Part shown: one piece after another, positions 1 to 51,561 of the stretch
Layout: each line of letters starts with the position of its first letter
How positions within the stretch are numbered: the stretch's first letter is position 1
NCBI GenBank assembly: GCA_003597995.1
Contig: QZJY01000071.1
Location: 1 to 51,561 of the forward strand
Length of the DNA stretch: 51,561 nucleotides
Source: Dehalococcoidia bacterium
GTDB lineage: Bacteria; Chloroflexota; Dehalococcoidia; Dehalococcoidales; UBA1222
Direction: 5' to 3'
Notes under the pieces: model-generated
What the model was told of the DNA's origin: nothing
Seen by the model: the letters and a program-made list of their open reading frames with translations, nothing else
Databases searched by the model: none
Position numbers and translations under genes: made by a program

Positions 1-64
1 TAGTGATTAGCGCATGCCCTCCACCTATGGCATACCGCACAAGATACAACTCCTTCCTCATCAT
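1..64 (-). CDS. N-terminal part of a gene that crosses the window junction
   Basis: The minus strand shows AAGGAGG (78-72), a 7-base spacer and two adjacent ATG codons at 64 and 61. From 64 the frame stays open to position 1. If the window is joined end to start, it continues in the same frame, with the split codon giving Ile, into 51561-51242 and gives 127 residues. The N-terminus is Met-Met-Arg-Lys-Glu-Leu-Tyr. I do not recognise the family; see the entry at 51242-51561. Transcription comes from the hairpin-separated small-gene cluster to its right. Confidence 0.75.
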   Translation of the reverse strand, partial: MMRKELYLVRYAIGGGHALIT

Positions 65-90
65 ATGTCGCCCTCCTTGTTGATTGCTTG

Positions 91-110
91 CCGCCAACCA
101 TGGCGGTTGG
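91..110. repeat. Short hairpin A of the left-end hairpin family
   Basis: CCAACC (94-99) pairs with GGTTGG (105-110) around ATGGC; CCGCCA/TGGCGG is an alternative pairing. It lies between the stop of the 116-532 gene and the leader of the next gene. The sequence TTGCTTGCCGCCAACC is shared with hairpins at 635, 1017, 1420 and 1685. No U-run follows, so a simple intrinsic terminator is not obvious. Confidence 0.6.
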
Positions 111-115
111 ATTGT

Positions 116-532
116 CTAGCGTGCGGCTTCCTTGAGCGCCGCGATCACACCATAGTACGGCTCCATGATCACCATGTGGTCGCAACCGGCTAGCTCCTCA
201 TCACTGGCGGCAACATACACGGACCGGCTTGTCACTAGCATACAATCGCCGCCATGCCCCGGATCGGCAACCCGCTCCTCAGAGTGAAGGCGCCTAATAG
301 CTACAATATGGTCAAGGTGTACGGTTGCCTTGCGCTTCTCGGTTGCTACCAAAACTTCCGTCACTTCCATAAACTTCCCGAACACGGTTGGCCGGACCAT
401 GGTCTCGGTTTCCGCCGCCGCCTGTCCCTGAGCATAGCCTAGGTCGTAGGCCACATGTTGCCCGATTGCATGGCGCTCGCCGCGATAGCCATCCATAAAC
501 CCGAATTCCTTAGCCCTTGATGCATCCGACAC
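116..532 (-). CDS. Small hypothetical protein, 138 aa, GTG start
   Basis: I do not recognise the family. The frame is open back to an ATG at 595, but that extension would translate the 42-nt leader also found untranslated before the 1315 gene. I therefore place the start at GTG 532, preceded by GGGGGGAT at the same distance as in the sister gene. The N-terminal third has GY-like spacing (FMDGYRGE, then YDLGYAQGQ), a pattern also seen in the 669-986 protein. The C-terminal half looks like a compact alpha/beta domain with MVIMEPYYG near the end. It belongs to the small-gene array at the left end. Confidence 0.75.
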   Translation of the reverse strand: MSDASRAKEFGFMDGYRGERHAIGQHVAYDLGYAQGQAAAETETMVRPTVFGKFMEVTEVLVATEKRKATVHLDHIVAIRRLHSEERVADPGHGGDCMLVTSRSVYVAASDEELAGCDHMVIMEPYYGVIAALKEAAR

Positions 533-547
533 TAGCCTATCCCCCCT

Positions 548-589
548 TGTTTTAAGATGTCTTACCTGAGGACCTTTTCTGTCATCCCC
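548..589 (-). promoter_or_regulatory. Conserved 42-nt leader, copy 1
   Basis: This 42-nt block is repeated at 1330-1371 with a single difference (41/42 identical). In both places it sits between a long perfect hairpin and the Shine-Dalgarno/start of a small gene (532 and 1315). The core reads CTTACCTGAGGACC on the plus strand. Its placement in the 5' untranslated region suggests a promoter or an RNA regulatory element. No -35/-10 pair is obvious. Confidence 0.6.
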
Positions 590-590
590 T

Positions 591-637
591 GGCAAGCAAC
601 AAGCCGGCTACCCTTAACAGCCGGCTTGTTGCTTGCC
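591..637. repeat. Long hairpin, 19-bp perfect arms, 9-nt loop
   Basis: Arms at 591-609 and 619-637 are perfectly complementary (GGCAAGCAACAAGCCGGCT and its complement). The sister hairpin at 1372-1422 differs inside the stem at one position on both arms (C-G here, T-A there), which is a compensatory change and supports a structured element. It lies downstream of the 669-986 gene and directly before the conserved leader. Confidence 0.8.
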
Positions 638-659
638 GCCAACCGGTATGGTTGGCGGC
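635..659. repeat. GCCGCCAACC hairpin B
   Basis: GCCGCCAACC (635-644) and GGTTGGCGGC (650-659) form a perfect 10-bp stem with a GGTAT loop. It follows the stop codon of the 669-986 gene on the minus strand and partly overlaps the 591-637 hairpin, so the two stems are mutually exclusive at their boundary. It may be a terminator or an mRNA processing/stability element. Confidence 0.7.
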
Positions 660-668
660 GGATTGTGA

Positions 669-986
669 CTAGCGCTTCGGGAAGTAGTTAGCTAGGCAAT
701 CCTTGCCCCGCCAATAGGCGTCAAAGACCGTGCTAAAGGGTTTACCCTTGTCTACCCCATTGGAGCTTGCCTTGCCGCGATTGTAGCCGGCTTGGTAATC
801 CGGGCAATTGCCAACATTGCCAACCGTTTCCGGCCGGTATCCATTGCGGCCATCAACGACACCCATGGTGTACGGCTCGAACCTGATGGCGGTCGTGTCC
901 TTGGTATGTTGCGGCAATCCATTGTTGCCTTCTAGCTCGGCGGCTCGCCTATGCGCATAGCCGCAAATAGGGCAATCGTACGGCAT
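669..986 (-). CDS. Small zinc-finger-like hypothetical protein, 105 aa
   Basis: ATG at 986 is preceded by GAGGAG at a good distance. The N-terminus carries CPICGYAH, a C-x2-C-x3-H half site. The rest has repeated aromatic-Gly spacing (YTMGVVDGRNGY, YQAGYNRGK, YWRGKD), which loosely resembles ribosome-modulation-factor-like and phage 'GYxxG' small proteins; I do not claim homology. It sits between hairpins B and C. Its leader carries GGCAAGCAATCAA, shared with the leaders of the 64 and 1614 genes. Confidence 0.75.
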   Translation of the reverse strand: MPYDCPICGYAHRRAAELEGNNGLPQHTKDTTAIRFEPYTMGVVDGRNGYRPETVGNVGNCPDYQAGYNRGKASSNGVDKGKPFSTVFDAYWRGKDCLANYFPKR

Positions 987-1016
987 GTTACGCTCCTCTT
1001 CTTGTTTTGATTGCTT

Positions 1017-1041
1017 GCCGCCAACCGGTATGGTTGGCGGC
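1017..1041. repeat. GCCGCCAACC hairpin C
   Basis: GCCGCCAACC (1017-1026) and GGTTGGCGGC (1032-1041) pair perfectly around GGTAT, identical in stem and loop to hairpin B. It lies just downstream of the stop of the 1049-1315 gene and before the ribosome binding site of the 986 gene. Confidence 0.7.
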
Positions 1042-1048
1042 GCCGATT

Positions 1049-1315
1049 CTAGCTAGCCATCCATCGGACTAACGGTTGCAATTGTGCCACTAGGGCCTCA
1101 TAGCGCGCGGTGATCTCGGAAAGCGTGTCATCTTGCGGGTTAGCCATGTTACGTGCCACGTACTCCCGCATGGCTAGGCCATCAATCAAGCCGGCTAGGT
1201 ATGCCTCCTGCGCGCCCTTTGGTTGCTCGCTAATCGGGTTGCCATCGGTATCCATGGCATCATCTACAAATGCGGCCATGGTAGCTAGTGCACCCTCTTT
1301 GCTTAGGATATCCAT
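1049..1315 (-). CDS. Small hypothetical protein, 88 aa
   Basis: ATG at 1315 follows a GGGGGGAT Shine-Dalgarno and the second copy of the 42-nt leader. The protein is mostly helical and acidic, with AYLAGLIDGLAMREYVARNM in the middle. No recognised domain. It belongs to the left-end array of small, separately led genes. Confidence 0.75.
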   Translation of the reverse strand: MDILSKEGALATMAAFVDDAMDTDGNPISEQPKGAQEAYLAGLIDGLAMREYVARNMANPQDDTLSEITARYEALVAQLQPLVRWMAS

Positions 1316-1329
1316 AGTTGTATCCCCCC

Positions 1330-1371
1330 TGTTTTAAGATGTCTTACCTGAGGACCTTTTCTATCATCCCC
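1330..1371 (-). promoter_or_regulatory. Conserved 42-nt leader, copy 2
   Basis: Second copy of the element at 548-589, 41 of 42 bases identical, again placed between a long hairpin and the Shine-Dalgarno of a small gene (start 1315). Conservation of untranslated sequence, while the two proteins downstream are unrelated, argues for a regulatory role at DNA or RNA level. Confidence 0.6.
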
Positions 1372-1422
1372 GGCAAGCAATAAGCCGGCTATTGTCAAGG
1401 ATTAGCCGGCTTATTGCTTGCC
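1372..1422. repeat. Long hairpin, 20-bp perfect arms, 11-nt loop
   Basis: Arms 1372-1391 and 1403-1422 are perfectly complementary (GGCAAGCAATAAGCCGGCTA and complement). It is homologous to the 591-637 hairpin with a paired substitution in the stem. On the minus strand the loop contains TTGACA. It separates the 1456-1614 gene from the leader of the 1315 gene. Confidence 0.8.
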
Positions 1423-1444
1423 GCCAACCATGGCGGTTGGCGGC
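1420..1444. repeat. GCCGCCAACC hairpin D
   Basis: GCCGCCAACC (1420-1429) and GGTTGGCGGC (1435-1444) form a perfect 10-bp stem with loop ATGGC, just after the stop of the 1456-1614 gene on the minus strand. Confidence 0.7.
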
Positions 1445-1455
1445 CAACTAGCCAT

Positions 1456-1614
1456 CTAATCCTTGCTAGGCGGGTAAGTAACAATACCGCAAACGCGGCA
1501 CCGTGTAGGGATAATGCTTTCGATCTCCCGAACATCTTCACCCCGCTCGATTGCTAGCGCGGCATGATAGGCGCAAAGCATAGCACCGTCTTGCTCCCGT
1601 ACGTAGGCCTGCAT
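1456..1614 (-). CDS. Tiny zinc-binding protein, 52 aa
   Basis: Translation from ATG 1614 gives 52 residues ending at TAG 1456. AGGAGG lies 6 bases upstream. The protein carries CAYH near residue 14 and CRVC near residue 39, a C-x2-H/C-x2-C arrangement that could bind one zinc ion. It is the first gene of the left-end minus-strand array, next to the non-coding region. No family recognised. Confidence 0.7.
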   Translation of the reverse strand: MQAYVREQDGAMLCAYHAALAIERGEDVREIESIIPTRCRVCGIVTYPPSKD

Positions 1615-1647
1615 GTTACACCCTCCTTATTGATTGCTTGCCTTAAA

Positions 1648-1688
1648 GCAAGGATAACCGGGCAATCAACTTGCCCGGTTATCCTTGC
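1648..1688. repeat. Long hairpin, 18-bp perfect arms, 5-nt loop
   Basis: Arms 1648-1665 and 1671-1688 (GCAAGGATAACCGGGCAA and complement) pair perfectly around TCAAC. It stands upstream of the 1614 gene, in the position that the 20- and 19-bp hairpins occupy before the other small genes. Confidence 0.75.
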
Positions 1689-1713
1689 CGCCAACCATAG
1701 CCGTTGGCGGCAA
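1685..1713. repeat. TTGCCGCCAAC hairpin E
   Basis: TTGCCGCCAAC (1685-1695) and GTTGGCGGCAA (1703-1713) form an 11-bp stem with loop CATAGCC. It is the outermost member of the left-end hairpin family and has no gene upstream of it. Confidence 0.7.
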
Positions 1714-1825
1714 TAGGTGATCCACCCCGCCTAGCTACCCTATTAACTTGTGCCCGGCTTGCCAACCGGTTGCCTTTTGGCCTACCAATTGCAAAGCAAT
1801 CCCCTTTACTTGTTTGGCCGGTTTA

Positions 1826-1866
1826 CACTACACTTGTCACGCTACACTTACTACACTACGCTTATC
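1826..1866 (+). repeat. Iteron-like repeats, 14-bp period
   Basis: CACTACACTTGTC (1826), CGCTACACTTAC (1840) and CACTACGCTTATC (1854) start exactly 14 bp apart. A degenerate copy may follow at 1868. Further separate copies are CACTACGCCTACC (1902) and CACTACGCTTGTC (2320). Directly repeated 12-13-mers at regular spacing in non-coding DNA are typical of Rep/partition protein binding arrays. No known cognate protein is recognised. Confidence 0.6.
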
Positions 1867-1969
1867 GCTTTACACCTAGCCCACACGTGCATGCCCGGCG
1901 ACACTACGCCTACCGTGTGATTTAATGGGGTGCAACCGGGCACACCGTGTATCCCTACTATGTCTATCT

Positions 1970-2001
1970 TGCAAGGCGCCGCAAGGTTACAACGCCTTGC
2001 A
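1970..2001. repeat. Inverted repeat TGCAAGGCG / CGCCTTGCA
   Basis: Two perfect 9-bp arms (1970-1978 and 1993-2001) separated by 14 bp, inside the non-coding region. Possible protein binding site or stem-loop. Confidence 0.5.
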
Positions 2002-2027
2002 CGGGTGTTACCCCCCCTTTTGGCCGC

Positions 2028-2049
2028 GCTAGGCGGTTGCCCGCCTAGC
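2028..2049. repeat. Hairpin GCTAGGCGG-TTGC-CCGCCTAGC
   Basis: A perfect 9-bp stem with a 4-nt loop, preceded by a C-run and TTTT. On the minus strand it is followed by AAAAGG, not a U-run, so it is not a clear terminator. Confidence 0.5.
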
Positions 2050-2618
2050 CGTTAGGACACGTATCGTACGTATCAAAGCCGCGTTAACTTACGTAGTGAT
2101 AGACATAACAAGCCGCTAGCTTGCCATACCGCGGTGGGCTTTACAAGCCCTTTGCCCGATTTTATCGTTATCCCCTACTAGGTGCCACCTACCGGTATCT
2201 TGCACCTACCGGCTAAGTTGTAAATGTGCCACCGCATGCGGTTGCATGCTTTGCGGCCTTTGTGGCAACCGCCACGGTACCGCGCTAGCGTTGGCGCCTT
2301 GCGGCGCGCCAACCGGTTGCACTACGCTTGTCAACTTAAGGTGCTACGTGTATCTTAGCGGCGCTTTATTAGATTAGTATAAGATTGCCCTAAACAACGC
2401 CTAAACGAATCAAACCGCGTTTGAATCGCGGTTGGCGCGCATGATAAGGACAATGCCGCAATCGCGGCGCCGCAACCGGATTCAAACGTCGTTTGGTGAA
2501 TCCCACGGCCGTTGATTTCTTTAGTCAACAACATAATTAAGTGCAATGGTCAACTATCGCGCAAACGACAACATGCGCCGCGCATGATTGCCATGGGTGT
2601 GGCGGCGCCGCGCGCGCG

Positions 2619-2645
2619 TTCGAAATTTTCGAAATTTTCGAATTC
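2619..2645 (+). repeat. Tandem TTCGAAATT 9-mers
   Basis: Two exact copies of TTCGAAATT (2619 and 2628) and a variant TTCGAATTC (2637) stand head to tail. Each contains the palindrome TTCGAA. It is an AT-rich island in GC-rich surroundings, about 25 bp before the TATAAT/palindrome element. Possible regulator site or DNA-unwinding element. Confidence 0.55.
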
Positions 2646-2668
2646 GTCGATGGCTAGGCATGCACGGG

Positions 2669-2696
2669 TATAATCCAGATTATGCCTATAATCTGG
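2669..2696 (+). promoter_or_regulatory. Two TATAAT boxes overlapped by a 9-bp inverted repeat
   Basis: TATAAT occurs at 2669-2674 and 2687-2692. CCAGATTAT (2675-2683) and ATAATCTGG (2688-2696) form a perfect inverted repeat with a 4-bp centre that covers the second box. This looks like a repressor operator over the promoter of the lysis cassette starting at 2819. No convincing -35 hexamer is seen. Confidence 0.5.
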
Positions 2697-2818
2697 CGAG
2701 GCGGGGCGGGGGCCGGGATTGTGGCCGCGAAAACGTCCCCCCAATCCGGAACTACCGGCTAGACAACGGTGCACCCGGTTAGTACAATGGGTGGGAGATT
2801 TCACTCGGAGGGGAGGTA

Positions 2819-3355
2819 ATGCAGTTTGATGTAGTCAAGGAATGGGGGGCATTTGTCGCGGTGTCCCTCGCCGTCCTCGGTGCCGTGTATAGCCACGGCC
2901 GGTTCCTTGCCGGTTTATCCTCCGGCGTCTCCCACCTCGGCCAATCGGTAGCGGTGCTCCAGACAGAGCGGGTCGCGACGGCGCTCAAGCAGGCGGAGCT
3001 TGATCAGCGGTTGTCGCGGGTTGAGACTAAGCTCGAGGTCGTGTGGGCCTCATATCTTGATGAGATCGGCCGGCGTGATGAATCGGTGTCGGCTCCCCTT
3101 CGACTCAATCCCCAAGGTGTCGCCATTGCCCGCTATCTCAAGGACCTCGTCAAGGACGTGCCTTTTAGCCCTGACCGCCCGGTGTCTGATCTTGTGCTCT
3201 TTGAGATACCGGATCGCGTTGGTATCACTCAACTCAGAAAGGCGAGTCAAGACCTTGGGGTGCCGTTGGGGGACGTGCTATCGGTATGCAATGTGATCGC
3301 GGAGTATGGCGTGAGCGCTTGGGAGCGCATCACGCGGGAGGAGCGGGTATCGTGA
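2819..3355 (+). CDS. Membrane-anchored coiled-coil protein in lysis cassette, 178 aa
   Basis: ATG 2819 follows GAGGGGAGGT. Residues about 8-32 are hydrophobic (FVAVSLAVLGAVYSHGRFLAGL), one membrane segment. Residues about 45-80 form a heptad-like amphipathic helix (LDQRLSRVETKLEVVW), and the rest is a soluble alpha/beta domain. It is the first gene before the transglycosylase and the holin-like gene, so a role in lysis (XhlA- or spanin-like) is plausible, but the C-terminal domain is larger than usual for those families. Its stop TGA overlaps the GTG start of the next gene. Confidence 0.8.
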   Translation: MQFDVVKEWGAFVAVSLAVLGAVYSHGRFLAGLSSGVSHLGQSVAVLQTERVATALKQAELDQRLSRVETKLEVVWASYLDEIGRRDESVSAPLRLNPQGVAIARYLKDLVKDVPFSPDRPVSDLVLFEIPDRVGITQLRKASQDLGVPLGDVLSVCNVIAEYGVSAWERITREERVS

Positions 3356-4017
3356 GTGACAAGGTATTACGCTGGGGGAGCTTGATCGTGCGGCACGCGC
3401 GGCCACACTTACTATCCCCGGCGTTGGTAGCAGGCCTCATCGAGGTCGAGAGTGGTGGTGATCCGTTGGCGGTGTCGCACCTAGGAGCGGTTGGCCTAAT
3501 GCAGATTCTCTCCGCTGATGTAATGGAGGGCCGACCGACCAAAGAGGTCTTGAAGGACCCCGACTTCAACATCAAGTACGGCTGCGATCTCCTTGCGGCG
3601 TTGCGCGCCCGTTGGGATACGCAGGCCGGGATGCTCGCGGCCTACTTTGGCGCCATTGATGGCAACGGCCGGCCTAATGACTCAAGCGATGGCTCCGGCG
3701 TGGACGGCTGGGGTTACGTTATGCTCGTGGAGCAGGCCGCGATGCGCTACTACGGCCTGAACAGCCGGGTCGATAGTGATTATGCGCAATATGCGCCGCA
3801 CACCCACACTTGGCGGGAGGCCGCGGAGAACCTGAAAGGCATTGCCACGGATGCCCTTGAGGCCGGCCGGCGATTGCGCGACCGTAGCCGTATGGCCCTC
3901 GACAACTGGCCGGCGCTCAAAGATCACATGGAGCGGCTGTACTCTGAGATCGTTGACGCCGGGCGGAGCGGCGCCAACCTCGCTAAGCAGAACGTGGATG
4001 ACTGGGGTGCCCGCTAG
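3352..4017 (+). CDS. Lytic transglycosylase (SLT domain), 221 aa
   Basis: The start is GTG 3352, overlapping the upstream stop as GTGA and preceded by GGGAGGAG. The SLT fold is shown by LIEVESGGDPLA (catalytic Glu expected at residue 33) and by AVGLMQI about 15 residues later. SLT enzymes cleave the MurNAc-GlcNAc bond of peptidoglycan with 1,6-anhydro formation. The C-terminal part is helical (residues 160-221) and unassigned. No signal peptide is evident, so it would need a holin; a holin-like gene follows at 4055. It is probably the endolysin of this virus. Confidence 0.88.
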   Translation: MSDKVLRWGSLIVRHARPHLLSPALVAGLIEVESGGDPLAVSHLGAVGLMQILSADVMEGRPTKEVLKDPDFNIKYGCDLLAALRARWDTQAGMLAAYFGAIDGNGRPNDSSDGSGVDGWGYVMLVEQAAMRYYGLNSRVDSDYAQYAPHTHTWREAAENLKGIATDALEAGRRLRDRSRMALDNWPALKDHMERLYSEIVDAGRSGANLAKQNVDDWGAR

Positions 4018-4054
4018 GCGCTAGCCTAGATAATCCACAAAAGGAGGAAACGAA

Positions 4055-4330
4055 GTGGAACCGGAGACTATCGCCCTCGTATTGCTCGGGTTGCTATCGC
4101 CCTTGCTCATGGCGGTGTTCAAGGCGTTCGTCTGGAACGTGAGCGACCGCCCGGCGCAGATCGTGACGGTGATCTTGTGCTATGCTATCGCCGGCTTTGC
4201 CGTGTGGTGGCAGGGCGGGATAAACTCTATTGATGAGCTTGTGCTTGCCGGTGGCCCGGTATCGGCCCTTGCCCTTGTTCTTCATCGCCAACTAAAGCAG
4301 TACTTCACAAGCGATCTGGACACGGGCTAA
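4055..4330 (+). CDS. Holin-like small membrane protein, 91 aa
   Basis: GTG 4055 is preceded by AAAGGAGG. There are two to three hydrophobic segments (about residues 5-26, 34-52 and 62-76), separated by short charged loops, and a polar C-terminus. Small size, membrane segments and position directly after the transglycosylase fit a holin that releases the enzyme to the periplasm or wall. No sequence family is recognised. Confidence 0.75.
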   Translation: MEPETIALVLLGLLSPLLMAVFKAFVWNVSDRPAQIVTVILCYAIAGFAVWWQGGINSIDELVLAGGPVSALALVLHRQLKQYFTSDLDTG

Positions 4331-4367
4331 AGTCTCGGCACGCAGCACGCAGCACGCGGAAATACAA

Positions 4368-4391
4368 AACCCCGGCCAACCGGCCGGGGTT
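4368..4391. terminator. Bidirectional intrinsic terminator
   Basis: AACCCCGGCC (4368-4377) and GGCCGGGGTT (4382-4391) form a 10-bp GC-rich stem with loop AACC between the convergent lysis and late operons. The minus-strand transcript continues into TTGTATTT, a fair U-rich tail. The plus-strand tail is weaker (CATTGTTTG). Confidence 0.8.
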
Positions 4392-4404
4392 CATTGTTTG
4401 GCTA

Positions 4405-5985
4405 TCATGGTAGCGGGCACTCTATCCCCTCAACGACAACTCCGGAATCCACGTACGCAACGCCATCGCTGTTTCTTACCCGCACAACGCAGTTTACCCA
4501 CGCCGCTGCCGCATTTATCTTATGTCGCACGATTAGAAACTCATAGGCGCCCGATCCGCTGTGGTAAGGACTAGAACTCCCGCCGATATCATCACTTATC
4601 CGCACTTGCACTTGATTTGCAGCGCTCGCCTTCACCCATATTCCGAAACACGCCCATCGGCCCGCTATCAAAAGAAGGTCGGCAACCGTCTGATAGAAGT
4701 CGGTGTCCGCGCCGGCACGTGTTACGGCTGCACAGAAACTGCCTCTCCTGCGCTCTGCTGCATTTTGTGCGACACTTGCCCCCGCGCCTACTTGCAGCCA
4801 ATTATCGGGCGGCACGGCGCCCCCACCTGACCACGTCTCCATATTCCAGTTAAGCAACAAATTAGATAAGGAGACCCCCGTAGGCCAAACAGGAGCGGCG
4901 CCAAGGACAAGGCCGCCGGTCGCCATTTCTATCCGGTTGCCGCCGCCGGATAGATCGTTGACAAGCGTGGTGCTATTGTGCTGATGTAAGCCAAGAATCA
5001 GATTGCCGAACGTGTTGGGCTCAAACTGAATCGCGGTCGTAATGTTCTCGACGGTGAGGCCAATGACTTGATTCTCTCGGGCGGAGTAATGCCATGACCT
5101 TGTTCCATCATCGAAGTGAACACCAATAGTCCCGGCAGTCTTTGCGGGGTCGTTAATAGTCGTGCGCACTAAGGTATTTGCGAAACCCTTTTCTAGATGT
5201 ATGCCTTTGCTGCCAACCAGCCCGGCTAGGTTAATGCGTAAGTCCTCGATTAACGACTCATCGGCACTAGCATTATTGTCCCCGTCGTTGCCGGTTAACA
5301 TTAGATTCGTGAGGTTATTAGATAGGTAAATCTTGCGCAGATGATTCTGTATTGCCGCAACATTCACACCGCCGCCACTTATCCGTAACCCGGTACCGGC
5401 GGTGAATCCCGATATAGACACGTTTTCAATCATACACGCGCTCGGAGACGAGACATTAAGACCTATACCGTTAACAGCACCCGCTCCCGCTCTAATTGCC
5501 ACGTTTATCAGGCCGGCTCCTGATCCCACTCCTAAAGTACCGTCCCCGATCTCTACACAAGCATCTCCTGCGACATTAGAGATGAGCTGCGTTCCGTTCT
5601 CTCCGTAGCTATTACCTACCCCAATCAAGAACACGCCGGTCGGGATTACGAGCTTGCTGTTTACATCGCTAGCAATGGGACCAAGTAAAACGCCGGTAGT
5701 GACACCTAATGCACCGGCAGCATCAAGGGCATCTTGAATCGAGTCGAATAGGTCAGAGTGGAAGAGCCATTGCAGTCTAACAAGACTTGTGCCGTTGAAT
5801 CCTATGATATCCCCCTGAACTGCGCCGTCGACTGAGAATATCAACTTCCACGTCGTGCCATCATCCCAATAGATGCCCGGTGCCACATCGGTAACACGCA
5901 CTATCCGGCCGGCTTTACCTGCCGGCGGCAAGAAGGCCAGCTGAAAGCTAGGCAACGGCTCAAGGACACGCATCAAGTTGCTCAT
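4405..5985 (-). CDS. Beta-helix receptor-binding spike with C-terminal carbohydrate-binding-like domain, 526 aa
   Basis: The N-terminal peptide MSNLMRVLEPLPSF is shared with the neighbouring spike at 5997-7664, suggesting a common attachment domain on the particle (residues 1 to about 60). Residues about 75-370 are rich in N/G/V turns of pectate-lyase-like right-handed beta-helix type. Residues about 375-526 (NWNMETWSGG at their start) resemble CBM4/9-like jelly rolls that bind glycans. It is the last gene of the long late operon, just before the terminator. It most likely binds or cleaves the host surface polysaccharide; no catalytic residues can be assigned. Confidence 0.8.
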   Translation of the reverse strand: MSNLMRVLEPLPSFQLAFLPPAGKAGRIVRVTDVAPGIYWDDGTTWKLIFSVDGAVQGDIIGFNGTSLVRLQWLFHSDLFDSIQDALDAAGALGVTTGVLLGPIASDVNSKLVIPTGVFLIGVGNSYGENGTQLISNVAGDACVEIGDGTLGVGSGAGLINVAIRAGAGAVNGIGLNVSSPSACMIENVSISGFTAGTGLRISGGGVNVAAIQNHLRKIYLSNNLTNLMLTGNDGDNNASADESLIEDLRINLAGLVGSKGIHLEKGFANTLVRTTINDPAKTAGTIGVHFDDGTRSWHYSARENQVIGLTVENITTAIQFEPNTFGNLILGLHQHNSTTLVNDLSGGGNRIEMATGGLVLGAAPVWPTGVSLSNLLLNWNMETWSGGGAVPPDNWLQVGAGASVAQNAAERRRGSFCAAVTRAGADTDFYQTVADLLLIAGRWACFGIWVKASAANQVQVRISDDIGGSSSPYHSGSGAYEFLIVRHKINAAAAWVNCVVRVRNSDGVAYVDSGVVVEGIECPLP

Positions 5986-5993
5986 GACTCACC
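5951..5993 (-). repeat. Spike-start direct repeat, copy 1 (43 bp)
   Basis: This block covers the Shine-Dalgarno region and first codons of the 4405-5985 spike. It matches 7630-7672 at 38 of 43 positions; 22 bp on one side and 13 bp on the other are identical. The few differences are mainly synonymous codon changes (SNL) plus Met/Val. Confidence 0.8.
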
Positions 5994-5996
5994 TCG

Positions 5997-7664
5997 TTAC
6001 GTGACGATTGCCTGCCAGCCGAATGTTAACCCTCCGGCGCCGGGGTCGGCTGTGCAATGCACGGTGAATTGTGTGGCGGTGATCGTGTCCACCCACATAT
6101 GTCCCGGCGGGTTGGTCGTCGTTCCGGACGGGGTGATCTTGATATCCTGCACTGCCGGCGTGAGGCTTAGCCCGTGATTGATCACGACGCTGGTCGCCGC
6201 ATTCGGGATAGTGCCCGTGCCCTTGGCCTCGGTGTTGTATCCCTTGTTGTTCCGGATGAAGCAATTTGTGTCGCCGGAACGATTGAGGCCGGTGTTTAGA
6301 TTGCCGCGCAGGTGATTCTCGGTGAATTGGCTTTGCTGCAAGACTCCGCCGCCGCCTGCGTACACGAGCATGCCATAACGCTGAGTCTTGACCCCTTGGT
6401 CATCCCAGCACCGGTTGCCTTGCGCCTTGCACTCCTCGATCACGCCGGCCGCGCCGGTTGCCGCAAACGCGATGCCATCGCTGTTCGGATCAACCTGCGC
6501 GCTATTGCTTACGTGGTTGCGATCAACAGAGATCTCCGATACCGTCTTATCGGTGGCCTCGACATAGATACCATGCTCTCCGGAGCCGCGTACTCGGTTG
6601 CCTTGCACGGCGATATCGCGCAGGTTGCTGGATGCGCCGTCTAGGTGGATGCCGTAGCCCACGCTATCCCAAACGCCATTCTTGGCAATCGTGATGCCAT
6701 TCGGCGGGGTGCCGTGCGTGCCGGCGGTAACTTTGATGCCGGCGTTGCCTTGCGCCTCCCTCACCTTGTTGTCATTCACCGTCGAGTTTATCACGCCACC
6801 ACCTACCACGATACCCACGAGCGTCGCGTTCTTGATGCTATTGCCCTTCACCGTGCAATCCAGCACGTTCATTGACGGGGTAGTAAGACCGATTATGATG
6901 CCGTGGCCGGCGCAGTTTCTTACTTGATTGCCGAGCACCACACAGCCCTCAGAGTCTTGTGTGCCGTTGGGTGCATACACCGCGATGGCATCGCTATTGT
7001 TGCCATCTACCACGTTGCCGATAATCCGGCCGTCAACCGTGGAATTAACGTCAACGCCCTGCCCGCCCACAGCGCCAATATTGCAGCCCTCAACGAGCAC
7101 TTTCGTACACTGCCGGCAAAAGACACCGCTTCCATTGTTGCCACTAGCTCTCACATCACGCACGATCAAATTGGTCACGATGCGCATATCGACCCAGCCG
7201 CCCTTATCGCTGCCGGTGAATGCCGGGCCGGTGAAACGGATTGCTAGGATGCGAATGTTGCTGTTGCCGCCCACCCAATCAACGTTCCTCATAACGGTGA
7301 GCACCGGAACGCCTATCCAGTTCAAGATCGACTGATCACCCAAGCCGATGATGATGCGATTCGAGGGCACGGTGAGTACGGCACTGATATCAAACGTGCG
7401 CGGCGGGATAAAGATCGCGGGCGCGTTGTCGAGGGCATCCTGAATCGCCGCATTGTTCACAGATGCCGCGGCGCTCGAGCTTGCCCCGAATTCCTCGATG
7501 TTAGCAATCTCTCCCGTGAGACTAAGCCATTGACTGCCGTTGTCGAGCATAATACCGCGAGCACCGTCGGTGCGTACAGCGACACGACCGCGTCGGGAGG
7601 CGCGCGGCAAGTATTGCTCTGCAAACGCCGGCAACGGCTCAAGGACACGCACTAGATTACTCAT
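5997..7664 (-). CDS. Right-handed beta-helix spike, 555 aa
   Basis: The N-terminus MSNLVRVLEPLPAF matches the second spike. Residues about 70-100 hold the typical AIQDALDNAPAIFIPPRTF start of pectate-lyase-like tailspikes. Residues 100-470 show many repeating NxV/GxGI rungs (HGIIIGL, YGIHLDG, HGIYVEA). The C-terminal 70 residues (IPNAATSVVINHGL, then FTVHCTADPG) form a small beta domain often found at fibre tips. It is translated after the recombinase gene. The likely role is binding or depolymerising host surface glycans. Confidence 0.85.
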   Translation of the reverse strand: MSNLVRVLEPLPAFAEQYLPRASRRGRVAVRTDGARGIMLDNGSQWLSLTGEIANIEEFGASSSAAASVNNAAIQDALDNAPAIFIPPRTFDISAVLTVPSNRIIIGLGDQSILNWIGVPVLTVMRNVDWVGGNSNIRILAIRFTGPAFTGSDKGGWVDMRIVTNLIVRDVRASGNNGSGVFCRQCTKVLVEGCNIGAVGGQGVDVNSTVDGRIIGNVVDGNNSDAIAVYAPNGTQDSEGCVVLGNQVRNCAGHGIIIGLTTPSMNVLDCTVKGNSIKNATLVGIVVGGGVINSTVNDNKVREAQGNAGIKVTAGTHGTPPNGITIAKNGVWDSVGYGIHLDGASSNLRDIAVQGNRVRGSGEHGIYVEATDKTVSEISVDRNHVSNSAQVDPNSDGIAFAATGAAGVIEECKAQGNRCWDDQGVKTQRYGMLVYAGGGGVLQQSQFTENHLRGNLNTGLNRSGDTNCFIRNNKGYNTEAKGTGTIPNAATSVVINHGLSLTPAVQDIKITPSGTTTNPPGHMWVDTITATQFTVHCTADPGAGGLTFGWQAIVT

Positions 7665-7672
7665 GACTCACC
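7630..7672 (-). repeat. Spike-start direct repeat, copy 2 (43 bp)
   Basis: Same block as 5951-5993, in direct orientation 1679 bp away, at the start of the 5997-7664 spike and at the end of the tyrosine recombinase gene. The interval between copies holds almost exactly one spike gene, so recombination between the copies would remove or exchange one spike body while keeping the attachment peptide. Confidence 0.8.
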
Positions 7673-8501
7673 CCCACATCGGCAAGAACGGATGCTGTGC
7701 GTAAACCTGATCGTCCAGCACGCCGCCATCGGGCTTGAAGTACCGAAAGGCAATCTTCGCATGCTGATTAGGCGCCGTGCGCCATCCCATCCAGCGGTGC
7801 ACGACAACATCCGGCACGCCGGACTCGAGCAAGCCGGTGATTAGCGCGCGCCGGATGCTATGCCACCCCTCACGCTCCCGCGGCAAGCGCACGTAACCTG
7901 TCATAAGGCGGGTGAACATCTTGTGCACGCCGTCCACCCCGATCTTGCGCCCGCCAAAACGCAGGCGCTTACTAAGCACCGGCGGTATCCGGTGCTCACG
8001 CTTCCGCCCGGTCTTTACTGTCTGAACGACGAGCTTCTTTCCATCGCAGCCCGCGGAGATTACCGCGGCGATCTCAGCAGCGCGCAATCCGTAGACCGTT
8101 GACAAGGCCACCGCGACGACAGCTGAGCCAGCCACCGGCTTCATTGTCTTGATTAGCCCGGCGATATCCTGCACACCCATTACGATGCCGCCCTCATCTT
8201 CCTGTGGCAATCCAAGGTGCAGATCCCGGCGCTGCAACGGCCACGGCAAGTTATTTGCGTGGAACATGGCCCGCACGCCGCCTAGGATCGTATGGATGCT
8301 CTGCTCTTTGTAGCCGGCGAGCACCAGCTTGTCTACATATGATAACACGTCCTCTCGAGTGTAAGCCGGCCGGGCGCCAAGGACGGCTAGAAATCGCCTT
8401 GACTGGCCTAGGAACGCTGAGATCGTGTTCTCGCTGTAGCGTGCCCCTAGGCTCGCCCGCAAGCGTAATAGGTACTGGTACTCGAGAGTGCTATCACTCA
8501 A
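7668..8501 (-). CDS. Tyrosine recombinase, 277 aa
   Basis: The catalytic set is visible: R140 (VYGLR), K163 (TVKTGRK), H214 and R217 (WHSIRR), H235/W240 (HRWMGW) and Y254 (AFRYFK). The N-terminal 100 residues look like a SAM-like core-binding domain. The start is TTG 8501, overlapping the stop of the 8494 gene; the Shine-Dalgarno is weak, so translation is probably coupled. It lies inside the late operon beside the spike genes, not in an early lysogeny module. A role in spike exchange or resolution of genome multimers is as likely as integration. No attachment site was identified. Confidence 0.88.
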   Translation of the reverse strand: MSDSTLEYQYLLRLRASLGARYSENTISAFLGQSRRFLAVLGARPAYTREDVLSYVDKLVLAGYKEQSIHTILGGVRAMFHANNLPWPLQRRDLHLGLPQEDEGGIVMGVQDIAGLIKTMKPVAGSAVVAVALSTVYGLRAAEIAAVISAGCDGKKLVVQTVKTGRKREHRIPPVLSKRLRFGGRKIGVDGVHKMFTRLMTGYVRLPREREGWHSIRRALITGLLESGVPDVVVHRWMGWRTAPNQHAKIAFRYFKPDGGVLDDQVYAQHPFLPMWG

Positions 8502-8826
8502 GGCGCAACCGTCCCGCGTACATTGAAATGCGTTGGCGCGCAGATAGTCCTGATACCAGTAGCGGCCGAATCGCCCGCGTCAAGGCATTGAGCGCGGTGT
8601 CTGGATAGAGATATAAAAGCGTTACGTTCTTGGTCATATTTTGTGGTATCTCACGCCAGAACAGGCCACCTACCAGATACCGTCCCCGCCACTTCCGTAC
8701 GAAAGGCAAATGTCCTGCGCGCACACGATCAAGCTGGAGTATCCCGTCCCATACCGTCGTGGTATGCAGCGCCGGCCCGCACACGATGATATCTTTGCCG
8801 GTATGGATGCCGTGCCTTGTCTTCAC
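8494..8826 (-). CDS. Hypothetical protein, 110 aa
   Basis: GTG 8826 overlaps the upstream stop as TAGTG. It is a basic protein with VRAGHLPFVRKWRGRYLVGGLFWRE in the middle (only part quoted as motif: KWRGRYLVGG). It ends eight bases inside the recombinase gene. No family recognised; position between the lectin-like gene and the recombinase suggests a late function. Confidence 0.65.
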   Translation of the reverse strand: MKTRHGIHTGKDIIVCGPALHTTTVWDGILQLDRVRAGHLPFVRKWRGRYLVGGLFWREIPQNMTKNVTLLYLYPDTALNALTRAIRPLLVSGLSARQRISMYAGRLRLE

Positions 8827-9671
8827 TAGCCCACTCCTAATAGGGCAAGATGACCAACGGTGGCCGCGGGCGCCGCGGCGGCAACGTAGTATCGGCGGCG
8901 CGGAATCAACGGCCGATATAGCTCCCAGCGAGTCTGGGGGTCGTAGAGCTGACGCGCCTGCTCGACAGTAAGAGCGCGATTATAGATCCGAGTGTCGAAG
9001 ATTGTGGCGTTGACAGAAGCGTTATCTAGGTTAGAGCGACCGATCAACGTAGGGTAGATGTTGTTGTACGTAATGGTACCTGAATAGGCTGCAGCAGTCA
9101 CCAATTGTTGCACGCCATTGACGTAGTACCGCAAATTGTCGCCGCTGCGCCACGTACCGACTAGACAGTAAACTGTGTTTGCGCTAAGGACATACTGCCC
9201 AGCATCCCGAAAAACGTTACTGATCGTAACGAAGAACCCGCTTTGAGCACCACCTACAGAAGTGCTCTCTCGGAGTCCGTAACTCAAATAGGGAGGACCA
9301 CCAGCAACCTGCTTGCCAACGTAAACTCCAAAGTCATCTTGCGAGCCAGAGCCGGTACGCACCCATGATACAAGTGTGATAGCGTTCGATGGTTCGCTGA
9401 TCGCGCCCACGTTGATGTAGTCGCCGCCTACATCCTCAAACTGGATACCAACTCCTAGCTCGGCATTTGTGATGTGGATAGGGGTACCGCCGAATATGCC
9501 GTTTCTAGCCCTGCCGCTGTAATCGCGCAGCACGTTTTGCCCGCGACTACCGAGCGTCGGCCACCAGCCAACAAGGCCCTCGGCCTGCTCTGAATCCCTG
9601 TTGACCGTGAACGGTACGCCGGTCGGTGGCTTGCGATAAGGCCAGCCATGTTTGGCTAGTAAGAGAGACAC
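8826..9671 (-). CDS. LamG/concanavalin-like lectin domain protein, 281 aa
   Basis: GTG 9671 follows GGGGGCGG. Residues about 30-245 show the laminin-G_3 pattern: GLVGWWPTLG, FEDVGGDYINVG, ITLVSWVRTG, NLRYYVNGVQQ, ATIFDTRIYNRALTVEQARQ. This fold is a jelly-roll that binds carbohydrates, common in virion adhesins. The tail RWELYRPLIPRRRYYV is typical of environmental phage LamG proteins. It is a probable second receptor-binding protein in the adhesion part of the late operon. Confidence 0.85.
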   Translation of the reverse strand: MSLLLAKHGWPYRKPPTGVPFTVNRDSEQAEGLVGWWPTLGSRGQNVLRDYSGRARNGIFGGTPIHITNAELGVGIQFEDVGGDYINVGAISEPSNAITLVSWVRTGSGSQDDFGVYVGKQVAGGPPYLSYGLRESTSVGGAQSGFFVTISNVFRDAGQYVLSANTVYCLVGTWRSGDNLRYYVNGVQQLVTAAAYSGTITYNNIYPTLIGRSNLDNASVNATIFDTRIYNRALTVEQARQLYDPQTRWELYRPLIPRRRYYVAAAAPAATVGHLALLGVG

Positions 9672-9681
9672 TTACCGCCCC

Positions 9682-10266
9682 CTACTGGATTTCAGGCACG
9701 ATGGGATCAAGCACGACATGACACTCTACGTCGTCAGAGTGAAACGCCGCGTTGCTCTCGTTCTTCACGATTAGCGTGCCATAGCGTTCGGTGGGGGCAA
9801 AGACACCGACTTCGCACACCTGCACGGTGGCTGTCGCCTCTGCCGTACACACGAAATTACCGATATGGATAAGCTGCCTCACACCGTTCGCCAAAGTGCC
9901 GCCGCCGCTGTATGCTGAGTCGGCACCCACCACGCCGCCGGGGTTAGCGTTGGCCGCCGTGCCCGACGGGCTAGGCGCCCAATATAGCTCGATAAGGTCC
10001 CCTGCGGTGGGCGTCGCCGCAATCTCGAATGCCGCGCGTACCGCGTAAAGCTCCGCCCGGTTGGTGCCAAGATCGACCTTAGTTGATTGCCGGGCCGCCG
10101 CGTCTGCCAAGCTCGCCAAGGAAATCTGGCAATCTAACTCTTGGCTCCCGTCACTTGTCTTGCGCAGGTCGGTAGCCGCCGCCGGGTTAAAATCCCCCGC
10201 GTGGTCTGCGAAGACTATTTGCAGGGGAGTGCCATCCATTTCTTGGACGAGAATCTTGTTTGGCAT
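9682..10266 (-). CDS. Beta-rich virion-associated protein, 194 aa
   Basis: ATG 10266 with GGGGG upstream. The central motif IELYWAPSPSGTAANANPGG and the late AAFHSDD segment match a protein type often seen near fibre genes of environmental phages, usually unannotated. Predicted beta sandwich. The genes before and after encode other structural proteins, so a particle component is likely. Confidence 0.7.
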   Translation of the reverse strand: MPNKILVQEMDGTPLQIVFADHAGDFNPAAATDLRKTSDGSQELDCQISLASLADAAARQSTKVDLGTNRAELYAVRAAFEIAATPTAGDLIELYWAPSPSGTAANANPGGVVGADSAYSGGGTLANGVRQLIHIGNFVCTAEATATVQVCEVGVFAPTERYGTLIVKNESNAAFHSDDVECHVVLDPIVPEIQ

Positions 10267-10269
10267 TGT

Positions 10270-10662
10270 TTACCCCCTTGCCGCGGTGACGTGCCCCGTG
10301 CGTACCCGTTCGAGACCGATTTCCTCAGCGCGGCTTCCTTTGCGAGTCTGGAGCACGATAAGATTGGCCCGTGTCGCGCTGCCGGCGCCGAACATGGCGG
10401 CCAGCGCCGTGCGGATGTTTTGACTGGCGATGCTTATCGTGCCGGCAGAGATAATGGTCAAGTATGTTTGCTTTTGGTCAGCAGTTAGCCCGGCAAAGTC
10501 AGCGGGCGCCGTGGCATCAAGAATCTCCCACGTTTGGATTATGTCTCGCGGCACGTTTCGCAGCGTCGGATCGTTGAGCCTTGCAGCGGCCGCATTATCC
10601 GACATGCCCGCGTACCCCCACCCCAAGGGGTCGTTTAGCAGCTCCTCTCGCAAAACGCTCAT
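10270..10662 (-). CDS. Conserved phage protein of the LLNDPxGxGYAGM type, 130 aa
   Basis: The N-terminal motif ELLNDPLGWGYAGMSD and the C-terminal segment (SRAEEIGLERVRTGHV) define a widespread small helical protein found beside structural genes of many tailed and unclassified phages. Its function is unknown. The start is probably ATG 10662 (GGGG at 5 bases); GTG 10668 is possible but too close to that site. Confidence 0.75.
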   Translation of the reverse strand: MSVLREELLNDPLGWGYAGMSDNAAAARLNDPTLRNVPRDIIQTWEILDATAPADFAGLTADQKQTYLTIISAGTISIASQNIRTALAAMFGAGSATRANLIVLQTRKGSRAEEIGLERVRTGHVTAARG

Positions 10663-10670
10663 ACTCACCC

Positions 10671-12617
10671 CTACGCTACTTTGCTCTGAAATCCGGTCAC
10701 TGAGATATACACGGTATCCAGCGCCGCTGACACGTCGTAGGCCAGCGCCGTGTTGGCGCTAGTCTTGAACAATGGTTCATCAGACACGATGTTGGCACCG
10801 CTGTTCGCCGGCAATGGCACCGTCCAGAGCACGGCGCCCGCCGCACCGTCCCGGAAGTCGAGGTAGCCCGGCGTCGCGCTCGAGTTGTAAACCGAGTAAC
10901 CGCGCACGTAGTTCTTGACACCGGCCACCGCGGCAAAGTTGGTAAACGCTGTGGCAACGCCATCGGCATTGGTTACGCGCTCGCTAACGAGATCGCCTAG
11001 CGCCGCGGATTGCCGAACGAGTATCGCCCCATCAAGATCGGCGTAGCCATCCGTACGATCACCGCTTGCAACAAGCGTCACCGCCTCAAGGCTAGATACC
11101 GCCTTGGCACCGATCTTGATCGGATTGCCCGCATCCACCGCGTCGTGGGCCACCGCGCCCACCACCTGAGCATTGAGATTAGCTGCTGTGGCCTGTACTA
11201 TGGTTACGTCGCCGGACACCCTAGTCACGTCAACATCAAGGCCATTTGCTGCATCACCGGTGATTGCCACCGGCCCACCGGCGCCCGGCACGGCAAGACC
11301 AACCGAGACACGGTTCACGGTACCCGCGCCGCTGTCGAGGTCTAGCTCCGCAAATGTGATAAAGGCCACCCCGTCCGATAATCGCACGGCAACCGGCGTG
11401 CCTACCGGCGCATCAACGGTAAGACTACCGCCATTGTCGTCAACGCTCAGTAGACCGGTTGAGTCGTTGGCAATCGTGACACGGAGGGCGGTTGCCTCAG
11501 CTCCTCCTCCAACAACGGAGAGCGCGGCGTTATCAACCGTAAGAGAGCCGCCGTTATCGGACACCGGTACGGGATTGCCGACCCCTACGTCGGCATTGCC
11601 TACCTGGAGGTTGGCGTTGAGATTCAGATTGTCGTGGGTGGCCTGAACTACCGTCACGTTGCCCGACACGCGGGTTACGTCTACATCGAGGCCATTGGCG
11701 GCATCACCGGTGATTATCACGTGACCGCCGACGCCTGCTACGCCAAGGGCAACTATCCCGTGTGTGTCACCGCCCCCTAGGCTATCGAGATCAGCCTCAT
11801 CTCCTAGGAAATCGGTGATACCCACATTGCCGATGGTATTTGCCCCGGCCGGCAACGAGGCGGCGACTTCAACAGGCATATTGAGATTGCCGGCCGCATA
11901 ACCCACGGCCGTCCAAGCACCGGCGCCATTCTGCACTTGAGTCTGAGCAGCACCGCCGCCAGCGCCACCCGCCACCACATTGACACGCACTGCTGTATTG
12001 GCAAGATCACCCACCGCGATGATGTTGCCGAGGCCATCGGTTACGCGCACCGGCCATGCATTTGCCGCCGCTGCCGGCGCGCCTTGGTCGACGGTGCCTT
12101 GGATCGGCATGTTGAGATTACCGCCGGCATAACCCACGGCCGTCCAAGCACCGGCGCCATTCTGCACTTGAGTCTGAGCTACACCGCCGCCCGCTCCGCC
12201 GGCCACCACGTTGACACGGACGGCGTTGTTAACCGCATCACCCACCTGCACGATAGCAGCGCCGGTTGAGGCCGCAATCGGCCACGCATTGGCCGCCGCC
12301 GCCGGGCTACCTTGGTCGACAGCGCCCTGCACCGGCATATTGAGATCGCCGGCAAAGTAGCCCACCGGAGTCCAAGCACCGGCGGCATCTCTTACTTGAG
12401 TCTGCGCAATACCACCACCGGCGCCGCCGGCCACCACGTTGACGCGCAGCGCATTGTTGGCTTGATCGCCCACCTCAACGCGCGTACCGGCGTCAGTGGC
12501 GACGATAGGGACGGGATTGGCATCATCAGCCGTGATCACTACCCGACCGTTGGCATCGACTTGTACAAGGGTAGGTATCCCGGCGCTGGTGTAGCCGACT
12601 AAGACCTGCCGTCCCAT
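10671..12617 (-). CDS. Repeat-rich fibre-like structural protein, 648 aa
   Basis: AAGGAGG precedes ATG 12617. Three tandem units of about 76 residues (near 50-125, 126-202, 203-252) share RVNVVAGGAGGG, AQTQVQNGAGAWT and VGYAxGNLNMP. A second pair of units shares ITGDAANGLDVDVTRVSG. The C-terminal 150 residues form a separate beta domain (TNADGVATAFTNFAAV, NYVRGYSVYNSS). Composition (A/G/N/V/D) and repeats suggest a trimeric fibre or surface decoration. Units 2 and 3 are also close at nucleotide level, so copy number may vary by recombination. Confidence 0.75.
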   Translation of the reverse strand: MGRQVLVGYTSAGIPTLVQVDANGRVVITADDANPVPIVATDAGTRVEVGDQANNALRVNVVAGGAGGGIAQTQVRDAAGAWTPVGYFAGDLNMPVQGAVDQGSPAAAANAWPIAASTGAAIVQVGDAVNNAVRVNVVAGGAGGGVAQTQVQNGAGAWTAVGYAGGNLNMPIQGTVDQGAPAAAANAWPVRVTDGLGNIIAVGDLANTAVRVNVVAGGAGGGAAQTQVQNGAGAWTAVGYAAGNLNMPVEVAASLPAGANTIGNVGITDFLGDEADLDSLGGGDTHGIVALGVAGVGGHVIITGDAANGLDVDVTRVSGNVTVVQATHDNLNLNANLQVGNADVGVGNPVPVSDNGGSLTVDNAALSVVGGGAEATALRVTIANDSTGLLSVDDNGGSLTVDAPVGTPVAVRLSDGVAFITFAELDLDSGAGTVNRVSVGLAVPGAGGPVAITGDAANGLDVDVTRVSGDVTIVQATAANLNAQVVGAVAHDAVDAGNPIKIGAKAVSSLEAVTLVASGDRTDGYADLDGAILVRQSAALGDLVSERVTNADGVATAFTNFAAVAGVKNYVRGYSVYNSSATPGYLDFRDGAAGAVLWTVPLPANSGANIVSDEPLFKTSANTALAYDVSAALDTVYISVTGFQSKVA

Positions 12618-12635
12618 ATCGCCTCCTTATGGCAA

Positions 12636-12887
12636 CTAGCGCCGCTTTTGTCGGTTCTCAGGAGCGACGTCTACTTGCTCCGGCTGTTTGACTGGCACCG
12701 GCGGCGGGCCGCCCTTGATCGGTATCCGGTTGATTGTGCCGTCCGGATCAATCGTGTCGCCCGGCTTGAGCCGATACTTAGCGGCCAAATGATTCTTCCA
12801 CGAGTTGAACGCCCCTTGTGCGACCACGAACTCTTGTACGATCTTGCGATGATACTCGAGGTCGCTCTTGTCGATGAATTCCGCCAT
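12636..12887 (-). CDS. Small hypothetical protein, 83 aa
   Basis: ATG 12887 follows AGGAGGGAG; the frame is open further upstream, but that extension would overlap the DUF1360 gene and lacks a ribosome site. The middle reads AFNSWKNHLAAKYRLKPGD, then IDPDGTINR, a pattern seen in small phage proteins near structural genes. The C-terminus is proline-rich and basic. Function unknown. Confidence 0.7.
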   Translation of the reverse strand: MAEFIDKSDLEYHRKIVQEFVVAQGAFNSWKNHLAAKYRLKPGDTIDPDGTINRIPIKGGPPPVPVKQPEQVDVAPENRQKRR

Positions 12888-12901
12888 TAGGTCACTCCCT
12901 C

Positions 12902-13210
12902 CTATTTTGTGGCCTTGTAGGCAAGGCCGGCTAGCCCGGAAAGCGCCAAGGTCAAGAGCACATACCACGCGCCCGGCACGTAGTAATAAGCCACAAGGAT
13001 AATACCACTCGCCCAAACACTCATACACCAAAAGCACGAGGCGAGCTTACCGAAGAACGTATCGCTGTACCAGTTGCCCGCGATATCTTGATGAGCACCC
13101 AAGGCAATCCGCATGCGCGCAAAGACGGCCGCCGGACCGTCTTCTATGGTCAGGAGATGAGTTAGGCGCCACACAGCCGCGGACAAAACCAAGAGGGTTA
13201 GGAGATCCAC
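12902..13210 (-). CDS. DUF1360 membrane protein, 102 aa
   Basis: Residues 1-24 are one hydrophobic segment ending in RLTHLLTIEDGP. A second is at about 66-80 (ASGIILVAYYYVP) and a third at 82-98. The signature CFWCMSVWASG (C-x2-C followed by W) is that of DUF1360. These proteins occur in Bacillus and actinobacterial phages and spore-formers; function unknown. It is embedded in the late operon, so it may be a membrane component of the particle or act late in infection. Confidence 0.82.
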   Translation of the reverse strand: MDLLTLLVLSAAVWRLTHLLTIEDGPAAVFARMRIALGAHQDIAGNWYSDTFFGKLASCFWCMSVWASGIILVAYYYVPGAWYVLLTLALSGLAGLAYKATK

Positions 13211-13223
13211 AAGAACCTCCTTC

Positions 13224-13634
13224 TTAGGGGCCGCTATTGTCTACGATTAGCCCGTAGGCCGCTAATGCCGTAAGCAGGCTACCTAGTGCCGCGTTACCGC
13301 CCTTTGCGCCGGCTACCGCTTGCTGTGCCGCCGGGCCGTCACCAAAGAAGCCTAGTTGATTGCCCGGTCCTGCCACGTGCGCATCACCCAGCAAGCTCGA
13401 ATCACCGGATACGCTGAGATCAAAGTTCCAGTAATTACCAACGCTGAATAACGAGGCCACTGCTACATCGCCTACCCAAAGGATAACCGAGTTGGTAAGG
13501 CGATCCGGCTGGAACTTTATCTTGGGCGCCAACGGATTGCCGTTGTGAATCTCAAAGCTACCGTCGGTTAACACCCGGCCATAGGCGTTGTTACGCACTA
13601 CCTCTGCATACGGGCGGGAGAATCCTAAATGCAC
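13224..13634 (-). CDS. Structural protein with fibre-type C-terminus, 136 aa
   Basis: The start is GTG 13634, with AAGGAG 8 bases upstream and just after the stop of the 13639 gene; the upstream open extension lies under another gene. The first 90 residues are beta-rich (ILWVGDVAVASLF). The C-terminus GGNAALGSLLTALAAYGLI is a common ending of phage fibre/baseplate-like proteins that ends in a short trimerisation helix. Probable particle surface protein. Confidence 0.75.
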   Translation of the reverse strand: MHLGFSRPYAEVVRNNAYGRVLTDGSFEIHNGNPLAPKIKFQPDRLTNSVILWVGDVAVASLFSVGNYWNFDLSVSGDSSLLGDAHVAGPGNQLGFFGDGPAAQQAVAGAKGGNAALGSLLTALAAYGLIVDNSGP

Positions 13635-13638
13635 GGTC

Positions 13639-13944
13639 TTAACTCCTTGCGACAAGCAATCCCGCGCCGACAAGCACGGCGCCGGCAACCAGCAGCATGG
13701 CCTTGTCACCGCTCGGGTAGCCGCAAAGGGCAATGCGGATCGGATCACCCTCCGGGAACAGATTACGGTTTGAGCACACCTCCCGGCGCACGTCTTCGAC
13801 ACCGAGTTCACACCAGTACGGCTCGTAGGCGCAAAGCCGCGCTCGTGCCCGGCCCACCGCGTCGCCGGTAGACATTGCAAAGGCGGGCGGCATGCTGCTA
13901 CTTGTCTCCGTCTCGCCAAACATACCGTAATCGTACATACTCAC
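13639..13944 (-). CDS. Tail-anchored small protein, 101 aa
   Basis: The ATG 13944 start has a GGAGGTGAG site. The N-terminal 80 residues contain four cysteines (CAYEPYWC, VCSNRN, ALCGYP), and the last 20 (AMLLVAGAVLVGAGLLVARS) are one hydrophobic helix. It lies directly before the lysozyme-like gene on the map and after it in transcription; both share the C-terminal anchor layout. Proposed to sit in a viral or host membrane. No family recognised. Confidence 0.72.
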   Translation of the reverse strand: MSMYDYGMFGETETSSSMPPAFAMSTGDAVGRARARLCAYEPYWCELGVEDVRREVCSNRNLFPEGDPIRIALCGYPSGDKAMLLVAGAVLVGAGLLVARS

Positions 13945-13951
13945 CTCCGTT

Positions 13952-14599
13952 CTAGCGCCGGCTTAGATAGATTGCCCCGCCCATAATTGCCAAGCCGGCA
14001 AGTGTTAACACGGTATCCCCCGACAAGCCCACGCGGGTTATCGGCACCGGCTGCGGCGTAGGCTCCGGGCCGGTGTACGGCCAGCGTTGCTCGTTTAGAC
14101 GTCCAGTGCTGATCACGTTGTCAACCCACTGGCTATTACAGCCGCCCGGATTGCCACAGAGAGCTACGCTAAGGGACTTGTACCACGTGTCCCAACCGCG
14201 ACTCTTGTAATTTTGCCACTGGCGGTAGCCGGCGGCCAACCCGATTTCCATACTCGGATACACAGCATAGCAATATTCGTTGCCGGGGTCTTTGCAATGG
14301 GTGGCACCCCAGTTCTCCGCCGGATAGCGCCCGCATTGCGGCACGTCGTAGGGATAGCACAAGTTATCCCATGGATTGTTGTGATCCATGCTGAAATGTC
14401 GTCCACCCGGCCCGGCGCTACCGAAATCGTTTTCCATCTGGAGATACGATAGTATCCAGTTGAGATCGATTTCGTACGTGTAGGCAAGCTGGACGATAGT
14501 GGACACCCATGGCCAGAGCGGCTTGTTGCGAAGTAGATAATAGGCCGCGGCTGTGCTGACCGTTTGGTTTATGATTAGCGAGTTAGGCCCGACTGCCAC
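13952..14599 (-). CDS. Membrane-anchored lysozyme-like protein, 215 aa
   Basis: GTG 14599 follows AAAGGGG. Residues about 25-160 resemble a glucosaminidase/lysozyme-like fold: WILSYLQMENDFGS gives a candidate catalytic Glu at 56, followed by NNPWDNLCYP and AGYRQWQNYKSRGW. Six cysteines suggest extracytoplasmic disulphides. A Pro-rich linker (residues 170-190) leads to a hydrophobic C-terminal helix ending in SRR. A muralytic domain with one anchor recalls PRD1 protein P7 in a membrane-containing virion. It would open peptidoglycan during entry; the lysis enzyme is a separate gene. Confidence 0.78.
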   Translation of the reverse strand: MAVGPNSLIINQTVSTAAAYYLLRNKPLWPWVSTIVQLAYTYEIDLNWILSYLQMENDFGSAGPGGRHFSMDHNNPWDNLCYPYDVPQCGRYPAENWGATHCKDPGNEYCYAVYPSMEIGLAAGYRQWQNYKSRGWDTWYKSLSVALCGNPGGCNSQWVDNVISTGRLNEQRWPYTGPEPTPQPVPITRVGLSGDTVLTLAGLAIMGGAIYLSRR

Positions 14600-14617
14600 G
14601 ACCCATCACCCCTTTTG

Positions 14618-15238
14618 CTACACGAAATTGATCTTATTGAACCAGATTGTCCGTTGCACCGGTACCCGCCCGTTGATGGTCGGGCTAGCGTAGCCATCAG
14701 CATCCTGCGGCGTCCGCCGCTCGTATACCTCAAGCACCGCTGTTGCCGCGCCGCGGGTAGGCGGCGCCCCCGCAATCGGGTTCAGGTAGTCGCCCGGCCA
14801 TATCTGAGCACAGAGACTCTGTGCTTGGCACCCCGTCGGCTGCGGTTGCTCCGGTGGCACCAAGACGTTCTCAGTCGGCGCGTTGGCCGGCTGCAAGTGC
14901 GTGCCGGCAAGCCCACTGCCGTACACCGTGACCCATTGCTCGCCGCGCCGCTGGAGAAGCCGGAAATAGGCGTAGCTATCGCGCCCCGGCCCGGCGTACG
15001 CCATGGTGGGCATTACCGCCGCCACGAGATCCCCTATCGGCACGGTGATAGCGCCCACCCCGTCAAACGTCTGACAATGGATCGGCCCCATTTGCTCCCC
15101 CGCCCCAAGCGGCGCCAGCGGCCCGATCTCATCAGCAGCTTGCCCGCCCCCACCGCTGCGGGCAAGACCGAGTACTACGAGGCCTAGCCCAACGCCGCCA
15201 AGGACGAGCGCCGTTCCCATCTTGTTGTCATCAGCCAT
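14618..15238 (-). CDS. Signal-anchored structural protein, 206 aa
   Basis: GAGGTGAGAT precedes ATG 15238. Residues 8-26 (GTALVLGGVGLGLVVLGLA) are one membrane helix; the remaining 175 residues are a beta-rich ectodomain with C-x-C-like cysteines (TGCQAQSLCAQIWPGDYL). It continues the run of single-anchor proteins in the late operon. No family recognised. Confidence 0.7.
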   Translation of the reverse strand: MADDNKMGTALVLGGVGLGLVVLGLARSGGGGQAADEIGPLAPLGAGEQMGPIHCQTFDGVGAITVPIGDLVAAVMPTMAYAGPGRDSYAYFRLLQRRGEQWVTVYGSGLAGTHLQPANAPTENVLVPPEQPQPTGCQAQSLCAQIWPGDYLNPIAGAPPTRGAATAVLEVYERRTPQDADGYASPTINGRVPVQRTIWFNKINFV

Positions 15239-15246
15239 ATCTCACC

Positions 15247-15723
15247 TCACAGGATTCCTAAGATGCGCACGGTGGCCGCGTTGGCGGCGTTGGTGTTCCG
15301 GAAGCCAATATGCTCGTAGGTCGGATACGGCACGAGCACGCTTTGCGTCTCGGTTGCGTTGAGGGTTTGCCATGCCGCGCCGCCAAAAGGCACCTGATAG
15401 TCTATTGCCCCCGGTCCGTCGTTGGTGACGATAAAACCGAATACCTTTTCACCACCGAACCGGGCTTGCTCGCTAATGCCGGCGGCAATCGTTAGCGTGA
15501 TGGGCAGCAAGATGCCGCGCAGTTGTCGTCGCGCCAGATCGCTGGTAACGAGCTTCAACTCTCGTACGATCTGCGATAGCAACCCGAGCACATCATCGCC
15601 ACCCGCCGCCGGCAATTGTGGCGCGGGCGGATAACTCGGTTGATTAGGCGGCACGAACACGCCCCCGTCCCCCGTGTTGCCTATTGGCGGCCCTTGCCGC
15701 CACCCTTCACGCAATGGCCTCAT
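15247..15723 (-). CDS. Beta-sandwich structural protein, 158 aa
   Basis: AAGGAG precedes ATG 15723. Residues about 1-45 are Pro/Gly-rich, 45-68 a helix (LLSQIVRELKLVTSDLARRQ) and 70-158 a small beta sandwich with FIVTNDGPGAIDYQVPFGG and HIGFRNTNAANAATV. Such domains occur in minor capsid or spike-base proteins. Neighbours are equally small beta proteins. Specific role unknown. Confidence 0.65.
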   Translation of the reverse strand: MRPLREGWRQGPPIGNTGDGGVFVPPNQPSYPPAPQLPAAGGDDVLGLLSQIVRELKLVTSDLARRQLRGILLPITLTIAAGISEQARFGGEKVFGFIVTNDGPGAIDYQVPFGGAAWQTLNATETQSVLVPYPTYEHIGFRNTNAANAATVRILGIL

Positions 15724-15733
15724 TGGCTACTCC

Positions 15734-16108
15734 TTAGCCCGCCGTGCCCTGATATTCCTCGACCTCGACCATGATATCCACCTCGCTCGGCGCCGCCGCG
15801 GCGACGGTGGCCTGCACGGTGATATCGGCCGTAAACTCAACCTCCGGGATGAACTCCTCAGTGATCTGCAGGTCTTGGTCGGCCACGAGGTTAATGCCGG
15901 GCATTGCCTGTACGTAGCCCGCCCCCAAGCCGGTGCCGATCTGGATTTGCGTATCCGCCGGGTTCTCGTTCTTGGCTATGATTTTGCGGATAACGCACGT
16001 GCGCCCGTTGGTGAGCTGGTAGAGCGTGACCGGAGTGTTGGCGGCGACGCAGCTTGCAATTGGGGATACTTTGCGGATGCCCTTGCGGTAGCTTTGCGCG
16101 GTGATCAT
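15734..16108 (-). CDS. Small beta-rich capsid-like protein, 124 aa
   Basis: Start ATG 16108 overlaps the stop of the 16105 gene (ATGA) with GGAGG 9 bases upstream. The protein is almost entirely beta (RTCVIRKIIAKNENPADTQI, then DLQITEEFIPEVEF, DIMVEVEEYQG), a single-jelly-roll-like profile. Tight coupling to the 16105-16707 gene suggests that the two products act together. A capsid role is inference from context and size. Confidence 0.65.
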   Translation of the reverse strand: MITAQSYRKGIRKVSPIASCVAANTPVTLYQLTNGRTCVIRKIIAKNENPADTQIQIGTGLGAGYVQAMPGINLVADQDLQITEEFIPEVEFTADITVQATVAAAAPSEVDIMVEVEEYQGTAG

Positions 16109-16707
16109 CGCCCCCAACCTCCGACCGGCACTGCGGTAAAGTTAATATTGCTGCGCTTCGCGGCCTCAATCGAGTCGAATTGCTGGAGCGGCTTAATGCT
16201 GCCGCCGGACATGTTGACCCCGTCCTGCCCGCTCAGGATATACTTGAAGCCGTAGAAGACCACGCGGGCTTGCGCTAGGTTGTAGTCGGTGGGGTTCACG
16301 GCCTGCAAGAACATCCGCTCGTCCTCGAACACGTAGAACTCGCTCAAGGCGTCGTTGGGGTCATAGAGCCGATTGAACGCGGTGAGGCGGGCGTTGTTGT
16401 TGCGGGTGCTATTGCGCGTGCTTGCCTGCGGCTGCAGGTACGTGACCACGATGTCGTCCAGCACACGCGCCCTGAACTGGCCGAAGCTGCCGTCCGGCAT
16501 ATCGAGCACGTTCTGAGTATTGAAGATAGCGCTCGTGATGCCGGCGTTGATCGCGCCGATATTGGCGATCAAGGGATGGCTTGGGGGAACGGGCTCGATG
16601 AAGGCGACCTGGTACAGGTAGAATTTCATCTGGAAGATCAGCAGGACGTTGTGTCCTACTTCTACCACGGGCTCGATTGGCCCGGCGCGGTAGGGTCGTG
16701 CGTACAT
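16105..16707 (-). CDS. Candidate capsid/structural protein, 200 aa
   Basis: GAGGAGGCGTAG precedes ATG 16707. Predominantly beta with short helices: NVLLIFQMKFYLYQVAF near residue 20-36, VLDDIVVTYLQPQ near 80, ARVVFYGFKYILSG near 147. No HK97 or portal feature is seen. Its central place among small beta proteins makes it one of the better candidates for a major or co-major capsid protein, but I cannot assign a fold by eye. Confidence 0.6.
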   Translation of the reverse strand: MYARPYRAGPIEPVVEVGHNVLLIFQMKFYLYQVAFIEPVPPSHPLIANIGAINAGITSAIFNTQNVLDMPDGSFGQFRARVLDDIVVTYLQPQASTRNSTRNNNARLTAFNRLYDPNDALSEFYVFEDERMFLQAVNPTDYNLAQARVVFYGFKYILSGQDGVNMSGGSIKPLQQFDSIEAAKRSNINFTAVPVGGWGR

Positions 16708-16760
16708 CTACGCCTCCTCTCTCTTTTCTTTGGTCGGCGTAACTATGGGCGCTTGGGGGA

Positions 16761-17228
16761 TTAGCCCACCGCATCCTCCCGCGTGGGGAAATTGTCACGC
16801 CGGGTTAGTAGTGCAATCTTCGCATCAGCAATAAGGCCGTTGCGGGCAAGGTCTTTGTACTCCGTGCTCGCAAGTTGCCGGGCGAGCAACGTAGGCAACC
16901 AGCCGTATTGCTTGTACCCCGCATCCCGCCGTGCGTCATAGGTCATTCCGACGATGGCAAGGCGGCAACCCGCGACCGATTTAAGCGGGCACTCAAGACC
17001 CGCGACCACGGCTGTTTCAGGGCCGATCTGATCCCGTTCCTCATCGGTATAGCCACGACCGGTGATCGCCTGGTACGATGATAGTCCTGCATGGCGCGTT
17101 GTGAGCCACTCCAGCGACGCATCGAGTACCTCCCGACGAAGGGCGATGTCCATCTCAATGTGCTTTGCGATATACACCGCAAGCGCCTCGCTGACCACCG
17201 GCACGCTCGGACACGCTCCGCAGTTCAT
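16761..17228 (-). CDS. Hypothetical late protein, 155 aa
   Basis: Start ATG 17228 has GGGG 8 bases upstream; GTG 17234 overlaps the previous stop and is the alternative. Mostly helical, with CGACPSVPVV at the N-terminus, CPLKSVAGC in the middle and LPTLLARQLASTEYKDLARNG near the end. Context suggests a head-completion or assembly function. No family recognised. Confidence 0.62.
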   Translation of the reverse strand: MNCGACPSVPVVSEALAVYIAKHIEMDIALRREVLDASLEWLTTRHAGLSSYQAITGRGYTDEERDQIGPETAVVAGLECPLKSVAGCRLAIVGMTYDARRDAGYKQYGWLPTLLARQLASTEYKDLARNGLIADAKIALLTRRDNFPTREDAVG

Positions 17229-17233
17229 TGTCA

Positions 17234-17548
17234 CTACCCCGCTATCACGGCATCAAAGCCGATAACGGCAAGCGTTTTGACAAGTGCCCCAAGGAACTCC
17301 TCCAACGCGGCCTCAAGTTTGGCGTCCTTGAGTGGCAAGAAACCGGTTTGCTCAGGAACGATCATAAGGTAGTCACCGAAGACGTTGGCGGCATTCACGC
17401 GCATTTTAAGGGTAGTCACGACTGCCAGTTGCCGACCAAGCCAGTCCATGGGCGTGGGTTCTTTGTCGATGAGCAGCGCCTCGTCGCCGGGCGCCGGCTC
17501 TACCCGCACACAAGGTCGGTTTCGCCAGTTTACTCGCCTTAGGATCAC
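17234..17548 (-). CDS. Hypothetical late protein, 104 aa
   Basis: GGAGGAG precedes GTG 17548. An alpha/beta protein with MDWLGRQLAVVTTLKMRV in the middle and a helical C-terminus (LEAALEEFLGALVKTLAVIG). The frame begins four bases inside the YkgJ-like gene, so the two are translationally coupled. Function unknown. Confidence 0.62.
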   Translation of the reverse strand: MILRRVNWRNRPCVRVEPAPGDEALLIDKEPTPMDWLGRQLAVVTTLKMRVNAANVFGDYLMIVPEQTGFLPLKDAKLEAALEEFLGALVKTLAVIGFDAVIAG

Positions 17549-18402
17549 TTTCTCCTCCTTCCAACCCGCATTACCATAACCGGTAGTCCGTCGCGGTCCT
17601 CGAGCGGCACTTGCTCAGCAATAGAGTTATCGGCTGCCTCTGCCCGCCATTGTCGCTCGAGTTGCTCCTGCCAGAGCAGCAGATAGCCGGTGCCCCAGCC
17701 TACCGCCGCCTTGACCAAGGGCACTTTGCCGTCGTCAAGGAGCCCAGCCAGCTCCTTGGCGCGGAAGCGCTCGTAGAGCATGGTCACGAAGAATCCCTGC
17801 CGGTCGTAGCGCCGCTCGATTATGCTTTTAAGCAGCTTGTCCACGTCGCGATAGAGATTAAGACTGCGATCCCGCCCGTCCCAATAGGTGCGCGAGCCGA
17901 TATCTTCTGCCGGGCCGAGCGGACGCGGACAATGCGGTGCCGGCACGCGCGTTACCCCATACGCGCGACACACCAGCGGCCTACCCCAATGGACTAGGCA
18001 TTGCTTTGTCTCTTGATCGAGTAGAACACACGGCTCTTGCAATGCCTGCTCGAACTCGCCACGCAGGTCACTCCAAAGCTCGGGAGTGATCTTGCTGCCG
18101 TACGTGTACCGGTTGTCGCGGCGCGTGAGCCAGTCGTGGCAGCGGTCCAGTACCGGGTTTATCAGCCGCGGCTGCCCCAAGAGCCACGAGGCCGCCAGCT
18201 CGGCCTCGATGCCGTAGGCGACAACCGAGTTATGATGGCAACATAGGCCGCATTTGGCTACGCATATCGGCCCGCCTATTGCCGTCTCGATCTCGGTTGC
18301 CGCCTGCGCATAACCCCGGTGCACTCGCTCGAGGCGTGACCAGTAAGTCAGCAGGCGCATTTGCTCCGGGCTAGGCCGAAGCTCAATCGCCGGCTGTCTC
18401 AT
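17545..18402 (-). CDS. YkgJ-type cysteine-cluster protein, 285 aa
   Basis: ATG 18402 overlaps the upstream stop (TAATG). Two cysteine groups are visible: CVAKCGLCCHHN near residue 48 and, about 75 residues later, CVLL...QCLVHWGRPLVCRAYG. This is the arrangement of the YkgJ/UPF0153 zinc- or iron-chelating family (C-x-x-C-x-x-CC ... C ... RPxxCR). A further Cys lies at PHCPRP. Family members are of unknown enzymatic function and are unusual inside a structural operon. It could process or assemble a particle protein; that is speculation. Confidence 0.75.
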   Translation of the reverse strand: MRQPAIELRPSPEQMRLLTYWSRLERVHRGYAQAATEIETAIGGPICVAKCGLCCHHNSVVAYGIEAELAASWLLGQPRLINPVLDRCHDWLTRRDNRYTYGSKITPELWSDLRGEFEQALQEPCVLLDQETKQCLVHWGRPLVCRAYGVTRVPAPHCPRPLGPAEDIGSRTYWDGRDRSLNLYRDVDKLLKSIIERRYDRQGFFVTMLYERFRAKELAGLLDDGKVPLVKAAVGWGTGYLLLWQEQLERQWRAEAADNSIAEQVPLEDRDGLPVMVMRVGRRRK

Positions 18403-18887
18403 TACGTGCCCAGCCCCGTGAGCACCGACACCGAGGCGTTGATCGTATCGTCGGCGGCGGCATTGCTACTTGCGGCATCCCCGAGGATGCCATCGGTTGC
18501 CGCGTCCGGAACCACCGTGCCCACAAACGGGAATTGCAGGCCGGGATAGCCGCCGGCGTCCGTCGCGATCTCGAAACGCACCTCGATGAGTTGGGCAGAC
18601 AGAGCGCCCGCCGCGGCCGCGCCGTTACCGATCTTCACGATGAAGATCGAGGCGGCGCTTGGGGTATCGCACACCAAGCCCACGATCTTGAAGTTCTCAG
18701 TGATCGTGGCCTTGGCAACGATGGCCTTCACGTTGGCGTTGGCCGCCGCGTACTTGTACGCACCGGTCGTGAGGCCGCTGGCCTTGAGCGCGGTGCCGGC
18801 GGCATTGGCCGGATATTCCGTCATGCGCAGGCCTGTGCCGCGCACCTGCTGGTTGTAGAGACTACGCACTTCTTGTGCAAGACCCAC
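18402..18887 (-). CDS. Beta-sandwich structural protein, 161 aa
   Basis: GGAGG precedes GTG 18887. The N-terminal 30 residues are helical, and the rest is Ala/Gly-rich beta: ATITENFKIVGLVCDTPS, IFIVKIGNG, QLIEVRFEIATDAGG, FVGTVVPDAATD. The strand pattern is that of a single jelly roll. Together with 18927 and 19365 it forms a set of similar-sized beta proteins, which may be paralogous capsid components. Confidence 0.65.
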   Translation of the reverse strand: MGLAQEVRSLYNQQVRGTGLRMTEYPANAAGTALKASGLTTGAYKYAAANANVKAIVAKATITENFKIVGLVCDTPSAASIFIVKIGNGAAAAGALSAQLIEVRFEIATDAGGYPGLQFPFVGTVVPDAATDGILGDAASSNAAADDTINASVSVLTGLGT

Positions 18888-18926
18888 GATTTAACCTCCG
18901 TTCCGCCATTTCGTGGGCGGTTAATA

Positions 18927-19352
18927 CTAGAAACCGGTCTTCGTGTTGAGCTTGACATCCACGGTATCGGCGGCGCCCGTGGACGTGCGATACCGGGCGG
19001 CCACACGGGTACCGGCCGGCACTCTTATCGGGCTATCGAACACGAACTGGGCATTGGTGGTCTGCACGCGCGCAATAGCAACCTCCGCGGCTCCCGCGCC
19101 AATACCAATCTCGATCTCGGCTTGGCTTGCGGCGCCCACGAAGTTCTCCAGACTCCCGCCGGTGATCTGTACCTCCGCGGTGCCCACCGTTGCGGCAATC
19201 TGCGCCCAGTTTCCCCACGTCCACGCCACCGCGGCTGAGGTTAGCGTGACGGCCGCCGCCGCCGCCGCGTCTGCGCTCGTGGGCAATGTGCCGTAGCGTA
19301 TATTCTCGCTACGGACAAGCAGGTTAAACACGCGTCGAAGGAGCAGCATCAT
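18927..19352 (-). CDS. Beta-sandwich structural protein, 141 aa
   Basis: GGGGGCG precedes ATG 19352. A basic N-terminal helix (MMLLLRRVFNLLVRSENIRYG) is followed by an Ala-rich beta domain with AEIEIGIGAGAAEVAIARV and FDSPIRVPAGTRVAARYRTS. The latter pattern (paired strands around a PAGTR turn) occurs in small phage surface proteins. Probable particle component. Confidence 0.65.
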   Translation of the reverse strand: MMLLLRRVFNLLVRSENIRYGTLPTSADAAAAAAVTLTSAAVAWTWGNWAQIAATVGTAEVQITGGSLENFVGAASQAEIEIGIGAGAAEVAIARVQTTNAQFVFDSPIRVPAGTRVAARYRTSTGAADTVDVKLNTKTGF

Positions 19353-19364
19353 AGCGGCGCCCCC

Positions 19365-19922
19365 TTATGCGGAGGGCGCGGAGACGATGGCTCCAATGGG
19401 TTCGATTGTGCGCGCTAGCAGATGCAAGCGCTCGGTGTTGGCAGCGAATGCCAAGCGCGGCATGACCATGATCCGGCAGGTCTCTTGGCGCGTGAACAAC
19501 ACGGCCTCTGAGAAGTAGCCGGCGGGCTCGAGGCGGCTGTAGAGCTGCTCGAGCTGGTACACGCCACGGATAAGGGCACTCCCGGCGCCCAACGTCATGC
19601 GCAGCCGCGAGATGCTCGCGGCCGCAGTCTCGACGCCAAGGCCGTAGAACACGATGCAGCGGTCGACTGCCAAGACGGCCGAGATGTATTGCAGCTCGGT
19701 TGCCACGACGCCCGCGCCGGCGATGAGCCAGTCTTCCTGTGCGGCGAGACCCAAGTCGGTGTTGGGCAGCGTGTCGCGGATGATGAGGTCGCGGTCGTTG
19801 CTGCGGATCGCGAGGTCGCGTGCGGCGTTAACCAGCACCTCCTCAGCGTTCTGGCGAATGGAGACCCGCGCATCGAGGCTGAGGTCGCCAATCGGGATAA
19901 GATAGCTCTTGGTTGGCGCCAC
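19365..19922 (-). CDS. Candidate capsid/structural protein, 185 aa
   Basis: GGGAGG precedes GTG 19922. Beta-rich with helical insertions: YLIPIGDLSLDARVSI, DWLIAGAGVVATELQYIS, CRIMVMPRLAF. Size and place suggest a capsid component on a par with 16105-16707. No recognised family. Confidence 0.62.
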   Translation of the reverse strand: MAPTKSYLIPIGDLSLDARVSIRQNAEEVLVNAARDLAIRSNDRDLIIRDTLPNTDLGLAAQEDWLIAGAGVVATELQYISAVLAVDRCIVFYGLGVETAAASISRLRMTLGAGSALIRGVYQLEQLYSRLEPAGYFSEAVLFTRQETCRIMVMPRLAFAANTERLHLLARTIEPIGAIVSAPSA

Positions 19923-19976
19923 GTTAGAACCTCCCTAATGTTTCAATTCCCATCCGAGCGGGAACGGATGTGAAGG

Positions 19977-19997
19977 GAGGGGTGCCAAGCACCCCTC
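19977..19997 (-). terminator. Intergenic hairpin after the 19998 gene
   Basis: GAGGGGTGC (19977-19985) and GCACCCCTC (19989-19997) form a 9-bp stem with loop CAA directly after the stop codon of the upstream gene. A second small inverted repeat (CATCCG/CGGATG) lies at 19951-19970. No U-run follows, so partial termination or mRNA stabilisation between structural genes is more likely than full termination. Confidence 0.5.
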
Positions 19998-20378
19998 TTA
20001 GACCAGAGTGCGCTTTGGTGCACCGGCCACGCTACCTACGTAGCCACGCGCGGCACCGGCGCCATTCACCTGGTACGGTGCAAAGGACCCGCCGCCCCGC
20101 GCGTACGCAGAGCCGGAGAGGAACCGGGTACCGACCATGGTGCCCACCCGACGACCAAGAAGGGCGGCGCCGCCGTCTACCACCCCGTCTACGATGTTGG
20201 GCATCGTGAACGGAGAGAAGTACTGGAGCGCACCACCACCGATGAGGGCCAAACCCTCAACAAGCGCCGCGGGCGTGATCGCAAAGCCACCGAGGACAAT
20301 GGGCGCCATGCTCGAGGTCTCGAGCATACCGCTTGCCACGCCCACAGCGGCCGCGGAGCCGGTTCGAACGAGATGCAT
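19998..20378 (-). CDS. Small membrane protein, 126 aa
   Basis: GGGAGG precedes ATG 20378. Hydrophobic segments at about residues 12-24 and 26-55 (APIVLGGFAITPAALVEGLALIGGGALQYF) are followed by a Gly-rich basic C-terminus. In the late operon beside another multi-span protein. It may be a virion membrane protein. Confidence 0.68.
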   Translation of the reverse strand: MHLVRTGSAAAVGVASGMLETSSMAPIVLGGFAITPAALVEGLALIGGGALQYFSPFTMPNIVDGVVDGGAALLGRRVGTMVGTRFLSGSAYARGGGSFAPYQVNGAGAARGYVGSVAGAPKRTLV

Positions 20379-20436
20379 GGTAAACCTCCCTAGTTAATAT
20401 CGCCCGCCCATGGTCACCTACCCAAGTGCTGCCCGC

Positions 20437-21237
20437 TCACCCCCTTCCGACAACGCGCACGGGCCGCGAGCCGCCAAGCTCACCGCCCACCGATACACGG
20501 CCGCCACCCACCGGCACATCCACGTTGGCACGCGCCTGCGCAATTGGAAATAGCAAAGAGCCGCCCACGAGGATTAAACCCAACGCGGCCAGCGGCCACA
20601 TGGCCTCGCGCACCGGAGCCGCGATATTCTCCCCCGGCGCGCGTATCACATCTCTCCCGAAGTCCAGCACCTCCCGCGCCTTCAGGTTGCCCGTTGCCGC
20701 CGACAAGATGCTGAACACAGAGATCAGACCGGCAATGATGCCCATAACGATGATTAGCACGGCGGCCGGCGCGAGCGCCCGCACGCTCGCGGACAAGCCG
20801 GCGACCATAGGCACGACCGGGCCGGGACCGGTAATGCGCCCCGCCATCCAGAGCCGGTACTCGTAGGCGCTAACCAGCGTACTGCCGGCCAACGGGATGC
20901 ACCAATCGGTGAACGGCACGCAAATCTGTCCCGGCACGTCCGCGCAATAGCCGCCCACGCAAATCTGGCTAGGCACCGACACGTTGACGATAGGGCGCTC
21001 CCAGAGGTAGTATGCGATGGGCAACTCCCCGTTGTTCCCAAACTCGATAGCCAATCCGTCGATTAGCTGCCGCAAGGCGCGCGTGTCGATGCGCTCGGCG
21101 CGCCTAAAATCCAGCCGCAAGGTCGATAGATCATCATCCGGGCGCGTGGAGAAATAGGCCGGATAGGCGTAGGCAGACGCTAGCGTCGCGCCGGGCGGGC
21201 CATCCGGCAACGTGGCTTGCGAGATGATGTCTGTCAC
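20437..21237 (-). CDS. Two-span membrane protein with cysteine loop, 266 aa
   Basis: GGGAGGTGAC precedes GTG 21237. Residues 1-130 are a soluble domain with four cysteines (near 93, 98, 106 and 113: CVGGYC, QICVPFTDWC), probably extracytoplasmic disulphides. Membrane helices lie at about 155-181 (AAVLIIVMGIIAGLISVFSI) and 212-231 (MWPLAALGLILVGGSLLF). The C-terminus is Gly/Arg-rich. Likely a particle or assembly membrane protein. No family recognised. Confidence 0.7.
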   Translation of the reverse strand: MTDIISQATLPDGPPGATLASAYAYPAYFSTRPDDDLSTLRLDFRRAERIDTRALRQLIDGLAIEFGNNGELPIAYYLWERPIVNVSVPSQICVGGYCADVPGQICVPFTDWCIPLAGSTLVSAYEYRLWMAGRITGPGPVVPMVAGLSASVRALAPAAVLIIVMGIIAGLISVFSILSAATGNLKAREVLDFGRDVIRAPGENIAAPVREAMWPLAALGLILVGGSLLFPIAQARANVDVPVGGGRVSVGGELGGSRPVRVVGRG

Positions 21238-21241
21238 CGTG

Positions 21242-21574
21242 TCACCTCCCTAGGCCGAGCCACCGCATGGGTAGACCGAGCGCTAAGCGCGTACCTACCC
21301 GCTCGACCCACTTCTGGCCGGCCGGCGTAGCCAGCACTTCTCCAAGGTCAGGGCGCACCACTTGCAAGGCGGCATAGAACTCACGATCAGAAACACCGAT
21401 GAGCGAGGGATTGTCGTCGATATAGCGCAAGGCGCGCTCGATAAAACCCTCCGGCCACGTGCCGGCTTGCACGTGCGCGGCCAGCTCCTGATCAGTAGCA
21501 TCTGCCGTGACCTCGGTTATGAGTTGCAATAGCAGCTCGGCGTTCGCGGCGCCGGGACGCCTTAGCAACATCAT
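21242..21574 (-). CDS. Helical hypothetical protein, 110 aa
   Basis: GGGGGTG precedes ATG 21574. It is alpha-helical throughout, with ELLLQLITEVTADATDQEL, then EGFIERALRYIDDNPSLI, and a C-terminal amphipathic stretch. The start overlaps the end of the upstream coiled-coil gene by four bases. Function unknown. Confidence 0.65.
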   Translation of the reverse strand: MMLLRRPGAANAELLLQLITEVTADATDQELAAHVQAGTWPEGFIERALRYIDDNPSLIGVSDREFYAALQVVRPDLGEVLATPAGQKWVERVGTRLALGLPMRWLGLGR

Positions 21575-22584
21575 ATCGCACCCCCTTGCTCATCAGCCGG
21601 CGCGTTGCTACCGTACTCCGCCCCGCAACCGTTGCAGATTACGCCGGGCCAGCCCTCCCGGTACATGATCATCGTGCCGCATTGCACACACGACATGGTA
21701 AGAGCGCCGTTTGGCGCACTTGCCGCCCGCACAGCGGGCGCCGGCTCTGTAGCCGCATAGGCGGCGGCGGGCGCACCGGCGCCACCGCGCGTCATGTGCT
21801 CCACGAACCGGCCTAGGATATCGACCACTTTAGGCGCCGTCTCCGACAAGAAGCGATCAACGCGCTGGTAATGCTGCTCTTTGGCCGCGATATCGCGCAC
21901 TTGCGTCTCATGCGCAAGCTCAAGTTCCCGGATACGCTCCGCGTGCCGATCCTCGCGCTCCGCCATGTAGCGCTGGTGCTCGAGTTCCGCCCGGCGCACC
22001 CACGCCATGACAGCCCCGTCATCCCCTTGCGGCGCCGGAGCAACCGGCTCCCTAGACGGCGGGGAGAACATTTCAATTAGCGCCTTAGCCTCCTCAACGC
22101 TTGTCTTGACAAGGCTCATGGTAGATTGCGGCGGCTGGTTGCGCTCAGCCGTCTGTCGCCCCAGCTCCTGCTGGAGCAAGGCAATGCGCTCGTTTAGCAT
22201 ATCCAGTTGCTGAGCGCTGAGCGCGCGCTGCGTTTCGGATAGCTGCGCTTGGGTGCCCTCAAGTTGCTTTAGGATGTATTGCACCCACTCGTCGTTCGTC
22301 CCCGCACGCCCCGTGCGCTGTTGCTCGCGCACTTCCTTGAGCTGCTCTTGCTCGATCTGAGCCTTGAGTAACTCGTTTTGGGTTTTCAAGGCCTCCGCCT
22401 CAGCATCAGCCACCGAATGCGCGATGATCTTGTCGCCTAGGAGTTGCTTCTTGATCTTGAGCGCCTCCTCAAGCGGATCGGCAACGGCCGACGTGCCGTT
22501 GCGCTTGAGCGTACCCGCGGCTGCCCGGCGTTGAAACTGCTCACGGAAGTCTGCACTACTAAGCCCCGGCTGTTGCTGGCTCAA
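21571..22584 (-). CDS. Coiled-coil protein with C-terminal zinc ribbon, 337 aa
   Basis: TTG 22584 follows GGAGGTGG. Residues about 40-250 are long charged helices (KIKKQLLGDKIIAHSVADAE, ELELAHETQVRDIAAKEQ) typical of coiled coils. The last 40 residues carry CVQCG and CNGCG, a C4 zinc ribbon. As the second gene of the late operon it could be a scaffold, internal or assembly protein. Its start overlaps the upstream gene by 26 bases. Confidence 0.7.
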   Translation of the reverse strand: MSQQQPGLSSADFREQFQRRAAAGTLKRNGTSAVADPLEEALKIKKQLLGDKIIAHSVADAEAEALKTQNELLKAQIEQEQLKEVREQQRTGRAGTNDEWVQYILKQLEGTQAQLSETQRALSAQQLDMLNERIALLQQELGRQTAERNQPPQSTMSLVKTSVEEAKALIEMFSPPSREPVAPAPQGDDGAVMAWVRRAELEHQRYMAEREDRHAERIRELELAHETQVRDIAAKEQHYQRVDRFLSETAPKVVDILGRFVEHMTRGGAGAPAAAYAATEPAPAVRAASAPNGALTMSCVQCGTMIMYREGWPGVICNGCGAEYGSNAPADEQGGAI

Positions 22585-23224
22585 GCAGTCCCACCTCCTC
22601 TCGATTTACGATCACGATTGCAAGTCCACTGCAGTTCGTAATATGGTCAAGGAGCATGTCGGTTATCCACGCCCCTATCGAGCCATCTCCTTGATGCCAG
22701 CCGTGCTGGCGGTACCAGTCATACCACACGCGCAATGTCACGGGGAGGGCGACGAACTCCTTGGCGCTGGATACTTTAGGTGGGCCGGCCGGCGGCTCGA
22801 CACTCCACTCCTCATCCCCGCCCACCGGCACGTCGGCCGGTAACTCGCTTTGCTGGCGATTAAGCCGCTGCGCCAACGCCTCCGGATCTTCAGGCTCATC
22901 GTTAAAATCGTTAAGATTAGGATACCACTCATCTAGCAGACTAGGCCGCCGGGTATCCGGCTGCTCCGGCTCCGGCTCAAGGTCAAGCGGCGTGCCGGCG
23001 GTGTCCAGATCCGGCGGAGGCTGGTCAGTGGTCCAACGTGGCTTTGTCGGCGGTGTAAGTTGCGGCTCGTCGTCGGCGCTGTCCCTTACCTTCCAAATTT
23101 TCCCTTTGCATTGCGGTCGGGACTTCCAACCTTTGCGGTGGCCGCACACCGCACCCCAGTTGCCCTCGTAGCCACAAGGGCATTTCCAGATGCTACCTGG
23201 TAGAGGCTTCTCGAGAATCGCCAC
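22559..23224 (-). CDS. Zinc-ribbon protein at head of late operon, 221 aa
   Basis: I take GTG 23224 as start because AAGAGG lies 9 bases upstream; TTG 23233 is too close to that site. The N-terminus has WKCPCGYEG, VCGHRKGW and a further Cys, a zinc-ribbon pattern. Residues 65-140 are acidic and Pro-rich, and residues 150-221 are a folded domain (LRVWYDWYRQHGWHQGDGS, DMLLDHITNCSGLAIVIV). First gene after the divergent promoter region. Function unknown. Confidence 0.68.
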   Translation of the reverse strand: MAILEKPLPGSIWKCPCGYEGNWGAVCGHRKGWKSRPQCKGKIWKVRDSADDEPQLTPPTKPRWTTDQPPPDLDTAGTPLDLEPEPEQPDTRRPSLLDEWYPNLNDFNDEPEDPEALAQRLNRQQSELPADVPVGGDEEWSVEPPAGPPKVSSAKEFVALPVTLRVWYDWYRQHGWHQGDGSIGAWITDMLLDHITNCSGLAIVIVNREEVGLLEPATAGA

Positions 23225-23241
23225 CTCGTTCAACCTCTTGT

Positions 23242-23263
23242 CGCCTGATTGTAGAATCAGGCG
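23242..23263. promoter_or_regulatory. Operator-like palindrome before late operon
   Basis: CGCCTGATT (23242-23250) and AATCAGGCG (23255-23263) are perfect 9-bp arms around GTAG, between the minus-strand promoter elements and the first late gene. It could be an operator or a 5' untranslated stem-loop. Confidence 0.6.
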
Positions 23264-23265
23264 CT

Positions 23266-23316
23266 ATTATATAGTTCCCATGTGAGCGATTATACCACGT
23301 AGACGGCTTGACACAA
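23266..23316 (-). promoter_or_regulatory. Late-operon promoter(s)
   Basis: On the minus strand TTGTGT (23316-23311), 16 bp, TATAAT (23294-23289) forms a good sigma70-type promoter. A second TATAAT lies at 23271-23266. They would drive the 19-kb late operon. They overlap the divergent plus-strand promoter. Confidence 0.6.
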
Positions 23317-23336
23317 GGGCTTGTGCGTGCTAACGT
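23308..23336 (+). promoter_or_regulatory. Divergent promoter of the plus-strand island
   Basis: TTGACA (23308-23313), a 17-bp spacer and TAACGT (23331-23336) with an upstream TGC (extended -10) point at the gene starting near 23364. Its -35 overlaps the -35 of the opposing late promoter, so the two directions probably compete. Confidence 0.55.
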
Positions 23337-23363
23337 GGTGAAAAGCCGCAAAAGGTGATGAAT

Positions 23364-23840
23364 ATGCAAGGTATCCTGCGTGAGGTGCTGCCGTATGTTG
23401 GTGAGGCGCTCCGGGAGGTAGTGCGGGATACAGCAACCGAGCTGGTCCGCTCCAAAGTTACCCGCCCCGGCATAAGTGCCATCCGCGTCGAGCCTACTAT
23501 CACCGACCGCGACAACAAGGGCTGCCCGTATTGCACCGTGGCAAAGCAGCTAGCCGCGGCCTTCCGGTACTTGAAACGCGCCACCGAGAAACCTGACTAC
23601 CGGCCATTGTACGCCCCTTTGTCGCGCCTACTCGTTGCTGAGGCCACGCAAACCATTGACCACCTGCTGCCTAATCCTGACCACAGAGTACTCCGGCAGA
23701 TACTCGGCGCTCTTAAAGAGCACCTAATCGCGGGCCATGAGCGTATTGACTTCGAGGCGGCGGCTGATCTTGCGTGGAACGCTAGCTCGTTGGCCCTTGA
23801 TCTTGCGGAGCGCGTGAACACCGGCGAGCCCGCGGAGTAA
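23364..23840 (+). CDS. Helical hypothetical protein with CxxC, 158 aa
   Basis: The ATG at 23364 has AAAGGTG at a suitable distance; ATG 23358 and GTG 23355 lie within or next to that site. Mostly alpha-helical, with GCPYCTVAKQLAAAF near residue 50-64, so one C-x2-C pair. It is the first gene of the plus-strand island and precedes the ADP-ribosyltransferase-like gene by four bases. It might be a partner or immunity-type protein; nothing in the sequence proves that. Confidence 0.68.
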   Translation: MQGILREVLPYVGEALREVVRDTATELVRSKVTRPGISAIRVEPTITDRDNKGCPYCTVAKQLAAAFRYLKRATEKPDYRPLYAPLSRLLVAEATQTIDHLLPNPDHRVLRQILGALKEHLIAGHERIDFEAAADLAWNASSLALDLAERVNTGEPAE

Positions 23841-23844
23841 GGCC

Positions 23845-25938
23845 ATGGCCGGCGCACTAGACTGGAGTTTTGCCGAAACGGGTAAACCGATCACCCTCAA
23901 TGGCTATCGCGGTAGCGGCGTGTATGGTGGCTTGACCGCGGAGCAACAAGTTAGGTTCGGTCGCGAGTATCTTTTGGGCGACGGTATTTACATTGCACCC
24001 ACACCCCGGACGGCGGGGCACTTTGGAACGCCTGAGCCGGCGCATGTTAACTTCAGTTATCCCTATGTGCTGCAAGAAGCAAATGGTGCCACGCTGCGTG
24101 CTCTAGATATCGAAGCTATTCGCGCCGCCGGCCACGACGGTATAATCATCAAGCGTGGTCAGTGGGGTTTTGGTGCCGGACAAGAAGACCTCCGGCAAGC
24201 GGTATTATTTCCTCAGTACGCCGCTCGATTTGGCACAGGCCACGTAGCCCTCGAGGTTGGTGTTTTACAGAAGGGCGCAAGGGTTAGGATCGAGCGTGTA
24301 ACCGGCCCACCGGACTACGTGCGCGATTTTAGGGCAGGCGCCTTAGCGCAGGTTGGCAAAGAGGGTATTGTAACTCGTCTCGATGCAGCCGGCAATCCTT
24401 CTGTACGCGTCGGCGGTAAGGTTTATGATTTCAATAAAGGCGAGGTCGTTGTCGTACCGGACTCTCCCAAGGAGACTAGAGCAATGAGCGAACAATATGT
24501 GCGGGCGCTGCGCCGCTTCTATCACGGCACGGGCACCGCGTTCGACAAGCCTGATGCGGCGCGGTTTGACCCTAACGGGCTGTATGGCCCTGGATACTAC
24601 GTGACAAGTGATTCGAGGGTGGCAGATAGTTATGCACAACAAAGACAAACACTCATGCCGCCATTGGATGAGTTACAAAGAAACAGAGCGCGTGCCATAG
24701 AGCATATTGAATGGTATTCCGATCCTGTAAACAGAAGGTTTACACCTAACGCAGATGAGTTCCTGTCACACTGGCAGGCCGCTCTGAAAAGCATTGACGA
24801 GGAGATTGCCCTTGCTAAAACTGGTCCTAACGTCCGCATTATCAACGTGCCGGAGAACCTGCGGCTGTTTGACGTCGATGATGCTGTAGACCCTAATATC
24901 GCAGACAGAATGGCGCCAAAGTACTCGGCGCTGTGGGAAGATTTACAACAATTTGCTGGCAAGTCAGCCACCAACGATGATGTTTACAACGCACTGGCAA
25001 AGTTAACCGGCTCGAGGAAGATTGTTAACGAATGGCTCCGTAAGGCAGGTTATGACGGCATCCGCTACCCCGGCGGCAAGCGCATGCCATTGAAAGACGC
25101 CACCGGTAATACCATCGAGCACGAGGTCTTAGTTATCTTTGCTGAGTCTCTACCAAAACTCACCAACGCCATCGCGGGTACCGCCATGGGCTTCTCTGCA
25201 AAAGTCAATAACGAGGGTGCACGCACTATGACCGACCAGTACTTCTCCATTACCCTAATGGACAGCACCGGGGATACCGAGACGTTTACGTTCTGCTCTC
25301 CGCATGCGGAGGCGATCAAGAACGATCCTGAGATCACCGTGGTCAACGTGCAACCGGCGCCGCCCGACACGACCTACTGCGAGACGTGCGATTGGCAAAG
25401 GACACCCGACGTGCGGCCGGCGACACCGGGCGCGCCCGCCGGCCAGCGCCTTGCCACGCTTGAAGAACGCATTTCGGCTATTGACGACAAGATCGCCATC
25501 ATGGGCGGCAACCTCCCTACCACGCACCTTGACACCACGCCATCTCTTGACGTGCGGCCACATGCGGTCCACACCGAGGATGATATCTTGCCGAGCGTGG
25601 CGGAATGGGTGACGGGAGCGGACGACCCCGGTATCGTTGTCGATGCCGGCCTTGCCCGGACGACACCTTGCATCAGGTACGAGCTGGGCGCCGGTAAGAG
25701 CTTGGTCTTTAGCCGCGGCATTGTCGGCCCGCTCGATGAGGAACAACAGGCGCTCTATTGCCAAAACGGCATTGAAGTACGGGTACCCACGCCGGGGCAG
25801 CAGTCTAGGCTACAGGCTATGCGCTCTGCGGCCACCACGTGCCGGATTGCCGCCCAAGGCACCAATACCCGCGAGTATCTGCAATCCTTCTTCTCCTGCC
25901 TCGGAAAAGAGCTGAAAGACAAGGGGGTTGAGCTATGA
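23845..25938 (+). CDS. Protein with two ADP-ribosyltransferase-like domains, 697 aa
   Basis: GGAG precedes ATG 23845. Domain 1 (about residues 18-130) has YRGSG at 21-25, LLGDGIYIAPTPRTAGHFG at 43-61, AGHDGI at 95-100 and E114 before LRQAVLF. Domain 2 (about 222-440) has FYHGTG at 225-230, LYGPGYYVTSDSRVADSYA at 246-264, AGYDGIRY at 401-408 and HEVLVIF at 426-432. Both follow the H/R-Y-E layout of ART-like folds that transfer ADP-ribose from NAD+. A linker (160-210) looks SH3-like. The C-terminal 250 residues hold CETCDW and cysteine-rich helices. It may be an effector against host proteins, like T4 Alt, or a polyvalent virion protein. Confidence 0.72.
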   Translation: MAGALDWSFAETGKPITLNGYRGSGVYGGLTAEQQVRFGREYLLGDGIYIAPTPRTAGHFGTPEPAHVNFSYPYVLQEANGATLRALDIEAIRAAGHDGIIIKRGQWGFGAGQEDLRQAVLFPQYAARFGTGHVALEVGVLQKGARVRIERVTGPPDYVRDFRAGALAQVGKEGIVTRLDAAGNPSVRVGGKVYDFNKGEVVVVPDSPKETRAMSEQYVRALRRFYHGTGTAFDKPDAARFDPNGLYGPGYYVTSDSRVADSYAQQRQTLMPPLDELQRNRARAIEHIEWYSDPVNRRFTPNADEFLSHWQAALKSIDEEIALAKTGPNVRIINVPENLRLFDVDDAVDPNIADRMAPKYSALWEDLQQFAGKSATNDDVYNALAKLTGSRKIVNEWLRKAGYDGIRYPGGKRMPLKDATGNTIEHEVLVIFAESLPKLTNAIAGTAMGFSAKVNNEGARTMTDQYFSITLMDSTGDTETFTFCSPHAEAIKNDPEITVVNVQPAPPDTTYCETCDWQRTPDVRPATPGAPAGQRLATLEERISAIDDKIAIMGGNLPTTHLDTTPSLDVRPHAVHTEDDILPSVAEWVTGADDPGIVVDAGLARTTPCIRYELGAGKSLVFSRGIVGPLDEEQQALYCQNGIEVRVPTPGQQSRLQAMRSAATTCRIAAQGTNTREYLQSFFSCLGKELKDKGVEL

Positions 25939-26327
25939 GCAACATGCCAAGCGCCGCGTTCATTGCCGCGGTCAGGGCCGCCCTTGATCGTGCCAAGGCG
26001 CACAACGACCGCGCCGTGGTCTACATGGCCGATGCGATTCCGGTGTTTGCGCAGCTTGATGCCACGCCGGAGCAAAAGAAGGCCGGCGGCAATCCCAACG
26101 GATTGTTCTTTGGTCTTTGGGCGCGCGAGTGGCCCGGCTATCCGTACAGCCAACACGGCCTTGTGTGGCTATTCGAGCGCGGCATCCGTAGTCTCGGCGG
26201 CGATCTCGTGAACAACGCATTCACCGTGCTACTACATGAGTTCGACCACGCCTTGCAGCGCGATCACGTGCTCGAGGCGCTCGAGAGAAAGCAGGCGATG
26301 GACAAGGCTCAAGGATGTGGTTGCTAA
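25935..26327 (+). CDS. HExxH zinc-metalloprotease-like protein, 130 aa
   Basis: ATGA overlap with the ART-like gene couples translation. The motif TVLLHEFDHALQRDH contains HEFDH, the zincin HExxH signature, near residues 100-104, followed by acidic residues (EALE) that could supply a third ligand. Residues 45-95 (GGNPNGLFFGLWAREWPGY) are a compact beta segment. Short for a protease, comparable to minimal gluzincin-like phage proteins. The partner or substrate may be encoded next door; enzyme activity is inferred from the motif only. Confidence 0.7.
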   Translation: MSNMPSAAFIAAVRAALDRAKAHNDRAVVYMADAIPVFAQLDATPEQKKAGGNPNGLFFGLWAREWPGYPYSQHGLVWLFERGIRSLGGDLVNNAFTVLLHEFDHALQRDHVLEALERKQAMDKAQGCGC

Positions 26328-26569
26328 TGAGCCTTGAGAACGCGGTTGGCCTGATCATGCGCTACGAGCTTGAACTCGAGGTCAAGGGCTACCCGCCGGC
26401 TTTGGTCAAGATGGCAATTGACCGGGCGCGCGGCACGGCAATGCACCGGGTGGCACCGATAAGTGAGGCTATACGAGATCAAGCATATCATGATATACTG
26501 GCTCACGAGTTACAAGATGCCGAGGCGTGGATTGTCAGGCAACAGGAGTTTCTCGGCACGGCCCAATAA
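26327..26569 (+). CDS. Helical hypothetical protein, 80 aa
   Basis: ATG 26327 overlaps the previous stop (TAATG). Entirely helical and charged (LVKMAIDRARGTAMHRV, AYHDILAHELQDAEAWIVRQ). Third gene of a coupled set after the ART-like and HExxH genes. No family recognised. Confidence 0.68.
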   Translation: MSLENAVGLIMRYELELEVKGYPPALVKMAIDRARGTAMHRVAPISEAIRDQAYHDILAHELQDAEAWIVRQQEFLGTAQ

Positions 26570-26627
26570 GCGGAGTCACACAAAAAAAGTTATGATATTA
26601 TCCTAAGAGGGAAAGGAGGTGATAATC

Positions 26628-26876
26628 ATGCCAACTCTCGAGAGCGCAAAGGCCAAGTACGCCCGGCGCACCGCAAACGGCGCGGCTGCCTACAACGCAG
26701 CCAAGGGCCGGATGGCGAGTAACTACTCGTCCGGTATCCAGCGCTTCATCGGTGCCCCGCCCGCCGCCCACATCGTGTCCAGCTACCAGGCGGGTATCCA
26801 GGCCGCCCAGTATCGCCCTGGTGATCCAGACAAATGGGCGCGCAACTATCTCGCGAAGATGACCGGCGCGGGTTAA
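26628..26876 (+). CDS. Small, probably highly expressed protein, 82 aa
   Basis: The start ATG 26628 follows AAAGGAGGTGATAATC, a near-perfect anti-16S match, and an AT-rich stretch (TATGATATTAT at 26591-26601). The protein is basic with SAKAKYARRTANGAAAYNAA and a C-terminal DPDKWARNYLAKM. Small proteins with this KWxRN ending occur beside structural genes of environmental phages. Expression signals suggest an abundant product, perhaps a virion or DNA-condensing protein. A hairpin follows it. Confidence 0.75.
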   Translation: MPTLESAKAKYARRTANGAAAYNAAKGRMASNYSSGIQRFIGAPPAAHIVSSYQAGIQAAQYRPGDPDKWARNYLAKMTGAG

Positions 26877-26914
26877 ACCGCACGGCGCGGCGAGTGAGAT
26901 GAGAGAAGATAAAC

Positions 26915-26943
26915 CGTAGCCCTGAGCTGATATCAGGGCTACG
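26915..26943. terminator. Convergent terminator hairpin
   Basis: CGTAGCCCTGA (26915-26925) and TCAGGGCTACG (26933-26943) form an 11-bp stem with a 7-nt loop between converging genes. The minus-strand continuation GGTTTATCTTCTCTC is moderately U-rich. The stem includes the last codon of the minus-strand DUF4031 gene. Confidence 0.7.
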
Positions 26944-27208
26944 ATGGTTCTAGGGGCAGTCGGCACGCGGCAAGGTACTTTCTGAGGTCAGTTAGTACAG
27001 CACCCTCTTTGAGCGCCCGCTCTCTCATGCAAACAGTTAGGTCGTAGTGCGATAAAACGTGATGCTCCTGATACCATTCCCGGCGCAAACCGATACGCCG
27101 GGCAAAGGCATGTAGCTCCTCCGCCGGCCCATCCGTCCACATGTGACACCACCATTGCCTACCGAGCACGCTATTCGTGTAGAAGCGCGGCCGGTCGACC
27201 ATAATCAT
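26939..27208 (-). CDS. DUF4031 protein, 89 aa
   Basis: ATG 27208 overlaps the stop of the upstream gene (TAATG). The order MVDRPRF, WWCHMWTD, ELHAFARRIGLRREWYQ, HYDLT, RERALKEGAV is that of DUF4031, a small family common in phages and actinobacteria. Function unknown; conserved His/Asp residues suggest metal or nucleotide binding. It is the last gene of the leftward early half. Confidence 0.85.
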   Translation of the reverse strand: MIMVDRPRFYTNSVLGRQWWCHMWTDGPAEELHAFARRIGLRREWYQEHHVLSHYDLTVCMRERALKEGAVLTDLRKYLAACRLPLEPS

Positions 27209-27378
27209 TACGATACCCGCCTCTCGTCTTTCTCTGGAGGGCAGCATTCGCAGCCAAGGCGTTCAGTAACCAGTCCATCCCCGCGCACAACCGGATATCG
27301 TCCCTTTCCGCACTCCGGGCATCGGCCATAGATGGCGGCTAAATATACATCTAAGCTTCGTCCTGCGTTATCACACAT
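27208..27378 (-). CDS. Small zinc-ribbon protein, 56 aa
   Basis: I choose ATG 27378 because GGGGGTG lies 6 bases upstream; upstream in-frame ATGs lack a site. CPECG and CECC, spaced by about 24 residues, form a C4 zinc-ribbon-like pattern. Coupled to the DUF4031 gene. Function unknown. Confidence 0.65.
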   Translation of the reverse strand: MCDNAGRSLDVYLAAIYGRCPECGKGRYPVVRGDGLVTERLGCECCPPEKDERRVS

Positions 27379-27573
27379 CAAGTACACCCCCTGCAAAACT
27401 ACATGCCCCATCAAGTTGACAACGCCAGTCATCGCATTATAAACTATGGGCACTTAAGCCGCTCGGTTAACCCTCCCCGTGCCCGCGTGGGGCATAGCAC
27501 GTGGGGCACAGCAAATGCAATGGCGGTTCTCAGGCTTGCTGGCGGGGAACCGCCTAATTTGCCCTCGTGGAAA

Positions 27574-28563
27574 CTAGCTGGTGATCATAACCGGTTGATT
27601 GAGAACCTTGCACGCTTCACGATGCGTGTACCACTTCCGAGCATTGCCTACTCTTGCGGCACAACTAGGGCAAGGCAAATAGCGCAATTTTGTGCTGTAC
27701 CAACGCGGCAAATCGGGATTGCGCTTACTCTCGATATAGTATTGAATGCAACACTCCGGATAACCCGAGGCGCGACCTATCTTAATATCTCGCTCTAGAT
27801 CACACTCAAATGCGCTATGATCGGCCTCTTTACCACACACCGAACAGACGCGGCGCTCTATTGCAGAAGCCCTTACATTAAAGGCGTGCGTGGGTCGCCG
27901 GGCGCCGATTGTAAAGGCCGGCGTACCACAGATCACCGTGTCACAACCGCCCTCCGGGCGCACCGTGCAGCCGTCAATTAGCCGCTCCACCGCGGGCCGG
28001 CCGGTGATACAAAGCCGGGTATCATCGTTGCACGGGATAAACCCGCGACCCTTCCAGAACGAGGCTGCGGCTTTGTCAAATGGGTGTATCAGTACCCCGG
28101 TAACACCGCGCGCGAGCAATTGCCGGCTAGCCGCCGCCACAAGACCGGTGCCCACGCCGCGGAGTTGCCCGTTGCCGGGAGAGCCGGCCATGTGCAGCGG
28201 GTCTATGGCAAGAAGCGTGATCGCGGCTTGATTGTTGCCAAGATCGCTATGCACCAAAACGCCTAGCACCTCGGTATTCAGGGCAATCGCCACGATATTG
28301 CAGCACACCCCAAGGCGTATGTTCTCCGCCACTGTGCTAATCGTCTCCTCAGCGAAGTACGCACGCACGGCAACATCCGGCGCGAGTCTATGCTTGATTG
28401 AGAGCTGCAAGAACATGTCCGAGGTGTCTTTCCAACGCTTTGTTTCGCGGCCTAACAAGGCAAGATTCGACGTGTTCTTGTCGGGAGCTAGCATATCGTA
28501 CATGACGCTTACGCCGGATTGCGTGTGTGCGATGCCCCGTCCTACGCATTGACCGGTTAGCAT
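27574..28563 (-). CDS. GNAT acetyltransferase-like protein with C-terminal GYPxCC domain, 329 aa
   Basis: GGGAGG precedes ATG 28563. Residues about 85-190 match the GNAT fold: ITLLAIDPLHM (strand 4), then RGVGTGLVAAASRQL (the acetyl-CoA pyrophosphate loop, Q/RxxGxG/A), and AAASFWKGRGF (motif B end). The C-terminal part has CSVCG, CPSC and the motif GYPECCIQYYIES, which resembles DUF483-type GYPxCC proteins. The fusion of an acetyltransferase with a cysteine domain is unusual. Substrate unknown; phage GNATs can modify hypermodified bases or host proteins. Confidence 0.75.
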   Translation of the reverse strand: MLTGQCVGRGIAHTQSGVSVMYDMLAPDKNTSNLALLGRETKRWKDTSDMFLQLSIKHRLAPDVAVRAYFAEETISTVAENIRLGVCCNIVAIALNTEVLGVLVHSDLGNNQAAITLLAIDPLHMAGSPGNGQLRGVGTGLVAAASRQLLARGVTGVLIHPFDKAAASFWKGRGFIPCNDDTRLCITGRPAVERLIDGCTVRPEGGCDTVICGTPAFTIGARRPTHAFNVRASAIERRVCSVCGKEADHSAFECDLERDIKIGRASGYPECCIQYYIESKRNPDLPRWYSTKLRYLPCPSCAARVGNARKWYTHREACKVLNQPVMITS

Positions 28564-28587
28564 AGTCGCCTCCCTGCCTCAAGAGAT

Positions 28588-28617
28588 GCCGGCTGGGGAG
28601 GAGGGTCCCCGGCCGGC
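28588..28617. terminator. Intergenic GC-rich hairpin
   Basis: GCCGGCTGGGGA (28588-28599) and TCCCCGGCCGGC (28606-28617) pair at 11 of 12 positions between the PKD/glycosidase gene and the GNAT gene. No U-run is present on the minus-strand side, so it is more probably an attenuating or stabilising stem than a full terminator. Confidence 0.5.
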
Positions 28618-28634
28618 AATGCTTCATGTTTGCC

Positions 28635-31325
28635 CTAGCGGGTTGCCACAAAGAGCGCAGTAACAAGTGCCCCTAGTCCACCCAGCACGAGCCACGTGGG
28701 TCTATCCTGAGTTTCGCCTTGCTGCGACACTTGCACGGTCTGCTGGTTGGTGTCAAAACTCGGTTGGGTTGTCGGGAAGATGCGGCTGCCCACGGTGTAC
28801 TCCCCCGGCACATTGTACCTGAACGTGATATCTTGCTTGTTGGTAAACACGTGCTGCCCCCCGCCAAGATCGTAGAGGATGCCTTGCAGCGCGGTTACGT
28901 TATCAAGTGTTACCCTAACGTTCACCGCATCTCCGGCGTTCACCCGGTTATGGCTCACAGTAAGCAAACCCTTAACTTCGGCGCGCGCCGGCACGACAAC
29001 CATGACATCCTGTGACCTTATCGCCTCTCCCACGCTGTTCTCAGCCATGGCAAACGCCGTGTAAGTGCCCGCCTCAGCATAGATATGCGACACGAGCACG
29101 CGATCACCGCTCGGCGCCGGTGGGCCGCTGTAGCGCCTACCATCTCCAAACTCGATAGAGACTATCGTCACCTGTCCCATGTTGCCCCATGCGGCCACAA
29201 ACGACGTCGCAGAGCCGGCCGGGCGCGGCGTTGCGGCGAGCGTTATCGCGGGGCTCACACCCACATCAACGGTAATCACGACCGGGTTGGTAAGTAGCTG
29301 CGCCCCGTACTCGTTGGTGATCCGGGCGCTGATAGTGTGCGGGCCGGGCACGGACATAACAAGGCTGTGTACAAGACTGGTACTTGTGCCCACAAACTCA
29401 TCATCCACCAGCCACTCCACCACGATCACGCTGCCAAAGTTAGACACCGTGCCGCTTAGTTGCACGCTGCCGCCGAGCACAACACGGCTTGGCGCCCCGG
29501 AGAGACTAACCATAGGCGCCGGCACGTTTATGGCAATGACATTCGAGTCGATCTGGAGATTGCCTTGACTGGTCGTGACACGCGCTTTCACCGAGTAGGC
29601 GCCGTGGGTTTTATAACTCGCCAATGCCACGCCGCCGGTTACACGAATCGAATTGCCGTCCCCGAAATCCCAATCGCCATATGCCACCACTCCGTACTCC
29701 GGCTCGAAATCATGGGCGGTGATCGCGAAGCGCACCGGCTGACCTACCACCGGTTGCGGCACGTCGGCGCTAATCGAGACCGTGGGCATGGGCCGCACGG
29801 TTATACTGAGTGTTCCGGAGGTGTATTGCGTGCCGGCAGCATTGGTGACACGCGCGCTCGCTCCAAACGTGCCGGCGTCCGGATATGAGGTCGCAATGCT
29901 AAGCTCTGGTCCGCGCGTAAGTACCCGCCCATCCCCTAGATACCACGTTATGCCGGTTATCGTGCCTACATTCTCAGGTACGAGCTGGAATGTAATCGTT
30001 TGATTGCGGCGCACCGTGCTGGTGCTGGCACTTAGGCGCAACGTAGGCTCTGGCGGCGTACGCGGACAAGTGAGCGTGCCGCAAATTAGCTGCCGCACTT
30101 CCTCGCCGCTCGAGCCGGCGACGAATAACCCACAGCCGTCGCCACTATCGCAAAGATAGGCTTCTATCTCCTGCTCCGTTGCATTACAGAAAGAGCTGCC
30201 TTGACTACACGCAAAGTTCCGGAACTGCTGGAATGCCCACGCTCTGTCATGAGCCGGCGGCGGCGTTCCCCGCGGACAAGTGAGCGTGCCGCAAATTAGC
30301 TGCCGCACTTCAGCATCCGGGCTACCGGCTGTAAACAACCCGCAGCCGTTCGGCGTATCGCAAAGATAGGACTCGATCTCCTGCTCTGTGGCGTTGCAAA
30401 GAGAGCTGCCTTGGCTGCATGCAAAGTTCCGGAACTGCTGAAACGCCCATGCACGATCATGGGTAGGCGGCGGCGGATCGCCGGTGCCCCCGCCATTGAA
30501 GGCGATCATGTCGTCAACAATCGAAGTGCCCTGAATGTTGAAATGATCCCATCCGCCGCTATCGCCAAGGCAAAACACGGCACTGCCGGCGATCTTGCCC
30601 CGTACCTGCTCTCCCCACCAACGGAAATCGGCCTTGACCTGATCCGTGGTGAAGTACCCCTTCCACCCTATCGCGTGACTCCACTCAGAGACAAACACGG
30701 GCAACGGGGTAAGGCCGCGGGCCTCGATGCCTTGCAAGTAAGACTCGTGGCGGAGGGCATTCCAGAACGAGTCTTGCTGCATTAAGCAAGGCCCGCAGCC
30801 GCTGTACAAGTGCAAGCCAAGATAGCGCGCCGCGCGGTGGGTCATCAACGGCCGCACGATCCGAATGTACTCATCCCAAAAGGCATATTGCCCGTCGTTG
30901 GGGTCGTTGGTAGGAAAGTTGCCGGTGGCATGGTTAATAATCACCATGCCTTTGCCTTTGGTAGCCAACGCATCGGCAAAGCCAAGTTCTACCGCGACCT
31001 GACGGCTCAGCCAGTATGTATCGGCCGCGCGACTGGCCTCGTTGAGGCCTTGCCACACATCGATGGCCGGATGGTTATCGCAAAGAGAGATTGCCTCGTT
31101 ATACATGCGCTGCGGGCCGTCGTCGGCCGCCATAATCGCATCTTGCACCGTCTCATGCCAATACTTCCGGCCGACAATCGTCATCCACGGTGCCCGCTGC
31201 TTAATGCTGCCGGCTAGCCCGAGTGCTGACTCGAACAAGAGACACATCGTAGTGCCTGAGCGCACTACGATGTCCACAAACGCCTGGTCGTAACTGTAAA
31301 CACCGAATCCGAGCGGGCCGGCCAT
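28635..31325 (-). CDS. Surface glycoside hydrolase with Cys modules, PKD domains and C-terminal anchor, 896 aa
   Basis: TAGGAGG precedes ATG 31325. Residues 1-275 look like a clan-A TIM-barrel glycosidase: WQGLNEASR gives a candidate acid/base E96 after Asn, and PVFVSEWSH a candidate nucleophile E214. Two 63-residue modules (290-352 and 360-422, period 70) are almost identical, each with six cysteines (FRNFACSQGSSLCNATEQEI, then GCGLF, ICGTLTC). About five PKD/Ig-like units (428-870) follow, recognisable by YPDAGTFGASARVTN, WDFGDGNS and YNVPGEYTVGS. The last 20 residues (WLVLGGLGALVTALFVATR) are a membrane helix. It is likely an exposed, membrane-anchored polysaccharide-degrading adhesin of the particle, although it lies in the early half. 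Confidence 0.8.
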   Translation of the reverse strand: MAGPLGFGVYSYDQAFVDIVVRSGTTMCLLFESALGLAGSIKQRAPWMTIVGRKYWHETVQDAIMAADDGPQRMYNEAISLCDNHPAIDVWQGLNEASRAADTYWLSRQVAVELGFADALATKGKGMVIINHATGNFPTNDPNDGQYAFWDEYIRIVRPLMTHRAARYLGLHLYSGCGPCLMQQDSFWNALRHESYLQGIEARGLTPLPVFVSEWSHAIGWKGYFTTDQVKADFRWWGEQVRGKIAGSAVFCLGDSGGWDHFNIQGTSIVDDMIAFNGGGTGDPPPPTHDRAWAFQQFRNFACSQGSSLCNATEQEIESYLCDTPNGCGLFTAGSPDAEVRQLICGTLTCPRGTPPPAHDRAWAFQQFRNFACSQGSSFCNATEQEIEAYLCDSGDGCGLFVAGSSGEEVRQLICGTLTCPRTPPEPTLRLSASTSTVRRNQTITFQLVPENVGTITGITWYLGDGRVLTRGPELSIATSYPDAGTFGASARVTNAAGTQYTSGTLSITVRPMPTVSISADVPQPVVGQPVRFAITAHDFEPEYGVVAYGDWDFGDGNSIRVTGGVALASYKTHGAYSVKARVTTSQGNLQIDSNVIAINVPAPMVSLSGAPSRVVLGGSVQLSGTVSNFGSVIVVEWLVDDEFVGTSTSLVHSLVMSVPGPHTISARITNEYGAQLLTNPVVITVDVGVSPAITLAATPRPAGSATSFVAAWGNMGQVTIVSIEFGDGRRYSGPPAPSGDRVLVSHIYAEAGTYTAFAMAENSVGEAIRSQDVMVVVPARAEVKGLLTVSHNRVNAGDAVNVRVTLDNVTALQGILYDLGGGQHVFTNKQDITFRYNVPGEYTVGSRIFPTTQPSFDTNQQTVQVSQQGETQDRPTWLVLGGLGALVTALFVATR

Positions 31326-31344
31326 AATTACCTCCTATTGCGAA

Positions 31345-32400
31345 TTAACGCTCCGGCTTGGGTGGCTGGTACACGTGCGCGCGACGCTTGAGTGAGGGTG
31401 CCGCGCTGGGAAGGGTTACAACAGGATTGCCGCCGGTGCGGTCCGGCCATAGACACCCAAGTACCTCAAATACCCGTTGTGGGTGATTGCGCGCCATGCG
31501 CGCCACTCTCACCGCATCCCGGATATCGGTCGAGACCTTGACAACCTCGCGAGCGATTAGCTTTGCCATTTCCGGCCCTTGCCCCTCGTTGGCGACGAGC
31601 ACCGATTGCGCCACCCGGACAAACTCTGCCGGCGTGTAGGCCGGTACCTCGCGCACCGCAAAGCGGCTTAAAATTGCCCGTGATATGCGTCGGGTATCGT
31701 TGGCGCCGGCAAAGACGCGCGTGTCCATGGACATACGCTCGTGAGAGCCTTGCACAAGACGCGTGACAAGGCCGGTTTCCATAAGGTTGAGTAGCGGCGT
31801 CATGTCCTTGTCGTCCATCTTGTCGATCTCATCGATCACGAGGAAGCGCGGCCGCACTTGCAACAAGAGGCTCACGAGACCAGCCTTAGTGGTCGTGCTG
31901 CCCACATAGAAGTGCGCACCGGGCAGACGCCCGATATCGGAGAGCAGCAGCGTCTTTGCCGTGCCCGGCGGGCCAACTAGCAAGCAATGCACCGGGCTCG
32001 TGGCATTCACAGCCATGGACAAGAGGGCTTTGGCCTTATCGTGACCGTACACGAGCTTAAATAGGCTGTGCACGTCGATAGGCTCATCAGATTGTTGTGT
32101 CATGACCGCATCTGCCGCCAACGCCTCTTGTGTATCGGCACGCGAGCGGAGCTTGTAGTGCGTGTAGGCGCGGCTCTTGCTCGTGAGATCGACAATGCCC
32201 ATGGTGATTAGGGAGTTAATCACCGAGATCGACGTGTGGACGTCTTGCCACTCCCAGCCGAAATAGTTCGGCTCCCCCTCATGCTTCTCCTCAACCGCCA
32301 CCATTTCCTCAAGATACCGCCGCCACTCCGGTCGGTCTTGCAGCAGCCGGTACACGGTGTCCTGAATCTGAAGGCTGGCGGATATATCCTGCTGCGCCAT
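31345..32400 (-). CDS. MoxR-like AAA+ ATPase, 351 aa
   Basis: ATG 32400 follows AAGGAGGG; a longer open frame upstream overlaps the coiled-coil gene and is discarded. Residues 1-100 form a winged-helix-like domain (WQDVHTSISVINSLITMG). Walker A GPPGTAKT lies at 133-140 and Walker B FLVIDEID at 176-183. Sensor 1 is AGANDTRRIS and an arginine-finger region ISRAILSRF follows. MoxR/McrB-like ATPases remodel or load partner proteins; partners are often next door. Adjacent genes encode a coiled-coil protein (32402) and the anchored glycosidase (28635). Confidence 0.85.
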   Translation of the reverse strand: MAQQDISASLQIQDTVYRLLQDRPEWRRYLEEMVAVEEKHEGEPNYFGWEWQDVHTSISVINSLITMGIVDLTSKSRAYTHYKLRSRADTQEALAADAVMTQQSDEPIDVHSLFKLVYGHDKAKALLSMAVNATSPVHCLLVGPPGTAKTLLLSDIGRLPGAHFYVGSTTTKAGLVSLLLQVRPRFLVIDEIDKMDDKDMTPLLNLMETGLVTRLVQGSHERMSMDTRVFAGANDTRRISRAILSRFAVREVPAYTPAEFVRVAQSVLVANEGQGPEMAKLIAREVVKVSTDIRDAVRVARMARNHPQRVFEVLGCLWPDRTGGNPVVTLPSAAPSLKRRAHVYQPPKPER

Positions 32401-32401
32401 G

Positions 32402-32869
32402 CTACCCTCCTTGTTGTTGCACGGTGCTATCTGATATGCTAGCACCTTTGGTCGCCTTGTCAACCACCGCGGCCCGCCACGCGCGCATGATATCCGAACG
32501 CTCGAGCACCATTGCATCGAAAGTATCCGGATGATAGGCCGGATTACGCAGCAAAGCCTCGATCTTGTCTTGCACGGCGATGAGTTTAAGGGCCAGCGCG
32601 TGTTCTTGCTCGAGGGCCTTCTTGTCGGCAATGGCGTTCTCAGCAATCATTAGCTTGCGTTGAAGCAGCGCGTTGTACTCGAGTAGATTACCCACTTTGC
32701 CTTGCTCTTTGACCGCCGCGTCGCCCAACCGCATGTTCTCTAGTTGCAGCTCTGTCGATTGCTCACGCAGCGCCGTGATTGCCTCTTGCGCTTGATTGAG
32801 GTCTTTCTGCAACTGATCAATCTTCAGAAACAGTCTATCGGTTAACCTCGTGCCATAGTCGCTGCTCAT
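32402..32869 (-). CDS. Coiled-coil protein, 155 aa
   Basis: Residues 15-110 form a continuous heptad pattern (LKIDQLQKDLNQAQEAITAL, LQRKLMIAENAIADKKALEQ). The C-terminal 40 residues are less regular. ATG 32869 overlaps the stop of the 32866 gene, and the gene ends one base before the ATPase start region, which suggests a stoichiometric partner of that ATPase. No family recognised. Confidence 0.7.
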   Translation of the reverse strand: MSSDYGTRLTDRLFLKIDQLQKDLNQAQEAITALREQSTELQLENMRLGDAAVKEQGKVGNLLEYNALLQRKLMIAENAIADKKALEQEHALALKLIAVQDKIEALLRNPAYHPDTFDAMVLERSDIMRAWRAAVVDKATKGASISDSTVQQQGG

Positions 32870-33033
32870 AGTTTAACCCTCGTTCCGTCGCAAAGCATCC
32901 TTAGGAACGGCAGTCCGTCGTAGCCTAGTACGTCCCAATCGAACGGATGCTTGTAATATGGCTTCTGGCAATGCGGGCATATGCACTCACCGCTTGCCCG
33001 CGTAAAATCGGGCTCCTCCCCCCACAAAGCCAT
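32866..33033 (-). CDS. Tiny zinc-finger protein, 55 aa
   Basis: Translation from ATG 33033 (GGGAGGG upstream, 7-base spacing) gives 55 residues with CICPHCQKPYYKHPFDWD: a C-x-C-x2-C/H cluster. It overlaps its downstream neighbour by ATGA and starts inside a TAA-CGT-ATG junction with its upstream neighbour. Function unknown. Confidence 0.7.
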   Translation of the reverse strand: MALWGEEPDFTRASGECICPHCQKPYYKHPFDWDVLGYDGLPFLRMLCDGTRVKL

Positions 33034-33036
33034 ACG

Positions 33037-33372
33037 TTAGCCCTCCCACTCATCATCTTGCCGCACAAGGTGCTCAGCATCGAGCGATAACACCAGTTGC
33101 GCCGCGAGTTCCTTGTGCACCTTGGCCAACTTGACGCCTTGAAGTATAAGCTCGAGTGCCTTGCACATTGGCCGGCCGCTCTGCAACGCGCGGCAATCAG
33201 GATGATGTTTCTTATGCCACGCTGCAAGAATCCTCTTGAGCGAGTCGGAATCACTCTTGGCCGCGCGCAACGAGTAGAGCCAGAAGGGTACTTGCTTGTT
33301 TGCGAGTATCGGCGCGGCCACCGGCGACTTGCGCGGTGGTAACACGATACCCGGCCCCCGTCGTGGTGCCAT
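33037..33372 (-). CDS. Hypothetical protein, 111 aa
   Basis: AGGTGACC precedes ATG 33372. The N-terminus is basic (PRRGPGIVLPPRKSP), the middle has ILAAWHKKHHPDCRALQSGR and the C-terminus is helical. It has a possible nucleic-acid binding character. No family recognised. Between VRR-NUC and the tiny zinc-finger gene. Confidence 0.62.
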   Translation of the reverse strand: MAPRRGPGIVLPPRKSPVAAPILANKQVPFWLYSLRAAKSDSDSLKRILAAWHKKHHPDCRALQSGRPMCKALELILQGVKLAKVHKELAAQLVLSLDAEHLVRQDDEWEG

Positions 33373-33379
33373 GTTTAGG

Positions 33380-33709
33380 TCACCTCTCCAGTATCGTTAC
33401 AATCCGGTCAGCGTCATCCGGCGTCCAGTCATAGACCTCAACGCCAGGCACGCTACCGAGAAGCTCAAGCCACGCCTCTTGCGCCCGTGTGGGTTTCTTG
33501 CCCTTAGCCTTCAACTCGGCAAAGATTATGCGTGGCGGGCGGACAAGAACGAGATCCGGAAAACCTTCCGCGCTGTGCCGGGAGTTATGCGTGTGGTAAT
33601 AGCACCAGCCGAACATCTTGGCGAGAGGGATAACGTATCGGTCTTGAAAACTCTCCTCGCTCTGACTTAGGAACGTGTAGCCTACGATATCGCTATCCCT
33701 CCTGCCCAT
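33380..33709 (-). CDS. VRR-NUC domain nuclease, 109 aa
   Basis: ATG 33709 overlaps the upstream stop (TAATG). The PD-(D/E)xK set is clear: E19 with Q22 (SEESFQ), GFPDLVLV with D52, IIFAELKAKG with E65 and K67, and Q77. This stand-alone domain occurs in many phages as a structure-specific or Holliday-junction nuclease. Family length is about 100 residues. With RecT and the helicase it fits recombination-dependent replication. Confidence 0.9.
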   Translation of the reverse strand: MGRRDSDIVGYTFLSQSEESFQDRYVIPLAKMFGWCYYHTHNSRHSAEGFPDLVLVRPPRIIFAELKAKGKKPTRAQEAWLELLGSVPGVEVYDWTPDDADRIVTILER

Positions 33710-34449
33710 TAGGCTACCTCGGCCTCAGCACGCTCCTTGCGGCCACGACGTTGCTTGTTAGAGCGCTCCTCGAGTTGTTCCCGGCACGCCGGGCACAAGG
33801 TCTCAGAGAGCGGGTTAAGGCTTGCAAATACCTGCTCGCAAGCCTGACATTGTGCGTAGTCCCCAGGCACGAGATCTCCCGGCGCAAGGTCTGAGAAGGG
33901 GTCACTTTGCCCATCCTCCTCATCCCCCGATATCCCCGCCACATTGGCGACTAGCGCGGTAAGCTCTACGATTTCCTCAGCGAGCAGCGATTGACCTTCG
34001 CGCGCCTTGCCAATCAGCTCGTGCATCGCCGGCGCAAGGTCCGACGTGCCATTCCTGATCGCATCCAAGAGGTCGAGGCACCCTTTGCACAATACCGGAT
34101 CAGGTGGTGCATCAAGGCACAATGGACACCCCTTAGTCGCGTGCTCCTCTGCGCACAGATTACACAGCCCGCCCGGCGTATCGGCCACACCCCCGCAGCC
34201 CTCGCACTTGGAGTACTCTTGCCCCGCCGCCTCATCGAGCTTGAGTTGCTGTGCGCCGGTCTTGGACTCTTGCACCGAAAACGTGCCTTGGAGGCTATCC
34301 ACGATGATGTTAGCCGGCTCTAAGTACAGCCGCGCCATATCGAGATAGTCAGCCTTGCACACCTTGCACTTGAACGTGAGGGTCACCTCCTCAATGTCTT
34401 TTGGATTCGGGGTAAACTTAACCAGCTTGCCGTCAAACTGCTTGCGCAT
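33709..34449 (-). CDS. Multi-zinc-finger protein, 246 aa
   Basis: GGAGGG precedes ATG 34449. Cysteine pairs in order: CKVCKADY (about 28), CEGCGG (about 82), CNLCAEEH, CPLCLD, CKGCLD (95-125), and CQACEQ with CPACRE (200-222). The C-terminus is basic (SNKQRRGRKERAEAE). Four zinc sites and a basic tail suggest binding to nucleic acid or RNA polymerase. Function unknown. The gene overlaps the 34433 gene by 17 bases. Confidence 0.72.
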   Translation of the reverse strand: MRKQFDGKLVKFTPNPKDIEEVTLTFKCKVCKADYLDMARLYLEPANIIVDSLQGTFSVQESKTGAQQLKLDEAAGQEYSKCEGCGGVADTPGGLCNLCAEEHATKGCPLCLDAPPDPVLCKGCLDLLDAIRNGTSDLAPAMHELIGKAREGQSLLAEEIVELTALVANVAGISGDEEDGQSDPFSDLAPGDLVPGDYAQCQACEQVFASLNPLSETLCPACREQLEERSNKQRRGRKERAEAEVA

Positions 34450-34705
34450 CCGCGCCCTCCTGATTTTGTTGATACGTATGCGGCTCGGTTATCAGCAGAT
34501 GGTACCGCACGGCGGTAACACGGCCGACTGCCCCTTCCGGCAGCGGCTCTTTGGATTGCAACTCCACCGGTACGATTAGGTAACCGCAGCCCTTGCAGTA
34601 GTATTTCCACTCCCCGTCGACCGGTGGGATCAGGTGCACCACGCCACTACTTTGCCGACACAGCGGACAAGACAAGTCCGCCGGCAGCACAAGCCCTACA
34701 TACAT
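34433..34705 (-). CDS. Zinc-ribbon protein, 90 aa
   Basis: AAGGG lies nine bases before ATG 34705. CPLCRQ (residues 13-16) and CKGCGY (37-40) make a C4 ribbon with HLIPPVDGEWKYY between, similar to TFIIS-like or toxin-associated ribbons. The C-terminal half is beta-rich (VTAVRYHLLITEPH). Function unknown. Confidence 0.68.
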   Translation of the reverse strand: MYVGLVLPADLSCPLCRQSSGVVHLIPPVDGEWKYYCKGCGYLIVPVELQSKEPLPEGAVGRVTAVRYHLLITEPHTYQQNQEGADAQAV

Positions 34706-34708
34706 AAC

Positions 34709-35305
34709 TTAGTACCCTTCTGTAACGTAGGACACCAGCTTACCGAGCTGGTCTTGCGCTTGGCGGATAAACGACTTCTGCATCTCGATTGCGGCGTTGC
34801 CGGCGTCCGCGAAACTCCGATGGAAGTTCTCCGGGAGGCCATCGCCCTTAACCCAAGAGCCTTGCCCCACGCCGGCCTCGGTTACGAAACGATAGTACTC
34901 CCGATTGTCGTACTCATCCTTGCCCTCGAACAAGAACCCTTTTGTGATGCGCGCGCCGTCCCAGCCTAGGCTGACCAAGTAGCCGGGAACCGGATAACTG
35001 GGCACGGAACCCTCTTTTGGGCCATCATCAGCGTCTACAATGGGCACGTCAATGGCACGGTAAACCCGTATGATGAGCTGGGACCAGTAGGTCGCACTTG
35101 TTGCTGACGCACGTAGCCGGGTATGCGTGGGGAGGGTATCCGCTATGCACCGCTCCTCGTACTCCGGGAAGCCCAAGCCGGACACTAATCCCTTCACGAA
35201 ATCCGTAGTAGGACGCATGCCGGCAGTGTGGGCTAGCCGAATCCACGTGGCGAGCAACTCTGCCCGTCGCTCCTCGCTCTCCGGTGTTGGTTTGTTACTA
35301 GTCAC
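34709..35305 (-). CDS. Hypothetical protein, 198 aa
   Basis: GAGGAGGTAAAG precedes GTG 35305. The N-terminal helical part (residues 1-70) is followed by a beta-rich domain (YPVPGYLVSLGWDGARITKG, EYYRFVTEAGVGQGSW). It is the first gene after the 350-bp operator region, so it may be among the first expressed or the most regulated. No family recognised. Confidence 0.65.
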   Translation of the reverse strand: MTSNKPTPESEERRAELLATWIRLAHTAGMRPTTDFVKGLVSGLGFPEYEERCIADTLPTHTRLRASATSATYWSQLIIRVYRAIDVPIVDADDGPKEGSVPSYPVPGYLVSLGWDGARITKGFLFEGKDEYDNREYYRFVTEAGVGQGSWVKGDGLPENFHRSFADAGNAAIEMQKSFIRQAQDQLGKLVSYVTEGY

Positions 35306-35420
35306 CTTTACCTCCTCACTAATGAGATATTACAGCCCGTAAACCCGTGCAGTTATGTGCTTTACACCTCCAGTCTGAGCCCTGATAGCCCGGTTTTGAC
35401 ATGTCTTTAGCCGGACACCT

Positions 35421-35442
35421 AAAGTCGGACATGTCCGACTTT
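35421..35442. promoter_or_regulatory. 22-bp perfect palindrome
   Basis: The half site AAAGTCGGACA is followed immediately by its exact complement. Perfect dyad symmetry without spacer is typical for a dimeric helix-turn-helix or ribbon-helix-helix repressor operator. The related half site CGGATAT recurs within 150 bp. Confidence 0.7.
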
Positions 35443-35464
35443 CTTAATCGGATATCCGGTTTTC

Positions 35465-35516
35465 CAGGTAAGTAAGTGTGTGTGCGTGAAACAGATCACG
35501 CACACTTACTTACCTG
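35465..35516. repeat. Long stem-loop with 21-bp stem and 4-nt bulge
   Basis: CAGGTAAGTAAGTGTG...CGTGA (35465-35489) pairs with the segment 35496-35516 over 21 bp, with an extra TGTG bulge in the first arm and a 6-nt loop. No U-run on either strand. It could be an attenuator, a cruciform or a replication-related structure. Confidence 0.65.
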
Positions 35517-35520
35517 ATAA

Positions 35521-35564
35521 AATCGGATATTATATTTATATACAGGCGATCCGAATATCCGATT
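35521..35564. promoter_or_regulatory. AT-rich element flanked by CGGATAT inverted repeats
   Basis: AATCGGATATT (35521-35531) and AATATCCGATT (35554-35564) are perfect inverted repeats around TATATTTATATA. Binding of a repressor to both arms would cover an AT-rich promoter core. Confidence 0.6.
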
Positions 35565-35655
35565 AATATTATGGCAAGCCCGGCCGGCCGTCGTCATAGT
35601 TACTACTACCCCCTTACTGGTGCGCTTGCTAGCCGCAAATGTCCGGTTTTATGGC

Positions 35656-36966
35656 CTATCCAGCCTCCTTTCTCTCGACTGCGAGTAGTCCCCACATACT
35701 AGATTTGCCGCGGCCTTGGCCGCCTTCGATCAGCGTAAAGAGATCGGTGCGCCGTCGTAAAACACGATACACCGTATCCTCTTTACACCCAAGCTCATCC
35801 GCGAGTTCTGTGGTGGTTCTGGCTCCTTCTCGAAGTGCTGACTGGAGGCGGAATGATATTGACCCTCGAGCGGCAAGCTCTGCCACATCCCCTACATCAA
35901 GGTTACGTGGCGTTACCATGAGCGTTTGACCGGTTCCGATACCCCCCTCAAAGCCAAAAGTTAACCCAATTGGCCGGGGTTCAATCCGCCCCCGATTTGA
36001 CTTCCGGTGATACAAGCCTAACTGCAGCGTGCTCGCCTCCGCGCTATCGCTCTTGCGCAGCTCCCACGTTGAACGGGCTAAGTTCTGGAACATAACGCTA
36101 CCTAAAGGCGTCGGTCGGCTGCTGCCGTTGGCGCCGGGCAAAGGATCATGCTTTGCCACGTGCGCGAGCACCAGGCACGTTGTACCGAGAGAGCGCAGGG
36201 CGTTCATTGCCGCGATAGCAGTCTCCTCCTCACGCAGATTGCCGCCGGATGCTGGACCCAGACTATCTATCACGACAAGGCCGATGTCGCGGCGGGACAC
36301 CTCAGCCCGCAGATACGATGCGTCGTTGCGTATCGTTTGCGACTGGCTGCGATACCAAAACGCTTCCGGCCAATCGATGTTCATTCCGAGAAGCAACGAT
36401 CCGAAACGCTCGACCTGATCCTCTTTGTAGCTCTCCCAGTCCAGATATAACACGTTGGTCTTGCGCTTCACCTTTAGTCCGGCCGGTAGCCGACTGCCTG
36501 TTTGCACCGCCAGCGCTAACATCATTGAGACGTAGCTCTTGCCCACGCCACCATCACCAAACAAGATCGTGATGGTGTCCTCAGGCAGCAGCGGCTCGAC
36601 AAGATAATCTTGGGACACTACCCCCTCCTGTGCAAGATTTATCACGGGCGGGCCGGCCCGGTACTGCTCTTCAGTGTAAACACACGCCACCTCAAAGATA
36701 TCATCCCACGGAATCGTAGCTTCCTTGACACGCGTCCGCAGCTCAGTGACTAACGTCTTGCGACTACGAGCGCTATCAAGATTAAGACGACTCTTATGGA
36801 GGCGGCCCGGTTGGTCGGGCAACGTGCTCATAACAACTATCTGACCATACAGGTCGTGGTGACTCTCATACAATTGGGTCACGCCTACGCCAATGCCGTA
36901 GTCGTCCCACAGGTACAAGAAGTCATCCCCGTCCCGCTGGACACGGTATGAGCGTTGCTGGGTCAT
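35656..36966 (-). CDS. RepA/AAA_25-type replicative helicase, 436 aa
   Basis: Walker A GDGGVGKS lies at 137-144, Walker B at about 222-232 (GLVVIDSLG), and the conserved CLVLAHVAKHD follows. This is the RecA-like hexameric helicase fold of RepA/AAA_25 proteins, a stand-in for DnaB on plasmids and phages. Residues 1-125 are a distinct N-terminal domain, and the C-terminus carries a winged HTH (TTELADELGCKEDTVYRVL). It overlaps the primase-finger gene by four bases, forming a replication pair. Confidence 0.88.
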   Translation of the reverse strand: MTQQRSYRVQRDGDDFLYLWDDYGIGVGVTQLYESHHDLYGQIVVMSTLPDQPGRLHKSRLNLDSARSRKTLVTELRTRVKEATIPWDDIFEVACVYTEEQYRAGPPVINLAQEGVVSQDYLVEPLLPEDTITILFGDGGVGKSYVSMMLALAVQTGSRLPAGLKVKRKTNVLYLDWESYKEDQVERFGSLLLGMNIDWPEAFWYRSQSQTIRNDASYLRAEVSRRDIGLVVIDSLGPASGGNLREEETAIAAMNALRSLGTTCLVLAHVAKHDPLPGANGSSRPTPLGSVMFQNLARSTWELRKSDSAEASTLQLGLYHRKSNRGRIEPRPIGLTFGFEGGIGTGQTLMVTPRNLDVGDVAELAARGSISFRLQSALREGARTTTELADELGCKEDTVYRVLRRRTDLFTLIEGGQGRGKSSMWGLLAVERKEAG

Positions 36967-37505
36967 ACGGGCAAGATGCGCCGCGGCGGGTGCGCCGGGT
37001 GTAAGACGGCGCCGGGCAAGCCGGCCTCCCGCGCTAGATACTCAAGCGCCCCGGAGAACGTGAGTCCCATGGACTCCATAACCCACACGAACGCATCTCC
37101 TCCCTTATCGCAACCGAAGCATTTGAAGCGGTTGTGGTCGGGAAACACAAAGAAGCTCGGCGTGCGCTCGCGGTGAAACGGACAGAGACCACGGTAGGCA
37201 TTGCCGGCGCGCTTGAGAGTCACATCCCGACCGATCAGATCAACGAGATCAACTCGCTCCTTGACCTCCTCTGGATCGAGTCGCCGCGGCCCGCCCGCGC
37301 GGCGGGGTGCAAGATAGCCGTCGCGGTGTTTGCGGGTCTTGATCGCAAGCCGCGCGATATCAGCTAGCTCCTCCCAAAAGCCAACATCGCTAGCACCCTC
37401 CTCATTGGAGGTCCACGCCTCGAGCTCGAAATCGGTTAGGTACCGCCGCAGCTCGGGCAAAGTGAAGTTATCTACGAACCATGAGGCGTGTAGGTGACGC
37501 GTCAT
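36963..37505 (-). CDS. CHC2 zinc-finger primase-like protein without TOPRIM, 180 aa
   Basis: GGGGGAG precedes ATG 37505. The DnaG-type CHC2 finger is complete: C108 and H111 (LCPFHRERTPSF), C129 and C132 (FKCFGCDKGG), with VDLVDLIGRDV just before and DAFVWVMESMGLTFSGALEY after. The gene ends about 40 residues later, so the catalytic TOPRIM domain is absent. The first 80 residues are unassigned helices. It may bind template and recruit host primase, or act with the adjacent RepA helicase. Confidence 0.88.
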   Translation of the reverse strand: MTRHLHASWFVDNFTLPELRRYLTDFELEAWTSNEEGASDVGFWEELADIARLAIKTRKHRDGYLAPRRAGGPRRLDPEEVKERVDLVDLIGRDVTLKRAGNAYRGLCPFHRERTPSFFVFPDHNRFKCFGCDKGGDAFVWVMESMGLTFSGALEYLAREAGLPGAVLHPAHPPRRILPV

Positions 37506-37532
37506 ATGCCACTCCCCCGGTTATAACGAGAG

Positions 37533-38744
37533 TTACTCTAGTGGTAGCTCATCCGGAAAGACAGGCTCGTCCTCGACCTCGCTAAAGGCGCCCTCGGTTA
37601 CGGTCATATCGGCTATATCATCACCGAGTTTGTCCTCTTGCGCTTTAATGCGATCCGTCAGCGCAGCCATTCGCTGGCGTAACTCCGCAATTGGCACCGG
37701 GAACGACACCGGCTCAATGTTCTCAACGCCGATCTCTCGAGCGTACCGGTACATGGCCGTCCAGTTCTCCCAAGCCTCTTGGAACTCCTTACGCTCAGCA
37801 TCTTGTTCGGGATTGTGTGGCGTATTATCGGCCGGCGGCGGCGGCTTTTGCTCGGGCTTGGGTTTGGGGGATTGTTTCGGCTCTTGCTTGGGTGGCTCTT
37901 GGCTTGACGGTGCCTTCATTTTGCTCGCCGCGCAGCCGTAGCACAAGACCTCGTTGAAGCGTTTTTGGCTCCCGATCACGATCTGCTCGACTGTCCAGAC
38001 CTTATCGCCCACCTTGACCGATACGACGGGCTTCTTGCACTTGTTGCATATCGGCTTGCCGGCGCGCGCTTGATTTACTTGCCGGCGCTGGGCGTTTGCC
38101 CGGCGGTCTACCGTGCCATTGTCGCCACGATCCGGCAACTCAACCTCCTCATAGGCCACAAGACCGGACACGTTGTATTGCCGGCGCAAGGCGAACACCT
38201 CAGCCACCTTGCATATCATGGCGCTCGGGTTGTTCTTCCAGCTTGGCGACTTCTCTCGGTTGTACTCGGAGAACTCCACGAAGCACACGATATCCGGACG
38301 GTCTGTGTGTCTTGCCCGCGCCCACGCCCCGAGGATCAGCGCGCTGGCCCGGTTGCGGTCGGCACGGAACTTGTGCCGCACCTGCCCTGACTCAGCATCA
38401 ATCTCGAAGTCATCGCCCTCTTTGACTACGAACGACTGGATGCCGGCGTAACCGGGGTCGCGCATGGCGATCTTGAGATACCCGTCCCGGCCTGTGAAAA
38501 TGGTCATGGGGTCGCCTTCGCGCGTGCGTATACACCAGATCTCGTGGCGGAATGGGTCTAGGTCGTAGCGCTGTGCGTGGTAGAGATACAAGGCAAGCTC
38601 GTCATCTGTGGCCCCCTTTGCCACGGTGGCCTTGATTAGCTCGACTTGGTCGCGTGTGAGCCGGCCGGCCATGAACGGCACGATGGCGCCGGCATTGTAG
38701 CTGGGGTCGGTGTACTCTGTAATAGCCCTAGTTTCCTCAGTCAC
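37533..38744 (-). CDS. recT: RecT-family single-strand annealing protein, 403 aa
   Basis: GGAGGAG precedes GTG 38744. The RecT/Bet core spans residues 30-205: DPFRHEIWCIR, IFTGRDGYLKIAMRDPGYAG, AWARARHTDRPDIVCFVEF, MICKVAEVFALRRQYNVSGL. A zinc site (CNKCKKP ... CYGCAA) and a long Pro/Lys/Gln linker follow, with an acidic C-terminus, which in annealing proteins contacts SSB. RecT pairs complementary strands during recombination-dependent replication. No adjacent RecE/lambda-exo was found; VRR-NUC is the nearest nuclease. Confidence 0.92.
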   Translation of the reverse strand: MTEETRAITEYTDPSYNAGAIVPFMAGRLTRDQVELIKATVAKGATDDELALYLYHAQRYDLDPFRHEIWCIRTREGDPMTIFTGRDGYLKIAMRDPGYAGIQSFVVKEGDDFEIDAESGQVRHKFRADRNRASALILGAWARARHTDRPDIVCFVEFSEYNREKSPSWKNNPSAMICKVAEVFALRRQYNVSGLVAYEEVELPDRGDNGTVDRRANAQRRQVNQARAGKPICNKCKKPVVSVKVGDKVWTVEQIVIGSQKRFNEVLCYGCAASKMKAPSSQEPPKQEPKQSPKPKPEQKPPPPADNTPHNPEQDAERKEFQEAWENWTAMYRYAREIGVENIEPVSFPVPIAELRQRMAALTDRIKAQEDKLGDDIADMTVTEGAFSEVEDEPVFPDELPLE

Positions 38745-38764
38745 TTTCTCCTCCGTAGCGCGAG

Positions 38765-38956
38765 TTACTCGTATATCGGCTTAGGCGGCGTGCCCACGCC
38801 GCGGTACACCGTGGGCGCCTCGTAGCGTTTGGCGTCCTTGCACGGTGATTTCCACATGTAACCACAGCCGCCGCACGTGCGCAGCAGGTATTCCTGACCG
38901 TACTCACGCTTGTAGCGCGTGCTGATATGTTGGCTCTCGCATTTCGGGCAACGCAT
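38765..38956 (-). CDS. Small zinc-ribbon protein, 63 aa
   Basis: CAGGAGAGC precedes ATG 38956. CPKCES at the N-terminus and CGGCGYMW 24 residues later form a C4 ribbon like TFIIS or Ogr/Delta type proteins. The C-terminal 20 residues are extended. It could be a transcription factor; no partner is known. Confidence 0.7.
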   Translation of the reverse strand: MRCPKCESQHISTRYKREYGQEYLLRTCGGCGYMWKSPCKDAKRYEAPTVYRGVGTPPKPIYE

Positions 38957-38957
38957 G

Positions 38958-39197
38958 CTAGCTCTCCTGACGTAGTTCGGCGCGCCGGAACCAGCCCGTC
39001 CGGATGCCGCCTATCGCTTCATCTAGTTTGACATGGTAGTATGGTACTTTTGCCGTGCCCGCGAGCTTGACATCGACAATGACGCCGGTATAACCGATTG
39101 CTGGCTTGTTCCAGATAACGTCGGTGTTACCTATGCGCACGCGCTGGCCCACGGTTAACTCGTCTGGAAATAATCCCGGTTGCTGGTAGTCAGACAC
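38958..39197 (-). CDS. SH3-like small protein, 79 aa
   Basis: GTG 39197 overlaps the stop region of the PLP-enzyme gene, with AAGGCGG upstream. The beta pattern DELTVGQRVRIGNTDVIWN, YTGVIVDVKLAG, YYHVKLDEAIGGI, GWFRRAEL is that of an SH3-like or YopX-like barrel. It is a possible protein or nucleic-acid binding module. The longer upstream frame runs under the PLP gene and is not used. Confidence 0.65.
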   Translation of the reverse strand: MSDYQQPGLFPDELTVGQRVRIGNTDVIWNKPAIGYTGVIVDVKLAGTAKVPYYHVKLDEAIGGIRTGWFRRAELRQES

Positions 39198-39993
39198 TCC
39201 GGGCCGCCTTTGCCGGTGCGGCAACCGATTGTCGGATGCCGACAATCCAAAGCACATCATCAGGCTCGAGGAAATCAAAGCACTTTGCCTCGTAGTACGG
39301 ATCGAGTGCAAGGTCGCCAAATTGGGTTATGCGCGCCGGCTCGTGATACGGTTGCTTTGCGCGCGTTAGGTTGCACATGTAGCGCCAACCGACCGGCGCA
39401 TACTTGTCCAGCCGGCGCTCCGGATCGGCGCCCACGGTCACCCCGAGCACCGGCGGAGAGTCCGGCATGTCCGCCGACACGCTCGCCCAAATGCCCCATA
39501 GGATGCCGGCCAGGCTCATGCCACTGCCCACCGGTACGACAATGCGACGGAACGCCATGTCAAGATTCGCAACCTGCCGGCCGGTGAAGTACACCGCGGG
39601 ATCACACTCCATACCGAACGCCACGTACTCCCAACCGCGCTCCGCCGCGTCTCTTGCCGCGCGGCTGATGATCACGCTATTGTACCCCGGCCTATGGCGT
39701 ACGAGCACGGCGCCCGCCTCTTGCGCTAGCCGCAGATCGGGTGTGAGTGGGCCATCGGGCACGTGCACGCGGCACGGCACGCCGAGATGGCGCGCTATGT
39801 GGGCAATGATGTTCACTTGCGGACTATGCCGGCTGCCGGCGGTCGTGATGCCGGTCCTCACTTTCTCGCACATGACCCACGCCGTGCGCGCCTTGCCGCC
39901 GCGCACGCCGGCTATTTCGAATAGGTCGTCCCGTTTCACCCACAGCGCGCCGTGCCGCTCGACCGGAGTTAAAGCCATCGGGTCGCTGATCAT
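39190..39993 (-). CDS. ACC-deaminase/D-cysteine desulfhydrase-like PLP enzyme, 267 aa
   Basis: ATG 39993 has AAGGAG 6 bases upstream. The fold-type II core shows LWVKRDDLFE, then RGGKARTA with the PLP-binding Lys at 34, TAGSRHSPQ (substrate carboxylate loop), VVPVGSGMSLAG (phosphate-binding loop) and LDPYYEAKC near the C-terminus, equivalent to LDPxYTGKA in ACC deaminase. It is about 60 residues shorter than cellular enzymes. Phage homologues sit near DNA methylases, as here (40663-42039), and PLP chemistry is known in thymine hypermodification. A DNA-base modification role is therefore possible but unproven. Confidence 0.85.
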   Translation of the reverse strand: MISDPMALTPVERHGALWVKRDDLFEIAGVRGGKARTAWVMCEKVRTGITTAGSRHSPQVNIIAHIARHLGVPCRVHVPDGPLTPDLRLAQEAGAVLVRHRPGYNSVIISRAARDAAERGWEYVAFGMECDPAVYFTGRQVANLDMAFRRIVVPVGSGMSLAGILWGIWASVSADMPDSPPVLGVTVGADPERRLDKYAPVGWRYMCNLTRAKQPYHEPARITQFGDLALDPYYEAKCFDFLEPDDVLWIVGIRQSVAAPAKAARSV

Positions 39994-40220
39994 TCCCAGC
40001 TCCTTGATTCGCAAAGTGCATAGCGCGCGGCCGCCTCTCCGTTAGGCCAACCGGTGCAACAAGGATACGTTGCCGCGCCATAGCGGCTAAAGCTTCCGTA
40101 TTGCACCTCTCGGTAGGTGACGCCGGCGGCGCAGCGATAGTTGCTGAACATGCCGTTGTAGTGCCGGCACACCTTACCGGCCATGGCACGGCGCCAATTC
40201 GGCATCTCGGTAATAGCCAT
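39990..40220 (-). CDS. Cys-His small phage protein, 76 aa
   Basis: AAGGAG lies 6 bases before ATG 40220. VCRHYNGMFSNYRCAAGV and YPCCTGWP form the C-x-HYNG ... C-x-AGV ... PC pattern that I recognise from many phage and prophage proteins of unknown function; the cysteines and histidine probably bind zinc or a cluster. Coupled by four bases to the PLP enzyme gene. Confidence 0.75.
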   Translation of the reverse strand: MAITEMPNWRRAMAGKVCRHYNGMFSNYRCAAGVTYREVQYGSFSRYGAATYPCCTGWPNGEAAARYALCESRSWE

Positions 40221-40287
40221 TGCATTCTCCTTGTTGCGCTCTATCCCGAGTCGTGTTACAATGCTTGTGCTTCGTCCATACGGTCAC
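40174..40287 (-). CDS. Possible 37-aa leader ORF
   Basis: GTG 40287 has AAGGAGG four bases upstream and opens a 37-codon frame with HKHCN, GECN and PCH. It overlaps the next gene's start by 47 bases. It may be a short regulatory or zinc peptide, or only a relic; spacing is tight and there is no homology evidence. Confidence 0.3.
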   Translation of the reverse strand: MTVWTKHKHCNTTRDRAQQGECNGYYRDAELAPCHGR

Positions 40288-40306
40288 TAATCCTCCTTGG
40301 CGAACA

Positions 40307-40336
40307 GCCGCTGTGGGTAGCCCGGCCCACAGCGGC
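40307..40336. terminator. 11-bp hairpin after the 40343 gene
   Basis: GCCGCTGTGGG (40307-40317) and CCCACAGCGGC (40326-40336) pair perfectly with an 8-nt loop right behind the stop codon of the 40343 gene. There is no U-run; a Rho-assisted stop or processing site is more likely than intrinsic termination. Confidence 0.5.
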
Positions 40337-40342
40337 GACCCT

Positions 40343-40666
40343 TTACCCTCCGAGTCGTGCTCGTAAGGCTCGCACCTCCTCAACCGGCAGCTTGATGTGT
40401 CCGACCGGCCAGTGGTTTACGGCAATCGCTAGTAAGCCGCGCAATAGCGCGACCTCGCGCTCTGATAACCAGATAAGCCTCCCCTCCGTGCCCTCATCTG
40501 TGGTAAACCGATAGTACAACATTTGAGCGCGCCGAGAAGGTGCCTCCGCGGCGCCTACTGGTGTCTGACCACCTGTAGCGTCACTCGCGGCCGACGTCGG
40601 CCCGGTAGGCGCGTGAAATGCCCTTTCCTCGGGTGTCTGTACCGGGATTTTGCCTCGCGCAGTCAT
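40343..40666 (-). CDS. Hypothetical protein, 107 aa
   Basis: ATG 40666 overlaps the methyltransferase stop (ATGA) with GAGGAG upstream. The first 45 residues are low-complexity (Ala/Pro/Thr-rich). The C-terminal 60 form a small domain (MLYYRFTTDEGTEGRLIWLS, then EREVALLRGLLAIAV). Function unknown; coupling suggests a link to the methyltransferase. Confidence 0.62.
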   Translation of the reverse strand: MTARGKIPVQTPEERAFHAPTGPTSAASDATGGQTPVGAAEAPSRRAQMLYYRFTTDEGTEGRLIWLSEREVALLRGLLAIAVNHWPVGHIKLPVEEVRALRARLGG

Positions 40667-42039
40667 GCCGACTCCTCCTCCCCGCCTAGCAACGGGAACT
40701 CTTTAGCAATCTTGCCAAGATCGCCCTTCCAAAACACTAGCACGTTTTGGTGCCCCTTCCCGAGCTTACGCCACTTACCGAATTGCTTACCTACTCTGAG
40801 CGGCAGGCTACCGACGGCGGTGAGCAATACCGCCTCGTTGTAGTACTCGAGACCTATGCCCCGCATTACGTTGATCGTGTCCCCTACAAAGTTTCGATAG
40901 GCGCCACTGCGTTTGTCACGTATCTCTCCTACGACGACCACCACGAACCGGTTATCACGAAGATAGCCAACCGCCTTCTCGAAGATCGTGCCGTACCAGT
41001 AGATAAACTCATCGTATGATTGCTTGGTCGAGCCATCCTCGCCCATCTCAGAGTAGATCTCAAGGTCGTAGTAGGGTGGACACGTGAACACGAGATCGAA
41101 GCGCTCGGTGGGCGTGATAAGCCGATCAAGCTCGTGGCTATTGCCGACCATCCACCGCGGCGCCGGCTTGTCGGCAACGCTGTTGCCGGTGACCTCAAGG
41201 GTGTTTAGAATCTCAGTCCAGTTTGCGTTGTTGGCGGCGACCTGTTCTGGGCGGACGTCGATACCGACGTAGGGGTGGCCTAGGTAACTTGCCACGAAGC
41301 CGCGGGTTGGGCCGCCGGTAAAGGGATCAAGGATTGACCCGTTGAGGGGAGCGAACCAGCGATACGCTAGCTCGCAGAGCACCGGGTCAAATATGCTCGT
41401 ACCGGAGTACTTGAGGAGCATGTCGGTGGGGTAATCGTAGTCGTTATCGGAGGAGGGTGGGGAGAAGGCCATTTTGGTCTTTGCCCCGGAGGCGAGTATC
41501 TTGCGGCTGGTGTCATCAAGGTTCTCACGGTCGCCCTTGACCCAAGTTAGATTTTGCCCGACCTTGTGCTCACCGCGCATAAGGTCTTGTCCAAACGTGC
41601 GGCCGAACTTGCGCATCTTGCGCTCATCCTGCTGCGCCTCACGTTTCGTGCCCCGGAAGCCGCTCCACTCACTGGAGCCTGAGTACACACTCGAGGCACC
41701 ACTCGGGAGCACATCGCCGCGGCCAACCTCACCGCGCAGGCCTAGTGCAATCCACGCTCGCTTGCGCGATTGCCAATAGCCCTGCCGCGCGTCGAGCACC
41801 GTAAACGGTGGCACGGTGAACGCCTCAGTTAGACTGCGCCGTGCCCCCGCCACCTGCTTCTTGAGTTTAGCGGAGGAATCGAGGACGATTGTGGCAAAGC
41901 CCGGCAACATGCCTTGTTGCCGGGCATCCTGTTCTGTTAACCGAGCGGGGATGGAGCGCGGGCCAGCCTCCCTCACTCCATCTGCTCGGCCCTCAGGATC
42001 ATCTGCCACCAGCTCGCCCTCAACGAGCTGGTCTGTCAC
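40663..42039 (-). CDS. Site-specific DNA methyltransferase (N6-adenine or N4-cytosine), 458 aa
   Basis: GTG 42039 has AAGGGCGG upstream. The N-terminal segment VPPFTVLDARQGYWQSRKRA is a hallmark of a phage methylase group. SAM motif I is ILDPFTGGPTRG (DPFTGG at 238-243), followed by VGIDVRPEQ. Catalytic motif IV is TCPPYYDLEIYS (319-330). The order I then IV differs from beta-class enzymes. Such phage enzymes protect DNA from restriction or act in regulation; no cognate endonuclease is seen here. Transcribed from its own promoter (42088-42116). Confidence 0.9.
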   Translation of the reverse strand: MTDQLVEGELVADDPEGRADGVREAGPRSIPARLTEQDARQQGMLPGFATIVLDSSAKLKKQVAGARRSLTEAFTVPPFTVLDARQGYWQSRKRAWIALGLRGEVGRGDVLPSGASSVYSGSSEWSGFRGTKREAQQDERKMRKFGRTFGQDLMRGEHKVGQNLTWVKGDRENLDDTSRKILASGAKTKMAFSPPSSDNDYDYPTDMLLKYSGTSIFDPVLCELAYRWFAPLNGSILDPFTGGPTRGFVASYLGHPYVGIDVRPEQVAANNANWTEILNTLEVTGNSVADKPAPRWMVGNSHELDRLITPTERFDLVFTCPPYYDLEIYSEMGEDGSTKQSYDEFIYWYGTIFEKAVGYLRDNRFVVVVVGEIRDKRSGAYRNFVGDTINVMRGIGLEYYNEAVLLTAVGSLPLRVGKQFGKWRKLGKGHQNVLVFWKGDLGKIAKEFPLLGGEEESA

Positions 42040-42087
42040 TTTTCCGCCCTTAGCCCGTAATTGGCCGCGTTCGGCCGCCCGGTCTGT

Positions 42088-42116
42088 ACTATACCCCTAG
42101 CAAGGCGAGCTGTCAA
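42088..42116 (-). promoter_or_regulatory. Strong sigma70-type promoter of the methyltransferase unit
   Basis: On the minus strand TTGACA (42116-42111), exactly 17 bp, TATAGT (42093-42088). It lies across the 3' end of the ribbon-helix-helix gene and about 50 bp before the methyltransferase start. It is the clearest consensus promoter in the window. Confidence 0.82.
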
Positions 42117-42288
42117 TAGGCCGCGTGTCTGCGGCGCCCAGCCGCGCCGCGATCAACTCGCGCTCGATTAGCCGGTTTACAAGCTCAGACATCGGCACGC
42201 CTATCTGCTGGCAATGCGCCCGAAACGCCTCGTATCGCGCCGCCGGCAGATATACGTTGATCTCCTTCCGGAGTAGTCTCCTTGGCAT
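42097..42288 (-). CDS. Ribbon-helix-helix regulator, 63 aa
   Basis: ATG 42288 overlaps the upstream stop (TAATG). KEINVYLPAARYEAFRAHCQ (strand plus helix A) and VPMSELVNRLIERELIA (turn plus helix B) match the CopG/Arc fold. These dimers bind palindromic operators with the N-terminal strand. It lies right over the methyltransferase promoter, and its targets could include that promoter or the palindromes at 35.4 kb. It is the only clear repressor-type protein in the window. Confidence 0.8.
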   Translation of the reverse strand: MPRRLLRKEINVYLPAARYEAFRAHCQQIGVPMSELVNRLIERELIAARLGAADTRPIDSSPC

Positions 42289-42635
42289 TAGGATAGTCCT
42301 AGCGGTTGGCCCGGCGTGCGGGCGGTGTCCATGGAGGTCACGAAGTTGGCAATGTAGCGAGCGAGATTGGCGGTCTTACTTGACTCTGGGTCCGGCAGCG
42401 GCTGGCCATGAGCAACCGCCTCTTGCATTAGCGCCTGCATAACACGCCAGCCCAGGTCGCGTAACTGCTTCTGCTCGAGTAGCTGAGCGCAATCCTCGCA
42501 GGCAACCACCCCGCCGGGGTAGCGCGTGGCCTCAAGGCCCTCCTCACAGAGAGAGACCTCCGCGAACGGTTTGGTGACAAAGAACCAGCGCGGGCGTTCG
42601 TCGCAGAAGCTGCACTTTGGTAGGCTATCACTCAT
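42288..42635 (-). CDS. Zinc-binding hypothetical protein, 115 aa
   Basis: AGGAGG precedes ATG 42635. CSFCDERPRWFF at residues 8-19 and CEDCAQ near 50 form a C4 zinc site as in many phage proteins of unknown role. The rest is helical. The longer upstream frame is under the membrane-protein gene and lacks a site. Confidence 0.7.
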   Translation of the reverse strand: MSDSLPKCSFCDERPRWFFVTKPFAEVSLCEEGLEATRYPGGVVACEDCAQLLEQKQLRDLGWRVMQALMQEAVAHGQPLPDPESSKTANLARYIANFVTSMDTARTPGQPLGLS

Positions 42636-42639
42636 TGTC

Positions 42640-42831
42640 TTACCTCCTTCTAATTGCGTATCGGATCGTGCGCACGAGGCCATACGTGGACAATCCGAAG
42701 CCCACGATGGCCATGGTGATGCCCATGGAATCGGTGGCAATACTCCACCAACCGCGCTCGAGATAGAGCAGCCACGTGGTCATAATGGCAATGACAACGC
42801 AGCTCACAAGGATTGCGATATTGCCGGCCAC
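42640..42831 (-). CDS. Small membrane protein, 63 aa
   Basis: GTG 42831 has GGGGG upstream. Two membrane helices are clear: residues 4-25 (NIAILVSCVVIAIMTTWLLY) and 33-55 (ATDSMGITMAIVGFGLSTYG), followed by a basic tail (RYAIRRR). In the early half, so superinfection exclusion or membrane targeting is conceivable. No family recognised. Confidence 0.68.
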   Translation of the reverse strand: MAGNIAILVSCVVIAIMTTWLLYLERGWWSIATDSMGITMAIVGFGLSTYGLVRTIRYAIRRR

Positions 42832-43086
42832 TTAGAGCCCCCATTCCTTCCACTTTGCTAGCGCGCAATCAAGCGCCTCTTGAAGCCGAATCGCCTCGTT
42901 GTAATCGAGCACGGCGCCGCCCGGCTTGCGCGTGATTTCAACCTCGATGAGCGTTACCGCCGGCAGCCTATCGTACTTCCTGCCTTTTGACTTGGCTTTG
43001 CGGTGCAAGATCTGTACGGTGAATGCGGGATCGTTTACCCGCAAGATCGACTCCACGCCGACATGGGCTAAGACCTCTTTATCCAC
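42832..43086 (-). CDS. Hypothetical protein, 84 aa
   Basis: GTG 43086 is preceded by AAGGAAGG and overlaps the stop of the 43079 gene within an 18-bp sequence repeated at 43280-43297. An alpha/beta protein with VTLIEVEITRKPGG and a C-terminal helix (NEAIRLQEALDCALAKW). Function unknown. Confidence 0.66.
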   Translation of the reverse strand: MDKEVLAHVGVESILRVNDPAFTVQILHRKAKSKGRKYDRLPAVTLIEVEITRKPGGAVLDYNEAIRLQEALDCALAKWKEWGL

Positions 43087-43291
43087 CGGTTGCCTTCCTT
43101 TCCAATCTTTGGGCACACGGCTTGCAATACGCCTCGCCGGTCTGATACGCCGGGGTAGCGCTAAGGTCTTCGTAATAGCGGTCGCCCGGCGTGATCCAAG
43201 TCAAGCATTGCCGACACAAATGAGCTTTGCGTGCGGTGCGCCAGTGTCCTAGTACACCTAATTCGGGCTCGTCCTGCCTCTCTTTATCCAC
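43079..43291 (-). CDS. Small zinc-finger protein, 70 aa
   Basis: GTG 43291 has AGGAGGG upstream and overlaps the previous stop in the repeated 18-bp junction. HLCRQCLTWITPGDRYY and YCKPCAQ form a C4 site with the WITPGDRYY turn, a pattern frequent in phage proteins. Function unknown. Confidence 0.7.
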   Translation of the reverse strand: MDKERQDEPELGVLGHWRTARKAHLCRQCLTWITPGDRYYEDLSATPAYQTGEAYCKPCAQRLERKATGG

Positions 43292-43472
43292 CGGTTGTGC
43301 CCTCCTCTTGCCGTAGTCGCGCTGCCTGTTGCTCGAGACTTAGGGCAATGTTCTCGAGCTGGTTGAGCGGGTAGCGTTGCGCGGCGTTTGCCGTGCGCCG
43401 GCAGTCCTCGAGATACTGCCGCTGAAGCTTTGCGGTCGACTCAAGCCATATTGCTATCTGAATTCGGTTCAT
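43284..43472 (-). CDS. Short helical protein, 62 aa
   Basis: GAGGTTAACCA precedes ATG 43472. It is one long amphipathic helix pair (QIAIWLESTAKLQRQYLED, then LENIALSLEQQAARLRQ), probably oligomeric. Function unknown. Confidence 0.62.
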   Translation of the reverse strand: MNRIQIAIWLESTAKLQRQYLEDCRRTANAAQRYPLNQLENIALSLEQQAARLRQEEGTTGG

Positions 43473-43789
43473 TGGTTAACCTCCTTGCGGCGGCGGCGCT
43501 TGCGTGGCATAGGACCGGGGAATAACGGCAATTGGCAGCGCCGGGCGCCGCGGCCTAGGCCGAGGATCACGCCATGCCGCTCCGCCTCCTCCCTCCACTC
43601 CTCAAAGTGCTCTTGCGTGCGCGCTAAGGCCGCCTGTAGCCCTATTCCGTGGTTCTTGCCACCACATACGCACGTACACGACCTAGCCGGCGCCGGCGAA
43701 TCATAACACCGTGCATCGCAGCGCCCTTGACTGGGGTAGCGTGGCGCCACTTTGGCATAATCCAACCGCCAAACAAGCAACGTCGCCAT
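43469..43789 (-). CDS. Cysteine-motif phage protein, 106 aa
   Basis: GGAGG precedes ATG 43789. The motif CDARCYDSPAPARSCTCVCG followed by GKNHG is known from many phage proteins, usually uncharacterised; five cysteines and a His suggest metal binding. The C-terminus is strongly basic (PRKRRRRKEV). It directly follows the TopoVI-A-like gene in transcription. Confidence 0.72.
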   Translation of the reverse strand: MATLLVWRLDYAKVAPRYPSQGRCDARCYDSPAPARSCTCVCGGKNHGIGLQAALARTQEHFEEWREEAERHGVILGLGRGARRCQLPLFPGPMPRKRRRRKEVNQ

Positions 43790-44737
43790 CTAGTCCTCCG
43801 GTTGCTCATCTCCGTCGAGGGACGGTAGCTCGAAGTTGGATTCAAGATACTCGCGCACGTTCCCCCACTCATCAGATACGAGCGTAAGCAATTGCTTTTC
43901 CGTGCGCTCTAGTTGCAGGTCCTCGTTCCATACCACGTCATCTCTGAGTTCTAGTACTGCGGCCCGGATTAGGTCGCTAATCACCGCCGGCTCAAGAGCG
44001 TCAAGCTCCCATGACCCATTGCCATACTCAGCAATGTACCCCATAGCCCGCGAGTCGGATAACTTGGCCGGGTTGGGCGGCGGGTTGTATTGCTGCACTT
44101 GATCCATGTTGAGCGCTAGCCGCCGAACGGCTATCTGGGTACCGCAGAACATGGACAGGCGCTCTCGGATATCGCGCGTCATGTCGATGCCGCTCGGATC
44201 GTGGTCGCCTAGGTGTAGCACGATAGGTCGTTGCCCCGCGCGGATGCGATTGATAAAGCGCCGCCCCGCCGACCACGCCTCCGACTGACTCACGTAGCCG
44301 CGACATGAGAAATACGGCACGTCAAGCTCCTCGCATACCCCGGCAATCACGCCCACGAGCGCGTCCTTTTCGATCCATACCTCCGGCCAGTTGCGCTGGT
44401 TAATCCACTTGAAGCGCCGGTAGCTTGACGATACCGCTCCGATAATCTCCTCCGGGTTGCTCCAGTGAGAGAGGCTGCGCACGTTGCGCGTGCGGTCTAC
44501 GATGTAATTCCAGTCGAGTTCGCCGGCAAGACGCGCGTCGTTGACAATCGAGCCTAGTCGGTCGTACTCAGTATCTACGTTAGGGATTAGGGCGCGTCTA
44601 ACGAACTGATAATAGAGCTGGCGAAGCGTGAGGTCGTAGCCCTGCGCCTGGTAGTCTGCGCAGATTGCGTTCGCTTGCTCTATCACGGCGCGCGTTGCCG
44701 CGTTGAAGCGTTTCGGGATGTAGGCGATTAGGGGCAC
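43790..44737 (-). CDS. Single-subunit topoisomerase VI A/Spo11-like protein (mini-A type), 315 aa
   Basis: GGAGG precedes GTG 44737. The 5Y-CAP motif LTLRQLYYQFV gives a candidate catalytic Tyr at 43. A Toprim domain follows with E123 (WIEKDALVGV) and the DxD pair D178/D180 (LHLGDHDPSGIDM). This set defines TopoVI-A/Spo11, which cleaves both DNA strands with a 2-base stagger. No B-subunit GHKL ATPase is in the window, as in the mini-A group described from plasmids and viruses. It may resolve catenated circles, or act as an end-forming nuclease in replication or packaging. Confidence 0.85.
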   Translation of the reverse strand: MPLIAYIPKRFNAATRAVIEQANAICADYQAQGYDLTLRQLYYQFVRRALIPNVDTEYDRLGSIVNDARLAGELDWNYIVDRTRNVRSLSHWSNPEEIIGAVSSSYRRFKWINQRNWPEVWIEKDALVGVIAGVCEELDVPYFSCRGYVSQSEAWSAGRRFINRIRAGQRPIVLHLGDHDPSGIDMTRDIRERLSMFCGTQIAVRRLALNMDQVQQYNPPPNPAKLSDSRAMGYIAEYGNGSWELDALEPAVISDLIRAAVLELRDDVVWNEDLQLERTEKQLLTLVSDEWGNVREYLESNFELPSLDGDEQPED

Positions 44738-45091
44738 TTAAACCTCCTTCGCTGGCTTTGCCGGCTCTGCGACCGCGCGCGCAAGTACGCAGTCGACGAT
44801 TGGAGGGGGACCGGCCTGATAGATGCGCTCGTAACTCACAAGCAACCATCCCTCTCTCCCTTGCTCCTGAAGTATAGGCAATAGGCGCGTTAGGGTCGTC
44901 CGCAGCGACTTGTACTCGTAGGCTATCGGCGGCGGGCCGCTCTTGATTGATTGTGCATGGCTTAGCCCGGCGTGATACGCGCGGCCGCACTCGATGCGGT
45001 GCAAGATGTCGCGGTCTGGAAACTCAGCGTCGTACCAGCGCGCAAACTCCATGGCCTCGTTGCTCATTGCATCCCAGCTATCGCTTTGCAC
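44738..45091 (-). CDS. Hypothetical protein, 117 aa
   Basis: GGGGG lies six bases before GTG 45091. Residues 10-45 are helical (AMEFARWYDAEFPDRDI, YHAGLSHAQSI). Residues 55-108 form a beta domain in which SGPPPIAYEYKSL and QAGPPPIVDC echo each other. Ends just before the TopoVI-A-like gene. Function unknown. Confidence 0.63.
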   Translation of the reverse strand: MQSDSWDAMSNEAMEFARWYDAEFPDRDILHRIECGRAYHAGLSHAQSIKSGPPPIAYEYKSLRTTLTRLLPILQEQGREGWLLVSYERIYQAGPPPIVDCVLARAVAEPAKPAKEV

Positions 45092-45239
45092 TCTCGTCCC
45101 CCTTTTGCTCGTGCTTACGAAGTCGCCCCTGAATCACGAGTACTAATTGATTGCATACCGGGCACAGGCGCCACATACCATCGACCACGGTCGGATCATG
45201 CGCCCACCAGTTGTGACCGGAGCCGGGACATAGATTCAT
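45078..45239 (-). CDS. Tiny zinc protein, 53 aa
   Basis: Translation from ATG 45239 (GGGAG five bases upstream) gives 53 residues with LCPGSGHNWWAHD and LCPVCN, a C/H...C-x2-C site, then a basic C-terminus. It overlaps the next gene by 14 bases. Function unknown. Confidence 0.65.
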   Translation of the reverse strand: MNLCPGSGHNWWAHDPTVVDGMWRLCPVCNQLVLVIQGRLRKHEQKGDESAKR

Positions 45240-45240
45240 G

Positions 45241-45420
45241 TTAACTCCCGCTAGGGTTGCCGCTCCCGCACATGGTACAGCAATAGCCGGTTATCACCGG
45301 CCAACCGCACTCCACGCACGGGTATATGCGAGGGGTATACTCAAGGGCAAGCTCAGTCTTCATTAGATCGTATTGCGCCGGGCTCGGCCTGCGCCGGGGA
45401 ACCGACTGATCGTTAGCCAT
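45241..45420 (-). CDS. Small zinc-ribbon protein, 59 aa
   Basis: AAGGAG precedes ATG 45420. A basic N-terminus (SVPRRRPSP) is followed by CVECGWPVITGYCCTMCG, a compact C-x2-C ... C-x2-C ribbon. Frame extension upstream is not supported. Function unknown. Confidence 0.68.
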   Translation of the reverse strand: MANDQSVPRRRPSPAQYDLMKTELALEYTPRIYPCVECGWPVITGYCCTMCGSGNPSGS

Positions 45421-45652
45421 TGCGTGCTCCTTGTTGCTGCTTCCTGAGACGTACCATGGTCGCGCAATCCGGGCACACAAGAGCCGGATTGACTCGCTCG
45501 TAGCTGGTGAAGCGCCAGATCCGACTTGTCAAGCCGGCGACGCGGCTATTGGGTTGACGGCCGCACAATGCCGCCCCTCGCGGCGGAGTGCCATCTCGGG
45601 CCACATGCCACCACGCCACACCGACGTCGGACACATAGATCCAGCGCGGCAT
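45413..45652 (-). CDS. Zinc-binding protein of the ALCG...CxxC type, 79 aa
   Basis: ATG 45652 overlaps the previous stop (TAATG). AALCGRQP in the middle and LVCPDCATM near the end, with WHVA before, is the same plan as the 46609-46872 protein (ALCG ... ICARCAERR). The two are probably distant paralogues. The long upstream frame is discarded because it lies under the 45652-45840 gene. Confidence 0.68.
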   Translation of the reverse strand: MPRWIYVSDVGVAWWHVARDGTPPRGAALCGRQPNSRVAGLTSRIWRFTSYERVNPALVCPDCATMVRLRKQQQGARNG

Positions 45653-45840
45653 TAGTAAGGTACCTCGGTTCGGGTGCCACAGCGCCGGCATATGTACACG
45701 GCGACGCTGTTGAGCGGCACGGTGTAGCAATTGCCGTCGCGCGACTCCTGCGGCGTGATAACCATGAATCCCGTGGTATCGTATGATACGGGCTCCCAAG
45801 GCAAGAAGCAGCCGCAGCGCGAGCAACGTCGCCTAATCAT
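45652..45840 (-). CDS. Small zinc-ribbon protein, 62 aa
   Basis: ATG 45840 overlaps the upstream stop (ATGA). CSRCGCFLPW and CRRCGTRTEV frame a beta-rich core (TGFMVITPQESRDG). Typical two-knuckle ribbon. Function unknown. Confidence 0.68.
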   Translation of the reverse strand: MIRRRCSRCGCFLPWEPVSYDTTGFMVITPQESRDGNCYTVPLNSVAVYICRRCGTRTEVPY

Positions 45841-46049
45841 ACCCGGCCATCCATCTCATCTAAGAGATGAGATGCGCGCTTGTCTAGTATATCGGCAAGC
45901 TCCCGCAGTCGCTGGGTCTGCGATACCGATACCGGGCCGTTCATAGAGAGAGCGACGCTCTGGATGCCGAGCGCTACTCCTTGAAGGAGTACAGCTAGCT
46001 CCCTTGTGCGACGCTTTGACAGTCCGCGGCTATGTTTGAGGTCAAGCAT
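45837..46049 (-). CDS. Helical hypothetical protein, 70 aa
   Basis: AAAGGAT lies six bases before ATG 46049. Basic N-terminus (HSRGLSKRRTRE) and two amphipathic helices (LAVLLQGVALGIQSV, RLRELADILDKRASHLL). Possible DNA binding or dimerisation protein. No family recognised. Confidence 0.65.
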   Translation of the reverse strand: MLDLKHSRGLSKRRTRELAVLLQGVALGIQSVALSMNGPVSVSQTQRLRELADILDKRASHLLDEMDGRV

Positions 46050-46063
46050 TGCGGTATCCTTTC

Positions 46064-46507
46064 TTAGACCGGAGTACTTTCCGTCCACCGCGTGCCGTTG
46101 TCGGTTATCGTGATGTGTCGGGTGTGGTCAAGGAAGTAGCCATCCGTTGCCGGTGTTACCATCTCCACGCCGTGCACGTGGCGCAACTCATCTACCCTAC
46201 CCTCCTCGCACTCCACGAGCGCCACGGTGTACTCCGTAAACGAACAAGCGACTCGTCTGTAATCGAGCCGCTCTCCGATAACATCAAGAAACGTAACCCG
46301 GCCGCCAGCAAGGAGGTCGATCCCCCCGTAGTACCGTACGATGTATAGGCGTCGCTGCGCATAGCGTGCCGCCAGGGCCTCGTGCTCCCGGCGGTTGCGT
46401 CTGTAGTCCTGCGTGTTGCGTATGAGATCAGCAACGAGATATGCAATGAACATGATTGATATTGCGGCCAACAAGATCGCCATCACCGTTAGCCACACTT
46501 CACTCAT
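46064..46507 (-). CDS. Single-span membrane protein, 147 aa
   Basis: GGAGGAGGG precedes ATG 46507. Residues 4-27 are a membrane helix (LTVMAILLAAISIMFIAYLV). A basic helix follows (RNRREHEALAARYAQRR), then a cytoplasmic beta-rich domain. It is the first gene behind the promoter at 46559-46587. Function unknown. Confidence 0.68.
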   Translation of the reverse strand: MSEVWLTVMAILLAAISIMFIAYLVADLIRNTQDYRRNRREHEALAARYAQRRLYIVRYYGGIDLLAGGRVTFLDVIGERLDYRRVACSFTEYTVALVECEEGRVDELRHVHGVEMVTPATDGYFLDHTRHITITDNGTRWTESTPV

Positions 46508-46541
46508 TAGTAGCCCTCCTCCCGAACGTACGTCTGTCTCT

Positions 46542-46583
46542 AGCGCAACAATGCCGGCATTATAGCGCAATAGTGCCGGCATT
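46542..46583. repeat. Two 20-bp tandem repeats, 22-bp period, over a promoter
   Basis: AGCGCAACAATGCCGGCATT (46542-46561) and AGCGCAATAGTGCCGGCATT (46564-46583) differ at two positions. Each has the palindrome TGCCGGCA. They cover the -10 box and spacer of the promoter at 46559-46587. Two helically phased palindromes over a promoter indicate cooperative repressor binding. Confidence 0.75.
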
Positions 46584-46587
46584 GCAA
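46559..46587 (-). promoter_or_regulatory. Sigma70-type promoter of the 46.5-kb operon
   Basis: On the minus strand TTGCAA (46587-46582), 17 bp, TATAAT (46564-46559). It would transcribe the membrane-protein gene at 46064-46507 and the small zinc genes beyond. The tandem repeats overlap it. Confidence 0.78.
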
Positions 46588-46608
46588 TAGGCGCTTGGTA
46601 AAGGACGC

Positions 46609-46872
46609 CTAAATTTTCGCCGCTCGCTCCGCTTGTCTCACCTCATGTCGCTCTCTGCGCTCAGCACAACGCGCACAGATGCGCATGTGGGAGTGCAGTA
46701 ACTTGGGCACGGTGGACGTTATCGTCCATCCGCCGGGCGGCGGCGGACTGCCACAGAGCGCCCCGCGGCGGACTTTCACCGGGTACTTCTCAAGCCAGCA
46801 CCGACGAATGTAGTGCCAAACGGCATTATGGCTCTCACGTGAGACAAGCGCCCAGATACCTCCGCTAGCCAC
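46609..46872 (-). CDS. Zinc-binding protein of the ALCG...CxxC type, 87 aa
   Basis: GGGAGGACG precedes GTG 46872. VWHYIRRCWLEK, GALCGSPPPPGGW and RICARCAERRERH match the layout of the 45413-45652 protein. The C-terminus is a charged helix. It overlaps the upstream gene by eight bases. Function unknown. Confidence 0.68.
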   Translation of the reverse strand: MASGGIWALVSRESHNAVWHYIRRCWLEKYPVKVRRGALCGSPPPPGGWTITSTVPKLLHSHMRICARCAERRERHEVRQAERAAKI

Positions 46873-47245
46873 GATCCACGTCCTCCCAGCGAGTACCGCC
46901 CGCGTAGATTTGCACTATGCGCCGGCCGTCGGAGTCGCGGAAGCGGCCGTCTTTGGCCGGGTTGATTTGCAGTACACATGGATCGTTGCGCAACGCTTGC
47001 ACTTGTTCGTCGGTTAGCTCGAACAATGTATCGCTAAAGTATCCCTCCCGCGCTTCTTTTGGCTGGCGAAACAGCACGATATGACTGTAGGAATCGAGCC
47101 GCTTCCCCTCCGGGGAAATAGTCTGATCTGCGAGAGGATAGTATGGGTTTGGTAGGCGACGGCCGGTCTTCGGGTCTCTTTGCTCGTAGCGGTCATAATC
47201 GAAGCCGGGATAGAGTTTGGTACGCACGACGTATAGGCGGCTCAT
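46865..47245 (-). CDS. Hypothetical protein, 126 aa
   Basis: ATG 47245 overlaps the previous stop (TAATG) with GAGGTGCG upstream. An alpha/beta protein with LYVVRTKLYPGFDYDRYEQR, then LFELTDEQVQALRNDPCVLQ. The latter resembles rRNA-like ferredoxin folds, but no family is recognised. Confidence 0.65.
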   Translation of the reverse strand: MSRLYVVRTKLYPGFDYDRYEQRDPKTGRRLPNPYYPLADQTISPEGKRLDSYSHIVLFRQPKEAREGYFSDTLFELTDEQVQALRNDPCVLQINPAKDGRFRDSDGRRIVQIYAGGTRWEDVDRG

Positions 47246-47718
47246 TACCGCACCTCATCCGGATCTATGCCGCGAGCAATAAGCCACGCGCCGAGCGCCC
47301 GGACGGTATTCGGATCGGAGACCTCATCTATGGTATGCCATATGCCGGACACCGCGCTGCGGTAGATCGCGCGCTGCGGCGCGCCGTCGGCGCGGGCGCG
47401 ACGCACTTCATCATCGATGTAATACTGCATTGAGTGCAGGAACGCTCCCCACGCTCGGATGAACGGGTAGTCGGATATCGGTATACCGCGCCGCTCGATC
47501 TCGGTCAAGACGTGGTCACGCAAGGCCTCCGCCTTGTCGCCCGTCCAATAGCCATCCGGCCGGCCCTGCATTGCGGCGTGCACAAGCTGTACGCACAAGT
47601 TATACACGCCGACGATACCCTCATCGTCGATTTCCGCAAGGTCTGCCGGCTCCATGGCCTCAACCCGCGCCAAGTAAGCATCCCGTTCGCAGTCGGCTAT
47701 ATGTCTGCGGCGTTCCAT
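47245..47718 (-). CDS. Helical hypothetical protein, 157 aa
   Basis: AAGGAGGG precedes ATG 47718. All-helical and acidic, with DDEGIVGVYNLCVQLVHAA, then RAWGAFLHSMQYYIDDEVRR. Between the DUF3150-like gene and the small zinc genes. No family recognised. Confidence 0.65.
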   Translation of the reverse strand: MERRRHIADCERDAYLARVEAMEPADLAEIDDEGIVGVYNLCVQLVHAAMQGRPDGYWTGDKAEALRDHVLTEIERRGIPISDYPFIRAWGAFLHSMQYYIDDEVRRARADGAPQRAIYRSAVSGIWHTIDEVSDPNTVRALGAWLIARGIDPDEVR

Positions 47719-47778
47719 GGTTAACCCTCCTTGTCCTTTCTTCCCGCGCGTGCCGGGTATGCGCGCCCCACCGTGTTA

Positions 47779-49059
47779 CTATGCCACCGAGCGGCGGCTC
47801 TTGCGGACTGCCAGCCCGAGTGCCTCAATCGGATTCTCCGTCGGGTCGACGCCTAGGCTCTTGCGGGTTGCCCGGAGTGACTTAGCATCCGGCACGTCCG
47901 CAATACCAACCTCACGCCCTGAGCGCGGCGTTTCCCCCACCTGCAGCAGCACGGCGCGGCAAAGTATGCCGAGGTCTTGCAGCGCCTTCTCGATCTGCTC
48001 CGGCGTTTGCTCCCCCTCTGCCGGCGTGATTGCCTTGCCAAGCGCATCGAGCGCCGCGTTGAGTTCCGGGTCGGAGTAGAAGTTCATCTGCTCCGTGGTG
48101 GCAATGAACGAGCGGAGGCTGTTGGCGCTGCGAGCCATGAGCTTGCCGTTATTGCGCTTGATGCTCTCGAGCGCGTTCACGGCCGTCTCGTACACATGGC
48201 TGCGCAATTGCCGCACGAGCTGCTTCAGAAAGGCGTCTACCTGCTCCTCCTTCTGCTCCCGGAACGAGGCGAGGATATCGGCATTCATCTCATCGAGCTT
48301 GCGCTTGCGATCCTCAAGAGCCGCCCGGTCTAGCCGTGCCGTCGCCCACTCGGTCATCTCGGTAGAGAGCTGGTCGGCGCGCTCGCCGCTAACCATTGCC
48401 GGCAGCGGTATGTAAGACAACTCGACGCGGTAGTAGAACGAGCGGTAGATCTCATCCGGCGTCCTGATCTTTGCGCTTACGCGCTCGGTAAACTGCTCGA
48501 TGAACTCGTCCCGCGGCGCATCCGGCCGCATGCCAAGCCGGGTCATGCGGTCATACACGACGCCGGCTTGCGTGCGATAGCTGGAGATCACTTCTTGCCG
48601 GATGGCCTCGTACTCTTTCACGATCTCGTCGCGTAGATTGTAGTAGTCGGCCTCGTGCGTCGCGTTGCGCTCTTTCCAGAACCCGTACATGGTCGCCGGC
48701 ACGAAGCGCCCCCAGCCGGTCTTGTAGCTGTAAGCCTCAAGACTCGTGCGCGCGGCCGCGTCGATTGCGTCGGCCCTATGGATGTACTTGAGGGGTAGCA
48801 AGCGCTTGGCGCCCACCGCTAAGAACTGCCGGATGTGCTCAAGCTCCGCCTCGTCGGTGATGTCGAGGCCAAGCTCCTCAGCGAGACTCTTTGCCGAGAG
48901 CTGCTCCTGCGCGCGCCACCGTCCTAGGTGCAATTGCACGATCACGCCCTGCGTCATAAGCTCCATCCAGCGCGGCCGCTGGATGGAGATCTTGTCCGCC
49001 GACTCTCCGATCTTCTCCGCAACTACGCCGCGAGCTGCCTGCACTTCATCGGGGGTCAT
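47779..49059 (-). CDS. DUF3150-like protein, partner of the AAA+ ATPase, 426 aa
   Basis: GGAGGATAG precedes ATG 49059. The start of the domain (residues 35-80) reads GVIVQLHLGRWRAQEQLSAK, then AKRLLPLKYIHRADAI, which fits DUF3150. Residues 230-330 are long helices. DUF3150 genes are commonly paired with MoxR/CbbQ-type ATPases in phages and plasmids; here the ATPase at 49104 is its immediate upstream neighbour and a MoxR-like ATPase is at 31345. Function of the family is unknown; a substrate adaptor is a fair guess. Confidence 0.68.
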   Translation of the reverse strand: MTPDEVQAARGVVAEKIGESADKISIQRPRWMELMTQGVIVQLHLGRWRAQEQLSAKSLAEELGLDITDEAELEHIRQFLAVGAKRLLPLKYIHRADAIDAAARTSLEAYSYKTGWGRFVPATMYGFWKERNATHEADYYNLRDEIVKEYEAIRQEVISSYRTQAGVVYDRMTRLGMRPDAPRDEFIEQFTERVSAKIRTPDEIYRSFYYRVELSYIPLPAMVSGERADQLSTEMTEWATARLDRAALEDRKRKLDEMNADILASFREQKEEQVDAFLKQLVRQLRSHVYETAVNALESIKRNNGKLMARSANSLRSFIATTEQMNFYSDPELNAALDALGKAITPAEGEQTPEQIEKALQDLGILCRAVLLQVGETPRSGREVGIADVPDAKSLRATRKSLGVDPTENPIEALGLAVRKSRRSVA

Positions 49060-49103
49060 GTTACTATCCTCCTGTTAGATTATTAGGTTATTAGGCTATG
49101 CGC

Positions 49104-50879
49104 CTATAGCTGGCGCCTACCGCGCGGAGCAAGCTGCTCCACGCGCTGATCGAGTCGGTTCCGGTCGCGCAACATATCGCGGTAGCCTTCCGGCAGCAGA
49201 TCAAGGTCGTTGCACTCGCGGATCGCGATCATGGTCATATACTCAACGTCCGATGTGCTAGGCGACAACCGCTCAACGGCCTTGAGCAAGTAAGAGCCGT
49301 CAAGTGCAACCCAGCCGTCATCTTGCGCGATCTCGAGCGCCTTGACAACGAGCGCCTCCAGCTCCGCGCCGCTCCAGCCCTCGGTGGCTGTAAGAACCGC
49401 GGCTATCTCGTTTTCCTTCGCGCCGCGATACCCTATGCCGGCCTTCCGCATAAGTGCCGCCATGATATCCATGCGCTCGGTTACGTTCGGCATAAGGAAC
49501 GGAATCTTCTTGTCGAAACGTCCCGGTCGCTTGAGCGCGGCATCAAGGAGATCCGGCCGGTTGCTTGCGGCTAAGAAGATCACTTGTCCTCGGTGTCCCG
49601 TATCGCTCATATACTCCAGCAGCCTACCGAACACGTTGTTCTGCGCTTGGCTACCACCGTCGCTGGCGCCCTCGCCGCGCCGCACCTTCTGGTCTATCTC
49701 ATCAATGAATACCAGCACTGGTGCTAGCGTGTCAATACCGCGCAGCGCCTTTTCGAGCTTCTGCTCGGCCTCGCCTAGATACTTGCCAAGTATCTTCTCA
49801 GGCTTCAGGAGTACGCAATTGATGCCGGCCTCCTTGGCAACCGCCTCAGCGACCGCGCTCTTGCCCGTGCCGGCCGGTCCCGTCATTAGCACGCCCATGG
49901 GTACTCGCTGCCGGTTCCCAGCCCGGATCGGCTCAATCACGTTGCGATTGAAGAAGTTCTTGACATGGGCTAGGCCTCCTATCGCTTCCCAGCCGAACCG
50001 CGGATCGATGGGCGCCAGCACGTCGGCATACTCGCTGCGCAGGATATCACCCTTCCGCTCGCGAATCAGATCAATCGTCACGGTCTGGTCGTCGGTGGCG
50101 TTTGCGCGCAGGAACGTATCCTCAATATGGATGCGCGATAGGCCCGCGGTAAGGCCAGCTACATCGAGGCCGGCCTCGATCATAACGCCATCACCCTCGG
50201 AATTGTTATAGCGCTCGATGAGGCTCTGCACGTAGGCGCGCCGCTCATCGTAGTTCGGAGGCGGCACAAGGATCGACTCGTATTTCGTGCTAGCCGAGCG
50301 CAGGTCGGCATGGATCTCAGTTATGTTGTTCGCCACGAGGATCAGCACGTTATTGGATGCTGCGACCTGCGGGTCGGCGCCGAGCCGGGCAAGTGTCACC
50401 AGCGCGGTTCTATCGGCCGGCGACATGGCCGCCTTATCGGTCGCCGGCACGATTGTTTCAGCGTAGTCAATTATCACCACACATTGCCGGCGCGGGTTAT
50501 CTCCTTGAGGCGTTCTTAGTGCCGTCTCAAGAAGGGGCAATGCTTGTGCGGGCTCGCGCGGCAGCTCCTCTTGTTGCCCGGCTTGCCCGTTGGCGGCACG
50601 GAGCGCCGCGATGGCGGGGTCAATGTTATCACTTAGGCCAATGAGCTGGGTGAAGCGCTCGCGCATGCCGGGCAACGGGAACGATAGGCCGGCAGCGCGG
50701 TCATAGTGCACGATGACCTCGCTATCCTTGAAGAGCTGGTCGAGATAGGAGTGCAATAGCACTCCCGGCTGCACGTAGTCTCGCACGCTAAAATGCAGGA
50801 TGAACGCATGCCCGATGCCGTCGAGATAACGGCTGGTGAGTTGCTGTACCCATGCCGGTTGCCCGTTAACGCTTGACAT
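49104..50879 (-). CDS. Ycf46/FtsH-type AAA+ ATPase, 591 aa
   Basis: AGGAGG precedes ATG 50879. Residues 1-270 are an N-terminal degenerate AAA-like domain (CVVIIDYAETIVPA near 133, VLILVANNITEIH near 178, no Walker A). Residues 290-540 are a classical AAA module: Walker A GPAGTGKS (334-341), Walker B VLVFIDEID (388-396) and the second region of homology ASNRPDLLDAALKRPGRFD. This two-domain plan is that of Ycf46-like proteins. There is no protease or membrane domain, so it would unfold or remodel proteins. Co-transcribed with the DUF3150-like gene. Confidence 0.82.
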   Translation of the reverse strand: MSSVNGQPAWVQQLTSRYLDGIGHAFILHFSVRDYVQPGVLLHSYLDQLFKDSEVIVHYDRAAGLSFPLPGMRERFTQLIGLSDNIDPAIAALRAANGQAGQQEELPREPAQALPLLETALRTPQGDNPRRQCVVIIDYAETIVPATDKAAMSPADRTALVTLARLGADPQVAASNNVLILVANNITEIHADLRSASTKYESILVPPPNYDERRAYVQSLIERYNNSEGDGVMIEAGLDVAGLTAGLSRIHIEDTFLRANATDDQTVTIDLIRERKGDILRSEYADVLAPIDPRFGWEAIGGLAHVKNFFNRNVIEPIRAGNRQRVPMGVLMTGPAGTGKSAVAEAVAKEAGINCVLLKPEKILGKYLGEAEQKLEKALRGIDTLAPVLVFIDEIDQKVRRGEGASDGGSQAQNNVFGRLLEYMSDTGHRGQVIFLAASNRPDLLDAALKRPGRFDKKIPFLMPNVTERMDIMAALMRKAGIGYRGAKENEIAAVLTATEGWSGAELEALVVKALEIAQDDGWVALDGSYLLKAVERLSPSTSDVEYMTMIAIRECNDLDLLPEGYRDMLRDRNRLDQRVEQLAPRGRRQL

Positions 50880-51066
50880 CGACTCTTACCTCCTGGTCGT
50901 CATGCTTGTGCTGCTCCACGGCCGATATGCTATCGAACGTGATGCCGTCGGCCTTCAGGTCGCGGACTACCGCGGCAATCTTCGGCGCCGCCTCCTCGTA
51001 CGTGCCGTCCTCGATGAAGAATGCCAGCCGGTTCTCGCTAACGATCACGCGCAATCGCATGTTCAC
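50866..51066 (-). CDS. Small alpha/beta protein, 66 aa
   Basis: GTG 51066 overlaps the upstream stop (GTGA); ATG 51060 is the alternative. RLRVIVSENRLAFFIEDGTY, then a helix and VEQHKHDDQEV with a His-rich turn. It lies directly before the Ycf46-like ATPase, overlapping it by 14 bases, and may be a cofactor of it. No family recognised. Confidence 0.65.
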   Translation of the reverse strand: MNMRLRVIVSENRLAFFIEDGTYEEAAPKIAAVVRDLKADGITFDSISAVEQHKHDDQEVRVDVKR

Positions 51067-51239
51067 TCCCTCCCTTTTGCCGCTGCCGGTGGACTAATCA
51101 CTACACAGCGGTCGTGCCATGGGCAACCGTAGCAGCACTCGTGCTGGCGGCGGAGCGCTATGCTATTGTATGTGCCCATGCACGCCGGCTCCCAGCGCTC
51201 GACGAACGTGTTCACTCTACAGTGTTCACTCGGGTCCAT
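51063..51239 (-). CDS. Small cysteine-rich protein, 58 aa
   Basis: GAGGTG lies five bases before ATG 51239. It carries six cysteines including ECCYGCPWHDRC, compatible with a zinc site or iron-sulphur cluster. WhiB-like spacing is not present. Coupled to both neighbours. No family recognised. Confidence 0.68.
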   Translation of the reverse strand: MDPSEHCRVNTFVERWEPACMGTYNSIALRRQHECCYGCPWHDRCVVISPPAAAKGRE

Positions 51240-51241
51240 GG

Positions 51242-51561
51242 CTACACCTCAACCGTTAGCACAAGTGCAGCGCCCGCTGTTTGCTCTTGCACTTGTCCAT
51301 AGCGCGCGGCAAGCCGGCTCTTGACCTCTTGGGATAGCAAGGCGTTTGAGAGGCGCGGTAAGATTGCCTCGATCTGTTTCTTGATGCGCTCCGCGACGTC
51401 GGCCCTGGGATGCGACACGTACACCTCCCCGTTCCGGTAGAGCACGACGTCGGCTACCGAGCCGGCTACGAGTAGCTCAATGCGCTGAGCAATGGTGTTC
51501 GACTGGTACGTGCTGCCGGCGCTATAGATTGCTCCGACTTCCTTGTTGAGATAGAGCTTGA
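51242..51561 (-). CDS. C-terminal part of the junction-spanning gene (127 aa in total)
   Basis: This stretch continues, without stop and in frame, the gene that begins at 64 and leaves the window at 1. The joined protein has a beta-rich N-terminal half (IKLYLNKEVGAIYSAGS, then VADVVLYRNGEVYVSHP) and a helical part (VAERIKKQIEAILPRLS). It ends at TAG 51242, 3 bases before the next start. In other genomes Ycf46-like ATPases are accompanied by a small DUF1257-type protein; size and position here are similar but the sequence match is not convincing. Confidence 0.75.
   Translation of the reverse strand, partial: KLYLNKEVGAIYSAGSTYQSNTIAQRIELLVAGSVADVVLYRNGEVYVSHPRADVAERIKKQIEAILPRLSNALLSQEVKSRLAARYGQVQEQTAGAALVLTVEV

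Follow-up and report, generated by a model that had tools for sequence, protein, structure and literature searches.

Does the 51,561-nucleotide contig analysed here (the window, comprising all of contig C71 of a 71-contig, 1.80-Mb Dehalococcoidia genome bin) represent a complete genome whose two ends adjoin in nature, or is it a piece of something larger? A preliminary description had noted that a gene open at the left end and a frame open at the right end could form a single coding sequence, and had concluded that the window is a genome, circular or circularly permuted, that was opened within a gene. With base 51561 placed next to base 1, the two ends formed one minus-strand open reading frame (ORF) of 384 nt, encoding 127 amino acids plus a stop, with no base lost or gained. 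Every sequence fact in that description was borne out: the ATG at 64–62 on the minus strand, the AAGGAGG at 78–72, the frame open to base 1, the open frame from 51561 to the TAG at 51244–51242 (64 + 320 = 384 nt) and the split codon, which reads ATC (Ile). On both sides of the join, the frame of the cut gene ranked best of the six by codon usage. Thus, a gene with a start, a Shine-Dalgarno sequence and a stop runs in frame across the contig ends. The window has no exact terminal overlap (8–199 bp checked), and so no direct terminal repeat of 20 bp or more. The features at the ends are:

1–64, minus strand: 5′ portion of the cut gene (21 codons and 1 nt), start ATG at 64–62 (from sequence; codon usage best of six frames)
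72–78, minus strand: Shine-Dalgarno sequence AAGGAGG of the cut gene (from sequence)
83–110, minus strand: repeat/hairpin between the gene at 116–595 and the cut gene; the repeat family also precedes the starts of neighbouring small genes
51242–51561, minus strand: 3′ part of the cut gene, a member of a small-protein family located directly upstream of AAA cassettes (profile match and position)

The repeat at 83–110 is one of five units (the others at 591–660, 1010–1041, 1371–1448 and 1648–1713) that separate the small minus-strand genes of the left end. Each contains either one strong hairpin or two (up to −50 kcal/mol, z −8.4), and the units share the sequence CCGCCAACC..GGTTGG; none of them showed a terminator-like T run. 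A 48-nt repeat, 96% identical between its copies at 542–589 and 1324–1371, is placed at the starts of the small genes 116–595 and 1049–1315 or upstream of them, and is possibly a shared promoter or operator.

The preliminary description held that chance agreement of frame, openness and length on both sides was unlikely. We cut the window sequence at random 4,000 times, joined the resulting ends, and counted ORFs over the join. An ORF of at least 127 amino acids, contributing 18 or more codons on either side, spanned the join in 42% of cuts on the minus strand and in 50% on either strand. When a Shine-Dalgarno sequence was also required, 9.9% of random cuts passed. The chance argument as originally worded therefore fails and carries little weight by itself; in this densely packed genome, with its genes almost wholly on one strand, continuity of frame alone is weak evidence for closure. 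More restrictive is the left end, which supplies an in-phase start with a Shine-Dalgarno sequence 21 codons from the end. Such a start, at 8–35 codons, is available at 3.3% of window positions (1.7% if only ATG is allowed).

We characterized the protein encoded by the right-hand piece. A profile built from homologues at three loci (L028–L030), without any sequence from the window or from contig C39 of the same bin, matched the right half with 22.6 bits (E about 5e-6). With a four-member profile that included the C39 sequence, only the right half, out of 1,120 ORFs in the circularised window, matched significantly (E 4e-7). Selection of the family was slightly circular, as two of the three profile members were found with the joined protein, and it is their position that corroborates them. 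In both L029 and L030, an ORF directly precedes genes for a 66-aa protein and an AAA ATPase, and these two ORFs ranked first and second as matches to the joined protein among the ORFs searched (1,320 in one search); in L028, the domain of the cut gene is fused to the 66-aa domain. The right half thus combines a significant profile match with a gene position equal to that of L028–L030. As its match begins near profile position 32–35 of 140, the right-end gene lacks its N-terminus.

Whether the left 21 residues are that N-terminus was less clear from similarity. They added nothing to the profile score (26.8 versus 26.7 bits), a result that most shuffled left peptides equalled, and against the N-termini of the homologues they ranked 66th of 80 window N-termini. 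Nor do they contain the MxCNLAxxITKA that is conserved at the N-terminus in L028–L030. We therefore rejected residue-level homology between the left residues and the family N-terminus. The homologue search that the preliminary description had proposed as a check was in this way divided, placing the right half in the family found upstream of the cassettes but showing the left 21 residues to be unlike the N-terminus of that family. The joined protein had no relatives in viral contigs, phage records or 393 genomes of the class, and the exact junction 40-mer was absent from the viral and genome contigs searched.

A second family gave a match over the join. Residues 2–69 of the joined protein aligned to positions 20–87 of phrog_16620, with equal length on both sides (19.9 bits, E 0.0014). 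This weak match was lost without the left residues, and the right half alone gave none; at this E value it is only suggestive. We did not retain phrog_16620 as a junction-spanning family, since its matches were all weak and none lay on the window contig. We also set aside C39:4411–4776 as a proven homologue. Its position is similar to that of the cut gene, its similarity is weak (6 of 1,000 shuffles reached the global score), and a profile built without it fails to find it.

The cut gene is the first of a cassette, followed by a 51-aa ORF, the 66-aa protein, the AAA ATPase and a 426-aa partner protein:

50866–51066, minus strand: 66-aa protein, second cassette gene (counterparts C39:6391–6597, L029:3290–3520 and L030:1132–1368); DUF2997-like by position only
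49104–50879, minus strand: AAA ATPase (PF00004, from Pfam)
47779–49059, minus strand: 426-aa partner of the AAA ATPase, no family

The cassette is conserved as a unit. Relatives of the ATPase and its partner were found on C39 in the same bin, on contig G496:C13 from another genome and in several Chloroflexota genomes, and the ATPase also has relatives on large Paenibacillaceae plasmids. Cassettes on Chloroflexota chromosomes (L031–L033, L036 and L037) likewise carry small proteins directly upstream of a homologous ATPase and partner, but DUF2997 matches only these chromosomal counterparts. The 127-aa and 66-aa proteins of the window fall below the Pfam cut-offs for DUF2997 and for every other family, with no match to DUF1257 or DUF2997. 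Scans of viral contigs with alignments of the ATPase, its partner and a capsid candidate (below) gave no match. On C39 (G000:C39, locus L018), an RRXRR-HNH protein, as in IscB-like nucleases, is encoded at 5149–6321, between two genes upstream of the ATPase. In the window, 46064–46582 and 46865–47245 encode a paralogous pair of small proteins.

Evidence of a different kind came from G496:C13, a 45,502-bp contig from a second genome in the same order. The 127 bases at its start recur exactly at its end, and 127 is a common largest k-mer length. Because of this exact terminal repeat, G496:C13 closes on itself. According to the authors of CheckV, an assembler that opens a circular template leaves terminal repeats of odd k-mer length, and concatemeric linear genomes can likewise yield terminal repeats (PMC8116208). 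The two elements share a tyrosine recombinase, the AAA ATPase, its partner and three virion-like proteins; for a fourth small protein the similarity is weak. The virion-like genes lie in conserved order, and neither element has a recognised terminase. They differ in GC content (47.6% in G496:C13, about 59% in the window) and in strand layout, most of their genes are not recognisably homologous, and their virion proteins are at most 33% identical. From this comparison, genomes of the lineage are most likely circular or circularly permuted. G496:C13 also encodes, at 34108–35802 (L020:14108–15802), a protein with a LAGLIDADG domain, a weak intein-like match and a match to a ribonucleotide reductase PHROG.

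Could the window instead be linear, cut from some larger element or from a provirus, with both ends falling by chance in minus-strand genes in matching phase? Chance continuity is common in this sequence, the left residues are unlike the family N-terminus, and the window has no terminal repeat. Yet the fitting start and Shine-Dalgarno sequence are expected at few left ends, the sister contig closes on itself, and neither end is shared with another contig: searches with the outer 20,000 and 11,561 bases found only short, weak or diverged matches in the rest of the bin, and positions 1–20,000 and 40,001–51,561 had no convincing match, including spacer-like exact matches, in other contigs. We consider a fragment improbable. 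A circularly permuted, terminally redundant linear genome, packaged by the headful and merely assembling as a circle, is compatible with closure and shares in its probability. Repeats of k-mer length come from circles and from concatemer-replicated linear genomes alike (PMC8116208), but a terminase is required for headful packaging, and neither element has a recognisable one. A missing profile match is weak evidence. We regard this form as unlikely, though less so than a fragment.

As the window has no long internal repeat, it is one genome unit. We conclude, with a probability of roughly 0.88, that the window is a complete virus-like genome, circular or circularly permuted, with ends that adjoin in nature. 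The original proposal is thereby supported, mostly by a family member that needs an N-terminus and by the 127-bp repeat of the sister rather than by frame continuity. The assembler would have cut at an arbitrary point within the 127-aa gene, and the molecule would be a covalently closed circle (an episome, or a form excised by the tyrosine recombinase) or a circularly permuted one. We infer both its status as a replicon and its physical circularity. Closed circular viral contigs assembled from metagenomes, in the sense of CheckV and IMG/VR, are likewise one genome unit with a gene continuous over the ends; the window differs in lacking a terminal repeat, in resting on gene continuity and in having no recognised terminase.

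The recombinase and the replication-type genes are encoded as follows:

7668–8501, minus strand: tyrosine recombinase with an apparent R-K-HxxR-H-Y set; homologue in G496:C13
31345–32646, minus strand: MCM/AAA-type ATPase
35656–36966, minus strand: AAA_25 replicative-helicase-like ATPase
36963–37505, minus strand: DnaG-type primase zinc finger protein
37533–38744, minus strand: RecT-family annealing protein
40663–42039, minus strand: DNA methyltransferase
43790–44737, minus strand: phage-type protein, annotated as DNA topoisomerase (VI) in relatives, phrog_6247

By eye, the recombinase has the catalytic residues in the order R...K...HxxR...H/W...Y (LRAAE 139, KTGRK 163, HSIRR 214, HRWMGW 235 and RYF 253), and its G496:C13 homologue passes the Pfam cut-off. 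Since these residues are apparently all present, the circle could be an excised form able to integrate, or the enzyme could resolve dimers. A near-perfect inverted repeat (35460–35521; 25-nt arms, 12-nt loop) occupies the gap between the genes at 34709–35305 and 35656–36966. Rfam and tRNA scans of the window found nothing. The bin holds a bacterial 16S rRNA, which points tentatively to Dehalococcoidales as the host; viral contigs can be wrongly binned.

We examined whether the gene content is that of a virus. The relevant products are:

4405–7664, minus strand: two paralogous proteins (4405–5985 and 5997–7664), the second with a beta helix and matches to tail-spike profiles
15734–16117, minus strand: beta-rich virion-like protein; homologue in G496:C13
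16105–16707, minus strand: virion-like protein, capsid candidate; homologue in G496:C13
18402–19352, minus strand: two small virion-like proteins (18402–18887 and 18927–19352), both weakly similar to C13:41998–42456
19365–19922, minus strand: virion-like protein heading a block whose gene order is conserved in G496:C13
28635–31325, minus strand: PKD-repeat protein with a C-terminal hydrophobic segment

The window also encodes LamG-like proteins and a transglycosylase-like (lytic) protein. Together, the beta-helix, LamG-like, PKD and transglycosylase-like proteins suggest a virus. Structure prediction of the capsid candidate from its single sequence was useless (pLDDT 32), and a scan of genome contigs with it gave no match. 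The predicted fold of 15734–16117 (pLDDT 62) had weak fold matches that included phage capsid cement proteins, on which we do not rely. The paralogous spike-like genes have in common a 43-nt start region that is 88% identical. Elsewhere, 10671–12617 encodes a 648-aa protein of no family that is internally repetitive, a 228-nt unit being present three times (64–72%). The segment 23845–26569 is a plus-strand island in the mostly minus-strand genome; its 697-aa protein weakly matches an ADP-ribosyltransferase (polyvalent-protein) family, with a score under the Pfam cut-off.

PHROGs and Pfam searches of the large window genes, most genes of the structural block and ten large G496:C13 proteins detected no terminase, portal or major (HK97-type) capsid protein, although remote members are possible. 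The set that marks Caudoviricetes (terminase large subunit, portal and HK97-type capsid) was thus found in neither the window nor G496:C13. Because no such profile matched either element, "virus-like" is the safest term. These absences, the tyrosine recombinase and the plasmid-borne relatives of the AAA ATPase would suit a plasmid or integrative element that is not a virus. We find this doubtful, given the phage-type replication genes, the tail-spike-like beta helix, the lytic transglycosylase-like protein and the conserved-order block of small virion-like genes common to both elements.

Closure of a contig is an ordinary kind of finding, but the virus-like lineage is itself poorly known. If the window is a complete closed unit, its gene absences become meaningful, and the missing recognisable terminase would be a property of the element, not of a lost piece. 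Tentatively, and with the odds still against it, the window and G496:C13 may be the first two complete members of a circular dsDNA virus lineage of Dehalococcoidales-type bacteria, lacking a recognisable terminase, portal or HK97 capsid, with unknown or tailless packaging and with an AAA-ATPase cassette that otherwise occurs in cellular genomes. With lengths of 51.6 and about 45.4 kb, the two would serve as complete references for virus-like elements of a little-known lineage from Chloroflexota bins.

Follow-up and report, generated by a model that had tools for sequence, protein, structure and literature searches.

What kind of virion is encoded by a late operon in which none of the hallmark genes of tailed phages can be recognized? 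The window, meaning the whole 51.6-kb stretch of DNA analysed (contig C71), was originally proposed to belong to a large, non-tailed, membrane-containing virus. On the evidence below, it probably comprises the greater part of one viral genome, that of a bacterial dsDNA virus with a tailless icosahedral particle, a single-jelly-roll shell, an internal membrane and no packaging motor. As stated in the original prediction, which described a 19-kb late operon with no gene above 648 codons, about 25 tightly packed ORFs run on the minus strand from 23233 to 4405, the longest of 648 codons. The operon begins with the following genes.

22559 to 23233, minus strand: 224 aa, Cys-rich motif at the N-terminus; first gene of the late operon.
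21571 to 22584, minus strand: 337 aa, coiled-coil-like by eye, zinc-ribbon-like CxxC pairs at the C-terminus; no confident family.

Late-operon products were searched using PHROGs and Pfam profiles, and those scanned gave no match to terminase, portal, HK97 capsid, protease, tape measure or tail tube, in agreement with the earlier remark that terminase, portal, HK97 capsid and tape measure were missing. The sole hint of a tailed-phage hallmark was a sub-threshold match of g13224 to head-tail adaptor phrog_783 (E 0.088), insufficient alone. For the HK97-fold capsid and the portal, the negative result in the window and in the relative G739 holds at the level of sequence profiles only, and for the proteins scanned. 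No terminase large subunit was found in the window using profile searches and Walker-A inspection. The absence of detectable hallmarks in the window is informative because the same search succeeds elsewhere in this bin: the 14-kb contig C45 has TerL (3.7e-43), a connector (5e-152), a major head protein (7.9e-87) and tail genes, and contig C1 has a portal and a major head gene. The TerL search was positive in C45 and in 11 of 14 control genomes. A credible Walker-A motif is present in just three proteins of the window, none of them encoded in the late operon, and the ATPases of the window are of AAA and RepA-like types only. One is 35656 (AAA_25) and the other two are listed here.

31345 to 32646, minus strand: early-region ATPase, MCM/AAA-like.
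49104 to 50879, minus strand: FtsH-like AAA ATPase, early region (PF00004, 7.9e-34).

The window lacks a terminal repeat, and there is no proof that the genome is complete; its topology is undetermined and its length is at least 51.6 kb. Megablast of the late operon against phages and plasmids returned no matches. When ten of its proteins were concatenated and compared by tblastn with 50,697 phage records, again nothing matched.

The analysis identified five homologous elements: L027, L028, L029 and L034, which lie in Dehalococcoidia bins, and the IMG/VR genome G739. A block with 16105, and with 19365 and a 15734-like gene where the contig extends, is kept in order across the five. In the window, this block includes the following genes.

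19365 to 19922, minus strand: 185 aa, single jelly roll in the predicted model; proposed major capsid protein, SPV1 VP4-like.
18927 to 19352, minus strand: 141 aa, positional equivalent of a 147-163-aa protein of the relatives; weak blastp match to G739_34749 (E 0.036).
18402 to 18887, minus strand: 161 aa, between 19365 and 16105; equivalent by position only to the 147-163-aa protein of the relatives, whose HMM gives no link.
16105 to 16707, minus strand: 200 aa, conserved; candidate second capsid or vertex protein.
15734 to 16117, minus strand: 127 aa, conserved virion-block protein (HMM of the relatives, E 7e-7; blastp to L027, 1e-7).
15247 to 15723, minus strand: 158 aa, virion block; a 158-aa protein of the relatives lies at the equivalent position (position only).

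The best-conserved genes of the family are 16105, with homologs in G739, L034, L029, L027 and L028, and 19365, with homologs in G739, L027, L028 (two tandem paralogs) and L029. A genome-wide scan of 84,980 species gave three matches, all in Dehalococcoidia, and this class is most likely the host of the window virus, although the host of the window contig itself is inferred. G739, which is catalogued as viral in IMG/VR and carries the same virion block, has a 127-bp exact end repeat and a 493-codon ORF that spans the junction, and is therefore taken to be a complete circle of 39,997 bp. No credible Walker-A protein was found among its ORFs of at least 100 aa, nor any match to phrog_2 TerL, HK97 capsid or HerA/DUF87, and tblastn of its operon proteins against phage records gave one chance-level match only. 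Since G739 has no recognisable P-loop protein, the FtsH-like ATPase 49104 is placed outside the shared core.

Because the window is unclosed, a tailed-phage origin is also conceivable, with the genes for head and packaging on a separate contig, for instance C45; the late operon would then encode tail fibres and decoration proteins, and the jelly roll of 19365 would belong to one of these two kinds. Besides TerL, C45 has portal, capsid and podovirus tail genes, the spikes and fibres of the window resemble those of tailed phages, the early region has genes in common with them, and the BFVD matches of 19365 include tail proteins. However, C45 and pieces of C71 correlate in tetranucleotide usage at 0.32-0.46, whereas pieces of C71 reach 0.75-0.89 with one another and ten phage loci 0.64-0.92 internally; the two contigs do not overlap at their ends by 20 or more bases, and the complete G739 has the same block with no head or packaging gene detected. 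C45 was rejected on composition as the source of the missing head genes and is regarded as a different phage, and a tailed phage is considered unlikely.

The nature of the shell is inferred from the AF2 model of 19365 (pLDDT 76.9, pTM 0.77), which was built on five sequences only and shows one jelly roll. Among solved structures it matches best VP4, the capsid protein of Sulfolobus polyhedral virus 1 (SPV1), a small virus of heat-loving archaea (6oj0_A; VIA Z 8.4, 137 aligned, rmsd 3.8), over model residues 21 to 180; the next match scores 6.9, P23-77 5.8, and the HHIV-2 and SH1 capsid proteins 5.7. The product had been put forward as a jelly-roll candidate, and the model agrees, with its best solved match coming from a tailless, membrane-containing virus. 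Foldseek also aligned it with SPV1 VP4 (prob 1.00, TM 0.50/0.52), but in the PDB list ordered by E-value SPV1 stands 18th (4.9e-3), below jelly rolls with other functions, and in BFVD, where the probability is also 1.00, tail proteins rank near the top, so the fold alone leaves the function undetermined. A search of PDB sequences with the 19365-family profile failed to recover VP4 even at E up to 10, a weak test given the four-row profile. No double-jelly-roll capsid protein is among the fold matches listed for 19365, which excludes nothing. That 19365 is the major capsid protein is an inference that rests on a predicted model.

Matches to the P23-77, SH1 and HHIV-2 capsid proteins (Z 5.7-5.8) are also compatible with a helvetiavirus-like virus of the P23-77/SH1 type, having 19365 and 16105 as two jelly-roll capsid proteins and a packaging ATPase that is off-contig or too diverged. 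The two small proteins are co-conserved, and L028 has a tandem pair of 19365-family genes. On the other hand, SPV1 VP4 is the best match of 19365 by a margin, the complete G739 lacks a credible P-loop protein or DUF87/HerA match, and profile comparison found no link between the 16105 and 19365 families, which makes such a virus quite unlikely. The AF2 model of 16105 (pLDDT 32) was unusable and was discarded.

A membrane in the virion is inferred from hydrophobic segments only. Within the late operon these occur in 20437 (two), 19998, 14618 and 12902, and more weakly, by eye, at the C-terminus of 13952; outside it they occur in 28635 (C-terminal) and 4055 (two).

20437 to 21237, minus strand: 266 aa, strong hydrophobic segments at 160-178 and 215-233; candidate membrane protein.
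19998 to 20378, minus strand: 126 aa, basic, one hydrophobic segment; its gene lies just upstream of 19365, which encodes the jelly roll.
14618 to 15238, minus strand: 206 aa, hydrophobic anchor at the N-terminus.
13952 to 14599, minus strand: 215 aa, tentatively cell-wall-hydrolase-like with a C-terminal hydrophobic anchor, judged from sequence only.
12902 to 13210, minus strand: 102-aa membrane protein with a hydrophobic segment; phrog_781, a phage family of unknown function (E 1.9e-12).
3286 to 4017, plus strand: SLT transglycosylase, probable lysis enzyme (PF01464, 6.6e-14).
4055 to 4330, plus strand: 91 aa, two hydrophobic segments, holin-like.

The counterpart of 20437 by position in G739 (27883-28764) also has two segments, with no sequence match; 19998 has positional equivalents in G739 (33507) and L029 (3912), and small N-anchored proteins occupy the place of 14618 in G739, L029, L034 and L028 (position only). 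The original prediction included a lysozyme-like domain with a C-terminal anchor, similar in plan to PRD1 P7. In 13952 a weaker C-terminal segment is seen by eye, and the lysozyme-like domain had no significant Pfam or PDB match. Neither the likeness to PRD1 P7 nor a link to the PRD1 lineage is supported; the elements resemble single-jelly-roll viruses.

Spike, fibre and surface-type proteins are encoded together with a recombinase.

28635 to 31325, minus strand: 896 aa, PKD repeats (3.5e-26), C-terminal hydrophobic anchor; possible surface protein (Hoc-like decoration, 1.2e-7).
10671 to 12617, minus strand: 648 aa, repetitive, fibre-like; repeat unit also in 17 IMG/VR loci.
8826 to 9671, minus strand: LamG/concanavalin-like, probable attachment protein (PF13385, E 1.3e-13).
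7668 to 8501, minus strand: tyrosine recombinase; G739 homolog (blastp 3e-11 over 278 aa), phrog_1/216 integrase.
5997 to 7664, minus strand: beta-helix spike protein (PF13229, 6.7e-20; phrog_7458 tail spike, 5.6e-12).
4405 to 5985, minus strand: second spike-like protein, sharing the N-terminal motif MSNLxRVLEPLPxF with 5997.

The IMG/VR relatives of 10671 share the repeat unit only, without synteny; it is therefore a widespread fibre repeat, uninformative on virus identity, and was rejected as a guide to the virus. No IMG/VR relatives of 20437, 49104, 17545 or 28635 were found.

With numerous anchored and surface-type proteins and no packaging motor, the element could have another morphology (enveloped pleomorphic or filamentous) or be a capsidless plasmid-like element, its jelly rolls being receptor- or carbohydrate-binding surface proteins. 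In Foldseek, jelly rolls that bind carbohydrates have scores close to that of SPV1, and polyvalent ArdC/ART-type proteins, which occur on plasmids too, are present. Against this, no plasmid record matches at megablast level, G739 is held as viral, the set of spikes, fibres and lytic transglycosylase resembles that of a virus, and the SPV1 VP4 match spans nearly all of 19365, so that this explanation is very unlikely.

Compared with known groups, the tailless virus favoured here would work like a portoglobovirus two to three times larger, with no detectable sequence similarity. Shared with Portogloboviridae (SPV1) are a VP4-type single jelly roll, as modelled for 19365, a circular dsDNA genome (G739), several predicted membrane proteins and mostly short ORFs (PMC8459092), and the lack of a packaging ATPase, reported for SPV1 (PMC8812541) and matched by the lack of Walker-A or DUF87/HerA matches in G739. 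The candidate counterpart of the second jelly-roll protein, the penton protein VP10, is 16105, for which no usable model is available. The new elements differ in size (40 to >51 kb against ~20 kb), and in their association with bacteria (relatives in Dehalococcoidia bins) and not Saccharolobus. They also encode beta-helix spikes and lysis enzymes, to which the window adds a replication region resembling that of phages. Of the internal lipid layer and the VP1-containing nucleoprotein core that characterize Portogloboviridae, hydrophobic segments are the only trace observed here. Helvetiavirae (P23-77, SH1, HCIV-1, HHIV-2) have jelly-roll capsid proteins of similar size, no tail and a demonstrated internal membrane, and the tandem paralogs in L028 recall them, but the fold match is weaker, an FtsK/HerA-type packaging ATPase was not found in the complete G739, and the new elements are larger than Simuloviridae (16-19 kb) or Sphaerolipoviridae (about 30 kb) (PMC12642351, PMC12643093). 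Tectiliviricetes (PRD1, PM2) are also tailless membrane-containing bacterial viruses, and an anchored wall hydrolase would recall PRD1 P7; however, they have a double jelly roll whereas the capsid candidate is predicted to be one 185-aa jelly roll, and no packaging ATPase was found. The genomes of the new elements are 3-5 times those of PRD1 and PM2. Spikes, fibres, lysis genes, RecT, primase and topoisomerase-like genes are in common with Caudoviricetes, but terminase, portal, HK97 capsid, tape measure and tail tube were not found.

In the proposed virion, the inferred icosahedral shell would consist of the single-jelly-roll protein 19365, probably with 16105 as a second shell or vertex protein, over an internal lipid membrane holding the small anchored proteins 20437, 19998, 14618 and 13952. 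The beta-helix and LamG proteins and the repetitive fibre may form vertex spikes, accompanied by a tyrosine recombinase and a wall hydrolase with a membrane anchor. A terminase or FtsK/HerA motor probably does not drive the DNA into the particle, a suggestion made because the complete relative encodes no recognisable P-loop ATPase; by analogy with SPV1, a condensed genome is probably enclosed by the assembling shell and membrane. Of the large non-tailed membrane virus first proposed, the non-tailed part is supported by the 19365 fold and by a complete 40-kb relative without tailed-phage hallmark or packaging ATPase, while the membrane remains inferred.

Portogloboviruses are known from one archaeal genus only (PMC8459092) and were proposed to resemble the helvetiavirus ancestor at a stage when the capsid gene had not yet duplicated and no packaging ATPase had been acquired (PMC8812541). 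In the literature searched, nothing was found that links Portogloboviridae to Chloroflexota or to bacterial relatives. The elements described here may well, on a balance only slightly in favour, form an undescribed bacterial tailless lineage with single-jelly-roll capsids, genomes of 40 to >51 kb and no encoded motor, a counterpart of the portogloboviruses in which the capsid gene is duplicated in some members, a step proposed en route to helvetiaviruses. If so, the scenario for helvetiavirus origin would become directly testable in bacterial fold relatives without an ATPase, one of them with a duplicated capsid gene; tailless bacterial viruses would be able to attain 40-50 kb, and such viruses would be missed by current searches for hallmark genes (terminase, portal, HK97, double jelly roll, HerA).

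The window comprises all of contig C71 (51,561 bp), which lies in a 1.8-Mb bin (G000). It may be incomplete, because no terminal repeat was found when its ends were checked. Its layout and gene clusters are listed below.

23233 to 4405, minus strand: late operon.
4405-7664: two spike proteins with a common N-terminal motif, MSNLxRVLEPLPxF, divergent behind the motif.
17545-18402, within the virion block: CxxCxxCC (YkgJ-type) zinc/iron-binding protein; near the corresponding place in the related element L028 is a 244-aa gene, apparently unrelated.
23845-25938: ART-PolyVal, ArdC-N, and zincin-type polyvalent proteins clustered beside the virion block, as at L037:9301-12117 and L027:9985-14466.
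About 51066 to 31345, minus strand: second long cluster, the replication and early region, with a primase zinc finger, RecT, a RepA-like ATPase, a VRR nuclease, a methyltransferase, and a topoisomerase-VI-like protein.
39190-40014, in the early region: PLP-dependent enzyme-like gene (PF00291, 1.1e-12).

The shared N-terminus of the spikes suggests that both are anchored to the virion alike and that their receptor-binding parts can be exchanged, and the polyvalent proteins are possibly delivered together with the genome.

The late-operon products were scanned using PHROGs and Pfam, and none matched a terminase, portal, HK97 capsid, protease, tape measure, or tail tube; the sole sub-threshold hint there was g13224 against a head-tail adaptor at the chance level (E 0.088). 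Positive controls came from the same bin, where these scans detected TerL, connector, capsid, and tail proteins in a podovirus fragment (C45), as well as portal and capsid in another phage-like region, on C1. The original prediction of a late operon without tailed-phage hallmarks was thus borne out, and their absence, as far as sequence can tell, is real. A credible Walker A motif was present in only three window proteins, none of them encoded in the late operon and each of AAA or RepA-like type. C45 and C71 could in principle be parts of a single large phage whose head module is carried on C45, but the tetranucleotide correlation of C45 with pieces of C71 was only 0.32-0.46, compared with 0.75-0.89 between C71 pieces, 0.75-0.81 within the IMG/VR relative G739, and 0.64-0.92 within ten phage loci, and the ends of the two contigs do not overlap. 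By the tests made, the virus of the window is predicted not to be a tailed phage. C45 (L052:1-14245) is a fragment of another virus, a podovirus, and encodes TerL, portal, capsid, and tail tubular proteins as well as internal virion proteins; its composition is unlike that of the window. The C1 region (38000-41000, L053; portal and major head protein) is probably a prophage remnant.

Virus records of the IMG/VR type may be fragments. The ends of G739 (IMGVR_UViG_3300024262_000007, 40,124 bp) share an exact 127-bp direct repeat, and one 493-codon fibre ORF spans the end junction; for these reasons it was taken as a complete circle of 39,997 bp. No credible Walker A was found in it (six frames, ORFs ≥100 aa), and searches for phrog_2 terminase, DUF87/HerA, and HK97 capsid gave no match. 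The majority of the long ORFs could be identified, as two sliding clamps, DUF5131, a tyrosine recombinase, fibres, and proteins of the ArdC and zincin types; without assignment are three proteins, of 419 aa, 293 aa (with two anchors), and 255 aa. A full set of TerL, portal, HK97 capsid, and tape measure would hardly fit. The two sliding-clamp (DnaN-like) genes of this 40-kb circular virus are at L036:5600-6730 and L036:18242-19492; no polymerase or helicase was recognised in G739.

Relatives were searched for in 393 genomes of the class using nine concatenated operon proteins, giving weak yet syntenic matches to 16105 (200 aa, candidate second capsid or vertex protein) and 19365 (185 aa, proposed major capsid protein) in further genomes. 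Profiles of the 16105 family added one IMG/VR genome and one more Dehalococcoidales bin, and their matches in a scan of 84,980 species were confined to Dehalococcoidia. The block order in the longer, closer relatives is 19365-like, small protein, 16105-like, 15734-like, two small proteins, N-anchored small protein, and fibre. HMMs built solely from the relatives recovered 19365 (E 1e-22), 16105 (9e-23), and 15734 (7e-7) in the window; the remaining families gave nothing better than about 0.08, so their window correspondences are by position only. In the related element L028 (L028:9040-10262, on G588:C29) the capsid family is represented twice, by paralogs of 185 and 214 aa in tandem. C71 differs in composition from C1, the only other contig stretch compared chunk by chunk (correlation 0.09-0.20), and the host assignment therefore rests on the relatives and not on the bin; from the searches and the scan of named genomes, these point to Dehalococcoidia (Chloroflexota).

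An AF2 model of 19365, made on an alignment of five sequences, was confident (pLDDT 76.9, pTM 0.77); behind an N-terminal helix, about eight strands form a barrel, the jelly roll proposed for this product. VIA-align ranked VP4, the capsid protein of Sulfolobus polyhedral virus 1 (SPV1), first (Z 8.4, 137 residues, rmsd 3.8, 10% identity), followed by nucleoplasmin-type jelly rolls (Z 6.9 and below), with P23-77, HHIV-2, and SH1 capsid proteins and picornaviral VP3 at Z 5.4 to 5.8. A best Z of 7 to 8 is common among models that lack a clear match, so the 8.4 alone would be suggestive. Foldseek gave SPV1 VP4 a probability of 1.00 and by far the highest TM of the list (0.50/0.52), at E-value rank 18. 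The argument for 19365 as capsid is carried jointly by fold, conservation, position, and the missing hallmark genes. The 16105 model was unusable.

Hydrophobic segments were found in 20437 (two), 19998, 14618, 12902, and, more weakly, 13952, and one- or two-segment proteins occupy the corresponding places in G739, L028, L029, and L034. Such a set is what an internal membrane beneath a jelly-roll shell would need; the membrane itself is inferred. The proposed mechanism is based on the conserved block, the jelly-roll model, and the lack of any motor found in the complete relative G739. In it, 19365 would form the shell, 16105 would be a second shell component or vertex, the anchored proteins would organise the membrane, spikes 4405/5997, 8826, and 10671 would bind the host, and the genome would be enclosed by assembly around DNA condensed by an unassigned protein.

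No description of bacterial relatives of portogloboviruses was found in the literature; most subscription papers and preprints were outside the search, and priority is not established. The tandem copies in L028 resemble the capsid gene duplication proposed as a step in the origin of helvetiaviruses (PMC8812541). Portogloboviruses differ from the virus of the window in genome size and host, and no sequence similarity between them was found. By analogy, this virus would work like a portoglobovirus, yet it is not placed among them.
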